Assembly (NCBI GenBank): GCA_025917655.1
Contig: CP084618.1
Location: 310,001 to 374,000 of the forward strand
Direction: 5' to 3'
Length of the DNA stretch: 64,000 nucleotides
DNA from: Chlorella sorokiniana
Taxonomy: Eukaryota; Chlorophyta; Trebouxiophyceae; Chlorellales; Chlorellaceae
This document shows positions 1 through 64,000 of this stretch, piece by piece (within the stretch, counting starts at the first letter, position 1; each line of letters starts with the position of its first letter). Made by a program: the position numbers and the translations under genes. The notes under the pieces are model-generated. The model saw only the letters and a program-made list of their open reading frames with translations, ran no database searches and had not been told where the DNA came from.

Positions 1-1000
<1,000 letters not shown>

Positions 1001-1060
1001 TTTGACTCGAAGCAAGATCCTGCACACAAACCACACAGTTGCTTCAAATTATTGTTGAGC

Positions 1061-1065
1061 TGTAA
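1061..1065 (+). other. Polyadenylation signal TGTAA of the kinase gene
   Basis: TGTAA lies 61 bases after the kinase stop codon. This pentamer is the canonical polyadenylation signal in green algae. It marks the likely end of the host transcription unit, and the repeats begin about 180 bases further on. I see no gene in 1066-1246. Confidence 0.6.
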
Positions 1066-1168
1066 CGCATGCCATCAAACTAGGCGGCCTTGCTTGGTGC
1101 TTAGCCTCCGGAAGATCGGCGGTGCGCTGCGCGCTGTGCCCCACCTGACTTGGTGAAACTTCCTTTGC

Positions 1169-1237
1169 TTTTTCTGGTGTGTGTGTGGGTGTGTGTGGGA
1201 GGGGGCGCGCGGCAGGGGGGGGAAGGGGGCGGGCGGG
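1169..1237. repeat. GT- and G-rich low-complexity tract
   Basis: A (GT)n-like stretch (about 1178-1198) is followed by G runs and GGGC repeats. It separates the kinase 3' flank from the first LINE-B piece. I see no gene or telomere-type repeat in it. Confidence 0.6.
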
Positions 1238-1246
1238 CGGCGCTCA

Positions 1247-1350
1247 TGTTATGTTATGTTATGTTATGTTACACTGGTTTAACGACTGCCTTCGGGACAA
1301 TCACTGTCCCTCGCAGACGGGGCATAGGGCCCATGCAACTCAGACGCAAA
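1247..1350 (-). mobile_element. LINE-B, very short 3' stub
   Basis: About 104 bases of the LINE-B 3' terminus in antisense orientation. It has a (TTATG)n tract on the plus strand (the element's AACAT-type tail), then the 3' hairpin segment with GGGACA facing TGTCCC, ending near the ACTCAGACGC motif. A second LINE-B tail follows directly, so two insertions lie head to tail. Confidence 0.75.
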
Positions 1351-2096
1351 GTGTTGTGTTATGTTACACTGGTTTAACGTCCGCCTTCGGGACAATCACT
1401 GTCCCTCGCAGACGGGGCATAGGCCCATGCAACTCAGACGCAAACGGGCCCATCCCTGTTGCAGCCTGAGGCAGCAGACAGGAATGGGCAGGCCCTCAAA
1501 ACCGGGAACTCATCAGGCCAGCAGCGCACGGGAGTCAAAGCCCGGGCCCGCGCACCCCCATCGCGCCGAGGTGAAGATGCAAGATGCGGCAAGCACACGG
1601 GATGGCAAGCAAGCATGCACGCAAAGCATGATGACAAGGATGCAGAGCAAGGAAAAACTGTGAAAGAGTCAGAAAAGGCAAGGAAGAATCCAACGCAAGC
1701 CGGGCACGGGCTGGCGGGGGCCGCGAGAACGGCGACGTTGGCCCACTCAAGCCGGGGTCGCCTCGCGCTGGGGCTGGGGCTCGACTCGCGCCGCGGGTGT
1801 CGTCTCCAGCCAACGATAGACGGTAGCAGTGGTGCACAAAGCTAGCCACCGCCACCGAATCCTGCGCAAGGAACTGTGCCAAGGTTCCCCGCCCCGCCAA
1901 CGGACCGCAAGGCGGACCCCGACCGACCCCAAAAAGGGACTCATGTAATCGGCACGCAAGCGGGCATACTTTGGGCAGTCAAGCACCATGTGATGCTCGT
2001 CCTCCACAAAGACCCAACGGGCGGTGGGGGCAAATCCGGCCGGGCCTGTCCAACCCCTCACGCCTCCCGGTCTCCACCCGCAACCAATGACAACAC
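1351..2096 (-). mobile_element. LINE-B 3' fragment (end of ORF2 plus 3' UTR)
   Basis: The same sequence as the LINE-B module of the satellite array, but free-standing. On the minus strand it carries the end of ORF2 with VEDEHHMVLDCPKYARLRADY, a C-x2-C...H-x4-C type zinc motif found at the C-terminus of many LINE reverse transcriptases. The 3' UTR hairpin and pentanucleotide tail follow. It is 5'-truncated, and a LINE-A fragment abuts it at about 2097. Confidence 0.75.
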
Positions 2097-2904
2097 CGGC
2101 GATGGTGGCAAGTGCGTATGTAGTGGCGCGGGGGTGATGGGCGTTCGCGACCGTGTGTGGCAACGTGCCGGCGGGGTCCGCCGCCCCCCCGCCCGGCTTG
2201 CCTTGCGGCACCCGCGCCGTCGGTCCTAGCGGGCCGGTAGGCACACCTGCGGAGCGCGTACATGCCCTTCTTTGTCGGTAGTCGTGTGCCCGCCAGCCCT
2301 CGGCTTGCCCCGTCCTTGCTCTTTGCATCCATTGGTTGACGGTTCCCCGGCGCCCGGCTCTGCGTTGACTTGTCCCTGTTCCCATGGCTCCCTCCAAAGA
2401 CGCTTCCACACTCGATTTCCTCGCCCCTTTCTAAATGGCTTGCACCTTCCCTTTCCATGGCTCCCCTCCTTTTCTTTTCCCGCCCCCTCCTGGACGCCCC
2501 CTTCTCCCTGTCCCCGATCGCCCCCTTTTTTTTTTTGTCTTGGCCTGGTTGCCTTTGCGTCTCTTCCGTGGTGGGTTGCTCCATCCTCGCCTCGGGTCTT
2601 TCAGTTCTTTGCCTTGCCCTGTTGTGCCGCCTTTTCGCCCCAGTCTGGCGGTTGCCGGGATCTCGCGTTTCATCTGCCTTTACAGCGACATACCAAACAC
2701 ACACACACACAAAAAAAAAGAAAAAAACTGCATACCACCCCGTGATTGCATGCCCCATCTTCTTTGTCACATGCGCGTTCGCGCTCTTTGTTTGGCTGCC
2801 TCATCGGTCATGATGCTTCGTGGCTTCGGCCTACCTACGCTTCTTGAGATCCCCCACGTCTCAAGTGTAAGAGCACCCCCTCAAAAAAAAAAAAAAAAAA
2901 AAAA
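2097..2904 (+). mobile_element. LINE-A, 5'-truncated 3' end with poly-A
   Basis: The 3' UTR of LINE-A in sense orientation. It ends with the hairpin CTTGAGA...TCTCAAG, then TGTAAGAGCACCCC and an A tract (about 2884-2904). The same 3' end recurs at 42200, 46500, 53360 and 55410, and in reverse at 4417. A CACACACAC plus A-rich microsatellite (about 2696-2728) is an internal 3' UTR feature that varies between copies. No coding sequence is retained. Confidence 0.85.
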
Positions 2905-3590
2905 GGGACGGTGCGCGAGAGCGATGGCGGTGTGTGGCGCCGCGAGTGGTTGGCCGATTGTTGTGTGCATGGGGCAGAGCTGGTGGGACGCCATCCAAGC
3001 CCACCTGCTCGTGGTCTGTGGTGCAAAGCCGGTCACGAATCATGGCAAGGGAGCAACGCGACGGTGCGCGAGAGCGATGGCGGTGCGTGGCGCCGCGAGT
3101 GGTTGGCCGATTGTTGTGTGCATGGGGCAGAGCTGGTGGGATGCCATCCAAGCCCACCTGCTCGTGGTCTGTGGTGCAAAGCCGGTCATGAATCATGGCA
3201 AGGGAGCAACGCGACGGTGCGCGAGAGCGATGGCGGTGCGTGGCGCTGCGAGTGGTTGGCCGATTGTTGTGTGCATGGGGCAGAGCTGGTGGGATGCCAT
3301 CCAAGCCCACCTGCTCGTGGTCTGTGGTGCAAAGCCGGTCATGAATCATGGCAAGGGAGCAACGCCACGGTGCGCGAGAGCGATGGCGATGTGTGGCGCC
3401 GCGAGTGGTTGGCCGATTGTTGTGTGCATGGGGCAGAGCTGGTCGGACGCCATCCAAGCCCACCTGCTCGTGGTCCGTGGTGCAAAGCCGGTCATGAATC
3501 ATGGCAAGGGAGCAACGCCACGGTGCGCGAGAGCGATGGCGGTGCGTGGCGCTGCGAGTGGTTGGCCGATTGTTGTGTGCATGGGGCGAG
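2905..3590 (+). repeat. 153-bp minisatellite array, about 4.5 copies
   Basis: Tandem 153-bp repeats, each containing GAGTGGTTGGCCGATTG and CATCCAAGCCCACCTGC. This block has no LINE-B module. One repeat (about 3380-3404) reads GGCGATGTGTGGCGCC without interruption, which is the exact target site into which LINE-B is inserted in the main array. Because 153 is a multiple of three, several frames stay open, but I see no sign that any is a gene. Confidence 0.9.
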
Positions 3591-4415
3591 CTCCACGCCC
3601 GCAGCTCTCCCCGCCTCCGCTCGCCCTGGTGGAGCCTCACCTGCGGCTCTCCCCCTGCGGGGCCGCTGCTGAGTATGGAGCGTGAAGGCGGGGCAGCCCC
3701 TTCGGGCGGCGGGGCAGCAATGGCACGGGCCGCACCACGCGCGGGCGTCGGTTAACTCTCCGCCCTGCCCTTTTCTGGCTGGGGCCCTCCTCTTCTTTGC
3801 GGGCGCTTTCCCACGGTCTCAGCGGCCTTCTTGTTATTTTTATACTCGACCGTCTTTGCTTCCACTCCCTTTTGGGCCATGCGCGATGCCCGACTTGTTC
3901 ATCTTTACATGTGCGCGGGGGCTCCTTCCATTCCGCGGGCGGCGGCGGTTGGCGGCGGGCGGCGCGGGCGGCGATGGTGGCAAGTGCGTATGTAGTGGCG
4001 CGGGGGTGATGGGCGTTCGCGACCGTGTGTGGCAACGTGCCGGCGGGGGTCCGCCGCCCCCGCCCGGCTTGCCTTGCGGCACCCGCGCCGCCGGTCCTAG
4101 CGGGCCGGTAGGCACACCTGCGGAGCGCGTACATGCCCTTCTTTGTCGGTAGTCGTGTGCCCGCCAGCCCTCGGCTTGCCCCGTCCTTGCTCTTTGCATC
4201 CATTGGTTGACGGTTCCCCGGCGCCCGGCTCTGCGTTGACTTGTCCCCTGTTCCCATGGCTCCCTCCAAAGACGCTTCCACACTCGATTTCCTCGCCCCT
4301 TTCTAAATGGCTTGCACCTTCCCTTTCCATGGCTCCCCTCCTTTTCTTTTCCCGCCCCCTCCCGGACGCCCCCTTCTCCCTGTCCCAGTACGCCCCCTTT
4401 TTTTTGTCTTGGCCT

Positions 4416-4416
<1 letters not shown>
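3591..4416 (+). mobile_element. LINE-A fragment, sense, truncated at both ends
   Basis: Matches the last part of LINE-A ORF2 and the start of its 3' UTR (compare 41185-42020). The ORF2 stop GTTAACTCTCCGCCC and the TATACTCGACCG segment are recognisable. It breaks off at TCTTGGCCTG and meets the poly-T start of an inverted LINE-A at 4417. Confidence 0.8.
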
Positions 4417-4453
<37 letters not shown>

Positions 4454-7044
4454 GGTGCTCTTACACTTGAGACGTGGGGGATCTCAAGAAGCGTAGGTAG
4501 GCCGAAGCCACGAAGTATCATGACCGATGAGGCAGCAAAAAAGCGGCGCTGAACGCGCATGTGACAAAGAAGATGGGGCATGCAGTCACGGGGTGGTACG
4601 CAGATTTTTTTCTTTTTGTTTTGTGTGTGTATGTGTAATCGGTATGTCGCTGTGAAAGCAGATGAAACGCGAGATCCCGGCAACCGCCAGACTGGGGCAG
4701 GCAGCGGCACAACGGGGCAAGGCAAAGAACTGAAAGACCCGAGGCGAGGATGGAGCAACCCACCACGGAAGAGACGCAAAGGCAACCAGGCCAAGACAAA
4801 AAAAAGGGGGGCGATTGGGACGGGGAGAAGGGGGCGTCCGGGAGGGGGCAGGCTAAGAAAAGGAGGGGAGCCATGGAAAGGGAAGGTGCAAGCCACTCAG
4901 AAAGGGGCGAGGAAATCGAGTGTGGAAGCGTCTTTGGAGGGAGCCATGGGAACAGGGACAAGTCAACGCAGAGCCGAGCGCCGGGGAACCGTCAGCCAAT
5001 GGATGCAAAGAGCAAGGACGGGGCAAGCCGAGGGCCGGCGGGCACACGACTACCGACAAGAAGGGCATGTACGCGCTCCGCGCAGCGTGCTGCCGGCCCG
5101 CTAGGACCGGCGGCGCGGGTGCCGCAAGGCAAGCCGGGCGGGGGGCGGCGGACCCCGCCGGCACGTTGCCACACACGGTGGCGAACGCCCATCACCCGCC
5201 GCGCCACTACACACGCACTTGCCGCCATCGCCGCTGCCGCCGCCGGCCGCCCAACCGCCGCCGCCCGCAAGAATGGAAGGAGCCCCGGCAGCGCGCATGT
5301 AAAGATGAACAGAGGTCAAGCTGTATCGCATGGCCCAAAAGGGAGTGGAAGCAGCACGGTCGAGTATAAAAATAACAAGAAGGCCGCCGAGGCCGTGGGA
5401 AAGCGCCCGCAAAGAAGAGGAGGGCCTGGCCCGAGAAAAGGGCGGGGCGGAGAGTTAACCGACGCCCGCGCGTGGTGCGGCCCGTGCCATTGCCGCCCGC
5501 CGCTTGAAGGGGCCGCCCGCCTTCACGCTCCATACTCGGCGGCCGGCCCGCAGAGGGAGAGCCGCAGGTGAGGCTCCACCGGGCGAGCGGAGCGGGGGAG
5601 AGCTGCGGGCGTGGAGGGGGCAAGGGACCAAGGCGGGACGCGGGGCAATTGCAGGCACCCGAGACGCGAAGGGCCCTCCACCGGTGCGGCCACCGGGTGG
5701 GCACAGTGAAGCGCAACCGCATAGCACCCGCCTCCACAACACAAAGCGCGCCCCGTGGGTCCACCGCGCTTTGAAGCGGCCCATACGGAGGGAGGTGTCG
5801 CGGCCACGGAACCACTCAAGATAGGTGCCATCCGGCCGGCGCATGTTGTGCGTGGCCCGCGCCCGCCCCGCTTGATGGCGGCCCAAGACCGCCGCTACCG
5901 TGGCACCGCACACGCCGGCCGGCGAGATGGGGCTGGCCCGCAAGAGTTCGCCGGCCGCGCATCCGCCACACAGCGTAGAGGTAAGCGGTGCGTAGGTGTG
6001 CCCATACGTGGCGAAGACGGGCGGGTGGGGCCCAAGTGGCATGCTCATCCGCAAGAAAGACACGGGGACGAGAGGGGAGGAGGGCGCACACCCGAGACGG
6101 CCGCAAAGACACGACAGGACCCACTCGGCGGCAGCGGCCACGGCGGGGCGAGCAAGAATGCATGGGTCAGCCCATCAAGGGGCGGATCCGCTCGCCGCCG
6201 CACAATCACCGTGCCGGGCACAACGCATCTGCCGCCGGCACGACCCGAATGTGGCAAAGGAAGGCGCCCACATACAGGCACCCATGCAAAGACGCGGTAT
6301 GCCACGGTGTGCGCTCACGGGGCGGGTCGCCTCGCGCAGCGGCGCCATACACCGCGCACCGCGGCGCGCTCCGCTTGGGCGGCCTCATTGAGGCCCGCCG
6401 CGCCGCCGCCGCATCCACCGTGTCGTCCCTCAAAGGCCAAGCCGGGTGGTGGGGCCGGCGTGGGTGAAGCCGCCGCAATCGCTCTTCCTCGCATCTTTGC
6501 CCGGCTGCGCCACCCGTTCAAAGACGGCAGGCGGCGCCGCCTGGCCCGGGCGCCGACACGGCGGGAGATCCACCTCCCACTCTCGCCGCCCGCCGGCGAG
6601 ACATGACCCGCTCGTGAAGCCGCGTGTCGTAGGAGGAGGCCCGGCGTAGCTCCAACGCTTGCAAGCCCGTGGCGGCGGCAGACGGGCCTGGCTCATCCGC
6701 AGGCCGCCGCCACAGGCCGGGCCGCAGCCCGCCGAAGGAAGGTATCGCGGGCCGCAGCTATTTTGCCGGGCTGCCAGGTGGATGCGCCGCCGTGTGGTCG
6801 CCCTTAACGGTGAACCCCAAGAGGTCCACGCCGCCAAAGCCCCACACGGTGGGGTCCACGAAGACGGAATCCCACGCGCCGAGCGGCATGGGGCGGCCGC
6901 CCCCACCACGCAGCCGGGGCGCCATACGGTGCCGGCCCGGGAGGGCCGGGCGCCGCCGAGAGGGGGCGCAGCCGCCATCACCCCGGACAGCGTAGTGCAC
7001 GGGGCCGGGCAGCCCCGGCAACCGCCGGCGCACCCACTCGGCCG

Positions 7045-7396
7045 TGTTGGAATACGATCAACGTCCCTATATGGCACCACAAATGGGCACATACTAATTA
7101 ACCTCCGGGTTGGCGCTTTTAACAGGTTATGGGCCCCAATGCGCTAGATGGGCGCTTGTCACATACACCCGCAGATCGTGGGTTCGATTCCCATCACGGG
7201 ACATCCAGGTTTCCGGCCTGTGTAAAACGTTTCTCCACTCGGAAGCGGGGGAGCAGCCCCGCCTTCACGAACGTGGTTAGGTACGAAGCGAGCATACGGA
7301 ACGTTGCTCGGGGGAGTGTTGGAATACGATCAACGTCCCTATATGGCACCACAAATGGGCACATACTAATTAACCTCCGGGTTGGCGCTTTTAACA
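7045..7396 (+). mobile_element. TRIM-type miniature LTR retroelement (copy 1), with tRNA-like core
   Basis: It has two matching 80-bp terminal repeats (7045-7124 and 7317-7396) that begin TGTTGG and end AACA, flanked by a perfect 5-bp duplication GGCCG (7040-7044, 7397-7401). The internal 192 bases hold a primer-binding site GGTTATGGGCCCCA directly after the left LTR and a purine tract GGGGGAG just before the right LTR. There is no protein-coding capacity, so it must depend on another element. It is inserted in the antisense LINE-A. A second copy lies at 44651-45001 on the other strand. Structurally it looks whole. Confidence 0.9.
7137..7200 (+). other. tRNA-like segment inside the TRIM
   Basis: It contains a D-arm-like hairpin GCGC-TAGATGG-GCGC that resembles box A, and a T-arm GTGGG-TTCGATT-CCCAT with a perfect box B core GGTTCGATTCC. 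The 3' side reads CACGGGACA. The 5' acceptor strand expected for a tRNA is absent: the primer-binding site occupies its place. The anticodon arm is poorly paired here and better paired in copy 2. It looks like a tRNA-derived RNA domain or pol III promoter, not a working tRNA gene. Confidence 0.6.
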
Positions 7397-7881
7397 GGCC
7401 GCCCCGTCGCGGCAAAGCCGCCACCCCGCCGGCGGCGGCTGGTCCGCCACCGCACGCCGGGAGGCGTGCACGCAGCCCCAAGCAATATGCAAGGCCAGAG
7501 TGGGCCCCGCGAGCATCGCATCCCGCAAGCGGCCCACCGTATAGATGCCAGCTGCGGCCGGCGGCTCCCACGCCGGGGCGACGGGGTCGATCACGGCGCC
7601 ATCAGGCCCGCGGACCTGGCGGTTGTGGAAGAGGCGCTCCGCCGGGACTTGGTGGTGTGAGAGCCGCGGTGGGGGAGGAGGCGGTGTGGAAGCGTTCTTT
7701 GGAAGCCGCTCAAATAAGCCGCTAGACGGGGTGGGAGGAGGCGTGTAGTGACTGCGGCCCGCTAACAAAGAACGGCGGGCCCAAGGGAAGGGACGGCATC
7801 CACCGGGCGCGCCGCAACAAGGAGCTTCCAAGCATGACGGCTCGGGCTGCGAAGGCGGGCGGTGACCTTGGCACGCAAGCA

Positions 7882-7973
7882 ATCTTGCGTCCGAGCCGCA
7901 TGGGCCTTATGCCCCGTCTGCGAGGGACGTGATTGTCCCGAAGGCGGACGTTAAACACGTGTAACATAACATA
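7882..7973 (+). mobile_element. LINE-B 3' stub inserted in LINE-A
   Basis: About 90 bases of the LINE-B 3' end in sense orientation (CCGTCTGCGAGGGAC ... GTAACATAACAT). It interrupts the antisense LINE-A, whose sequence resumes at AATCGGCATGCACG. The short AATC on both sides is a likely target duplication. Confidence 0.7.
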
Positions 7974-8172
7974 ATCGGCATGCACGTCGGGGGCAACCAA
8001 GTTAATGCCCCCTCCAACCACGGCAAGGCGGCGGTGTGGCGGGGCTGGGTGGCTAACGGCAAGACCGCGCGGGACATCGAGAGGGTGACATGCCACCCAC
8101 AAAAGAGAAAATGACGCTAACAATGCGGCGCCACATGGCGGCGGCGGGCGCACAAAGGTGGCGTGATACAAG

Positions 8173-8895
8173 GTGGTGTTTGACTGCTCGAAGTATGCCC
8201 GCTGCGAGCCCATTACGCCACATGGCGGGCGGCGGGCGCACAAAGGTGGCGTGATACAAGGTGGTGTTTGACTGCTCGAAGTATGCCCGCTGCGAGCCGA
8301 TTACGGCGAGTCCCTTTTTGGGGTCGGGTCGGGTCCGCCCAGCGGTCCGTTGGCGGGCAGGGAACCTTGGCACGGTTCCTTGCGCAGATCCGGTGGCGGT
8401 GGCTAGCTTTGTGCACCATTGCTACCGTCTGTCGTTAGCCGGAGACGGCACCACGGCAACGATTCTCGAGCCCCAGCCCCACCGCGAGGCGGCCCCGGCT
8501 TGAGTGGGCCCACGTCGCCGTTCTCGCGGCCCCTACCAGCCCGTGCCCGGCTTGCGTTGGATTCTTCCTTGCCTTTTCGACTCTTTCACAGTTTTTCCTT
8601 GCTCGCATCCTTGTCATCATGCTTTGCGTGCATGCTTGCTTGCCATCCCGTGTGCTTGCTTTGCATCTTGCATCTTCACCTCGGCGCGATGGGGTGCGCG
8701 GGCCCGGGCTTTGACTCCCGTGCGCCGCCGGCCTGATGAGTTCCCGGTTTCGAGGGCCGGCCCGTTCTCGTCCGTCGCCTTCGGCTGCGGCCAGGGGTGG
8801 GCCCGTTTGCGTCCGAGTTGCATGGGCCCTATGCCCCGTCTGCGAGGGACAAAGTGATTGTCCCGAAGGCGACGTTAAACACGTGTAACATAACA
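8173..8895 (+). mobile_element. LINE-B 3' end inserted in LINE-A, with local 87-bp duplication
   Basis: Sense-oriented LINE-B starting at TGGTGTTTGACTGC and ending with the tail GTAACATAACATAAC. The left junction is duplicated: 8130-8216 and 8217-8303 are near-identical 87-bp units, each with LINE-A flank plus the first bases of LINE-B. The remainder (8259-8895) carries the zinc-motif end of ORF2 (FDCSKYARCEP) and the 3' UTR hairpin. Confidence 0.7.
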
Positions 8896-9548
8896 TAACC
8901 ACCATGGCCGCCAAAGACTGCTTGGCCACGTGGGCCCTCCCAGCCCGGGACGGCTCGTGCCGCGCCCAACGCTCGGCAACCTCCCTCGGCCTTACCACGA
9001 GAACTTGGAAGGTTGCTGTGTGGCCACACAGGCGTCAAGGCCCAGGTGAATGCCGAGGTGGCGGATGGACTCGACGGCGAAGGGAAGGAAGCGCACGCGG
9101 TGACGCCACACAAGCGCGTTGCGGGGGTCGATGGTGGACTGATCGCCAAACAAGATGCCCTTGCACTTGCGCAGGTTGAGCCTGGCCTGGGTGGCTGCGC
9201 AAAAAGTCGGCCACAGCCCCCGCCAGTGGCGGCGTGCGCGTCACGCGGGGCCAAGACATGGATGGTGATATCATCTGCATGTTGGTGGGAGATTGGAGCG
9301 GGGAGCCCCGGGCAGCGGCAGGGGCCTGCAAACGCCCCGCTCGCTGCGCACGGCGCAAGGAAGCTGCGAGGGGTTGTGCGGCAATGAGATACAACAAAAC
9401 GCTAAGGGGCTGCCCTGTTGCACACTGCGTGCTAGTGGGAAGGCTGGGGTGTAATAGCCGTTCGGGGACACCATGGCAGTGCACCCGGACAGCATCAGCT
9501 GCACCCAACGCACAGCAAGCTGCGGGAAGCGCATGCGGCGCATGACTT

Positions 9549-10350
9549 AAAAAAAAAAGGGACGGTGCGCGAGAGCGATGGCGGTGTGTGGCGCTGCGAG
9601 TGGTTGGCCGATTGTTGTGTGCATGGGGCAGAGCTGGTGGGACGCCATCCAAGCCCACCTGCTCGTGGTCTGTGGTGCAAAGCCGGTCACGAATCATGGC
9701 AAGGAGCAACGCGACGGTGCGCGAGAGCGATGGCGGTGCGTGGCGCTGCGAGTGGTTGGCCGATTGTTGTGTGCATGGGGCAGAGCTGGTGGGACGCCAT
9801 CCAAGCCCACCTGCTCGTGGTCTGTGGTGCAAAGCCGGTCACGAATCATGGCAAGGGAGCAACGCGACGGTGCGCGAGAGCGATGGCGGTGCGTGGCGCT
9901 GCGAGTGGTTGGCCGATTGTTGTGTGCATGGGGCAGAGCTGGTGGGACGCCATCCAAGCCCACCTGCTCGTGGTCTGTGGTGCAAAGCCGGTCATGAATC
10001 ATGGCAAGGGAGCAACGCGACGGTGCGCGAGAGCGATGGCGGTGCGTGGCGCTGCGAGTGGTTGGCCGATTGTTGTGTGCATGGGGCAGAGCTGGTGGGA
10101 TGCCATCCAAGCCCACCTGCTCGTGGTCTGTGGTGCAAAGCCGGTCATGAATCATGGCAAGGGAGCAACGCGATGGTGCGCGAGAGCGATGGCGGTGCGT
10201 GGCGCTGCGAGTGGTTGGCCGATTGTTGTGTGCATGGGGCAGAGCTGGTCGGATGCCATCCAAGCCCACCTGCTCGTGGTCTGTGGTGCAAAGCCGGTCG
10301 CGAATCATGGCAAGGGAGCAACGCCACGGTGCGCGAGAGCGATGGCGATG
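9549..10350 (+). repeat. 153-bp minisatellite array, about 5 copies (left edge of main satellite)
   Basis: It begins with an A tract and GGGACGGTGCGCGAGAGCG, the same junction as at 2884-2912, and runs to GGCGATG where the first LINE-B module begins. Copies differ mostly by changes between CG and TG or CA. Confidence 0.9.
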
Positions 10351-13300
10351 TTATGTTATGTTATGTTACACTGGTTTAACGTCCGCCTTCGGGACAATCA
10401 CTGTCCCTCGCAGACGGGGCATAGGGCCCATGCAACTCAGACGCAAACGGGCCCATCCCTGTTGCAGCCGAGGCCAACAGACAGGAACGGGCTGGCCCTC
10501 GAAACCGGGAACTCATCAGGCCAGCAGCGCACGGGAGTCAAAGCCCGGGCCCGCGCACCCCCATCGCGACGAGGTGAAGATGCAAGATGCAGCAAGCACA
10601 CGGGATGGCAAGCAAGCACGCAAGCAAAGCATGATGACAAGGATGCAAAGCAAGGCAAACTGTGAAAGAGTCAGAAAAGGCAAGGAAGAATCCAACGCAA
10701 GCCGGGCACGGGCTGGCAGGGGCCGCGAGAACGGCGACGTAGGCCCACTCAAGCCGGGGTCGCCTCGCGGTGGGGCTGGGGCTCAGAATCGCTGCTGTGG
10801 GTGTCGTCTCCAGCCAACGACAGACGGTAGCAGCGGTGCACAAAGCTAGCCACCGCCACCGGATCCTGCGCAAGGAACTGTGCCAAGGTTCCCTGCCCCG
10901 CCAACGGACCGCTGGGCGGACGCAGACCGACCCCAAAAAGGGACTCACTGTAATCGGCTCGCAAGCGGGCATACTTTGGGCAGTCAAACACCATGTGATG
11001 CTCGTCCTCCACAGCACCCAACGAGCAGTGGGGGCAAATCCGGCTGGGCCTGTCCAACCCCTCACGCCGCCCAGTCTCCACCCGCAACCAATGACAGCCC
11101 GTGCGGAACCTGGCAAGGCTGGCCATGCGCACACGGCTGTCAACCTCGGTCAGGTACGATTGCGGGCGACGGCAGTACGTATCACGCGTGAGCCCCCCTC
11201 ACACTAGCGCAGTAAAACTGCACTTTGGGCTGGGATGGTGCTCCCTGCAAGACGCCCTCGACGTAGGCCTCGTCAGCGAGGCTGCACGCCTCGCCAACAT
11301 CGACCTGGCAGGGCTCCCCACCATCAAGGGGACCCAACCCCAGGCTGATGTGTGGCGCTGCGAGTGGTTGGCCGATTGTTGTGTGCATGGGGCAGAGCTG
11401 GTGGGACGCCATCCAAGCCCACCTGCTCGTGGTCTGTGGTGCAAAGCCGGTCATGAATCATGGCAAGGGAGCAACGCGACGGTGCGCGAGAGCGATGGCG
11501 GTGCGTGGCGCTGCGAGTGGTTGGCCGATTGTTGTGTGCATGGGGCAGAGCTGGTGGGATGCCATCCAAGCCCACCTGCTCGTGGTCTGTGGTGCAAAGC
11601 CGGTCATGAATCATGGCAAGGGAGCAACGCGATGGTGCGCGAGAGCGATGGCGGTGCGTGGCGCTGCGAGTGGTTGGCCGATTGTTGTGTGCATGGGGCA
11701 GAGCTGGTCGGATGCCATCCAAGCCCACCTGCTCGTGGTCTGTGGTGCAAAGCCGGTCGCGAATCATGGCAAGGGAGCAACGCCACGGTGCGCGAGAGCG
11801 ATGGCGATGTTATGTTATGTTATGTTACACTGGTTTAACGTCTGCCTTCGGGACAATCACTGTCCCTCGCAGACGGGGCATAGGGCCCATGCAACTCAGA
11901 CGCAAACGGGCCCATCCCTGTTGCAGCCGAGGCCAACAGACAGGAACGGGCTGGCCCTCGAAACCGGGAACTCATCAGGCCAGCAGCGCACGGGAGTCAA
12001 AGCCCGGGCCCGCGCACCCCCATCGCGACGAGGTGAAGATGCAAGATGCAGCAAGCACACGGGATGGCAAGCAAGCACGCAAGCAAAGCATGATGACAAG
12101 GATGCAAAGCAAGGCAAACTGTGAAAGAGTCAGAAAAGGCAAGGAAGAATCCAACGCAAGCCGGGCACGGGCTGGCAGGGGCCGCGAGAACGGCGACGTA
12201 GGCCCACTCAAGCCGGGGTCGCCTCGCGGTGGGGCTGGGGCTCAGAATCGCTGCTGTGGGTGTCGTCTCCAGCCAACGACAGACGGTAGCAGCGGTGCAC
12301 AAAGCTAGCCACCGCCACCGGATCCTGCGCAAGGAACTGTGCCAAGGTTCCCTGCCCCGCCAACGGACCGCTGGGCGGACGCAGACCGACCCCAAAAAGG
12401 GACTCACTGTAATCGGCTCGCAAGCGGGCATACTTTGGGCAGTCAAACACCATGTGATGCTCGTCCTCCACAGCACCCAACGAGCAGTGGGGGCAAATCC
12501 GGCTGGGCCTGTCCAACCCCTCACGCCGCCCAGTCTCCACCCGCAACCAATGACAGCCCGTGCGGAACCTGGCAAGGCTGGCCATGCGCACACGGCTGTC
12601 AACCTCGGTCAGGTACGATTGCGGGCGACGGCAGTACGTATCACGCGTGAGCCCCCCTCACACTAGCGCAGTAAAACTGCACTTTGGGCTGGGATGGTGC
12701 TCCCTGCAAGACGCCCTCGACGTAGGCCTCGTCAGCGAGGCTGCACGCCTCGCCAACATCGACCTGGCAGGGCTCCCCACCATCAAGGGGACCCAACCCC
12801 AGGCTGATGTGTGGCGCTGCGAGTGGTTGGCCGATTGTTGTGTGCATGGGGCAGAGCTGGTGGGACGCCATCCAAGCCCACCTGCTCGTGGTCTGTGGTG
12901 CAAAGCCGGTCATGAATCATGGCAAGGGAGCAACGCGACGGTGCGCGAGAGCGATGGCGGTGCGTGGCGCTGCGAGTGGTTGGCCGATTGTTGTGTGCAT
13001 GGGGCAGAGCTGGTGGGATGCCATCCAAGCCCACCTGCTCGTGGTCTGTGGTGCAAAGCCGGTCATGAATCATGGCAAGGGAGCAACGCGATGGTGCGCG
13101 AGAGCGATGGCGGTGCGTGGCGCTGCGAGTGGTTGGCCGATTGTTGTGTGCATGGGGCAGAGCTGGTCGGATGCCATCCAAGCCCACCTGCTCGTGGTCT
13201 GTGGTGCAAAGCCGGTCGCGAATCATGGCAAGGGAGCAACGCCACGGTGCGCGAGAGCGATGGCGATGTTATGTTATGTTATGTTACACTGGTTTAACGT

Positions 13301-16300
13301 CTGCCTTCGGGACAATCACTGTCCCTCGCAGACGGGGCATAGGGCCCATGCAACTCAGACGCAAACGGGCCCATCCCTGTTGCAGCCGAGGCCAACAGAC
13401 AGGAACGGGCTGGCCCTCGAAACCGGGAACTCATCAGGCCAGCAGCGCACGGGAGTCAAAGCCCGGGCCCGCGCACCCCCATCGCGACGAGGTGAAGATG
13501 CAAGATGCAGCAAGCACACGGGATGGCAAGCAAGCACGCAAGCAAAGCATGATGACAAGGATGCAAAGCAAGGCAAACTGTGAAAGAGTCAGAAAAGGCA
13601 AGGAAGAATCCAACGCAAGCCGGGCACGGGCTGGCAGGGGCCGCGAGAACGGCGACGTAGGCCCACTCAAGCCGGGGTCGCCTCGCGGTGGGGCTGGGGC
13701 TCAGAATCGCTGCTGTGGGTGTCGTCTCCAGCCAACGACAGACGGTAGCAGCGGTGCACAAAGCTAGCCACCGCCACCGGATCCTGCGCAAGGAACTGTG
13801 CCAAGGTTCCCTGCCCCGCCAACGGACCGCTGGGCGGACGCAGACCGACCCCAAAAAGGGACTCACTGTAATCGGCTCGCAAGCGGGCATACTTTGGGCA
13901 GTCAAACACCATGTGATGCTCGTCCTCCACAGCACCCAACGAGCAGTGGGGGCAAATCCGGCTGGGCCTGTCCAACCCCTCACGCCGCCCAGTCTCCACC
14001 CGCAACCAATGACAGCCCGTGCGGAACCTGGCAAGGCTGGCCATGCGCACACGGCTGTCAACCTCGGTCAGGTACGATTGCGGGCGACGGCAGTACGTAT
14101 CACGCGTGAGCCCCCCTCACACTAGCGCAGTAAAACTGCACTTTGGGCTGGGATGGTGCTCCCTGCAAGACGCCCTCGACGTAGGCCTCGTCAGCGAGGC
14201 TGCACGCCTCGCCAACATCGACCTGGCAGGGCTCCCCACCATCAAGGGGACCCAACCCCAGGCTGATGTGTGGCGCTGCGAGTGGTTGGCCGATTGTTGT
14301 GTGCATGGGGCAGAGCTGGTCGGACGCCATCCAAGCCCACCTGCTCGTGGTCTGTGGTGCAAAGCCGGTCATGAATCATGGCAAGGGAGCAACGCCACGG
14401 TGCGCGAGAGCGATGGCGGTGCGTGGCGCTGCGAGTGGTTGGCCGATTGTTGTGTGCATGGGGCAGAGCTGGTGGGATGCCATCCAAGCCCACCTGCTCG
14501 TGGTCTGTGGTGCAAAGCCGGTCATGAATCATGGCAAGGGAGCAACGCGACGGTGCGCGAGAGCGATGGCGGTGCGTGGCGCTGCGAGTGGTTGGCCGAT
14601 TGTTGTGTGCATGGGGCAGAGCTGGTCGGACGCCATCCAAGCCCACCTGCTCGTGGTCTGTGGTGCAAAGCCGGTCGCGAATCATGGCAAGGGAGCAACG
14701 CCACGGTGCGCGAGAGCGATGGCGATGTTATGTTATGTTATGTTACACTGGTTTAACGTCTGCCTTCGGGACAATCACTGTCCCTCGCAGACGGGGCATA
14801 GGGCCCATGCAACTCAGACGCAAACGGGCCCATCCCTGTTGCAGCCGAGGCCAACAGACAGGAACGGGCTGGCCCTCGAAACCGGGAACTCATCAGGCCA
14901 GCAGCGCACGGGAGTCAAAGCCCGGGCCCGCGCACCCCCATCGCGACGAGGTGAAGATGCAAGATGCAGCAAGCACACGGGATGGCAAGCAAGCACGCAA
15001 GCAAAGCATGATGACAAGGATGCAAAGCAAGGCAAACTGTGAAAGAGTCAGAAAAGGCAAGGAAGAATCCAACGCAAGCCGGGCACGGGCTGGCAGGGGC
15101 CGCGAGAACGGCGACGTAGGCCCACTCAAGCCGGGGTCGCCTCGCGGTGGGGCTGGGGCTCAGAATCGCTGCTGTGGGTGTCGTCTCCAGCCAACGACAG
15201 ACGGTAGCAGCGGTGCACAAAGCTAGCCACCGCCACCGGATCCTGCGCAAGGAACTGTGCCAAGGTTCCCTGCCCCGCCAACGGACCGCTGGGCGGACGC
15301 AGACCGACCCCAAAAAGGGACTCACTGTAATCGGCTCGCAAGCGGGCATACTTTGGGCAGTCAAACACCATGTGATGCTCGTCCTCCACAGCACCCAACG
15401 AGCAGTGGGGGCAAATCCGGCTGGGCCTGTCCAACCCCTCACGCCGCCCAGTCTCCACCCGCAACCAATGACAGCCCGTGCGGAACCTGGCAAGGCTGGC
15501 CATGCGCACACGGCTGTCAACCTCGGTCAGGTACGATTGCGGGCGACGGCAGTACGTATCACGCGTGAGCCCCCCTCACACTAGCGCAGTAAAACTGCAC
15601 TTTGGGCTGGGATGGTGCTCCCTGCAAGACGCCCTCGACGTAGGCCTCGTCAGCGAGGCTGCACGCCTCGCCAACATCGACCTGGCAGGGCTCCCCACCA
15701 TCAAGGGGACCCAACCCCAGGCTGATGTGTGGCGCTGCGAGTGGTTGGCCGATTGTTGTGTGCATGGGGCAGAGCTGGTGGGACGCCATCCAAGCCCACC
15801 TGCTCGTGGTCTGTGGTGCAAAGCCGGTCATGAATCATGGCAAGGGAGCAACGCGACGGTGCGCGAGAGCGATGGCGGTGCGTGGCGCTGCGAGTGGTTG
15901 GCCGATTGTTGTGTGCATGGGGCAGAGCTGGTGGGATGCCATCCAAGCCCACCTGCTCGTGGTCTGTGGTGCAAAGCCGGTCATGAATCATGGCAAGGGA
16001 GCAACGCGACGGTGCGCGAGAGCGATGGCGGTGCGTGGCGCTGCGAGTGGTTGGCCGATTGTTGTGTGCATGGGGCAGAGCTGGTCGGACGCCATCCAAG
16101 CCCACCTGCTCGTGGTCTGTGGTGCAAAGCCGGTCGCGAATCATGGCAAGGGAGCAACGCCACGGTGCGCGAGAGCGATGGCGATGTTATGTTATGTTAT
16201 GTTACACTGGTTTAACGTCTGCCTTCGGGACAATCACTGTCCCTCGCAGACGGGGCATAGGGCCCATGCAACTCAGACGCAAACGGGCCCATCCCTGTTG

Positions 16301-17218
16301 CAGCCGAGGCCAACAGACAGGAACGGGCTGGCCCTCGAAACCGGGAACTCATCAGGCCAGCAGCGCACGGGAGTCAAAGCCCGGGCCCGCGCACCCCCAT
16401 CGCGACGAGGTGAAGATGCAAGATGCAGCAAGCACACGGGATGGCAAGCAAGCACGCAAGCAAAGCATGATGACAAGGATGCAAAGCAAGGCAAACTGTG
16501 AAAGAGTCAGAAAAGGCAAGGAAGAATCCAACGCAAGCCGGGCACGGGCTGGCAGGGGCCGCGAGAACGGCGACGTAGGCCCACTCAAGCCGGGGTCGCC
16601 TCGCGGTGGGGCTGGGGCTCAGAATCGCTGCTGTGGGTGTCGTCTCCAGCCAACGACAGACGGTAGCAGCGGTGCACAAAGCTAGCCACCGCCACCGGAT
16701 CCTGCGCAAGGAACTGTGCCAAGGTTCCCTGCCCCGCCAACGGACCGCTGGGCGGACGCAGACCGACCCCAAAAAGGGACTCACTGTAATCGGCTCGCAA
16801 GCGGGCATACTTTGGGCAGTCAAACACCATGTGATGCTCGTCCTCCACAGCACCCAACGAGCAGTGGGGGCAAATCCGGCTGGGCCTGTCCAACCCCTCA
16901 CGCCGCCCAGTCTCCACCCGCAACCAATGACAGCCCGTGCGGAACCTGGCAAGGCTGGCCATGCGCACACGGCTGTCAACCTCGGTCAGGTACGATTGCG
17001 GGCGACGGCAGTACGTATCACGCGTGAGCCCCCTCACACTAGCGCAGTAAAACTGCACTTTGGGCTGGGATGGTGCTCCCTGCAAGACGCCCTCGACGTA
17101 GGCCTCGTCAGCGAGGCTGCACGCCTCGCCAACATCGACCTGGCAGGGCTCCCCACCATCAAGGGGACCCAACCCCAGGCTGATGTGTGGCGCTGCGAGT
17201 GGTTGGCCGATTGTTGTG
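10351..17218. repeat. Higher-order satellite, units 1-5 (1459-bp period)
   Basis: Modules of LINE-B 3' end (antisense) lie at 10351-11346, 11810-12805, 13269-14264, 14728-15723 and 16187-17181. Each is 995-996 bases and is separated from the next by GATG plus three 153-bp repeats (463 bases), so the period is exactly 1459. The units are nearly identical, implying recent amplification or active homogenisation. On the minus strand each module encodes the LINE ORF2 C-terminus, with LARFRTGCHWLRVETGRRE followed by CPHC...EDEHHMVFDCPKY. This is repeated debris, not a set of genes. Copia element 1 interrupts the next 153-bp block at 17219. Confidence 0.95.
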
Positions 17219-20200
17219 TGTTGAGATGTGGCTGAGCCACATGTCCAGCCTGCACACCCGCAGCACATCTCCCCAGCTGCCACGTGGCAGACGCTGCTGA
17301 CGTGGACACCCTTTCGTCATGCATGAGCTTGACCCGCCTAATATGCTCAGACACCCTTCGATTATGCTTTCCCACTTTATTCTAAGTTGATTGACCCCCA
17401 TGCCATGCATTTCTGTGCACGTGAGCCCCGCCGTCATGCCACTACCACAAACACTACCCCGCATATGCCGGAATAATGCCAATAGTAGCATTGTGCTGCT
17501 CCAGCCTATTTAGCGCCATTCTGCGCCCTCTTTCATACTCTTGCGCTCTTTGTAACTACCTCCATCCAACAGGTTATGGGCCCCAGCTCCCTCCTCTGCC
17601 CTTGAGTCCGGCACACGCTCTTGCCGTCACCCCAGACGCCTTTTCTCGCTGCCAGCGCCCCTCGCACCACTCGCGAGCACTTCCGCCTCGACCTCCGGAA
17701 CGGCGCCTTCGACCGAAGCCTCTCAGACTAAGCCCGCCTTTGCTTGCGGCACATTTCGCACATAGCAGCGCCTTTTCGCTCGCACAGCGCCGCCTTTCGC
17801 TCGCACAGCCAGCGCCTTTTGCTGCCTAGCTGCCAGCCAGCAGCCGACAGCTCAATTCTGCTTTCCGGCAGCCTAAATCTGCTTTCGACAGCACCTGCTC
17901 GCAAAGAGACAGCTGCTTGAGCAGCTGTGTGGCAGCTGAGTAAGCGAGTTGGGTCACTTGTGACCAGCTCGATACCCCGCCTCCCGCCAAGTTACTAAAC
18001 TTCCACTTTGCCTCAACCCACTGCCGTAGCTCTACGCTGACACAACCACTTAAGATAAGTGCAAGCAGCGCCCTAGCGCCTCCGCGCGCCGCTGCTCCGC
18101 CCCTCTGGCCCCTCCGTTATTGGCAGTGCCCCAGCGCCTAAGTGCGCCGCTGCCTTTGCCCCCTGGGCACTCTCCTTCAGGCAGTGCCCTAGCGCCGTCG
18201 AGCGCCGCTGCCATCCACATCTGTCCTGCCCCCTTTCCCGTCTATTCCTCCACTTCTGTTACATTTACTCAAAGGTGGTGCCTGGGCTGTGCTGTCCACG
18301 TGTGGCACGCAGCTCCCCCGTTCGGTGCCTGGCCTCGTGTGCCACGTACCGGCTACTTATTCTTAGGCACCGACCTTCCCCACCTTTCCGCCAGCCATCT
18401 CCGGCGGCACAATCTGCGGCACCCCTTGCCGCGGCACCTCCGAGCACGCACTAGCAGAGGCACAAGGTGCCTGCTAGCGGCCGCCAGCCGTCAGCAGTCA
18501 GCAGTTGCACACAAGCGTGGACAGCATGGCGACAGACGGCATGTCCATTGAGCGGCTGGACTGGGACAACTACACAGTGTGGGCAGCCAACATGAAGTTC
18601 TTCCTCACCACCAAGAAGTGCTGGCACACCGTCGTCAGCACCGAGGCCCCAACAACTCCCGAGGACATCAAGGCAGACGAGCTCGCCCTCTCCTACATCG
18701 GCCTCCTCGTCAAGCCCCACCACCAGCCAACCATCCTGCGCTGCACCACGGCCAACCAAGCCTGGACCACTCTGCAAGGCATCTTCGCCGCCAAGTCCTT
18801 CGCACGCAAGCTCCAACTGCGCCGTGAGCTCAACTCTCTGAAGATGGCCTCCACCGAGACCGTCACCGCCTTCACCAACCGTGCCAAGGCCCTGCAAGAC
18901 CAGCTCAACGCCGCCGGCCACAAGGTCGAAGACATCGACGTGGCGTGCCAAGTCCTGGCTGGCCTGCCCTCCACCTTCGACACAGTCGTCACCGTCATCG
19001 AAACCACCACCGCCTCCGCCGGCACATTCACCGTGGATGACATCCTGCCCCACCTTCTGCAAGCCGAGCACCGCCGCGCCAAGCCCGACGTCATCCGCAG
19101 CTCCGACTCAGCCCTGATGGCCTCCTTCCATCCTCGCCGCGACGACCGGCACTCCAACAGCAATGGCGCTCCCCGCAACATCAACGGCATCAACCGCAAC
19201 AACGGCCCTCGCGGCAGTGGCCCCCGCAGCAGCAACCCCCGCATGCGGCCGCCCAACTTCAACGGTCCACCACCCAGCTTTGGCCCACCACGCACCTTCG
19301 GCATCCGCGTCGACGAGCGCTCCTCCCGCGATGCCCGCGCCTACGCCGAAGGCACCTGCCTCTACTGCCACAAGCCTGGCCACTACGCCCACGAGTGCAA
19401 CAAGAAGCGCCGCGACATGGAAGCCCGCCGCTTCAACCAACGCCCGCCGCCTTCCAACCGCAGCGTCAACGCCCAGTACAGCGCCATCGCCTTCACCGCC
19501 GCCACCACCTCCAACACCATCAGCGACAACTGGATCGTGGACACTGGAGCGAGCCGGCACATCACACCACACCAGCAACTCCTCACCAACCTGCGCCCGG
19601 CGCCGCAGCCCATCCGCATCACTTTCGGCAACGGCAGCGTAGGAGAGGCCACCCTCATCGGCGACGCGTACCTGCAGCCCAACCTTGACAACCTGATCAA
19701 GCTCACCGACGTGCTCTACATGCCAGACGCCGCCGACAACCTCCTGTCCGTCAACCGAGCCACCCAGAAAGGCATCAGCTTCTCCTTTGACCGCACCGGC
19801 TGCCAGATCTCCATGGGCAACCACATGATTGCCTACGGCTACACCGACGCCACCAGCAACACCTACCACCTGGCCAGCCGCTGCCTCGAGCCAGGCTCCG
19901 CCGCCTACGCCCTCACCATCGCCTACGCTGCACGCGCCCACACACCCAACCTGTGGCACCGCCGCCTCGGCCACCTCGGCTACGACAACCTGGCCAAGCT
20001 CACCACCATGGCCACCGGCATCAGCATCGACCCCTCTGACTTCAAAGCCACCAGCGCAGACACCTGCGACGCCTGCACCCTGGGCAAGCAACATCGCCAA
20101 CCGTTCAACGCCTCCACCTCCTTCACCCACAAGCCTCTGGAGCTGCTGCACACCGACCTCTGCGGTCCCATGCCAGTCCCCTCCCACGGTGGCAGCCTGT

Positions 20201-22954
20201 ACTTCATGACCATCCTGGATGACTACACTGGCTACTCTCACATCGCTCCCTTGCGCCGCAAGTCTGACGCCGCTGACTTCCTGAAGACCACCGTCAACCT
20301 GCTGGAGCGTCAGACCGGCCACACCGTCAAGCGCATCCGCTCTGACAACGGCGGCGAGTTCATCAACAACGACCTGGACACCTTCTACAAGTCCAAGGGC
20401 ATCCAGTCAGAGACCACCGTCTCCTACACGCCCCAGCAAAACGGCAAGGCTGAGCGTCTCAACCGCACCCTGCTGGACAAGGCGCGCCCCATGCTGGCCG
20501 AGTACAACCTGCCCAAGCATCTTTGGGCCGAAGCCATCGTCACCGCCAACTACTTGCGCAACCGCTCGCCAACATCTGCCCAAGACGTCACCCCCTACGA
20601 GATGCTTCACGGCACCAAGCCCGACCTCTCCCACCTGCGCATCTTTGGCGCCCGTGCCTACGCCCACATTCCAACAGCACTACGCTCCAAGCTCGATGCA
20701 GTTAGCGAGCCCGGCCGCTTCATCGGCTACCCCACCAACACCAAAGGCTACAAGATCCTGCTGGACAACGGCTCCATCGTCATCAGCCGCGATGTCACCT
20801 TCAATGAGGCCAGCTCCAACCTGCCCAAGCCCATCCTGCCAGAGACCATTTCCCTCATCGACAACGATGACACCGGCGACACCGAGTCCGTGGGAGCACC
20901 AGCCGAGCCTGAAGACCCACCTTCTCCTCCCATCGCCCTGCGGCGCACCGAGCGTGCCGCTGCGCGCCGCCCAGCCAGCCAGTGGCAGGACGACGCATAC
21001 CGCATCACCTCTCGAGCCACCATCAACATCGCCACCGCAACAGCTGAGCCTACCACCCTGGAGGAAGCCCTGCAATCTCCCAACGCCGACCTTTGGCGCT
21101 CCGCCATGGACGAGGAGATCGCTTCCCTGGCCGCCAACAACACCTGGACCCTGCAACCTACACCTCCTGGCGTCAAGCCCATTCCAGTCAAGTGGGTCTA
21201 CAAGGAGAAGCGCGACGCCAACGGCAACATCGAGCGCTACAAGGCCCGCCTCGTCGTCAAAGGCTTCCACCAACGCGAAGGCATCGACTACGACCAAGTG
21301 TTTGCACCTGTCTCCAAGTACTCCACCCTGCGCACCGTGTTGGCCATTGCTGCCGACCTGGACCTAGAGATTCACCAGCTGGACATCAAGACCGCCTTCC
21401 TCAACGGCAAGCTGGACGAAGACGTCTACATTCAGCAACCTCCTGGCTACCACAACGGCAACCATGACCAAGCATGCAAGCTGAACAAGGCCCTCTATGG
21501 ACTCAAGCAAGCTTCTCGAGCCTGGCATCGCACCCTGAAGACCGAGATCGAGTCCATGGGCTTCACCGAGTCAGCTGCTGACCCAGGCCTCTTCATCAAG
21601 CTGTCCTCTCCACCAGTCTACCTGCTCATCTACGTCGACGACATCCTGGTCATCACCGCCGACACATCCATGCTGAGCTCCATCAAGAAGCAGATAGCCA
21701 CCGCCTTCGACACCCGCGACCTGGGCCCAGCCTCCTTCTTCCTGGGCATCGACATCATGCGAGACCGCGCCTCCAAGACCATCAAGCTGACCCAGACCCG
21801 TCACACTACCGACCTGCTGTCCAAGTTCAGCATGGACAAGTCCAAGCCTTTCGACACACCCTCAAGCATCGCCTTCAAGCTCACCGCCGACGGAGACCCA
21901 CTGGACATCTCAGAGCACCCCTACTCCACACTCATCGGCTCCCTCATGTACCTGGCATCCTGCACCAGACCCGATATCGCCCAAGCCGTGGGAGCGCTGG
22001 CCCGCTACATGTCCAAGCCCACCACCTCCCACTGGACTGCAGCCAAGCATGTGCTGCGCTACCTCGCTGGTACCCCTGACTACGGCATCATCTTCAGCCC
22101 GTCCAACGCTACCCTCGACGCCTACTGCGACGCCAACCATGCTGGCGACATCGACACCCGCCGCTCCACCACCGGCTACGTCTTCACCTTCAAGAACGGC
22201 GCCATCACCTGGAGCTCACGCCTGCAACCCACCGTCGCCTCATCTACTACAGAAGCTGAGTACATGGCAGCCGCCTCCGCCGTCAAGGAAGCACTGTGGC
22301 TGCGCAAGCTCTTCGCTGACCTGGACCTGCACATCGCCTGCATCGACATCAAGTCAGACAGCCAATCAGCCATTCACATGCTGAAGAATCCAGTCATCTC
22401 CCTTCGCTCCAAGCACATCGACATCATCCACCACTTTGCACGCGAGCGCGTCATCCGTGGCGAAGTCAACTTCAGCTACATCCCCACCGATGCCATGGTT
22501 GCTGACATCCTGACCAAGCCCGTGCCCACCAACAAGTTCAAGTACTGCCGCGCAGCTATGGGCATCGCCTGAGTGCAGCGGCTGTGCAGCCTGCGTGGGA
22601 GTGTTGAGATGTGGCTGAGCCACATGTCCAGCCTGCACACCCGCAGCACATCTCCCCAGCTGCCACGTGGCAGACGCTGCTGACGTGGACACCCTTTCGT
22701 CATGCATGAGCTTGACCCGCCTAATATGCTCAGACACCCTTCGATTATGCTTTCCCACTTTATTCTAAGTTGATTGACCCCCATGCCATGCATTTCTGTG
22801 CACGTGAGCCCCGCCGTCATGCCACTACCACAAACACTACCCCGCATATGCCGGAATAATGCCAATAGTAGCATTGTGCTGCTCCAGCCTATTTAGCGCC
22901 ATTCTGCGCCCTCTTTCATACTCTTGCGCTCTTTGTAACTACCTCCATCCAACA
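17219..22954 (+). mobile_element. Ty1/copia LTR retrotransposon, copy 1 (looks whole)
   Basis: It has 353-bp LTRs at 17219-17571 and 22602-22954 that appear identical, starting TGTTGAGATG and ending CATCCAACA. A 5-bp target duplication TTGTG (17214-17218, 22955-22959) flanks it. The primer-binding site GGTTATGGGCCCCAGC at 17572 is complementary to the anticodon region of initiator tRNA-Met, the half-tRNA priming known from Drosophila copia. A purine tract GTGGGAG precedes the 3' LTR. A leader of about 930 bases comes before a single gag-pol frame. It is inserted in a 153-bp satellite repeat. Matching LTRs mean a very recent insertion. Confidence 0.97.
18505..22572 (+). CDS. Copia gag-pol polyprotein, one open frame (1355 aa)
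   Basis: Order of parts follows Ty1/copia: gag domain (about residues 10-190), CCHC knuckle CLYCHKPGHYAHEC (285-298), aspartic protease DTGA (346-349), integrase with the HHCC region from about 480 and core near TDLCGP and SDNGGEF (about 550-650), reverse transcriptase with YVDD (about 1044), then RNase H (from about 1200, DAYCDANHAGD). Integrase upstream of RT is diagnostic of copia rather than gypsy. The second Met (MATDGMS, 18526) has a better start context than the first. It is codon-biased and strongly GC-rich, like a host gene. Confidence 0.95.
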   Translation: MHTSVDSMATDGMSIERLDWDNYTVWAANMKFFLTTKKCWHTVVSTEAPTTPEDIKADELALSYIGLLVKPHHQPTILRCTTANQAWTTLQGIFAAKSFARKLQLRRELNSLKMASTETVTAFTNRAKALQDQLNAAGHKVEDIDVACQVLAGLPSTFDTVVTVIETTTASAGTFTVDDILPHLLQAEHRRAKPDVIRSSDSALMASFHPRRDDRHSNSNGAPRNINGINRNNGPRGSGPRSSNPRMRPPNFNGPPPSFGPPRTFGIRVDERSSRDARAYAEGTCLYCHKPGHYAHECNKKRRDMEARRFNQRPPPSNRSVNAQYSAIAFTAATTSNTISDNWIVDTGASRHITPHQQLLTNLRPAPQPIRITFGNGSVGEATLIGDAYLQPNLDNLIKLTDVLYMPDAADNLLSVNRATQKGISFSFDRTGCQISMGNHMIAYGYTDATSNTYHLASRCLEPGSAAYALTIAYAARAHTPNLWHRRLGHLGYDNLAKLTTMATGISIDPSDFKATSADTCDACTLGKQHRQPFNASTSFTHKPLELLHTDLCGPMPVPSHGGSLYFMTILDDYTGYSHIAPLRRKSDAADFLKTTVNLLERQTGHTVKRIRSDNGGEFINNDLDTFYKSKGIQSETTVSYTPQQNGKAERLNRTLLDKARPMLAEYNLPKHLWAEAIVTANYLRNRSPTSAQDVTPYEMLHGTKPDLSHLRIFGARAYAHIPTALRSKLDAVSEPGRFIGYPTNTKGYKILLDNGSIVISRDVTFNEASSNLPKPILPETISLIDNDDTGDTESVGAPAEPEDPPSPPIALRRTERAAARRPASQWQDDAYRITSRATINIATATAEPTTLEEALQSPNADLWRSAMDEEIASLAANNTWTLQPTPPGVKPIPVKWVYKEKRDANGNIERYKARLVVKGFHQREGIDYDQVFAPVSKYSTLRTVLAIAADLDLEIHQLDIKTAFLNGKLDEDVYIQQPPGYHNGNHDQACKLNKALYGLKQASRAWHRTLKTEIESMGFTESAADPGLFIKLSSPPVYLLIYVDDILVITADTSMLSSIKKQIATAFDTRDLGPASFFLGIDIMRDRASKTIKLTQTRHTTDLLSKFSMDKSKPFDTPSSIAFKLTADGDPLDISEHPYSTLIGSLMYLASCTRPDIAQAVGALARYMSKPTTSHWTAAKHVLRYLAGTPDYGIIFSPSNATLDAYCDANHAGDIDTRRSTTGYVFTFKNGAITWSSRLQPTVASSTTEAEYMAAASAVKEALWLRKLFADLDLHIACIDIKSDSQSAIHMLKNPVISLRSKHIDIIHHFARERVIRGEVNFSYIPTDAMVADILTKPVPTNKFKYCRAAMGIA

Positions 22955-24762
22955 TTGTGTGCATGGGGCAGAGCTGGTCGGACGCCATCCAAGCCCACCT
23001 GCTCGTGGTCTGTGGTGCAAAGCCGGTCATGAATCATGGCAAGGGAGCAACGCCACGGTGCGCGAGAGCGATGGCGGTGCGTGGCGCTGCGAGTGGTTGG
23101 CCGATTGTTGTGTGCATGGGGCAGAGCTGGTGGGATGCCATCCAAGCCCACCTGCTCGTGGTCTGTGGTGCAAAGCCGGTCATGAATCATGGCAAGGGAG
23201 CAACGCGACGGTGCGCGAGAGCGATGGCGGTCGTGGCGCTGCGAGTGGTTGGCCGATTGTTGTGTGCATGGGGCAGAGCTGGTCGGACGCCATCCAAGCC
23301 CACCTGCTCGTGGTCTGTGGTGCAAAGCCGGTCGCGAATCATGGCAAGGGAGCAACGCCACGGTGCGCGAGAGCGATGGCGATGTTATGTTATGTTATGT
23401 TACACTGGTTTAACGTCTGCCTTCGGGACAATCACTGTCCCTCGCAGACGGGGCATAGGGCCCATGCAACTCAGACGCAAACGGGCCCATCCCTGTTGCA
23501 GCCGAGGCCAACAGACAGGAACGGGCTGGCCCTCGAAACCGGGAACTCATCAGGCCAGCAGCGCACGGGAGTCAAAGCCCGGGCCCGCGCACCCCCATCG
23601 CGACGAGGTGAAGATGCAAGATGCAGCAAGCACACGGGATGGCAAGCAAGCACGCAAGCAAAGCATGATGACAAGGATGCAAAGCAAGGCAAACTGTGAA
23701 AGAGTCAGAAAAGGCAAGGAAGAATCCAACGCAAGCCGGGCACGGGCTGGCAGGGGCCGCGAGAACGGCGACGTAGGCCCACTCAAGCCGGGGTCGCCTC
23801 GCGGTGGGGCTGGGGCTCAGAATCGCTGCTGTGGGTGTCGTCTCCAGCCAACGACAGACGGTAGCAGCGGTGCACAAAGCTAGCCACCGCCACCGGATCC
23901 TGCGCAAGGAACTGTGCCAAGGTTCCCTGCCCCGCCAACGGACCGCTGGGCGGACGCAGACCGACCCCAAAAAGGGACTCACTGTAATCGGCTCGCAAGC
24001 GGGCATACTTTGGGCAGTCAAACACCATGTGATGCTCGTCCTCCACAGCACCCAACGAGCAGTGGGGGCAAATCCGGCTGGGCCTGTCCAACCCCTCACG
24101 CCGCCCAGTCTCCACCCGCAACCAATGACAGCCCGTGCGGAACCTGGCAAGGCTGGCCATGCGCACACGGCTGTCAACCTCGGTCAGGTACGATTGCGGG
24201 CGACGGCAGTACGTATCACGCGTGAGCCCCCCTCACACTAGCGCAGTAAAACTGCACTTTGGGCTGGGATGGTGCTCCCTGCAAGACGCCCTCGACGTAG
24301 GCCTCGTCAGCGAGGCTGCACGCCTCGCCAACATCGACCTGGCAGGGCTCCCCACCATCAAGGGGACCCAACCCCAGGCTGATGTGTGGCGCTGCGAGTG
24401 GTTGGCCGATTGTTGTGTGCATGGGGCAGAGCTGGTGGGACGCCATCCAAGCCCACCTGCTCGTGGTCTGTGGTGCAAAGCCGGTCATGAATCATGGCAA
24501 GGGAGCAACGCGACGGTGCGCGAGAGCGATGGCGGTGCGTGGCGCTGCGAGTGGTTGGCCGATTGTTGTGTGCATGGGGCAGAGCTGGTGGGACGCCATC
24601 CAAGCCCACCTGCTCGTGGTCTGTGGTGCAAAGCCGGTCATGAATCATGGCAAGGGAGCAACGCGACGGTGCGCGAGAGCGATGGCGGTGCGTGGCGCTG
24701 CGAGTGGTTGGCCGATTGTTGTGTGCATGGGGGCGAATCATGGCAAGGGAGCAACGCCACGG
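22955..24762. repeat. Higher-order satellite between the two copia elements
   Basis: The rest of the 153-bp block interrupted by copia 1, then LINE-B module 6 (23385-24380) and a shortened 153-bp block (24381-24762). The last repeat of that block has lost about 60 bases relative to other units. One repeat near 23230 is also one base short. Otherwise it matches units 1-5. Confidence 0.9.
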
Positions 24763-27700
24763 TGTTGAGATGTGGCTGAGCCACATGTCCAGCCTGCACA
24801 CCCGCAGCACATCTCCCCAGCTGCCACGTGGCAGACGCTGCTGACGTGGACACCCTTTCGTCATGCATGAGCTTGACCCGCCTAATATGCTCAGACACCC
24901 TTCGATTATGCTTTCCCACTTTATTCTAAGTTGATTGACCCCCATGCCATGCATTTCTGTGCACCTGAGCCCCGCCGTCATGCCACTACCACAAACACTA
25001 CCCCGCATATGCCGGAATAATGCCAATAGTAGCATTGTGCTGCTCCAGCCTATTTAGCGCCATTCTGCGCCCTCTTTCATACTCTTGCGCTCTTTGTAAC
25101 TACCTCCATCCAACAGGTTATGGGCCCCAGCTCCCTCCTCTGCCCTTGAGTCCGGCACACGCTCTTGCCGTCACCCCAGACGCCTTTTCTCGCTGCCAGC
25201 GCCCCTCGCACCACTCGCGAGCACTTCCGCCTCGACCTCCGGAACGGCGCCTTCGACCGAAGCCTCTCAGACTAAGCCCGCCTTTGCTTGCGGCACATTT
25301 CGCACATAGCAGCGCCTTTTCGCTCGCACAGCGCCGCCTTTCGCTCGCACAGCCAGCGCCTTTTGCTGCCTAGCTGCCAGCCAGCAGCCGACAGCTCAAT
25401 TCTGCTTTCCGGCAGCCTAAATCTGCTTTCGACAGCACCTGCTCGCAAAGAGACAGCTGCTTGAGCAGCTGTGTGGCAGCTGAGTAAGCGAGTTGGGTCA
25501 CTTGTGACCAGCTCGATACCCCGCCTCCCGCCAAGTTACTAAACTTCCACTTTGCCTCAACCCACTGCCGTAGCTCTACGCTGACACAATCACTTAAGAT
25601 AAGTGCAAGCAGCGCCCTAGCGCCTCCGCGCGCCGCTGCTCCGCCCCTCTGGCCCCTCCGTTATTGGCAGTGCCCCAGCGCCTAAGTGCGCCGCTGCCTT
25701 TGCCCCCCTGGGCACTCTCCTTCAGGCAGTGCCCTAGCGCCGTCGAGCGCCGCTGCCATCCACATCTGTCCTGCCCCCCTTTCCCGTCTATTCCTCCACT
25801 TCTGTTACATTTACTCAAAGGTGGTGCCTGGGCTGTGCTGTCCACGTGTGGCACGCAGCTCCCCCGTTCGGTGCCTGGCCTCGTGTGCCACGTACCGGCT
25901 ACTTATTCTTAGGCACCGACCTTCCCCACCTTTCCGCCAGCCATCTCCGGCGGCACAATCTGCGGCACCCCTTGCCGCGGCACCTCCGAGCACGCACTAG
26001 CAGAGGCACAAGGTGCCTGCTAGCGGCCGCCAGCCGTCAGCAGTCAGCAGTTGCACACAAGCGTGGACAGCATGGCGACAGACGGCATGTCCATTGAGCG
26101 GCTGGACTGGGACAACTACACAGTGTGGGCAGCCAACATGAAGTTCTTCCTCACCACCAAGAAGTGCTGGCACACCGTCGTCAGCACCGAGGCCCCAACA
26201 ACTCCCGAGGACATCAAGGCAGACGAGCTCGCCCTCTCCTACATCGGCCTCCTCGTCAAGCCCCACCACCAGCCAACCATCCTGCGCTGCACCACGGCCA
26301 ACCAAGCCTGGACCACTCTGCAAGGCATCTTCGCCGCCAAGTCCTTCGCACGCAAGCTCCAACTGCGCCGTGAGCTCAACTCTCTGAAGATGGCCTCCAC
26401 CGAGACCGTCACCGCCTTCACCAACCGTGCCAAGGCCCTGCAAGACCAGCTCAACGCCGCCGGCCACAAGGTCGAAGACATCGACGTGGCGTGCCAAGTC
26501 CTGGCTGGCCTGCCCTCCACCTTCGACACAGTCGTCACCGTCATCGAAACCACCACCGCCTCCGCCGGCACATTCACCGTGGATGACATCCTGCCCCACC
26601 TTCTGCAAGCCGAGCACCGCCGCGCCAAGCCCGACGTCATCCGCAGCTCCGACTCAGCCCTGATGGCCTCCTTCCATCCTCGCCGCGACGACCGGCACTC
26701 CAACAGCAATGGCGCTCCCCGCAACATCAACGGCATCAACCGCAACAACGGCCCTCGCGGCAGTGGCCCCGCAGCAGCAACCCCCGCATGCGGCCGCCCA
26801 ACTTCAACGGTCCACCACCCAGCTTTGGCCCACCACGCACCTTCGGCATCCGCGTCGACGAGCGCTCCTCCCGCGATGCCCGCGCCTACGCCGAAGGCAC
26901 CTGCCTCTACTGCCACAAGCCTGGCCACTACGCCCACGAGTGCAACAAGAAGCGCCGCGACATGGAAGCCCGCCGCTTCAACCAACGCCCGCCGCCTTCC
27001 AACCGCAGCGTCAACGCCCAGTACAGCGCCATCGCCTTCACCGCCGCCACCACCTCCAACACCATCAGCGACAACTGGATCGTGGACACTGGAGCGAGCC
27101 GGCACATCACACCACACCAGCAACTCCTCACCAACCTGCGCCCGGCGCCGCAGCCCATCCGCATCACTTTCGGCAACGGCAGCGTAGGAGAGGCCACCCT
27201 CATCGGCGACGCGTACCTGCAGCCCAACCTTGACAACCTGATCAAGCTCACCGACGTGCTCTACATGCCAGACGCCGCCGACAACCTCCTGTCCGTCAAC
27301 CGAGCCACCCAGAAAGGCATCAGCTTCTCCTTTGACCGCACCGGCTGCCAGATCTCCATGGGCAACCACATGATTGCCTACGGCTACACCGACGCCACCA
27401 GCAACACCTACCACCTGGCCAGCCGCTGCCTCGAGCCAGGCTCCGCCGCCTACGCCCTCACCATCGCCTACGCTGCACGCGCCCACACACCCAACCTGTG
27501 GCACCGCCGCCTCGGCCACCTCGGCTACGACAACCTGGCCAAGCTCACCACCATGGCCACCGGCATCAGCATCGACCCCTCTGACTTCAAAGCCACCAGC
27601 GCAGACACCTGCGACGCCTGCACCCTGGGCAAGCAACATCGCCAACCGTTCAACGCCTCCACCTCCTTCACCCACAAGCCTCTGGAGCTGCTGCACACCG

Positions 27701-30499
27701 ACCTCTGCGGTCCCATGCCAGTCCCCTCCCACGGTGGCAGCCTGTACTTCATGACCATCCTGGATGACTACACTGGCTACTCTCACATCGCTCCCTTGCG
27801 CCGCAAGTCTGACGCCGCTGACTTCCTGAAGACCACCGTCAACCTGCTGGAGCGTCAGACCGGCCACACCGTCAAGCGCATCCGCTCTGACAACGGCGGC
27901 GAGTTCATCAACAACGACCTGGACACCTTCTACAAGTCCAAGGGCATCCAGTCAGAGACCACCGTCTCCTACACGCCCCAGCAAAACGGCAAGGCTGAGC
28001 GTCTCAACCGCACCCTGCTGGACAAGGCGCGCCCCATGCTGGCCGAGTACAACCTGCCCAAGCATCTTTGGGCCGAAGCCATCGTCACCGCCAACTACTT
28101 GCGCAACCGCTCGCCAACATCTGCCCAAGACGTCACCCCCTACGAGATGCTTCACGGCACCAAGCCCGACCTCTCCCACCTGCGCATCTTTGGCGCCCGT
28201 GCCTACGCCCACATTCCAACAGCACTACGCTCCAAGCTCGATGCAGTTAGCGAGCCCGGCCGCTTCATCGGCTACCCCACCAACACCAAAGGCTACAAGA
28301 TCCTGCTGGACAACGGCTCCATCGTCATCAGCCGCGATGTCACCTTCAATGAGGCCAGCTCCAACCTGCCCAAGCCCATCCTGCCAGAGACCATTTCCCT
28401 CATCGACAACGATGACACCGGCGACACCGAGTCCGTGGGAGCACCAGCCGAGCCTGAAGACCCACCTTCTCCTCCCATCGCCCTGCGGCGCACCGAGCGT
28501 GCCGCTGCGCGCCGCCCAGCCAGCCAGTGGCAGGACGACGCATACCGCATCACCTCTCGAGCCACCATCAACATCGCCACCGCAACAGCTGAGCCTACCA
28601 CCCTGGAGGAAGCCCTGCAATCTCCCAACGCCGACCTTTGGCGCTCCGCCATGGACGAGGAGATCGCTTCCCTGGCCGCCAACAACACCTGGACCCTGCA
28701 ACCTACACCTCCTGGCGTCAAGCCCATTCCAGTCAAGTGGGTCTACAAGGAGAAGCGCGACGCCAACGGCAACATCGAGCGCTACAAGGCCCGCCTCGTC
28801 GTCAAAGGCTTCCACCAACGCGAAGGCATCGACTACGACCAAGTGTTTGCACCTGTCTCCAAGTACTCCACCCTGCGCACCGTGTTGGCCATTGCTGCCG
28901 ACCTGGACCTAGAGATTCACCAGCTGGACATCAAGACCGCCTTCCTCAACGGCAAGCTGGACGAAGACGTCTACATTCAGCAACCTCCTGGCTACCACAA
29001 CGGCAACCATGACCAAGCATGCAAGCTGAACAAGGCCCTCTATGGACTCAAGCAAGCTTCTCGAGCCTGGCATCGCACCCTGAAGACCGAGATCGAGTCC
29101 ATGGGCTTCACCGAGTCAGCTGCTGACCCAGGCCTCTTCATCAAGCTGTCCTCTCCACCAGTCTACCTGCTCATCTACGTCGACGACATCCTGGTCATCA
29201 CCGCCGACACATCCATGCTGAGCTCCATCAAGAAGCAGATAGCCACCGCCTTCGACACCCGCGACCTGGGCCCAGCCTCCTTCTTCCTGGGCATCGACAT
29301 CATGCGAGACCGCGCCTCCAAGACCATCAAGCTGACCCAGACCCGTCACACCACCGACCTGCTGTCCAAGTTCAGCATGGACAAGTCCAAGCCTTTCGAC
29401 ACACCCTCAAGCATCGCCTTCAAGCTCACCGCCGACGGAGACCCACTGGACATCTCAGAGCACCCCTACTCCACACTCATCGGCTCCCTCATGTACCTGG
29501 CATCCTGCACCAGACCCGATATCGCCCAAGCCGTGGGAGCGCTGGCCCGCTACATGTCCAAGCCCACCACCTCCCACTGGACTGCAGCCAAGCATGTGCT
29601 GCGCTACCTCGCTGGTACCCCTGACTACGGCATCATCTTCAGCCCGTCCAACGCTACCCTCGACGCCTACTGCGACGCCAACCATGCTGGCGACATCGAC
29701 ACCCGCCGCTCCACCACCGGCTACGTCTTCACCTTCAAGAACGGCGCCATCACCTGGAGCTCACGCCTGCAACCCACCGTCGCCTCATCTACTACAGAAG
29801 CTGAGTACATGGCAGCCGCCTCCGCCGTCAAGGAAGCACTGTGGCTGCGCAAGCTCTTCGCTGACCTGGACCTGCACATCGCCTGCATCGACATCAAGTC
29901 AGACAGCCAATCAGCCATTCACATGCTGAAGAATCCAGTCATCTCCCTTCGCTCCAAGCACATCGACATCATCCACCACTTTGCACGCGAGCGCGTCATC
30001 CGTGGCGAAGTCAACTTCAGCTACATCCCCACCGATGCCATGGTTGCTGACATCCTGACCAAGCCCGTGCCCACCAACAAGTTCAAGTACTGCCGCGCAG
30101 CTATGGGCATCGCCTGAGTGCAGCGGCTGTGCAGCCTGCGTGGGAGTGTTGAGATGTGGCTGAGCCACATGTCCAGCCTGCACACCCGCAGCACATCTCC
30201 CCAGCTGCCACGTGGCAGACGCTGCTGACGTGGACACCCTTTCGTCATGCATGAGCTTGACCCGCCTAATATGCTCAGACACCCTTCGATTATGCTTTCC
30301 CACTTTATTCTAAGTTGATTGACCCCCATGCCATGCATTTCTGTGCACCTGAGCCCCGCCGTCATGCCACTACCACAAACACTACCCCGCATATGCCGGA
30401 ATAATGCCAATAGTAGCATTGTGCTGCTCCAGCCTATTTAGCGCCATTCTGCGCCCTCTTTCATACTCTTGCGCTCTTTGTAACTACCTCCATCCAACA
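24763..30499 (+). mobile_element. Ty1/copia LTR retrotransposon, copy 2 (nearly whole)
   Basis: Same family as the element at 17219. LTRs are 24763-25115 and 30147-30499, 353 bp each and apparently identical to each other, but one base different from the LTRs of copy 1. The target duplication is CACGG (24758-24762, 30500-30504). The primer-binding site GGTTATGGGCCCCAGC starts at 25116. The gag-pol region spans 26051-30117 and appears interrupted about once, otherwise matching copy 1. Matching LTRs point to a very young insertion, independent of copy 1 because the target sites differ. Confidence 0.95.
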
Positions 30500-33400
30500 C
30501 ACGGTGCGCGAGAGCGATGGCGATGTTATGTTATGTTATGTTACACTGGTTTAACGTCTGCCTTCGGGACAATCACTGTCCCTCGCAGACGGGGCATAGG
30601 GCCCATGCAACTCAGACGCAAACGGGCCCATCCCTGTTGCAGCCGAGGCCAACAGACAGGAACGGGCTGCCCTCGAAACCGGGAACTCATCAGGCCAGCA
30701 GCGCACGGGAGTCAAAGCCCGGGCCCGCGCACCCCCATCGCGACGAGGTGAAGATGCAAGATGCAGCAAGCACACGGGATGGCAAGCAAGCACGCAAGCA
30801 AAGCATGATGACAAGGATGCAAAGCAAGGCAAACTGTGAAAGAGTCAGAAAAGGCAAGGAAGAATCCAACGCAAGCCGGGCACGGGCTGGCAGGGGCCGC
30901 GAGAACGGCGACGTAGGCCCACTCAAGCCGGGGTCGCCTCGCGGTGGGGCTGGGGCTCAGAATCGCTGCTGTGGGTGTCGTCTCCAGCCAACGACAGACG
31001 GTAGCAGCGGTGCACAAAGCTAGCCACCGCCACCGGATCCTGCGCAAGGAACTGTGCCAAGGTTCCCTGCCCCGCCAACGGACCGCTGGGCGGACGCAGA
31101 CCGACCCCAAAAGGGACTCACTGTAATCGGCTCGCAAGCGGGCATACTTTGGGCAGTCAAACACCATGTGATGCTCGTCCTCCACAGCACCCAACGAGCA
31201 GTGGGGGCAAATCCGGCTGGGCCTGTCCAACCCCTCACGCCGCCCAGTCTCCACCCGCAACCAATGACAGCCCGTGCGGAGCCTGGCAAGGCTGGCCATG
31301 CGCACACGGCTGTCAACCTCGGTCAGGTACGATTGCGGGCAACGGCAGTACGTATCACGCGTGAGCCCCCCTCACACTAGCGCAGTAAAACTGCACTTTG
31401 GGCTGGGATGGTGCTCCCTGCAAGACGCCCTCGACGTAGGCCTCGTCAGCGAGGCTGCACGCCTCGCCAACATCGACCTGGCAGGGCTCCCCACCATCAA
31501 GGGGACCCAACCCCAGGCTGATGTGTGGCGCTGCGAGTGGTTGGCCGATTGTTGTGTGCATGGGGCAGAGCTGGTGGGACGCCATCCAAGCCCACCTGCT
31601 CGTGGTCTGTGGTGCAAAGCCGGTCATGAATCATGGCAAGGGAGCAACGCGACGGTGCGCGAGAGCGATGGCGGTGCGTGGCGCTGCGAGTGGTTGGCCG
31701 ATTGTTGTGTGCATGGGGCAGAGCTGGTGGGACGCCATCCAAGCCCACCTGCTCGTGGTCTGTGGTGCAAAGCCGGTCATGAATCATGGCAAGGGAGCAA
31801 CGCGACGGTGCGCGAGAGCGATGGCGGTGCGTGGCGCTGCGAGTGGTTGGCCGATTGTTGTGTGCATGGGGCAGAGCTGGTCGGACGCCATCCAAGCCCA
31901 CCTGCTCGTGGTCTGTGGTGCAAAGCCGGTCGCGAATCATGGCAAGGGAGCAACGCCACGGTGCGCGAGAGCGATGGCGATGTTATGTTATGTTATGTTA
32001 CACTGGTTTAACGTCTGCCTTCGGGACAATCACTGTCCCTCGCAGACGGGGCATAGGGCCCATGCAACTCAGACGCAAACGGGCCCATCCCTGTTGCAGC
32101 CGAGGCCAACAGACAGGAACGGGCTGGCCCTCGAAACCGGGAACTCATCAGGCCAGCAGCGCACGGGAGTCAAAGCCCGGGCCCGCGCACCCCCATCGCG
32201 ACGAGGTGAAGATGCAAGATGCAGCAAGCACACGGGATGGCAAGCAAGCACGCAAGCAAAGCATGATGACAAGGATGCAAAGCAAGGCAAACTGTGAAAG
32301 AGTCAGAAAAGGCAAGGAAGAATCCAACGCAAGCCGGGCACGGGCTGGCAGGGGCCGCGAGAACGGCGACGTAGGCCCACTCAAGCCGGGGTCGCCTCGC
32401 GGTGGGGCTGGGGCTCAGAATCGCTGCTGTGGGTGTCGTCTCCAGCCAACGACAGACGGTAGCAGCGGTGCACAAAGCTAGCCACCGCCACCGGATCCTG
32501 CGCAAGGAACTGTGCCAAGGTTCCCTGCCCCGCCAACGGACCGCTGGGCGGACGCAGACCGACCCCAAAAGGGACTCACTGTAATCGGCTCGCAAGCGGG
32601 CATACTTTGGGCAGTCAAACACCATGTGATGCTCGTCCTCCACAGCACCCAACGAGCAGTGGGGGCAAATCCGGCTGGGCCTGTCCAACCCCTCACGCCG
32701 CCCAGTCTCCACCCGCAACCAATGACAGCCCGTGCGGAGCCTGGCAAGGCTGGCCATGCGCACACGGCTGTCAACCTCGGTCAGGTACGATTGCGGGCGA
32801 CGGCAGTACGTATCACGCGTGAGCCCCCCTCACACTAGCGCAGTAAAACTGCACTTTGGGCTGGGATGGTGCTCCCTGCAAGACGCCCTCGACGTAGGCC
32901 TCGTCAGCGAGGCTGCACGCCTCGCCAACATCGACCTGGCAGGGCTCCCCACCATCAAGGGGACCCAACCCCAGGCTGATGTGTGGCGCTGCGAGTGGTT
33001 GGCCGATTGTTGTGTGCATGGGGCAGAGCTGGTGGGACGCCATCCAAGCCCACCTGCTCGTGGTCTGTGGTGCAAAGCCGGTCATGAATCATGGCAAGGG
33101 AGCAACGCGACGGTGCGCGAGAGCGATGGCGGTGCGTGGCGCTGCGAGTGGTTGGCCGATTGTTGTGTGCATGGGGCAGAGCTGGTGGGATGCCATCCAA
33201 GCCCACCTGCTCGTGGTCTGTGGTGCAAAGCCGGTCATGAATCATGGCAAGGGAGCAACGCGACGGTGCGCGAGAGCGATGGCGGTGCGTGGCGCTGCGA
33301 GTGGTTGGCCGATTGTTGTGTGCATGGGGCAGAGCTGGTCGGACGCCATCCAAGCCCACCTGCTCGTGGTCTGTGGTGCAAAGCCGGTCGCGAATCATGG

Positions 33401-35894
33401 CAAGGGAGCAACGCCACGGTGCGCGAGAGCGATGGCGATGTTATGTTATGTTATGTTACACTGGTTTAACGTCTGCCTTCGGGACAATCACTGTCCCTCG
33501 CAGACGGGGCATAGGGCCCATGCAACTCAGACGCAAACGGGCCCATCCCTGTTGCAGCCGAGGCCAACAGACAGGAACGGGCTGGCCCTCGAAACCGGGA
33601 ACTCATCAGGCCAGCAGCGCACGGGAGTCAAAGCCCGGGCCCGCGCACCCCATCGCGACGAGGTGAAGATGCAAGATGCAGCAAGCACACGGGATGGCAA
33701 GCAAGCACGCAAGCAAAGCATGATGACAAGGATGCAAAGCAAGGCAAACTGTGAAAGAGTCAGAAAAGGCAAGGAAGAATCCAACGCAAGCCGGGCACGG
33801 GCTGGCAGGGGCCGCGAGAACGGCGACGTAGGCCCACTCAAGCCGGGGTCGCCTCGCGGTGGGGCTGGGGCTCAGAATCGCTGCTGTGGGTGTCGTCTCC
33901 AGCCAACGACAGACGGTAGCAGCGGTGCACAAAGCTAGCCACCGCCACCGGATCCTGCGCAAGGAACTGTGCCAAGGTTCCCTGCCCCGCCAACGGACCG
34001 CTGGGCGGACGCAGACCGACCCCAAAAAGGGACTCACTGTAATCGGCTCGCAAGCGGGCATACTTTGGGCAGTCAAACACCATGTGATGCTCGTCCTCCA
34101 CAGCACCCAACGAGCAGTGGGGGCAAATCCGGCTGGGCCTGTCCAACCCCTCACGCCGCCCAGTCTCCACCCGCAACCAATGACAGCCCGTGCGGAACCT
34201 GGCAAGGCTGGCCATGCGCACACGGCTGTCAACCTCGGTCAGGTACGATTGCGGGCGACGGCAGTACGTATCACGCGTGAGCCCCCCTCACACTAGCGCA
34301 GTAAAACTGCACTTTGGGCTGGGATGGTGCTCCCTGCAAGACGCCCTCGACGTAGGCCTCGTCAGCGAGGCTGCACGCCTCGCCAACATCGACCTGGCAG
34401 GGCTCCCCACCATCAAGGGGACCCAACCCCAGGCTGATGTGTGGCGCTGCGAGTGGTTGGCCGATTGTTGTGTGCATGGGGCAGAGCTGGTGGGACGCCA
34501 TCCAAGCCCACCTGCTCGTGGTCTGTGGTGCAAAGCCGGTCATGAATCATGGCAAGGGAGCAACGCGACGGTGCGCGAGAGCGATGGCGGTGCGTGGCGC
34601 TGCGAGTGGTTGGCCGATTGTTGTGTGCATGGGGCAGAGCTGGTGGGATGCCATCCAAGCCCACCTGCTCGTGGTCTGTGGTGCAAAGCCGGTCATGAAT
34701 CATGGCAAGGGAGCAACGCGACGGTGCGCGAGAGCGATGGCGGTGCGTGGCGCTGCGAGTGGTTGGCCGATTGTTGTGTGCATGGGGCAGAGCTGGTCGG
34801 ACGCCATCCAAGCCCACCTGCTCGTGGTCTGTGGTGCAAAGCCGGTCGCGAATCATGGCAAGGGAGCAACGCCACGGTGCGCGAGAGCGATGGCGATGTT
34901 ATGTTATGTTATGTTACACTGGTTTAACGTCTGCCTTCGGGACAATCACTGTCCCTCGCAGACGGGGCATAGGGCCCATGCAACTCAGACGCAAACGGGC
35001 CCATCCCTGTTGCAGCCGAGGCCAACAGACAGGAACGGGCTGGCCCTCGAAACCGGGAACTCATCAGGCCAGCAGCGCACGGGAGTCAAAGCCCGGGCCC
35101 GCGCACCCCCATCGCGACGAGGTGAAGATGCAAGATGCAGCAAGCACACGGGATGGCAAGCAAGCACGCAAGCAAAGCATGATGACAAGGATGCAAAGCA
35201 AGGCAAACTGTGAAAGAGTCAGAAAAGGCAAGGAAGAATCCAACGCAAGCCGGGCACGGGCTGGCAGGGGCCGCGAGAACGGCGACGTAGGCCCACTCAA
35301 GCCGGGGTCGCCTCGCGGTGGGGCTGGGGCTCAGAATCGCTGCTGTGGGTGTCGTCTCCAGCCAACGACAGACGGTAGCAGCGGTGCACAAAGCTAGCCA
35401 CCGCCACCGGATCCTGCGCAAGGAACTGTGCCAAGGTTCCCTGCCCCGCCAACGGACCGCTGGGCGGACGCAGACCGACCCCAAAAAGGGACTCACTGTA
35501 ATCGGCTCGCAAGCGGGCATACTTTGGGCAGTCAAACACCATGTGATGCTCGTCCTCCACAGCACCCAACGAGCAGTGGGGGCAAATCCGGCTGGGCCTG
35601 TCCAACCCCTCACGCCGCCCAGTCTCCACCCGCAACCAATGACAGCCCGTGCGGAACCTGGCAAGGCTGGCCATGCGCACACGGCTGTCAACCTCGGTCA
35701 GGTACGATTGCGGGCGACGGCAGTACGTATCACGCGTGAGCCCCCCTCACACTAGCGCAGTAAAACTGCACTTTGGGCTGGGATGGTGCTCCCTGCAAGA
35801 CGCCCTCGACGTAGGCCTCGTCAGCGAGGCTGCACGCCTCGCCAACATCGACCTGGCAGGGCTCCCCACCATCAAGGGGACCCAACCCCAGGCT
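30500..35894. repeat. Higher-order satellite between copia 2 and full-length LINE-A
   Basis: LINE-B modules lie at 30526-31519, 31983-32977, 33441-34435 and 34899-35894, with three-repeat 153-bp blocks between them. The period is 1458-1460 bases. It is nearly identical to units 1-5. Single-base length differences occur in C or A runs. The last module stops at CCAGGCT, where LINE-A is inserted. Confidence 0.95.
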
Positions 35895-38800
35895 TGGGGT
35901 TGTTCTGCGGCCGAGGCAGAGCAGATTGTTCTTGCGGCTCGTGAGGCGCAGCCTGCGGTCTACAGAGATGCGGCCCACGCCTCTCGCCCGGGTGACTTGC
36001 CTCGTGCTTTCAGATTGGCTCTGCATGCCCAGGCTGTTGTTTTGTTGGGCGAGCCGCGGGCTGCGGCTTTGGAGGTGGCCCCGCTTGCGGATTCTGGGGA
36101 GGCGGTGGGGGCGCCTGGGTCGTCGCGTCTTGCGGCCGCCCCCCTCCCTCCTCTGCTTCCCCCGCCCAGGCCCATACCGCCCACCAAGCTCTGCCAAGCG
36201 TGGATCTGTCACAACCTTGGCAAAGGGCCCTGCTGGCACCCAGGGCCACCTGCCATCTGCTTCTGGCCCTCGCCGCTCGGCGCGTTTGTCGGCTCCAGCC
36301 GAGGCGGGTGCCCACAGCTGGTTGACAATTGCGACGCGGGCGGCGCCTGAGCGGGGGCGCACGTCTGGACACACCCACCTCCACGATTCTTCCACCGGTT
36401 GCGGCAGCAGGAGCCGCAGCCGGCCCCGCAGATGAGTCGTTTTGATTGGCGGGCCGCTCGCCCTGCCCAGCCTTTGCGCCTCGTGGCGGTCAATGCTAAC
36501 GGCCTGCGTGATGCTGCTAAGCGGCACCAGCTGCTTGAGCGGTTCATTGCTGGTCCTTGGCATATGCTGCTTGTGTTTGAGGCGCATACTGCCTCTGCGG
36601 AGGAGGTGGCAGGCTGGGCACGCGAGGGCACAGGGCGCGGCTCGCCTTTTGCGGGAGCAGCTTTTGCTGCCCCGCACACTAGCTCTTCTGCTGGGGTGGT
36701 TGCCTTCATGAAGGCCACCGCCCCCGTGGAGGCCGTCACGCTGGCGGCTGTCCCGGCCCAGGAGGGCAGGCTTCTCCATCTTTCCTTCTCCTATGCAGGC
36801 CTTCCCTTTTCAATCCTTGGCTGTTATGCGCCCACGGAGGCGTGCAACCGCCCTGCATTTTCTCCAGGTCCCTTGCTGCAGCAATCCCCACCGACCGCCT
36901 TGTGCTCATGGCTGGCGATTGGAACCACGTTTCTGATCCCTTGGACGTTGCCGGCGCTACCGCCCTTTCACGGCATCGATTTGCCGGCGCGGAGGAGTTT
37001 GCTGCGGTGGCGGCTCAGCGCAACCTGGTGGATGTGTGGCGGCGGCTCCACCCGGCGGCACGTGCAGTCACGCACGTAGCCTCCGGGGCTGCAGGCGGGG
37101 CGCGCTTGGACCGTTGGTATGCGGCAGCGCCCCTGCTTGCAGGGATTAGCAGCGCAGGCATCCTTCATGGCTTCCCTGGCGATCACCTCGCTGTGGATGT
37201 CCATTTGTCGCCCCCTTCCGTCGTCCCTGCTGGCCCTGGGCGCTTCCGCCTCCCTGACCACTTCCACTCCGACCCAGATTTTGTCGCTTTTGTCCGCCAG
37301 CACATCCACACCTTTGCAGAGGAGCACCCCGTGCAGCCTGGCGCCCGCCGCGCTTACTGGGTTGCACTCAAGGCCCACCTCTCCACCCACGTCGTGGCAT
37401 TCACTGCAGCCCGGCGGCGGCAAGCGGATGCCACGAGGCGCGCGTTGTTGGCTGCAGTGGAGGACGCCATGCGAGCATATCTTAGCCAGCCCAGCCACCC
37501 AGCCACGCTTGGCCTGCTCGGACGTGCGACCGCAGCCTTGAGGGAGCATGACGCGGCAGCAGAGCAGCGGCGGCGCGAACAGCTGGACGTCCTTTGGCAT
37601 TGCTTCGGCGAGCGCCCTACACGCTGGTTTCACATGTTGGACCGCAACGCCTTACCAAACCAGCCCCTGGCGGAGCTCTTACACCCATCTGACCCAGCAG
37701 CCCCAGCAGCAGACCTCAGCACACCCGCGGGCCGTGAACTTGCCTCAACCCGGGCGGTGGCCTTCTTCTCGGCGGACAGCCCTGTGGGCCTCTTCCACTC
37801 GGAGGCTACCGACTCCGCAGCAGCGGGGCGGTTGTTGGACGCGATGGATGCCACCCTGTCCCCTGACGAGGCGGCTGCCACTCTAGGACCTGCTGGTGGG
37901 CCCATCACTGGTGCTGAGGTGCAGGCTGTGTTTCCTGACCTGCCACTTGGCACCAGCCCTGGCCTGGATGGTCTGCCGTATTCCTTCTACGTGACGTTCT
38001 GGTCTGAGCTGCGCCCGTTCTTCCTGGGCATGGCTGATGAGGCCTTGGCTGTTGCTGCCGCTGCTGATGAGGGTAGCCTGGCAGCTGGGGTGGAGCCGTT
38101 CCTGCCCTCTGAGGTTACGGCTGGCCTCATTGTCCTGCTGCCCAAGCCTGGCACCGCTGACACCCGGCAGCTTGCCTCCCACCGCCCCATCACCCTCCTG
38201 AATTGTGACTACCGCCTGCTAGCTAAGGTGTTGTCGGCCCGCTTCGCTGGGCCCCTTCTCTCCGTCATCGACCCCACCCAGACCGCCTTCTTACCCGACC
38301 GTTGGATTGGCGACAATGTCCTGCTGCACCTTGAGGAGGTGGAGTACTTGAGAGAGCAGGATGCGCCTGGCTGCATCGTCTTCCTGGACTTTGAAAAGGC
38401 GTACGACAGGGTTGATCGCCCTTGGCTTTTTGATGTCATGCGCCGCATGCGCTTCCCGCAGCTTGCTGTGCGTTGGGTGCAGCTGATGCTGTCCGGGTGC
38501 ACTGCCATGGTGTCCCTGAACGGCTATTACACCCCAGCCTTCCCACTCGCACGCAGTGTGCAACAGGGCAGCCCCCTTAGCGTTTTGTTGTATCTCATTG
38601 CTGCACAACCCCTCGCAGCTTCCTTGCGCCGTGCGCAGCAGCAGGGCGTTTGCAGGCCCCTGCTGCTGCCTGGGGGCTCCCCTGCTCCAATCTCCCACCA
38701 ACATGCAGATGATATCACCATCCATGTCTTGGCCCCGCGTGACGCGCACGCCGCCCTGGCGGGGCCTGTGGCCGACTTTTGCGCAGCCACCCAGGCCAGG

Positions 38801-41800
38801 CTCAACCTGCGCAAGTGCAAGGGCATCTTGTTTGGCGATCAGTCCACCATCGACCCTGCAACGCGCTTGTGTGGCGTCACTGGCGTGCGCTTCCCTTCGC
38901 CGTCAGAGTCCATCCGCCACCTCGGCATTCACCTGGGCCTTGACGCCCAGGTGGCCACACAGGCAACCTTCCAAGTTCTCGTGGTAAGGCTGAGGGAGGT
39001 TGCTGAGCGTTGGGCGCGGCACGAGCTGTCCTGGCTGGGGAGGGCCCACGTGGCCAAGCAGGTGCTGGCGGCCATGGTGGTGTATCACGCCACCTTTGTG
39101 CGCCCGCCGCCTGCCATGTGGCGCCGCATTGTTAGCGTCATTTTCTCTTTTGTGGGTGGCATGTCACCCTCTGATGTCCTGCGCGGTGCTGCCGTTAGCC
39201 ACCCAGCCCGCCACACTGCTGCCTTGCCGTGGTTGGAGGGGGGCATTAACTTGGTTGCCCCCGACGTGCATGCTGATTGCTTGCGTGCCAAGGTCACCGC
39301 CCGCCTTCTGCAGCCAGGCCGTCATGCTTGGAAGCTCCTTGTTGCGGCGCGCCTGGTGGATGCCGTCCCTTCCCTTGGGCCCGCCATTGCTGTTAGCGGG
39401 CTGCAGGTCACTACACGCCTCCTCCCACCCCGTCTAGCAGCTTATTTGAGCGGCTTCCAGCAAACGCTTCCACACCGCCTCCTCCCCCACCGCGGCTCTC
39501 ACACCACCAAGTCCTGGCGGAGCGCCTCTTCCACAACCGCCAGGTCCGCGGGCCTGATGGCGCCGTGCTCGACCCCGTCAGCCCGGCGTGGGAGCCGCTG
39601 GCCGCGGCTGGCATCTATACGGTGGGCCGCTTGCGGGATGCGATGCTCGCGGGGCCCACTCTGGCCTTGCATATTGCTTGGGGCTGCGTGCCTGCCTCCT
39701 GGCGTGCGGTGGCGGACCAGCCGCCGCCGGCGGGGTGGCAGCTTTGTCGCGACGGGGCGGCCGAGTGGGTGCGCCGGCAGTTGCCGGGGCTGCCCGGCCC
39801 TGTGCACTACGCTGTCCGGGGTGATGGCAGCCTGCGCCCCCTCTCGGCGGCGCCGGCCCTCCCGGCTGGCACCGTATGGCAGCCCTGCTGCGTGGTGGGG
39901 GCGGCCGCCCCATGCTGCTCGGCGCGTGGGATTCCGTCTTCGTGGACCCCACCGTGTGGGGCTTTGGCAGCGTGGACCTCTTGGGGTTCACCGTTAAGGC
40001 AGCCACACAGCGGCGCATCCACCTGGCAGCCCGGCAGCGCTGCGGCCCGCGATACCTTCCTTCGGCGGGCTGCAGGCCAGCCCTGTGGCGGCAGCCTGCA
40101 GATGAGCCAGGCCCGTCTGCTGCCGCCACGGGCTTGCAAGCGTTGGAGCTACGCTGGGCCTCCTCCTACGACACGCGGCTTCACGAGCGGGTCATGTCTC
40201 GCCGGCGGGCAGCAGAGTGGGAGGTGGATCTCCTGCCGTGTCAGCGCCCGGGCCAGCGGCAGCGCCTTGCCGTCTTTGAACGGGTGGCGCAGCGGCAGCA
40301 TGCTGAGGAAGAGCAGTTGCAGCAGCTTCAGCCACAGCCGGCCCCACCACCAGCTTGGCCTTTGAGGGACGACACAGTGGATGCAGCGGCAGCGCCGGCG
40401 GGCCTCAATGAGGCTGCCCAAGCGGAGCGCGCTGCGGTGCGCGGTGTATGGCGCCGCCTGCGCGAGGCAGACCTGCCCCGTGAGCAGTACACTGTGGCAT
40501 ACCGCGTGCTGCATGGGTGCCTGTATGTGGCCGCCTTCCTTTGCCACATTCGGGTCGTGCCAGCGGCAGATGCGTTGTGCCAGCACGGTGATTGTGCGGC
40601 AGCAGCGGATCCGCCCCTTGATGGGCTGACCCATGCATTCTTGCTCTGCCCGGCCGTGGCCGCTGCTGCCGAGTGGGTCTGTCGTGTCTTTGCGGCTGTC
40701 TCGGGTGTGCGCCCTCCTCCCCTCTGTCCCCGTGTCTTTCTTGCAGATGAGCATGCCACTTGGGCCCCACCCGCCCGTCTTCGCCACGTATGGGCACACC
40801 TGCGCACCGCTTACCTCTACGCTGTGTGGCAGATGCGCGGCCGGCGAACTCTTGCGGGCCAGCCCATCTCGCCGGCCAGCGTGTGCGGTGCCACGGTAGC
40901 AGCGGTGCTGGCTGCCATCAAGCGGGACTGGGCGCGGGCCACGCACAACATGCGCCGGCTGGATGGCACCTATGCTGAGTGGTTCCGTGGCCGCGACACC
41001 TCCCTCCGTATGGGCCAGTTCAAAGCGCGGTGGACCCACAGGGGCGCGCTTTGTGTTGTGGAGGCGGGTGCTATGCGGTTGCGCTTCAGCCTGTCCCACC
41101 CGGTGGCCGCACCAGTGGAGGGCCCTTCTGCGTCTCGGGTGCCTGCAATTGCCCCTGCGTCCTGCCTTGGTCCCTTGCCCCCTCCACGCCTGCAGCTCTC
41201 CCCTGCCTCCGCTCGCCCTGGTGGAGCCTCACCTACGGCTCTCCCTCCTGCGGGGCCGCTGCTGAGTATGGAGCGTGAAGGCGGGGCAGCCCCTTCAAGC
41301 GGCGGGGCAGCAATGGCACGGGCTGCACCACGCGCGGGCGTCGGTTAACTCTCCGCCCTGCCCTTTTCTGGCTGGGGCCCTCCTTTCTTTGCGGGGCGCT
41401 TTCCCACGGCCTCAGCGGCCTTCTTGTTATTTTTATACTCGACCGTGCTGCTTCCACTCCCTTTTGGGCCATGCGATACAGCCTGACTTCTGTTCATCTT
41501 TACATGCGCGCTGCTGGGGCTCCTTCCATTCTTGCAGGCGGCGGCAGTTGGGCGGCCGGCAGCGGCAGCGGCGATGGCGGCAAGTGCGTGTGTAGTGGCG
41601 CGGCGGGTGATGGGCGTTCGCCACCGTGTGTGGCAACGTGCCGGCGGGGTCCGCCGCCCCCGCCCGGCTTGCCTTGCGGCACCCGCGCCGCCCGGTCCTA
41701 GCGGGCCGGCAGGCACACCTGCGGAGCGCGTACATGCCCTTGCTGTCGGTAGTCGTGTGCCCGCCAGCCCTCGGCTTGCCCCGTCCTTGCTCTTTGCATC

Positions 41801-42192
41801 CATTGGCTGACGGTTCCCCAGCGCTCGGCTCCTGCGTTGACTTGTCCCTGTTCCCATGGCTCCCTCCAGCACGCTTCCACACTCGATTTCCTCGCCCCTT
41901 TCTGAGTGGCTTGCACCTTCCCTTTCCATGGCTCCCCTCCTTTTCTTAGCCTGCCCCCTCCTGGACGCCCCCTTCTCCCTGTCCCAGTACGCCCCCCCTT
42001 TTTTTGTCTTGGCCTGGTTGCCTGTGAAAAAGAAAGAAAAATCTGCGTACCACCCCGTGACTGCATGCCCCATCTTGCTGTCACATGCGCGTTCGCGCTG
42101 CTGTTTGGCTGCCTCATCGGTCATGATGCTTCGTGGCTTCGGCCTACCTACGCTTCTTGAGATCCCCCACGTCTCAAGTGTAAGAGCACCCC

Positions 42193-42232
<40 letters not shown>
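35895..42232 (+). mobile_element. LINE-A, near full-length L1-like retrotransposon
   Basis: 6338 bases including about 38 A's, flanked by a 7-bp duplication CCAGGCT (35888-35894, 42233-42239), so it is a target-primed insertion into a LINE-B module edge. The first 530 bases may hold an ORF1 or ORF2 leader: no domain is recognised, though a Cys-containing stretch CQAWICHNLGKGPCWH is present near 36190. ORF2 follows (36432-41348), then a 3' UTR of about 840 bases ending in a 7-bp hairpin (42154-42176), TGTAA, AGAGCACCCCCT and poly-A. Whether 35895 is the true 5' end is not known. Confidence 0.9.
36432..41348 (+). pseudogene. LINE-A ORF2: APE endonuclease, reverse transcriptase, zinc motif
   Basis: The start is placed at ATG 36432 (MSRFDWRAARP). 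The endonuclease domain shows VAVNANGLRD, a degenerate catalytic Glu region (LLVFEAHT), YAPTE, GDWN and the GDH motif near 37180. The reverse transcriptase spans about 38100-38900, with FLDFEKAYDRVD, QQGSPLS and HADD in place of the common YADD (about 38702-38713). The C-terminal zinc motif (CQHGDC...HAFLLC, about 40575-40655) resembles the zf-RVT end of plant and algal LINEs. The frame is lost by single-base slips near 36857, about 39490 and about 39890; the rest is open to the TAA at 41346. The last slip is at a CTG-type site and the first two are in T or C runs. It could be a recently active master copy with consensus errors. Confidence 0.85.
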
Positions 42233-42234
<2 letters not shown>

Positions 42235-44650
42235 AGGCTGATGTGTGGCGCTGCGAGTGGTTGGCCGATTGTTGTGTGCATGGGGCAGAGCTGGTCGGAC
42301 GCCATCCAAGCCCACCTGCTCGTGGTCTGTGGTGCAAAGCCGGTCATGAATCATGGCAAGGGAGCAACGCGACGGTGCGCGAGAGCGATGGCGGTGCGTG
42401 GCGCTGCGAGTGGTTGGCCGATTGTTGTGTGCATGGGGCAGAGCTGGTGGGATGCCATCCAAGCCCACCTGCTCGTGGTCTGTGGTGCAAAGCCGGTCAT
42501 GAATCATGGCAAGGGAGCAACGCGACGGTGCGCGAGAGCGATGGCGGTGCGTGGCGCTGCGAGTGGTTGGCCGATTGTTGTGTGCATGGGGCAGAGCTGG
42601 TCGGACGCCATCCAAGCCCACCTGCTCGTGGTCTGTGGTGCAAAGCCGGTCATGAATCATGGCAAGGGAGCAACGCCACGGTGCGCGAGAGCGATGGCGG
42701 TGCGTGGCGCTGCGAGTGGTTGGCCGATTGTTGTGTGCATGGGGCAGAGCTGGTGGGATGCCATCCAAGCCCACCTGCTCGTGGTCTGTGGTGCAAAGCC
42801 GGTCATGAATCATGGCAAGGGAGCAACGCGACGGTGCGCGAGAGCGATGGCGGTGCGTGGCGCTGCGAGTGGTTGGCCGATTGTTGTGTGCATGGGGCAG
42901 AGCTGGTCGGACGCCATCCAAGCCCACCTGCTCGTGGTCTGTGGTGCAAAGCCGGTCGCGAATCATGGCAAGGGAGCAACGCCACGGTGCGCGAGAGCGA
43001 TGGCGATGTTATGTTATGTTATGTTACACTGGTTTAACGTCTGCCTTCGGGACAATCACTGTCCCTCGCAGACGGGGCATAGGGCCCATGCAACTCAGAC
43101 GCAAACGGGCCCATCCCTGTTGCAGCCGAGGCCAACAGACAGGAACGGGCTGGCCCTCGAAACCGGGAACTCATCAGGCCAGCAGCGCACGGGAGTCAAA
43201 GCCCGGGCCCGCGCACCCCCATCGCGACGAGGTGAAGATGCAAGATGCAGCAAGCACACGGGATGGCAAGCAAGCACGCAAGCAAAGCATGATGACAAGG
43301 ATGCAAAGCAAGGCAAACTGTGAAAGAGTCAGAAAAGGCAAGGAAGAATCCAACGCAAGCCGGGCACGGGCTGGCAGGGGCCGCGAGAACGGCGACGTAG
43401 GCCCACTCAAGCCGGGGTCGCCTCGCGGTGGGGCTGGGGCTCAGAATCGCTGCTGTGGGTGTCGTCTCCAGCCAACGACAGACGGTAGCAGCGGTGCACA
43501 AAGCTAGCCACCGCCACCGGATCCTGCGCAAGGAACTGTGCCAAGGTTCCCTGCCCCGCCAACGGACCGCTGGGCGGACGCAGACCGACCCCAAAAAGGG
43601 ACTCACTGTAATCGGCTCGCAAGCGGGCATACTTTGGGCAGTCAAACACCATGTGATGCTCGTCCTCCACAGCACCCAACGAGCAGTGGGGGCAAATCCG
43701 GCTGGGCCTGTCCAACCCCTCACGCCGCCCAGTCTCCACCCGCAACCAATGACAGCCCGTGCGGAACCTGGCAAGGCTGGCCATGCGCACACGGCTGTCA
43801 ACCTCGGTCAGGTACGATTGCGGGCGACGGCAGTACGTATCACGCGTGAGCCCCCCTCACACTAGCGCAGTAAAACTGCACTTTGGGCTGGGATGGTGCT
43901 CCCTGCAAGACGCCCTCGACGTAGGCCTCGTCAGCGAGGCTGCACGCCTCGCCAACATCGACCTGGCAGGGCTCCCCACCATCAAGGGGACCCAACCCCA
44001 GGCTGATGTGTGGCGCTGCGAGTGGTTGGCCGATTGTTGTGTGCATGGGGCAGAGCTGGTCGGACGCCATCCAAGCCCACCTGCTCGTGGTCTGTGGTGC
44101 AAAGCCGGTCATGAATCATGGCAAGGGAGCAACGCCACGGTGCGCGAGAGCGATGGCGGTGCGTGGCGCTGCGAGTGGTTGGCCGATTGTTGTGTGCATG
44201 GGGCAGAGCTGGTGGGATGCCATCCAAGCCCACCTGCTCGTGGTCTGTGGTGCAAAGCCGGTCATGAATCATGGCAAGGGAGCAACGCGACGGTGCGCGA
44301 GAGCGATGGCGGTGCGTGGCGCTGCGAGTGGTTGGCCGATTGTTGTGTGCATGGGGCAGAGCTGGTCGGACGCCATCCAAGCCCACCTGCTCGTGGTCTG
44401 TGGTGCAAAGCCGGTCGCGAATCATGGCAAGGGAGCAACGCCACGGTGCGCGAGAGCGATGGCGATGTTATGTTATGTTATGTTACACTGGTTTAACGTC
44501 CGCCTTCGGGACAATCACTGTCCCTCGCAGACGGGGCATAGGGCCCATGCAACTCAGACGCAAACGGGCCCATCCCTGTTGCGCCCGAGGCCAACAGACA
44601 GAACGGGCTGGCCCTCGAAACCGGGAACTCATCAGGCCGGCGGCGCACGG
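42233..44650. repeat. Higher-order satellite after LINE-A, with an expanded 153-bp block
   Basis: After the duplicated CCAGGCT comes a block of five 153-bp repeats (42240-43008; 769 bases = 5 x 153 + 4) instead of three. LINE-B module 11 (43009-44004), a three-repeat block (44005-44467) and the start of module 12 (44468 on) follow. The two extra repeats are what unequal exchange between 153-bp copies would give. Confidence 0.9.
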
Positions 44651-45001
44651 TGTTAAAAGCGCCAACCCGGAGGTTAATTAGTATGTGCCCATTTGTGGTG
44701 CCATATAGGGACGTTGATCGTATTTCAACACTCCCCCGAGCAACGTTCCGTATGCTCGCTTCGTACCTAACCACGATCGTGAAGGCAGGGCTGCTCCCCG
44801 CTTCCGAGTGGAGAAACGTTTTACAGGCCGGAAACCTGGATGTCCCGTGATGGGAATCGAACCCACAATCTGTGGGTGTATGTGACAGACGCGCCCATCT
44901 AGCGCATTGGGGCCCATAACCTGTTAAAAGCGCCAACCCGGAGGTTAATTAGTATGTGCCCATTTGTGGTGCCATATAGGGACGTTGATCGTATTTCAAC
45001 A
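44651..45001 (-). mobile_element. TRIM-type miniature LTR retroelement (copy 2)
   Basis: Reverse orientation. The 80-bp LTRs are 44651-44730 and 44922-45001, with a perfect 5-bp duplication CACGG (44646-44650, 45002-45006). It is the same family as 7045-7396, with the same primer-binding site and purine tract. Its tRNA-like core is better preserved: besides the D-arm and T-arm hairpins there is a perfect 5-bp stem TCTGT/ACAGA around an 11-base loop at the anticodon-arm position. It is inserted in LINE-B module 12 of the satellite, so it is younger than the array. Structurally it looks whole. Confidence 0.9.
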
Positions 45002-45747
45002 CACGGGAGTCAAAGCCCGGGCCCGCGCACCCCCATCGCGACGAGGTGAAGATGCAAGATGCAGCAAGCACACGGGATGGCAAGCAAGCACGCAAGCAAA
45101 GCATGATGACAAGGATGCAAAGCAAGGCAAACCGTGAAAGAGTCAGAAAAGGCAAGGAAGAATCCAACGCAAGCCGGGCACGGCTGGCGGGGGCGCGAGA
45201 ACGGCGACGTAGGCCCACTCAAGCCGGGGTCGCCTCGCGGTGGGGCTGGGGCTCAGAATCGCCGCTGTGGGTGTCGTCTCCAGCCAACGACAGACGGTAG
45301 CAGCGGTGCACAAAGCTAGCCACCGCCACCGGATCCTGCGCAAGGAACTGTGCCAAGGTTCCCTGCCCCGCCAACGGACCGCTGGGCGGACGCAGACCGA
45401 CCCCAAAAGGGACTCACTGTAATCGGCTCGCAAGCGGGCATACTTTGGGCAGTCAAACACCATGTGATGCTCGTCCTCCACAGCACCCAACGAGCAGTGG
45501 GGGCAAATCCGGCTGGGCCTGTCCAACCCCTCACGCCGCCCAGTCTCCACCCGCAACCAATGACAGCCCGTGCGGAACCTGGCAAGGCTGGCCATGCGCA
45601 CACGGCTGTCAACCTCGGTCAGGTACGATTGCGGGCGACGGCAGTACGTATCACGCGTGAGCCCCCCTCACACTAGCGCAGTAAAACTGCACTTTGGGCT
45701 GGGATGGTGCTCCCCGCAAGACGCCCTCGACGTAGGCCTCGTCGGCG
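45002..45747. repeat. Satellite module 12, continued
   Basis: The remainder of LINE-B module 12 (antisense) between TRIM copy 2 and a truncated LINE-A. On the minus strand it still encodes the ORF2 C-terminal zinc-motif segment. It breaks at GGCCTCGTCGGCG, the LINE-A target duplication. Confidence 0.9.
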
Positions 45748-46505
45748 GGGTGATGGGCGTTCGCCACCGTGTGTGGCAACGTGCCGGCGGGGGTCGCCGC
45801 CCCCCCCGCCCGGCTTGCCTTGCGGCACCCGCGCCGCCCGGTCCTAGCGGGCCGGCAGGCACACCTGCGGAGCGCGTACATGCCCTTTGCTGTCGGTAGT
45901 CGTGTGCCCGCCAGCCCTCGGCTTGCCCCGTCCTTGCTCTTTGCATCCATTGGCTGACGGTTCCCCAGCGCTCGGCTCCTGCGTTGGCTTGTCCCTGTTC
46001 CCATGGCTCCCTCCAAAGACGCTTCCACACTCGATTTCCTCGCCCCTTTCTGAGTGGCTTGCACCTTCCCTTTCCATGGCTCCCCTCCTTTTCTTAGCCT
46101 GCCCCCTCCTGGACGCCCCCTTCTCCCTGTCCCAGTACGCCTTTTTTTTTTTTTTTTTTTTGTCTTGGCCTGGTTGCCTTTGCGTCTCTTCCGTGGTGGG
46201 TTGCCCCATCCTCGCCTCGGGTCTTTCAGTTCTTTGCCTTGCCCTGTTGTGCCGCTGCCTGCCCCAGTCTGGCGGTTGCCGGGATCTCGCGTTTCATCTG
46301 CTTTCACAGCGACATACCGAACACACATACACACACAAAACAAAAAAAAAAAAAATCTGCGTACCACCCCGTGACTGCATGCCCCATCTTGCTGTCACAT
46401 GCGCGTTCGCGCTGCTGTTTGGCTGCCTCATCGGTCATGATGCTTCGTGGCTTCGGCCTACCTACGCTTCTTGAGATCCCCCACGTCTCAAGTGTAAGAG
46501 CACCC

Positions 46506-46536
<31 letters not shown>
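45748..46536 (+). mobile_element. LINE-A, 5'-truncated copy in satellite
   Basis: 789 bases of LINE-A 3' UTR ending in the hairpin, TGTAA and about 30 A's. A 13-bp target duplication GGCCTCGTCGGCG (45735-45747, 46537-46549) flanks it exactly. There is no coding sequence. Confidence 0.95.
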
Positions 46537-46539
<3 letters not shown>

Positions 46540-49500
46540 CTCGTCGGCGAGGCTGCACGCCTCGCCAACATCGACCTGGCGGGGCTCCCCACCATCAAGG
46601 GGACCCAACCCCAGGCTGATGTGTGGCGCTGCGAGTGGTTGGCCGATTGTTGTGTGCATGGGGCAGAGCTGGTGGGACGCCATCCAAGCCCACCTGCTCG
46701 TGGTCTGTGGTGCAAAGCCGGTCATGAATCATGGCAAGGGAGCAACGCGACGGTGCGCGAGAGCGATGGCGGTGCGTGGCGCTGCGAGTGGTTGGCCGAT
46801 TGTTGTGTGCATGGGGCAGAGCTGGTGGGATGCCATCCAAGCCCACCTGCTCGTGGTCTGTGGTGCAAAGCCGGTCATGAATCATGGCAAGGGAGCAACG
46901 CGACGGTGCGCGAGAGCGATGGCGGTGCGTGGCGCTGCGAGTGGTTGGCCGATTGTTGTGTGCATGGGGCAGAGCTGGTCGGACGCCATCCAAGCCCACC
47001 TGCTCGTGGTCTGTGGTGCAAAGCCGGTCGCGAATCATGGCAAGGGAGCAACGCCACGGTGCGCGAGAGCGATGGCGATGTTATGTTATGTTATGTTACA
47101 CTGGTTTAACGTCTGCCTTCGGGACAATCACTTTGTCCCTCGCAGACGGGGCATAGGGCCCATGCAACTCAGACGCAAACGGGCCCATCCCCGTTGCAGC
47201 CGAGGCCAACGAGACAGAACGGGCTGGCCCTCGAAACCGGGAACTCATCAGGCCCAGCGGCGCACGGGAGTCAAAGCCCGGGCCCGCGCACCCCCATCGC
47301 GACGAGGTGAAGATGCAAGATGCGGCAAGCACACGGGATGGCAAGCAAGCACGCAAGCAAAGCATGATGACAAGGATGCAAAGCAAGGCAAACTGTGAAA
47401 GAGTCAGAAAAGGCAAGGAAGAATCCAACGCAAGCCGGGCACGGGCTGGCGGGGGCCGCGAGAACGGCGACGTAGGCCCACTCAAGCCGGGGTCGCCTCG
47501 CGGTGGGGCTGGGGCTCAGAATCGCCGCTGTGGGTGTCGTCTCCAGCCAACGACAGACGGTAGCAGCGGTGCACAAAGCTAGCCACCGCCACCGGATCTG
47601 CGCAAGGAACTGTGCCAAGGTTCCCGCCCGCCAACGGACCGCCGGGCGGACGCGGACCGACCCCAAAAGGGACTCATCAGAATCGGCTCGCAAGCGGGCA
47701 TACTTTGGGCAGTCAAACACCATGTGATGCTCGTCCTCCACGGCACCCAACGAGCGGTGGGGGCAAATCCGGCGGGCCTGTCCAACCCCTCACGCCGCCC
47801 AGTCTCCACCCGCAACCAATGACAGCCCGTGCGGAGCTGGCAAGGCTGGCCATGCGCACACGGCTGTCAACCTCGGTCAGGTACGATTGCGGGCGACGGC
47901 AGTACGTATCACGCGTGAGCCCCCCTCACACTAGCGCGGTAAAACTGCACTTTGGGCTGGGATGGTGCTCCCCGCAAGACGCCCTCGACGTAGGCCTCGT
48001 CGGCGAGGCCGCACGCCTCGCCAACATCGACTGGCGGGGCTCCCCACCATCAAGGGGACCCAACCCCAGGCTGATGTGTGGCGCTGCGAGTGGTTGGCCG
48101 ATTGTTGTGTGCATGGGGCAGAGCTGGTGGGACGCCATCCAAGCCCACCTGCTCGTGGTCTGTGGTGCAAAGCCGGTCATGAATCATGGCAAGGGAGCAA
48201 CGCGACGGTGCGCGAGAGCGATGGCGGTGCGTGGCGCTGCGAGTGGTTGGCCGATTGTTGTGTGCATGGGGCAGAGCTGGTGGGATGCCATCCAAGCCCA
48301 CCTGCTCGTGGTCCGTGGTGCAAAGCCGGTCATGAATCATGGCAAGGGAGCAACGCGACGGTGCGCGAGAGCGATGGCGGTGCGTGGCGCTGCGAGTGGT
48401 TGGCCGATTGTTGTGTGCATGGGGCAGAGCTGGTCGGACGCCATCCAAGCCCACCTGCTCGTGGTCCGTGGTGCAAAGCCGGTCGCGAATCATGGCAAGG
48501 GAGCAACGCCACGGTGCGCGAGAGCGATGGCGATGTTATGTTATGTTATGTTACACTTTGGTTTAACGTACGCCTTCGGGACAATCACTGTCCCTCGCAG
48601 ACGGGGCATAGGGCCCATGCAACTCAGACGCAAACGGGCCCATCCACGTTGCGGCCGAGGCCAACGAGACGAGAACGGGCGGCCCTCGAAACCGGGAACT
48701 CATCGGGCCGGCGGCGCACGGGAGTCAAAGCCCGGGCCCGCGCACCCCCATCGCGACGAGGTGAAGATGCAAGATGCGGCAAGCACACGGGATGGCAAGC
48801 AAGCACGCAAGCAAAGCATGATGACAAGGATGCAAAGCAAGGCAAACTGTGAAAGAGTCGAAAAGGCAAGGAAGAATCCAACGCAAGCCGGGCACGGGTG
48901 GCGGGGGCCGCGAGAACGGCGACGTAGGCCCACTCAAGCCGGGGTCGCCTCGCGGTGGGGCTGGGGCTCAGAATCGGCTGCTGTGGGTGTCGTCTCCCAG
49001 CCAACGACAGACGGTAGCGGCGGTGCACAAAGCTAGCCACCGCCACCGGATCTGCGCAAGGAACCGTGCCAAGGTTCCCTGCCCGCCAACGGACCGCCGG
49101 GCGGACGCGGACCGACCCCAAAAAGGGACTCACGTAATCGGCTCGCAAGCGGGCATACTTTGGGCGAGTCAAACACCATGTGATGCTCGTCCTCCACGGC
49201 ACCCAACGAGCAGTGGGGGCAAATCCCGGCCGGGCCTGTCCAACCCCTCACGCCGCCCGGTCTCCACCCGCAACCAATGACGGCCCGTGCGGAGCTGGCA
49301 AGGGCGGCCATGCGCACACGGCTGTCAACCTCGGTCGAGTACGATTGCGGGCGACGGCAAGACGTATCACGCGTGAGCCCCCCTCACACTAGCGCAAAGA
49401 AACCGCACTTTGGGCCGGGATGGTGCTCCCCGCAAGACGCCCTCGACGTAGGCCTCGTCGGCGAGGCCGCACGCCTCGCCAACATCGACCGGGCGGGGCT

Positions 49501-52500
49501 CCCCACCATCAAGGGGACCCAACCCCAGGCTGATGTGTGGCGCCGCGAGTGGTTGGCCGATTGTTGTGTGCATGGGGGCAGAGCTGGTGGGACGCCATCC
49601 AAGCCCACCTGCTCGTGGTCCGTGGTGCAAAGCCGGTCATGAATCATGGCAAGGGAGCAACGCGACGGTGCGCGAGAGCGATGGCGGTGCGTGGCGGCTG
49701 CGAGTGGTTGGCCGATTGTTGTGTGCATGGGGCAGAGCTGGTGGGATGCCATCCAAGCCCACCTGCTCGTGGTCTGTGGTGCAAAGCCGGTCATGAATCA
49801 TGGCAAGGGAGCAACGCGACGGTGCGCGAGAGCGATGGCGGTGCGTGGCGCCGCGAGTGGTTGGCCGATTGTTGTGTGCATGGGGCAGAGCTGGTCGGAC
49901 GCCATCCAAGCCCACCCGCTCGTGGTCTCGTGGTGCAAAGCCGGTCGCGAATCATGGCAAGGGAGCAACGCCACGGTGCGCGAGAGCGATGGCGATGTTA
50001 TGTTATGTTATGTTACACTGGTTTAACGTCCGCCTTCGGGACAATCACTTTGTCCCTCGCAGACGGGGCATAGGGCCCATGCAACTCAGACGCAAACGGG
50101 CCCATCCCTGTTGCGGCCGAGGCCAACAGACACGAACGGGGCGGCCCTCGAAACCGGGAACTCATCGGGCCGGCGGCGCACGGGAGTCAAAGCCCGGCCC
50201 GCGCACCCCCATCGCGACGAGGTGAAGATGCAAGATGCGGCAAGCACACGGGATGGCAAGCAAGCACGCAAGCAAAGCATGATGACAAGGATGCAAAGCA
50301 AGGCAAACCGTGAAAGAGTCGAAAAGGCAAGGAAGAATCCAACGCAAGCCGGGCACGGGCCGGGCGGGGGCCGCGAGAACGGCGACGTAGGCCCACTCAA
50401 GCCGGGGTCGCCTCGCGGTGGGGTGGGGCTCAGAATCGGCCGCTGTGGGTGTCGTCTCCAGCCAACGACAGACGGTAGCGGCGGTGCACAAAGCTAGCCA
50501 CCGCCACCGGATCCGCGCAAGGAAGCGTGCCAAGGTTCCCCGCCCCGCCAACGGACCGCCGGGCGGACGCGGCACCGACCCCAAAAAGGGACTCACTGTA
50601 ATCGGCTCGCAAGCGGGCATACTTTGGGCGAGTCAAACACCATGTGATGCTCGTCCTCCACGGCACCCAACGAGCGGTGGGGGCAAATCCGGCGGGCTGC
50701 CCAACCCCTCACGCCGCCCAGTCTTCACCCGCAACCAATGACGGCCCGTGCGGAACCTGGCAAGGCTGGCCATGCGCACACGGCTGTCAACCTCGGTCGG
50801 AGTACGATTGCGGGCGACGGCAAGACGTATCACGCGTGAGCCCCCCTCACACTAGCGCGGTAAAACTGCACTTTGGGCCGGGATGGTGCTCCCCGCAAGA
50901 CGCCCTCGACGTAGGCCTCGTCGGCGAGGCCGCACGCCTCGCCAACATCGACACAGCGGGGCTCCCCACCATCAAGGGGACCCAACCCCAGGCTGATGTG
51001 TGGCGCTGCGAGTGGTTGGCCGATTGTTGTGTGCATGGGGCAGAGCTGGTGGGACGCCATCCAAGCCCACCTGCTCGTGGTCCGTGGTGCAAAGCCGGTC
51101 ATGAATCATGGCAAGGGAGCAACGCGACGGTGCGCGAGAGCGATGGCGGTGCGTGGCGCTGCGAGTGGTTGGCCGATTGTTGTGTGCATGGGGGCGAGCT
51201 GGTGGGATGCCATCCAAGCCCACCTGCTCGTGGTCCGTGGTGCAAAGCCGGTCATGAATCATGGCAAGGGAGCAACGCGACGGTGCGCGAGAGCGATGGC
51301 GGTGCGTGGCGCTGCGAGTGGTTGGCCGATTGTTGTGTGCATGGGGCAGAGCTGGTCGGACGCCATCCAAGCCCACCTGCTCGTGGTCCGTGGTGCAAAG
51401 CCGGTCGCGAATCATGGCAAGGGAGCAACGCCACGGTGCGCGGAGCGATGGCGATGTTATGTTATGTTATGTTACTTTGGTTTAACGTACGCCTTCGGGA
51501 CAATCACTGTCCCTCGCAGACGGGGCATAGGGCCCATGCAACTCGGACGCAAACGGGCCCATCCCTGTTGCGGCCGAGGCCACGAGACAGAACGGGGCGG
51601 CCCTCGAAACCGGGAACTCATCGGAGCCGGCGGCGCACGGGAGTCAAAGCCCGGGCCCGCGCACCCCCATCGCGACGAGGTGAAGATGCAAGATGCGGCA
51701 AGCACACGGGATGGCAAGCAAGCACGCAAGCAAAGCATGATGACAAGGATGCAAAGCAAGGCAAACCGTGAAAGAGTCGAAAAGGCAAGGAAGAATCCAA
51801 CGCAAGCCGGGCACGGGCCGGCGGGGGCCGCGAGAACGGCGACGTAGGCCCACTCAAGCCGGGGTCGCCTCGCGGTGGGGCTGGGGCTCAGAATCGGCTA
51901 GCTGTGGGTGTCGTCTCCAGCCAACGACAGACGGTAGCGGCGGTGCACAAAGCTAGCCACCGCCACCGGATCTGCGCAAGGAACTGTGCCAAGGTTCCCT
52001 GCGCCCGCCAACGGACCGCCGGGCGGACGCGGACCGACCCCAAAAAGGGACTCACGTAATCGGCTCGCAAGCGGGCATACTTTGGGCGAGTCAAACACCA
52101 TGTGATGCTCGTCCTCCACGGCACCCAACGAGCGGTGGGGGCAAATCCCGGCCGGGCTGCCCAACCCCTCACGCCGCCAGTCTTCACCCGCAACCAATGA
52201 CGACCCGTGCGGAACTGGCAAGGGCGGCCATGCGCACACGTTTGTCAACCTCGGTCGGGTACGATTGCGGGCGACGGCAAGACGTATCACGCGTGAGCCC
52301 CCCTCACACTAGCGCGGAAAAGCGCACTTTGGGCCGGGATGGTGCTCCCGCAAGACGCCCTCGACGTAGGCCTCGTCGGCGAGGCCGCACGCCTCGCCAA
52401 CATCGACACGGCGGGGCTCCCCACCATCAAGGGGACCCAACCCTGGGCTGATGTGTGGCGCCGCGAGTGGTTGGCCGATTGTTGTGTGCATGGGGCGAGC

Positions 52501-52661
52501 TGGTGGGACGCCATCCAAGCCCACCTGCTCGTGGTCCGTGGTGCAAAGCCGGTCATGAATCATGGCAAGGGAGCAACGCGACGGTGCGCGAGAGCGATGG
52601 CGGTGCGTGGCGCTGCGAGTGGTTGGCCGATTGTTGTGTGCATGGGGCGAGCTGGTCGGAC
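46537..52661. repeat. Higher-order satellite, right-hand divergent part
   Basis: LINE-B modules: the end of module 12 (to 46617), then 47081-48072, 48536-49531, 49998-50994 and 51457-52449, with three-repeat 153-bp blocks between. The organisation is the same as on the left, but every unit carries dozens of differences from the core consensus. They fall almost only where the core has CAG or CTG: changes to CGG or CCG, loss of one base, or forms such as CGAG and CTTTG. Sequence between those sites is essentially unchanged. Confidence 0.9.
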
Positions 52662-53359
52662 CGCCCCCGCCCGGCTTGCCTTGCGGCACCGCGCCGCCGG
52701 TCCTAGCGGGCCGGCAGCACACTGCGGAGCGCGTACATGCCCTTCTTGTCGGTAGTCGTGTGCCCGCCGGCCCTCGGCTTGCCCCGTCCTTGCTCTTTGC
52801 ATCCATTGGCCGACGGTTCCCCGGCGCTCGGCTCTGCGTTGACTTGTCCCCTGTTCCCGTGGCTCCCTCCAAGCCACGCTTCCACACTCGATTTCCTCGC
52901 CCCTTTCGAGTGGCTTGCACCTTCCCTTTCCATGGCTCCCCTCCTTTTCTTAGCTCCGCCCCTCCCGGACGCCCCCTTCTCCCCGTCCCGCACGCCCCCT
53001 TTGTTTTGTCTTGGCCTGGTTGCCTTTGCGTCTCTTCCGTGGTGGGTTGCTCCATCCTCGCCTCGGGTCTTTCGGTTCTTTGCCTTGCCCTGTTGTGCCA
53101 TTGCCTGCCCCAGTCTCGCGGTTGCCGGGATCTCGCGTTTCATCTGCTTTCACAGCGACATACCGAACACACATACACACACAAAAAAAAAAAAAAAAAA
53201 AAAAATCTGCGTACCACCCCGTGTTGCATGCCCCATCTTCTTTGTCACATGCGCGTTCGCGCTTCTTTGTTTGGCTGCCTCATCGGTCATGATGCTTCGT
53301 GGCTTCGGCCTACCTACGCTTCTTGAGATCCCCCACGTCTCAAGTGTAAGAGCACCCCC

Positions 53360-53390
<31 letters not shown>
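52662..53390 (+). mobile_element. LINE-A, 5'-truncated copy in a 153-bp repeat
   Basis: A 3' UTR fragment starting CGCCCCCGCCCGGC and ending in hairpin, TGTAA and poly-A. It is flanked by the 13-bp duplication GAGCTGGTCGGAC (52649-52661, 53391-53403), which is satellite sequence. The breakpoint and target site are the same as in the copy at 54712, so the two descend from one insertion. Confidence 0.9.
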
Positions 53391-53394
<4 letters not shown>

Positions 53395-54711
53395 TGGTCG
53401 GACGCCATCCAAGCCCACCTGCTCGTGGTCCGTGGTGCAAAGCCGGTCGCGAATCATGGCAAGGGAGCAACGCCACGGTGCGCGAGAGCGATGGCGATGT
53501 TATGTTATGTTATGTTACACTGGTTTAACGTCCGCCTTCGGGACAATCACTGTTGTCCCTCGCAGACGGGGCATAGGGCCCATGCAACTCAGACGCAAAC
53601 GGGCCCATCCACGTTGCGGCCCGAGGCCAACAGACAGAACGGGCGGCCCTCGAAACCGGGAACTCATCGGGCCGGCGGCGCACGGGAGTCAAAGCCCGGG
53701 CCCGCGCACCCCCATCGCGACGAGGTGAAGATGCAAGATGCGGCAAGCACACGGGATGGCAAGCAAGCACGCAAGCAAAGCATGATGACAAGGATGCAAA
53801 GCAAGGCAAACGTGAAAGAGTCGAAAAGGCAAGGAAGAATCCAACGCAAGCCGGGCACGGGCTGGCGGGGGCCGCGAGAACGGCGACGTAGGCCCACTCA
53901 AGCCGGGGTCGCCTCGCGGTGGGGGTGGGGCTCAGAATCGGCTTCGTTGTGGGTGTCGTCTCCGCCAACGACAGACGGTAGCGGCGGTGCACAAAGCTAG
54001 CCACCGCCACCGGATCCGCGCAAGGAACCGTGCCAAGGTTCCCCGCGCCCGCCAACGGACCGCCGGGCGGACGCGCACCGACCCCAAAAAGGGACTCATC
54101 AATCGGCTCGCAAGCGGGCATACTTTGGGCGAGTCAAACACCATGTGATGCTCGTCCTCCACAAAGACCCAACGAGCGGTGTGGGGGCAAATCCGGCCGG
54201 GCCTGTCCAACCCCTCACGCCGCCCAGTCTCCACCCGCAACCAATGACGACCCGTGCGGAACCCGGCAAGGCGGCCATGCGCACACGGCCGTCAACCTCG
54301 GGTCAGGTACGATTGCGGGCGACGGCAAGACGTATCACGCGTGAGCCCCCCTCACACTAGCGCAAGAAAACCGCACTTTGGGCCGGGATGGTGCTCCCCG
54401 CAAGACGCCCTCGACGTAGGCCTCGTCGGCGAGGCCGCACGCCTCGCCAACATCGACTGGGGGGCTCCCCACCATCAAGGGGACCCAACCCGGGCTGATG
54501 TGTGGCGCTGCGAGTGGTTGGCCGATTGTTGTGTGCATGGGGCGGAGCCGGTGGGACGCCATCCAAGCCCACCCCGCTCGTGGTCCGTGGTGCAAAGCCG
54601 GTCATGAATCATGGCAAGGGAGCAACGCCACGGTGCGCGAGAGCGATGGCGGTGCGTGGCGCCGCGAGTGGTTGGCCGATTGTTGTGTGCATGGGGCAGA
54701 GCTGGTCGGAC
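53391..54711. repeat. Satellite unit between paired LINE-A copies
   Basis: The rest of a 153-bp repeat, LINE-B module 17 (53500-54496) and the start of the next 153-bp block. Divergent type, as in 46537-52661. Confidence 0.9.
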
Positions 54712-55413
54712 CGCCCCCGCCCGGCTTGCCTTGCGGCACCCGCGCCGCCCGGTCCTAGCGGGCCGGGCGGGCACACTGCGGAGCGCGTACATGCCCTTCT
54801 TGTCGGTAGTCGTGTGCCCGCCGGCCCTCGGCTTGCCCCGTCCTTGCTCTTTGCATCCATTGGCCGACGGTTCCCCGGCGCTCGGCTCTGCGTTGACTTG
54901 TCCCTGTTCCCGTGGCTCCCTCCGGCCACGCTTCCACACTCGATTTCCTCGCCCCTTTTCGAGTGGCTTGCACCTTCCCTTTCCATGGCTCCCCTCCTTT
55001 TCTTAGCCGCCCCCTCCCGGACGCCCCCTTCTCCCCGTCCCAAGACGCCCCCCTTTGTTTTGTCTTGGCCTGGTTGCCTTTGCGTCTCTTCCGTGGTGGG
55101 TTGCTCCATCCTCGCCTCGGGTCTTTCAGTTCTTTGCCTTGCCCTGTTGTGCCGCCGCTCGCCCAGGTCTCGCGGTTGCCGGGATCTCGCGTTTCATCTG
55201 CTTTCACGGCGACATACCGAACACACATACACACACAAAACAAAAAAGAAAAAAAAAAAATCTGCGTACCACCCCGTGATCGCATGCCCCATCTTCTTTG
55301 TCACATGCGCGTTCGCGCTGCTGTTTGGCTGCCTCATCGGTCATGATGCTTCGTGGCTTCGGCCTACCTACGCTTCTTGAGATCCCCCACGTCTCAAGTG
55401 TAAGAGCACCCCC

Positions 55414-55448
<35 letters not shown>
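54712..55448 (+). mobile_element. LINE-A, 5'-truncated copy, duplicate of the one at 52662
   Basis: The same 5' breakpoint (ACCGCCCCCGCCC) and the same 13-bp target duplication GAGCTGGTCGGAC (54699-54711, 55449-55461) as the copy one unit to the left, about 2050 bases away. It was therefore copied together with the satellite unit after insertion. It ends in hairpin, TGTAA and poly-A. Confidence 0.9.
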
Positions 55449-55452
<4 letters not shown>

Positions 55453-57180
55453 TGGTCGGACGCCATCCAAGCCCACCTGCTCGTGGTCCGTGGTGCAAAG
55501 CCGGTCGCGAATCATGGCAAGGGAGCAACGCCACGGTGCGCGAGAGCGATGGCGATGTTATGTTATGTTATGTTACACTTTGGTTTAACGTCCGCGCCTT
55601 CGGGACAATCACTTTGTCCCTCGCAGACGGGGCATAGGGCCCATGCAACTCGGACGCAAACGGGCCCATCCCTGTTGCGGCCGAGGCCAACGAGACAGAA
55701 CGGGCGGCCCTCGAAACCGGGAACTCATCAGCCGCCAGCGCGCACGGGAGTCAAAGCCCGGGCCCGCGCACCCCCATCGCGACGAGGTGAAGATGCAAGA
55801 TGCGGCAAGCACACGGGATGGCAAGCAAGCACGCAAGCAAAGCATGATGACAAGGATGCAAAGCAAGGCAAACTGTGAAAGAGTCGAAAAGGCAAGGAAG
55901 AATCCAACGCAAGCCGGGCACGGGCCGGGCGGGGGCCGCGAGAACGGCGACGTAGGCCCACTCAAGCCGGGGTCGCCTCGCGGTGGGGTGGGGCTCAGAA
56001 TCGGCCGCTGTGGGTGTCGTCTCCAGCCAACGACAGACGGTAGCGGCGGTGCACAAAGCTAGCCACCGCCACCGGATCTGCGCAAGGAACCGTGCCAAGG
56101 TTCCCCGCCCCGCCAACGGACCGCCGGGCGGACGCGGACCGACCCCAAAAAGGGACTCATCGTAATCGGCTCGCAAGCGGGCATACTTTGGGCAGTCAAA
56201 CACCATGTGATGCTCGTCCTCCACGGCACCCAACGAGCGGTGGGGGCAAATCCTGGCCGGGCTGTCCAACCCCTCACGCCGCCCGGTCTCCACCCGCAAC
56301 CAATGACGACCCGTGCGGAACCTGGCAAGGGCGGCCATGCGCACACGGTTTGTCAACCTCGGTCAGGTACGATTGCGGGCGACGGCAAGACGTATCACGC
56401 GTGAGCCCCCCTCACACTAGCGCGGTAAAACCGCACTTTGGGCCGGGATGGTGCTCCCCGCAAGACGCCCTCGACGTAGGCCTCGTCGGCGAGGCCGCAC
56501 GCCTCGCCAACATCGACCTGGCGGGGCTCCCCACCATCAAGGGGACCCAACCCCAGCTGCTGATGTGTGGCGCTGCGAGTGGTTGGCCGATTGTTGTGTG
56601 CATGGGGCAGAGCTGGTGGGACGCCATCCAAGCCCACCTGCTCGTGGTCCGTGGTGCAAAGCCGGTCATGAATCATGGCAAGGGAGCAACGCCACGGTGC
56701 GCGAGAGCGATGGCGGTGCGTGGCGCTGCGAGTGGTTGGCCGATTGTTGTGTGCATGGGGCAGAGCTGGTCGGACGCCATCCAAGCCCACCTGCTCGTGG
56801 TCTGTGGTGCAAAGCCGGTCGCGAATCATGGCAAGGGAGCAACGCGACGGTGCGCGAGAGCGATGGCGGTGCGTGGCGCGCGAGTGGTTGGCCGATTGTT
56901 GTGTGCATGGGGCGAGCTGGTGGGATGCCATCCAAGCCCACCTGCTCGTGGTACGTGGTGCAAAGCCGGTCGCGAATCATGGCAAGGGAGCAACGCGACG
57001 GTGCGCGAGAGCGATGGCGGTGCGTGGCGCCGCGAGTGGTTGGCCGATTGTTGTGTGCATGGGGGCGAGCTGGTGGGATGCCATCCAAGCCCACCTGCTC
57101 GTGGTCCGTGGTGCAAAGCCGGTCATGAATCGTGGCAAGGGAGCAACGCGACGGTGCGCAAGAGCGATGGCGGTGCGTGG
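55449..57180. repeat. Right end of the satellite array
   Basis: The rest of a 153-bp repeat, the last LINE-B module (55558-56571), then four 153-bp repeats (56572-57180) ending abruptly at GGTGCGTGG, where a decayed LINE-A ORF2 begins. Divergent at CAG/CTG sites. Confidence 0.9.
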
Positions 57181-59855
57181 GTGCGGCTGTGTTTCCCGAC
57201 CCGCCACTTGGCACCAGCCCCGGCCTAGATGGTCTGCCGTATTCCTTCTACGTGACGTTCTTGTCCGAGCTGCGCCCGTTCTTCCGGGCATGGCCGATGA
57301 GGCCTTGGCCATTCTTTGCCGCGCTGGCGATGAGGGTAGCTGGCGGCTGGGGTGGAGCAATTCCCGCCCTCTCGAGGTTTTTTTTTTTTTTTTTTTTTTT
57401 TGAGGGGGTGCTCTTACACTCTGAGGTAACGGCTGGCCTCATTGTCCCGTCGCCCAAGCCCGGCACCGCCGACACCCGGCGGCTTGCCTCCCACCTCCCC
57501 ATCACCCTCCCGAATCGTGACTACCGCCCGCTAGCTAAAGTGTTGTCGGCCCGCTTCGCTGGGCCCCTTCTCTCCGTCATCGACCCCACCTGGACCGCCT
57601 TCTTGCCCGACCGTTGGATTGGCGACAATGTCCCGCCGCACCTTGAGGAGGTGGAGTACTTGAGAGAGCAGGATGCGCCTGGCCGCATCGTCTTCGGACT
57701 TTGAAAAGGCGTACGACGGGGTTGATCGCCCTTGGCGTTTTGATGTCATGCGCCGCATGCGCTTCCCGCAGCCTTGTCGTGCGTTGGGTGCGGCTGATCT
57801 TTGTCCGGGTGCACCGCCATGGTGTCCCCGAACGGCTTTTACACCCCAGCCTTCCCACTCGCACGCAGTGTGCAACAGGCAGCCCCCTTAGCGTTTTGTT
57901 GTATCTCATTGCCGCACAACCCCTCGCAGCTTCCTTGCGCCGTGCGCGCAGCCAGCCAGGCGTTTGCGGGCCCCGCTCGCCGCCCTGGGGCTCCCCTGCT
58001 CCAATCTCCCACCAACATGCAGATGATATCACCATCCATGTCTTGGCCCCGCGTGACGCGCACGCCGCCCTGGCGGGGCTGTGGCCGACTTTTGCGCAGC
58101 CACCCGGGCCAGGCTCAACCTGCGCAAGTGCAAGGGCATCTTGTTTGGCGATCAGTCCACCATCGACCCCGCAACGCGCTTGTGTGACGCCACCGGCGTG
58201 CGCTTCCCTTCGCCGTCGAGTCCATCCGCCACCTCGTCATTCACCTGGGCCTTGACGCCCCAGGTGGCCACACACGCAACCTTCCAAGTTCTCGTGGTAA
58301 GGGCGAGGGAGGTTGCCGAGCGTTGGGCGCGGCACGAGCCGTCCCGGGCCGGGAGGGCCCACGTGGCCAAGCGAGTGCCGGCCGCCATGGTGGTGTATCA
58401 CGCCACCTTTGTGCGCCCGCCGCCGCCATGTGGCGCCGCATTGTTAGCGTCATTTTCTCTTTTGTGGGTGGCATGTCACCCATTGATGTCGCGCGGCGCC
58501 GCCGTTAGCCACCCAGCCCGCCACACGGCTGCCTTGCCGTGGTTGGAGGGGGCATTAACTTGGTTGCCCCCGACGTGCATGCCGATTGCTTGCGTGCCAA
58601 GGTCACCGCCCGCCTCTCGCAGCCCAGGCCGTCATGCTTGGAAGCTCCTTGTTGCGGCGCGCTTGGTGAATGCCGTCCCTTCCCTTGGACCCGCCATTCT
58701 TTGTTAGCGGGCCGCAGTCACTACACGCCTCCTCCCACCCCGTCTAGCAGCTTATTTGAGCGGCTTCCAACAAACGCTTCCACACCGCCTCCTCCCCCGC
58801 CGCGGCTCCCACACGACCAAGTCCCGGCGGAGCGCCTCTTCCACAAACGCCAGGTCCGAGGGGCCCGATGGCGCCGTGCTTGACCCCGTCGGCCCGGCGT
58901 GGGAGCCGCGGCCGCGGCGGCATCTATACGGTGGGCCGCTGCGGGATGCGATGCTCGCAGGGCCCACTCGGCCTTGCATATTGCTTGGGGTTGCGTGCCC
59001 GCCTCCCTGGTGTGCGGTGGCGGAGCGGCCGCCGCCCGCCAGGTGGCGGCTTTGCCGCGACGGGGCGGCCGAGTGGGTGCGCCGGCGGTTGCCGGGCCGC
59101 CCGGCCTGTTTCACTACGCTGTCCGAGGTGATGGGCAGACTGCGCCCCCTCTCGGCGGCGCCGGCCCTCCCGGCCGGCACCGTGTGGCAGCCCCGGCTGC
59201 GTGGTGGGGGCGGCCGCCCCATGCCGCTCGGCGCGTGGGATGCCGTCTTCGTGGACCCCACCGTGTGGGGCTTTGGCGGCGTGGACCTCATGGGATTCAC
59301 CGTAAAGGCGGCCCAGCCACGCGGCGGCGCATCCACCTGGCGGCCCGGCGGCTGCGGCCCGCGATACCTTCTGCGGCGGGTGCAGGCCGCCCCTGTGGCG
59401 GCGGCGTGCAAATGAGCCAGGCCCGTCTCGTCGCCGCCACGGGCTTGCAAGCGTTGAGCTGCGGTGGGCCTCCTCCTACAACGTGCGGCTTAACGAGCGG
59501 GTCGTGTCTCGCCGGCGGGCCGCATAGTGGGAGGTGGATCTCCCGCCGTGTCGGCGCCCGGGCGGCGGCGGCGCCTTGCCGTCTTTGAACGGGTGGCGCA
59601 ACGGAAGCACGCCGAGGAAGAGCAAGATTAAAGCAACTCCGGCCACAGCCCGGCCCCGCCACCCGGCTTGGCCTTTGAGGGACGACACCTCGGATGCGGC
59701 GGCCGCACGGGCGGGCCTCAATGAGGCTGCCCAAGCGGACCGCGGTGCGGTGCGCTGTGTGTGGCACCGCCCGCGCGAGGCAGACTTGCCCCATGAGCAA
59801 GCACACTCGTGGCATACCGCTTGCCGCACGGGTGCTCGTATGTGGGCGCCTTGCT
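57181..59855 (+). pseudogene. Decayed LINE-A ORF2, truncated at both ends
   Basis: Collinear with 37920-40540 of the full-length LINE-A, from the FPDLPLGTSPGLDGLPYSF region through the reverse transcriptase (AYDGVD, HADD) to the segment just before the zinc motif. The frame is broken many times. As in the satellite, differences from the intact copy cluster at CAG/CTG. A 40-base reversed LINE-A stub is inserted at 57379. No poly-A or target duplication is visible at the right end, so the boundary near 59855 is approximate. Confidence 0.85.
57379..57418 (-). mobile_element. Minimal LINE-A insertion: 3' terminal 19 bases plus poly-A
   Basis: Poly-T (about 23) followed by GAGGGGGTGCTCTTACA, the reverse complement of the last LINE-A bases including TGTAA. 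It is flanked by CTCTCGAGGT on the left and CTCTGAGGT on the right, a target duplication in the host LINE-A ORF2. The hairpin is not included. Confidence 0.8.
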
Positions 59856-60159
59856 TGACGCCAATGGAGGATTGGAACAAAGGAGTGAGGCTGTAACGGG
59901 CTGGCACGGACACCGCACTGACCTGCTACGAGTGGCCCACACCGACACCCCGCAAACCGCGCGTAAGCCGTAGTCCCCGCCCAAACCTGCGGCAACAACA
60001 ACACTCAGGCAACTGCTCCTGTTACTGCCCACACCTGGCTAACACCTAACGAGAGAGGAGGAGAGGGGCACAAGACAGACACAAAAGGATAAACAAAGAC
60101 TGGAAAGCAAGAAAAGCAATACGAAGTACTTTGCATGGGATGCGGGGTACGTGTAAGGG
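59856..60159. other. No gene recognised
   Basis: AC-rich, lower-GC spacer between LINE-A debris and LINE-C. There are short A-rich stretches (about 60070-60125) but no coding, RNA or terminal-repeat signal that I can support. Confidence 0.4.
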
Positions 60160-60400
60160 TCGACCCCTTACAGAGGCCTTCTTGTGTGCGAACACACATG
60201 GGCACATCCCCGTAAAATGCCTTCACCGCATCAAGCAACGCCGTGGGCATCCCACGGCGTGCAAGCTTGTCCCAGAGCAACCTCCTATCCACCAAATCGT
60301 ACGCTTTTTTTTGAAATCTTTTGAAATTTTTGAAATCCACAAAGCAAGTGAACAAGGGCGGACCCCGTGCCCGAGTGGATTCAATCCGCGTGCGCAGCAA
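60160..60400 (-). pseudogene. LINE-C reverse transcriptase fragment
   Basis: The minus strand reads PLFTCFVDFK...KAYDLVDRRLLWDKLARRGMPTALLDAVKAFYGDV, the FVDF(K)KAFD block that holds the first catalytic Asp of LINE reverse transcriptases, followed by the VDR.LLW.KL helix. It belongs to neither LINE-A (FLDFEKAYDRVD) nor LINE-B as seen here. A small repeat of TTGAAAT (about 60309-60340) has inserted residues inside the block. The fragment is about 75 codons and dead. The exact clade (RTE, CR1 or jockey-like) cannot be told from so little. Confidence 0.7.
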
Positions 60401-60437
60401 AATTCAGTCAGTCTTTCCGGACCTTCGGTTTGCCTCG

Positions 60438-60445
60438 AAAAAAAA
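60438..60445 (-). terminator. Pol III T-run terminator of tRNA-Pro
   Basis: An A8 run on the plus strand (T8 in the transcript sense), 2 bases beyond the tRNA 3' end. Confidence 0.8.
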
Positions 60446-60447
60446 CA

Positions 60448-60519
60448 GGGGACATCCGAGAATCGAACTCGGGACCCGCTGCACCCAAAGCAGCTATCAT
60501 ACCACTAGACCAATGTCCC
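60448..60519 (-). tRNA. tRNA-Pro (anticodon UGG)
   Basis: 72 nt. Acceptor GGGACAT pairs with ATGTCCC, with discriminator C. The D-arm contains box A (GGTCTAGTGGTATGA). The anticodon arm GCTGC-TTTGGGT-GCAGC has anticodon TGG. The T-arm has box B GAGTTCGATTC. It has no intron. Eight T's on the transcribed strand (plus-strand A run 60438-60445) lie just downstream as the pol III terminator. The sequence closely resembles plant tRNA-Pro(UGG). Confidence 0.95.
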
Positions 60520-60603
60520 TCCGGCAAAACCTACCGATTCGGGCAAAATGGAAATAATTGCATAATATGTGCGCAAAACGCTATTTTCGCTGCTTTAAAA
60601 AAT

Positions 60604-61459
60604 GGCATTAATCTGTGCCTGGGCGGGCTTGGCGCCAGGAGCCCCCCGCCCCCGCGAGAGCCGGCAGCGCCCCCGGCGCCGCTGCCTCAGCCCCCACTGG
60701 CCCCCTCCCCGCCGCCTGCCGCTCGGCGGTCGGTGCGTTTTGGTCTCTCCTTGCTGATTTTCATGCCCTGGACCTGGCGCCTGCCGCCTGGCTTGGCCGA
60801 ATCCCCGCCACACACCCCTCTTTTTCACAGATAATGGCCGCCTGCAGTTGCGGCCTCCCCACTCCCCGATGCACGGCGCCTGATCCCGGCCCCCGTGCCC
60901 CGCCCGCCTGCTTGGGCCTGCGGGGGCGGCCCTGCCCCTCGTCCCCATCTCGTTCCTTACCGGTTGGTCCCCTCTGCTACGCTCCTGCCTGACCCGCTGC
61001 ATGGCGCTTCTTTGTCCCCCGCCTCGCCTTGTGTCGTTTCCGCCCGCTGTCGGCCGCCTCCCGGCTCTTGTGCCGGGCGGGCTGCGTCGCATGGCTGTCG
61101 GCGGCTGTTCTTGCCGCCCCGCTGCGGGGCCCCGCCTTCCCCCTTTCGATCCCCATTCTGACCCGTCTTTGGCGGCCTGCGGTGGCGTGCGATGGTGCCC
61201 ACATGCGTAACCGGCGCCCGCCTCCCCGCCTTCCTGTGTCTGCTGCTGCCATTTGGCGGCGCTTTGGGTGTGCTCCCAGGCGCCCTCCGCTCCCCTACCG
61301 CCCTCTGCGCCCGATCCCCGGCTTGCGCCGGTGCTTACAACCCTGCCCGCCCGCCCGCTGCGATGCTTAGATGTTGTACCGGAGCTAGTGGGATGCACTG
61401 CTGTGTGTCCCCGGCACGTTACCGCGCCTGGTCTCTGTAACAGTCAAGTCAAGTCAAGT
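60604..61459 (+). repeat. Dispersed repeat D, copy 1, with (TCAAG)n end
   Basis: A GC-rich block whose part 60980-61350 is paralogous to 61511-61868 (shared CGCCTCCCGGCTCTTGTGCC, GATGGTGCCCACATGC and CCGGTGCTT). It ends with CTCTGTAACAGTCAAGTCAAGTCAAG (about 61435-61459), a TGTAA signal plus a short tandem tail like that of LINE-B. A LINE 3' end is my best guess. No domain is recognised, and open frames on both strands are what high GC would give by chance. Confidence 0.4.
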
Positions 61460-61905
61460 TGGCGCTCGCTTTTGGTGGCGGCGTGCCTCCCACGAGCCCT
61501 TCCCCTGGCCATCCTTGTCTGACCCGCTCCGTCTGGCTTCGGTGTCCCCTGCCTCCACAATGTCGTTTCCGCGCGCCCGTCTGGCCGCCTCCCGGCTCTT
61601 GTGCCGGGCGGGCTGCGCCGCATGGTTGTCGGCGGCCTCTTGCTGCCTTGCTGCGGGGCCCTACCTTCCCCCGTTCCATCCCCGTTCTGACCCGTCTGGC
61701 GGCCCTGCGGCGGCGTGCGATGGTGCCCACATGCATAACCGGCCTCGCCCGCCTCCCTTCGCTCGTTGCTTCGCTGGCTGTGCCGATGGTTGGGCTCACC
61801 GGCGCGCCGCATTACCACTTATCCTCCTGTGGGCCCAATCCCCGCTCCCCCGGTGCTTGCATCCCAGCTTTAAAGTTGTCGCTTTGCTTTGCGGTGCCCT
61901 AGAAG
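61460..61905 (+). repeat. Dispersed repeat D, copy 2
   Basis: The second, diverged copy of the block at 60980-61350, directly downstream and in the same orientation. It lacks a clear tandem tail. Function unknown. Confidence 0.4.
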
Positions 61906-62283
61906 GCCCGTTGTAGGCTATGCTGTGCGTTGGAGGTTGCGTTCAGAAAAGTGCATCCAACATTATTAAGTCTGGCTAGTAGCACTTGCTCCCACTAGCA
62001 AGCTGAAAGCCAAGCGGCCAGGTCATGGGGCAGCCTCCAACCACGTGCCCAAACCGTCCTTGGTTGCAACATGTTGAAGGTAAAGCCAAGGCGCCGCAAG
62101 CGCTTGGAGGTCGAGTCGAGCCCCACTTTTGCATGCAAAGAACATATGTGTGGTTGCGCTGCCCGGGCACACTTAAGTTTGCGCAAGCTGCATGCCGCAC
62201 TGCTAGGCGCCGCAAGGCTGGCTGTCGTGTACAGTCCATGAGGGTGGGGCCGAAGAGGCAGCTTGAAAGTGGTTGAACGGCGG
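61906..62283. other. Intergenic spacer, no gene recognised
   Basis: Lower-GC unique sequence between repeat D and the SAM50 3' UTR. I see no coding frame, tRNA or repeat in it. Confidence 0.5.
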
Positions 62284-62288
62284 TTACA
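62284..62288 (-). other. Polyadenylation signal TGTAA of SAM50
   Basis: TGTAA on the minus strand, 122 bases past the SAM50 stop codon; it fits the algal signal and sets the 3' UTR length. Confidence 0.6.
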
Positions 62289-62409
62289 AGCATCCCTTCT
62301 GTGCGGAGACATCAAGGTTCACAGATTGTGCCCAGCTAAAGACAATGTTCTAGTCAGTCATCAAGGCTCGCCAAGCACTCAAAATTGGATGGCAAGCCTG
62401 CAAAACTTA

Positions 62410-63839
62410 TCACCAGCTGGGCGGCACAAAGCCGAAGTTGAGCCCGACGCGAGCACGGTCAAACGGCTGCTTGGCCAAGATTTGGCACATGTTGAGCTCC
62501 AGCTTGCCGATGCGGGTAGGCCATACAATGCCAGCCCCCTGCAAAGAATGCCAAAGACATGGTGAAGTAGGTTTGCTTGCAATCGGCTAAACTGCTAGCC
62601 CACCGCCCGACAAGTGGCTGGGCACTCACCACGCTCCAACGGAACGTCGTCGTAAACTCGTGCCAGGCGCTCTGCCAGGTGCGTCCGCTGCCGCTCAAGG
62701 CAACCAGAATTCCGCCATTGATGAACACGTGGCCGTGGATGCCAGCCTGCACGGCAGTGATAGGACAGGCATGATGACCACTCGAACGGCCAACTCTTGG
62801 CCCGCGCAACAAGAAGGGTCTCGAGAGCAATGCGGAAGAGCACATATGCAGCATAGCATTACCGCACGCATAGCCTCCAAGGGAAGCTGGAAGTTGAGTG
62901 CTGCCATGAGTGAGCATACGAGGTCTCCGCCCAAGGCATCCCTCCGTTGAGCTGGCCGGGGTGATGCCTCACTGCTGCTTGATGCCTGAAAACACAAGCA
63001 ATGGCACCGGGTTAGGATGTCATGTGCGCCATGAAGCAGCCAAGGGTATGCATTGCCCACTTTGCATCTGCAAGTAGGCCACCGTCAATGATACGTACAC
63101 AGGCCACGAGCCCCACCCACATATGGCGCTCACCTCGCCCACAGGCCGCCGCGGCTCGCTAGGCCCCACGCCCTTGTGCGCAAAGCCGCGCAGCGCGCCG
63201 GCAGCCAGGCCGCCGAGGAAGAAACGGTCGCTAATGCTGGTGGGCGTGGCCCACGCACGTGCGCCCCACGGCAGCAGCAACCCTGCCTCGGCGGTGAGCG
63301 TGAGCGACGTGCCGCCGCCCGCCGACACCGGGAAGGCCACCTTCCCAGCGCAGTGCTGCCGCACAAAGCGCAACAGGTTGGAGTCGGGTCCCAACCCTGC
63401 CACTTGCGTCTCGCAACGGTAACCCCAGCCTGCAAGAGGGTGGCATGCAAGCAACCAAGGGCGAATAGGTGGGCCGACGGGGACGTGTGAGTGTGGGTTT
63501 GGCAGGTGCTTGGGCAAGTTGAGCCGCACGAAGACAGTTGTTCAACCTTTGCCTCAGCGCACAAGCGGCCACATGTGGCCGGCTGCACAACGCCCACGTG
63601 GCAGGCATTATTGCACACTGGCAGCCCCCAGGCTGGCTCCGCAGCCTGCCGCCAGCTTTAAGCACGCACCTTGCGTGGGGAAGGCCGGGTCGTCAAACGT
63701 GTCTCCCCGACGCACGTACTTGACCGCCGACAGCAGCCGGTCGCCCAGCTGGCCCAGCACTGCGCGCGACGCGGTGCGTGCAGGGTCAGACAGCCGCCGC
63801 CAGCCCAGCTCGTAGGACACTGCATGCTGGCCGTCCTCG
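62410..63839 (-). CDS. SAM50: SAM50/TOB55, mitochondrial outer-membrane beta-barrel assembly protein (C-terminal part)
   Basis: The Omp85-family core of the SAM complex, which inserts beta-barrel proteins into the mitochondrial outer membrane. Exons on the minus strand are 63839-63670, 63429-63134, 62985-62863, 62746-62630 and 62538-62410, ending in TGA. Introns are GT-AG (GTGCGT, GTGAGC, GTAATG, GTGAGT donors) and all phases agree. Visible are SYELGWRRLSDPAR, the Omp85 signature ISDRFFLGG...LRGFAHKGVGP, GIHGHVFINGG, and the last strands SVGAGIVWPTRIGKLELNMC to VPPSW. This matches plant SAM50 closely. All five exons are undamaged. The first listed exon starts after a strong pyrimidine tract and CAG, but the frame stays open to the window edge, so a longer exon is possible. 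The N-terminal half lies outside. Confidence 0.9.
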
Positions 63840-63897
63840 CTGCAGTGACAGATGACCGACGGGGGCAGGGAGAGCGCGGCGCAGGGCAGCCTCAACA

Positions 63898-63960
63898 CCA
63901 AGCATGGTGGGCCCAAGTGTTGCCGGCAAAGCGTGGCGGGCCCAACTGTTACCGGCGCAC
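63898..63960 (-). repeat. Two imperfect 29-31 bp tandem copies upstream of the SAM50 exon
   Basis: GCCGGTAACAGTTGGGCCCG and GCCGGCAACACTTGGGCCCA begin two adjacent copies on the minus strand. Their presence favours an intron here rather than coding sequence. Confidence 0.5.
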
Positions 63961-64000
63961 GAGCCAGGGCGGTGCAGCGCGCAGCACCCAGCCCCCGCCA

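Follow-up and report, generated by a model that had tools for sequence, protein, structure and literature searches.

The window, a 64,000-nt stretch of the Chlorella sorokiniana assembly (contig 13; CP084618.1, positions 310,001 to 374,000), contains a long tandem array in which the 3′ end of a retrotransposon, LINE-B, alternates with a 153-bp satellite (Table 1). This array extends from approximately 9561 to 57180, beyond the span of 10351 to 57180 assigned to it in the first-pass annotation. Its 1459-bp unit had been resolved into 996 bp of LINE-B, a 4-bp GATG and 459 bp of satellite (three repeats of 153 bp), and the module spacing bears this out: where no insertion intervenes, the distance between successive starts is 1459 bp four times (10351 to 16187), and elsewhere 1457, 1458, 1458, 1459, 1455, 1462 and 1459 bp. 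At least 18 copies had been claimed, and we find 18 modules, each with an antisense, 5′-truncated LINE-B 3′ end of about 996 bp. The left edge, GGCGATG followed by TTATG, is present in 18 of 18. The right edge, CT followed by GATGTGTGGCG, is read directly in 17 and is recovered in the remaining one, cut at 35894, across a 6.3-kb LINE-A that splits it, the far side picking up as CCAGGCT-GATGTGTGGCG. GATG bounds LINE-B on both sides, within the satellite, in every module. One satellite block, overlooked previously, comprises five monomers instead of three.

Table 1. Features of the satellite and LINE-B array, in window coordinates.
Feature	Position	Strand
Array 1: 153-bp satellite free of LINE-B, 4.5 monomers	2907..3592	+
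Uninterrupted (empty-site) monomer; target GGCGATGTGTGG at 3385-3396	3366..3518	+
Array 2: five monomers and left half of interrupted monomer, running into module 1	9561..10350	+
Module 1, LINE-B 3′ end, 996 bp; (TTATG)n tail left, 5′ truncation right	10351..11346	- (antisense)
Module 1, satellite: GATG + 3x153 bp, with two monomers between the right and left halves of an interrupted one	11347..11809	+
Modules 1-5 (starts 10351, 11810, 13269, 14728, 16187); fifth cut by copia 1	10351..17218	
Copia 1; target duplication TTGTG; LTRs 351 bp, 100% identical	17219..22954	+
Module (start 23385), satellite on both sides	22955..24762	
Copia 2; target duplication CACGG; LTRs 354 bp, 100% identical	24763..30499	+
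Modules (starts 30526, 31983, 33441, 34899)	30500..35894	
Long LINE-A, 38-A tail, at a LINE-B/satellite junction; target duplication CCAGGCT	35895..42232	+
Five-monomer block (42242-43005) and module (start 43009)	42240..44467	
Module (start 44468) interrupted by later insertions	44468..47080	
Eastern modules 47081, 48536, 49998, 51457; LINE part changed mainly at CAG/CTG	47081..52448	
LINE-A fragment in module 51457; target duplication GAGCTGGTCGGAC	52662..53390	+
Eastern modules 53500, 55558	53500..56561	
LINE-A fragment within module 53500, sharing the 5′ cut and target duplication of the one in module 51457	54712..55448	+
Right end of array, no further LINE: right half of the interrupted monomer, then three monomers and one partial	56562..57180	+

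As in composite transposon-satellite higher-order repeats, the head-to-tail units resemble one another more closely than do the monomers inside them: M1, M2 and M3 are identical between the modules of a neighbouring pair (0 differences in 129, 153 and 153 positions), whereas monomers within one module differ at 2-4 sites. The transposon portion likewise carries the marks of one insertion with a target duplication, namely GATG, one truncation point and a unique uninterrupted site, the duplication being only 4 bp, or 5 bp as the tail starts with T. LINE-B has the characteristics of a non-LTR retrotransposon, with a reverse transcriptase match, a fixed 3′ end and copies of varied length that are truncated at the 5′ end; upstream sequence from one copy, when translated, matches R2 retrotransposon proteins (E 4e-7). 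Among the fetched loci outside the array, all 28 LINE-B copies that reach the 996-bp point, where the first-pass annotation had proposed looking for longer copies, continue with LINE sequence (GCGAAGGTA..., with small variants), 24 of them through the 60 bases shown and four until cut short by other sequence. The 996-bp point is therefore a 5′ truncation.

In a module phylogeny, another check put forward with the first-pass annotation, the 17 modules included form a group separate from 18 outside copies (98/90), as one insertion predicts; the tree omits interrupted module 44468 and includes CWG-type differences. One LINE insertion followed by co-amplification is well supported. Also in its favour, eastern LINE parts depart from a western one at no more than 7 of 840 bases once CWG is set aside. 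Separate LINE-B insertions in the east and west of the array were considered and rejected, as the truncation point and target are the same and the 17 modules cluster together. No outside copy that was scored comes nearer than approximately 0.7% to the western modules (38 of 86 candidates scored), and none exceeds 94% identity to eastern module 48536 (40 of 124 scored). For the LINE-B copy in the contig-11 satellite, inspection by eye revealed no clear target duplication.

The first-pass annotation had also identified an insert-free 153-bp repeat in a separate array, and the uninterrupted target does occur once in the window, in array 1. The 21-mer spanning this site (3378-3398) has one exact occurrence in the 38.8-Mb genome, and allowing one mismatch in the genome search adds two matches, located in the monomers that open array 1 and array 2. 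We compared the empty-site monomer with the joined LINE-B flanks of 17 modules, the eighteenth being cut by copia 1. Outside CAG/CTG, there are no differences in three of these (13269, 34899, 43009) and one substitution in the other 14, standing alone in 11 and accompanied in three by single-base gaps, while 42 other full monomers yield 3-9 differing columns in the same comparison. The empty site is one monomer only and lies inside a stretch rich in CWG-type changes. Precise loss of LINE-B through recombination between the GATG copies, or restoration of the monomer by conversion, would leave identical sequence; moreover, arrays 1 and 2 have in common their left-edge monomer type and a preceding A-run/GG, and so are related by ancestry or sequence exchange. 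Nevertheless, we regard a secondary origin of the site as unlikely. The monomer preceding it is of M2 type, whereas M3 type (129G, 130C) is found in 17 of 17 scorable modules (30526 was not scorable), and a 4-bp repeat should seldom mediate exact loss, with only one such monomer present in the genome.

Later insertions into the array, marked by target duplications, are a pair of copia elements, pieces of LINE-A and a TG...CA element of 351 bp. The second copia is 99.9% identical to the first, and the long LINE-A contains an RVT_1 domain, together with an endonuclease match that falls below the curated cut-off. In module 44468, later insertions have left LINE-B in three pieces. One is the 351-bp element, which lies at 44651-45001 and is flanked by the target duplication CACGG; the other, a LINE-A fragment at 45748-46536, has a target duplication of 13 bp. 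The order of events had been read as satellite, LINE-B, amplification and only then copia, LINE-A and TRIM. A single insertion with co-amplification stands, but the notion that amplification was finished before the later insertions does not: the LINE-A fragments of two adjacent modules (51457 and 53500) agree in their 5′ cut and in their target duplication of 13 bp, so a module was duplicated after LINE-A had inserted, and amplification and later insertions overlapped.

The modules at 47081-56561 appear 2.5-5.3% diverged, mostly at CAG/CTG (CWG), a signature that the first-pass annotation did not note. In these eastern LINE copies, the middle base is changed at 239 of 548 CAG/CTG sites (43.6%), whereas no other context exceeds 9.4%, and the indel columns of the six modules likewise lie at or adjoining CWG (9/11, 11/13, 11/12, 14/15, 19/21 and 16/17). 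Errors of nanopore sequencing at methylated CWG are documented, and the eastern pattern matches them. An older layer of the array, with LINE parts truly mutated by 2.5-5.3%, was the explanation we first favoured, given this divergence and its GC-biased character. The modules in question do lie at one array edge and have long tree branches, and outside CWG they differ from one western LINE part at 1-7 of 840 bases, compared with 0-2 for western modules. However, the concentration of substitutions and indels at CWG, the recurrence of change at many of these sites in a single copy on contig 2 and another on contig 12, and the absence of substitutions outside CWG from the satellites of three complete eastern modules make such a layer quite improbable. 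The CAG/CTG specificity likewise led us to drop two further candidate causes, GC-biased gene conversion and conversion from LINE-B copies elsewhere. Excluding module 47081 from both counts, CWG change is lower in the eastern satellites (17 of 61) than in the LINE parts (131 of 260; p 0.002), a gap that may only reflect sequence context, since few distinct satellite sites are involved. The signature serves as a warning: where the repeat arrays of a nanopore assembly seem to fall into layers of different age, base-calling errors may be responsible. Such errors may double as a crude methylation map.

Across the window, CAG/CTG is intact in a core at approximately 10350-44000, whereas in flanking shells (approximately 1350-9550 and 47000-60000) 19-57% of these sites are changed in 18 of 22 LINE stretches, nearly always to CGG/CCG. 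If the errors stem from 5mCWG, the core of LINE-satellite modules would correspond to a hypomethylated CENH3 domain and the shells to methylated pericentromere. We offer only tentatively, and with some doubt, the idea of a transposon-built algal centromere that is turning satellite-built and whose chromatin domains are legible from assembly errors. Polishing may have produced the same map, through short reads of altered copies mapping to clean ones. In addition, altered LINE copies are scattered over contigs 2 (29% and 35%), 12 (28%), 3 (26-36%, in certain divergent copies) and 4 (up to 40%), which counts against a simple core-and-shell picture.

The array itself might be a product of misassembly, with repeats collapsed or multiplied and modules wrong in number or order. 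The assembly has uncorrected errors, such as a frameshift that splits rbcL on contig 15; CWG-altered stretches flank the core, and runs of identical modules are hard to count. Yet individual modules are distinguishable by their own insertions, which have target duplications, as well as by additional monomers and minor variants, and further tandem LINE arrays occur on contigs 4 and 1; we consider this explanation very unlikely.

Beyond contig 13, relatives of the satellite are found on contigs 4, 11 and 12, with pairwise scores of 168-286 against null maxima of 69-82. Satellite free of LINE-B, which the first-pass annotation had suggested seeking genome-wide, is present not only in arrays 1 and 2 but also, as related arrays, in the fetched parts of the contig-12 arrays. 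Among the 100 of 107 matches listed for each element, LINE-B tails occur on 13 contigs and are confined on each to a single interval no longer than 78 kb, amounting to one region per chromosome as in a functional centromere; LINE-A tails are likewise confined on 12. Only one listed LINE-B tail falls on each of contigs 10, 11 and 12. Contig 10 moreover has no listed LINE-A tail, so for that contig a LINE cluster on each chromosome is a weak description. Contig 13 has a single LINE cluster, situated at the studied locus, a point previously missed; the locus represents the putative centromere of this contig. There is a real possibility that the array, although formed as described, is a pericentromeric by-product outside kinetochore-forming DNA. 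The satellite family is found on four contigs only and cannot be required for centromeres generally; on the other side, the array fills much of its chromosome's single LINE cluster, and Chlorella centromeres are described as transposon clusters (PMC11005252).

The events at the putative centromere may be reconstructed as follows. The 153-bp satellite, whose family is also present within or next to LINE clusters on three further chromosomes, would be the older material. A 5′-truncated LINE-B would have been reverse-transcribed once into one monomer, creating the GATG duplication, after which unequal exchange or replication-based copying between flanking monomers could have made the LINE and three monomers a tandem unit. 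This unit would then have spread to at least 18 copies, near-identical throughout, with copia, LINE-A and the small TG...CA element inserting during and after array growth and array 1 retaining the uninterrupted site. Monomer order after the last LINE-B module differs from that after the others, so the founding duplication is only partly reconstructed. Unit structure, junctions, the uninterrupted site, the 5′ truncation, the target duplications and the copying of a module after LINE-A insertion can be read directly from the sequence; the mode of copying, the absolute sequence of events and the centromeric role are inferred. Taken as a whole, this account of a single LINE-B insertion into satellite at a putative centromere, its co-amplification, later insertions and an empty site in array 1 seems to us highly probable. 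The passage from transposon-made to satellite-made centromeres is an open question, mostly argued from end states; here, one locus appears to preserve the pre-insertion satellite, the insertion, co-amplification and later insertions copied along with it.

Composite transposon-satellite arrays are already known, and the present array is a variant of them. In the bovine 1.711b satellite, an inserted element with short direct repeats was amplified along with the satellite, although the element belongs to a different class and the bovine array is far larger. Zepp and ZeppL elements have a 3′ poly-A tail, as does LINE-A, whereas LINE-B ends in (TTATG)n, read in antisense. In Coccomyxa and Chlamydomonas, Zepp/ZeppL are described as forming one nested cluster of 5′-truncated LINEs per chromosome that is taken as the centromere (PMC8226300). 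Nested LINE clusters, one per chromosome, occur here too (100 of 107 tails listed), but with a 5′-truncated LINE joined to a 153-bp satellite, the two having been amplified together in units of regular structure. Maize CRM1TR and CRM4TR are reported as centromeric retroelement sequences that became tandem repeats and were later struck by other retrotransposons (PMC3648361). The present array shares this history of retroelement-derived repeats with later insertions; unlike the all-retroelement maize repeats, its unit joins satellite to LINE, with target duplication and empty site visible.

Closest to our system, the centromeres of Chlorella are described as consisting of Copia, L1 and RTE-X, with CENH3 ChIP-seq in C. 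sorokiniana NS4-2 confirming the predicted transposon-made centromeres (PMC11005252). The clusters here are similar in combining Copia, a poly-A LINE and a second LINE, one cluster per chromosome. They differ in that the satellite family lies in or beside four of them, whereas tandem satellites are stated in that comparative paper to be absent from the centromeres of its two species (PMC11005252); a satellite family is thereby added to an apparent Chlorella-type centromere. Among solved structures, the best score for rbcL of contig 15 goes to 8q04, a Chlorella sorokiniana structure. The 13 contigs with LINE-B equal in number the 13 chromosomes given for Chlorella sp. SLA-04 (PMC11005252).

Each of the 18 modules (996 bp of LINE-B, GATG and three 153-bp satellite monomers) has the left junction GGCGATG|TTATG, and the right junction CT|GATGTGTGGCG was read directly in 17 of them. 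At the eighteenth, a LINE-A element with the target duplication CCAGGCT lies exactly at the junction, and the expected sequence picks up beyond it. Undisturbed modules are spaced 1459 bp apart, with small variants. The first-pass annotation's description of GATG at both edges of every module, and of a 1459-bp unit, is thus borne out. It had also proposed looking for LINE-B copies that extend past the 996-bp point, the 5′ cut of the element in the modules, and building a module phylogeny. All 28 fetched copies outside the array that reach this point continue as LINE with the same sequence, GCGAAGGTA..., apart from small variants; 24 retain it over all 60 bases shown, and four break off earlier at other sequence. 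Pairwise alignments of outside copies stop variously, at distances between about 1.1 and 2.45 kb from the LINE-B 3′ end, when two pairs matching over longer stretches are set aside, and the translation of one upstream LINE-B stretch is a reverse transcriptase with matches to R2 proteins. A tree was built from 17 modules, with the interrupted module 44468 omitted, and 18 outside copies; in it the modules occupy one side of a branch with support 98/90.

Within the window, GGCGATGTGTGG occurs in a single monomer, located in array 1, a satellite array lacking LINE-B. A 21-mer around this empty site has one genome match at zero mismatches and two further matches at one mismatch, which upholds the earlier identification of an uninterrupted repeat. 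The halves of the interrupted monomer were joined for the 17 of 18 modules with an intact right half (in module 16187 it is lost to the insertion of copia 1) and compared with the empty-site monomer outside CAG/CTG. Three modules show no difference, 11 carry one substitution, at position 79, and three eastern modules carry this substitution plus single-base gaps, as against 3-9 differing columns for the 42 other full monomers. Alternatively, the empty-site monomer might be derived from a module that lost its LINE; this is spoken against by the preceding monomer, which is of type M2 at the empty site but M3 at that place in 17/17 scorable modules.

Amplification had been placed strictly before the later insertions, an order that needs amending for LINE-A: the fragments in modules 51457 and 53500 share their 5′ cut and their 13-bp target duplication, indicating that a module was duplicated after LINE-A insertion and hence that amplification and insertion overlapped. 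Both copia elements, 1 and 2, are flanked by 5-bp target duplications and have identical LTR pairs, so they are young. A 351-bp TG...CA element with the target duplication CACGG could be either a TRIM or a solo LTR.

Coordinates of repeat features in the window and at fetched loci (L-numbers)
Feature	Location	Coordinates
Satellite-LINE array	window	9561-57180
Empty-site monomer	window	3366-3518
A-run and GG before array 1	window	2883-2906
A-run and GG before array 2	window	9549-9560
A-run at start of a satellite array	contig 4, L009	7648-7673
LINE-B joined to LINE-B 3′ end	window	1254-1352
LINE-B joined to LINE-B 3′ end	L021	8028-8126
Separate LINE-B in 152-bp satellite	contig 11, L013	174-873
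Composite units	contig 4, L010-L011	2252619-2263706
Tandem LINE-B array	contig 1, L014-L015	2626199-2634163
rbcL frameshift	contig 15, L036	~30946-30980

The LINE parts of the six eastern modules (47081 to 55558) differ by 2.5-5.3% from the western ones. In these copies the middle base of CAG/CTG (CWG) is changed at 239/548 sites, the next context reaching 13/138 and 23/32 contexts remaining below 2%; indel columns are likewise concentrated at CAG/CTG, and outside CWG the six modules show 1-7 differences per 840 bases. Among the three complete eastern modules, the satellites have 2, 4 and 4 middle bases altered per 15 CWG sites. They also show one other change within a CWG and four single-base gaps, one of them at CTG, but no substitutions outside CWG; the three partly interrupted satellites have 1 such change in 211, 2 in 213 and 7 in 435 bases. 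Many LINE copies in window 1352-9554 and 47081-59856 read mostly CGG/CCG for CAG/CTG, and the stretch between is clean. For E. coli nanopore assemblies, one study takes 401 shared SNPs as possible systematic errors; 97% of them are transitions (187 A to G and 203 T to C), and 98% (393) are linked to the Dcm motif CC(A/T)GG (PMC8235852). Nanopore errors are also treated in a further source (PMC6591954). The CAG/CTG specificity, together with these Dcm-motif errors, suggests that most of the apparent eastern divergence comes from base-calling errors at methylated CWG, probably in nanopore reads, though the Dcm motif is narrower than CWG. A frameshift breaks the best rbcL match, on contig 15, which indicates that the assembly retains uncorrected errors. 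Among solved structures, the first part of this match scores highest with 8q04, from Chlorella sorokiniana.

A reference-free measure, CWG/(CWG + CSG), where CSG is CGG/CCG, was computed in 2-kb windows of contig 13. The arms (290-310 and 374-394 kb) range from 0.44 to 0.65; values between them are 0.17-0.36 for 312-320 kb, 0.46-0.60 for 320-354 kb and 0.18-0.46 for 354-372 kb. The control GWC share is likewise unequal between arms and core. Two references, a LINE-A copy (347000-352190) and module 11810's LINE-B, both 0 by construction, served for a copy-by-copy comparison. Between 311 and 320 kb, eight LINE stretches out of 10 have 19-57% of CWG changed; the figure is 0-2% in every stretch at 320.35-354.0 kb, 0-31% at 354.5-356.5 kb, and 30-57% in 10 of 12 stretches at 357-370 kb, with two short stretches at 0 and 17% in each flank. 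Fetched parts of contig 8 are mostly clean to ~800 kb, with 17-62% of CWG altered from 800.9 to 810 kb, and altered copies are scattered on contigs 2, 3, 4 and 12. The pattern is possibly a methylation map. Since CENH3-bound DNA of Chlorella is reported to be poorly methylated, in a section that leaves CHG unnamed (PMC11005252), the contig-13 map fits a hypomethylated core with methylated flanks; uneven polishing explains this map too.

The genome comprises 38.8 Mb in 15 contigs, the window spanning positions 310001-374000 of contig 13. Among the 100 matches listed of 107 LINE-B tails counted, 13 contigs are represented, each by a single interval no longer than 78 kb (with one tail apiece on contigs 10, 11 and 12); the 100 listed of 107 LINE-A tails fall on 12 contigs, their intervals overlapping or adjoining those of LINE-B. 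CENH3 ChIP-seq in C. sorokiniana NS4-2 confirmed predicted centromeres built of transposable elements (PMC11005252), and the window locus is putatively the centromere of contig 13. Composite transposon-satellite repeats are an already known kind, the nearest retroelement case appearing in another paper (PMC3648361). Among the open-access papers that the literature searches brought up, judged by title and opening of the abstract, none describes this array or a satellite in Chlorella-type centromeres. A bovine satellite with an inserted element is reportedly another example of such repeats.

Relatives of the satellite lie in or beside LINE clusters on contigs 4 (142 bp), 11 (152 bp) and 12 (149 bp), and none was found on any other contig at the search sensitivity used, all first-look candidates having been scored; with one unit taken per array, every pairwise score is higher than any obtained from 100 mononucleotide shuffles of that pair. 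The first-pass annotation had suggested seeking 153-bp arrays without LINE-B; on contig 12, the fetched parts of the related arrays contain no LINE-B of at least 150 bp. On contig 11, a separate LINE-B of ~700 bp occurs once, at a different position of the satellite, and a more diverged LINE-B piece borders the array. Contig 4 carries a second composite satellite array, three ~4.55 kb units of satellite with LINE-B and LINE-A pieces, two of which were compared and are 97% identical. On contig 1, seven LINE-B copies follow one another in tandem at intervals of ~1.13 or 1.33 kb, with LINE-A tails between some units; LINE-bearing tandem arrays therefore arose more than once.

Arrays 1 and 2, the latter immediately preceding the modules, both start with the same monomer type after an A-run and GG, and one contig-4 satellite array likewise starts at an A-run. 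On two chromosomes, a LINE-B abuts the 3′ end of a second LINE-B near position 97, which may be a favoured site of nested insertion or truncation.
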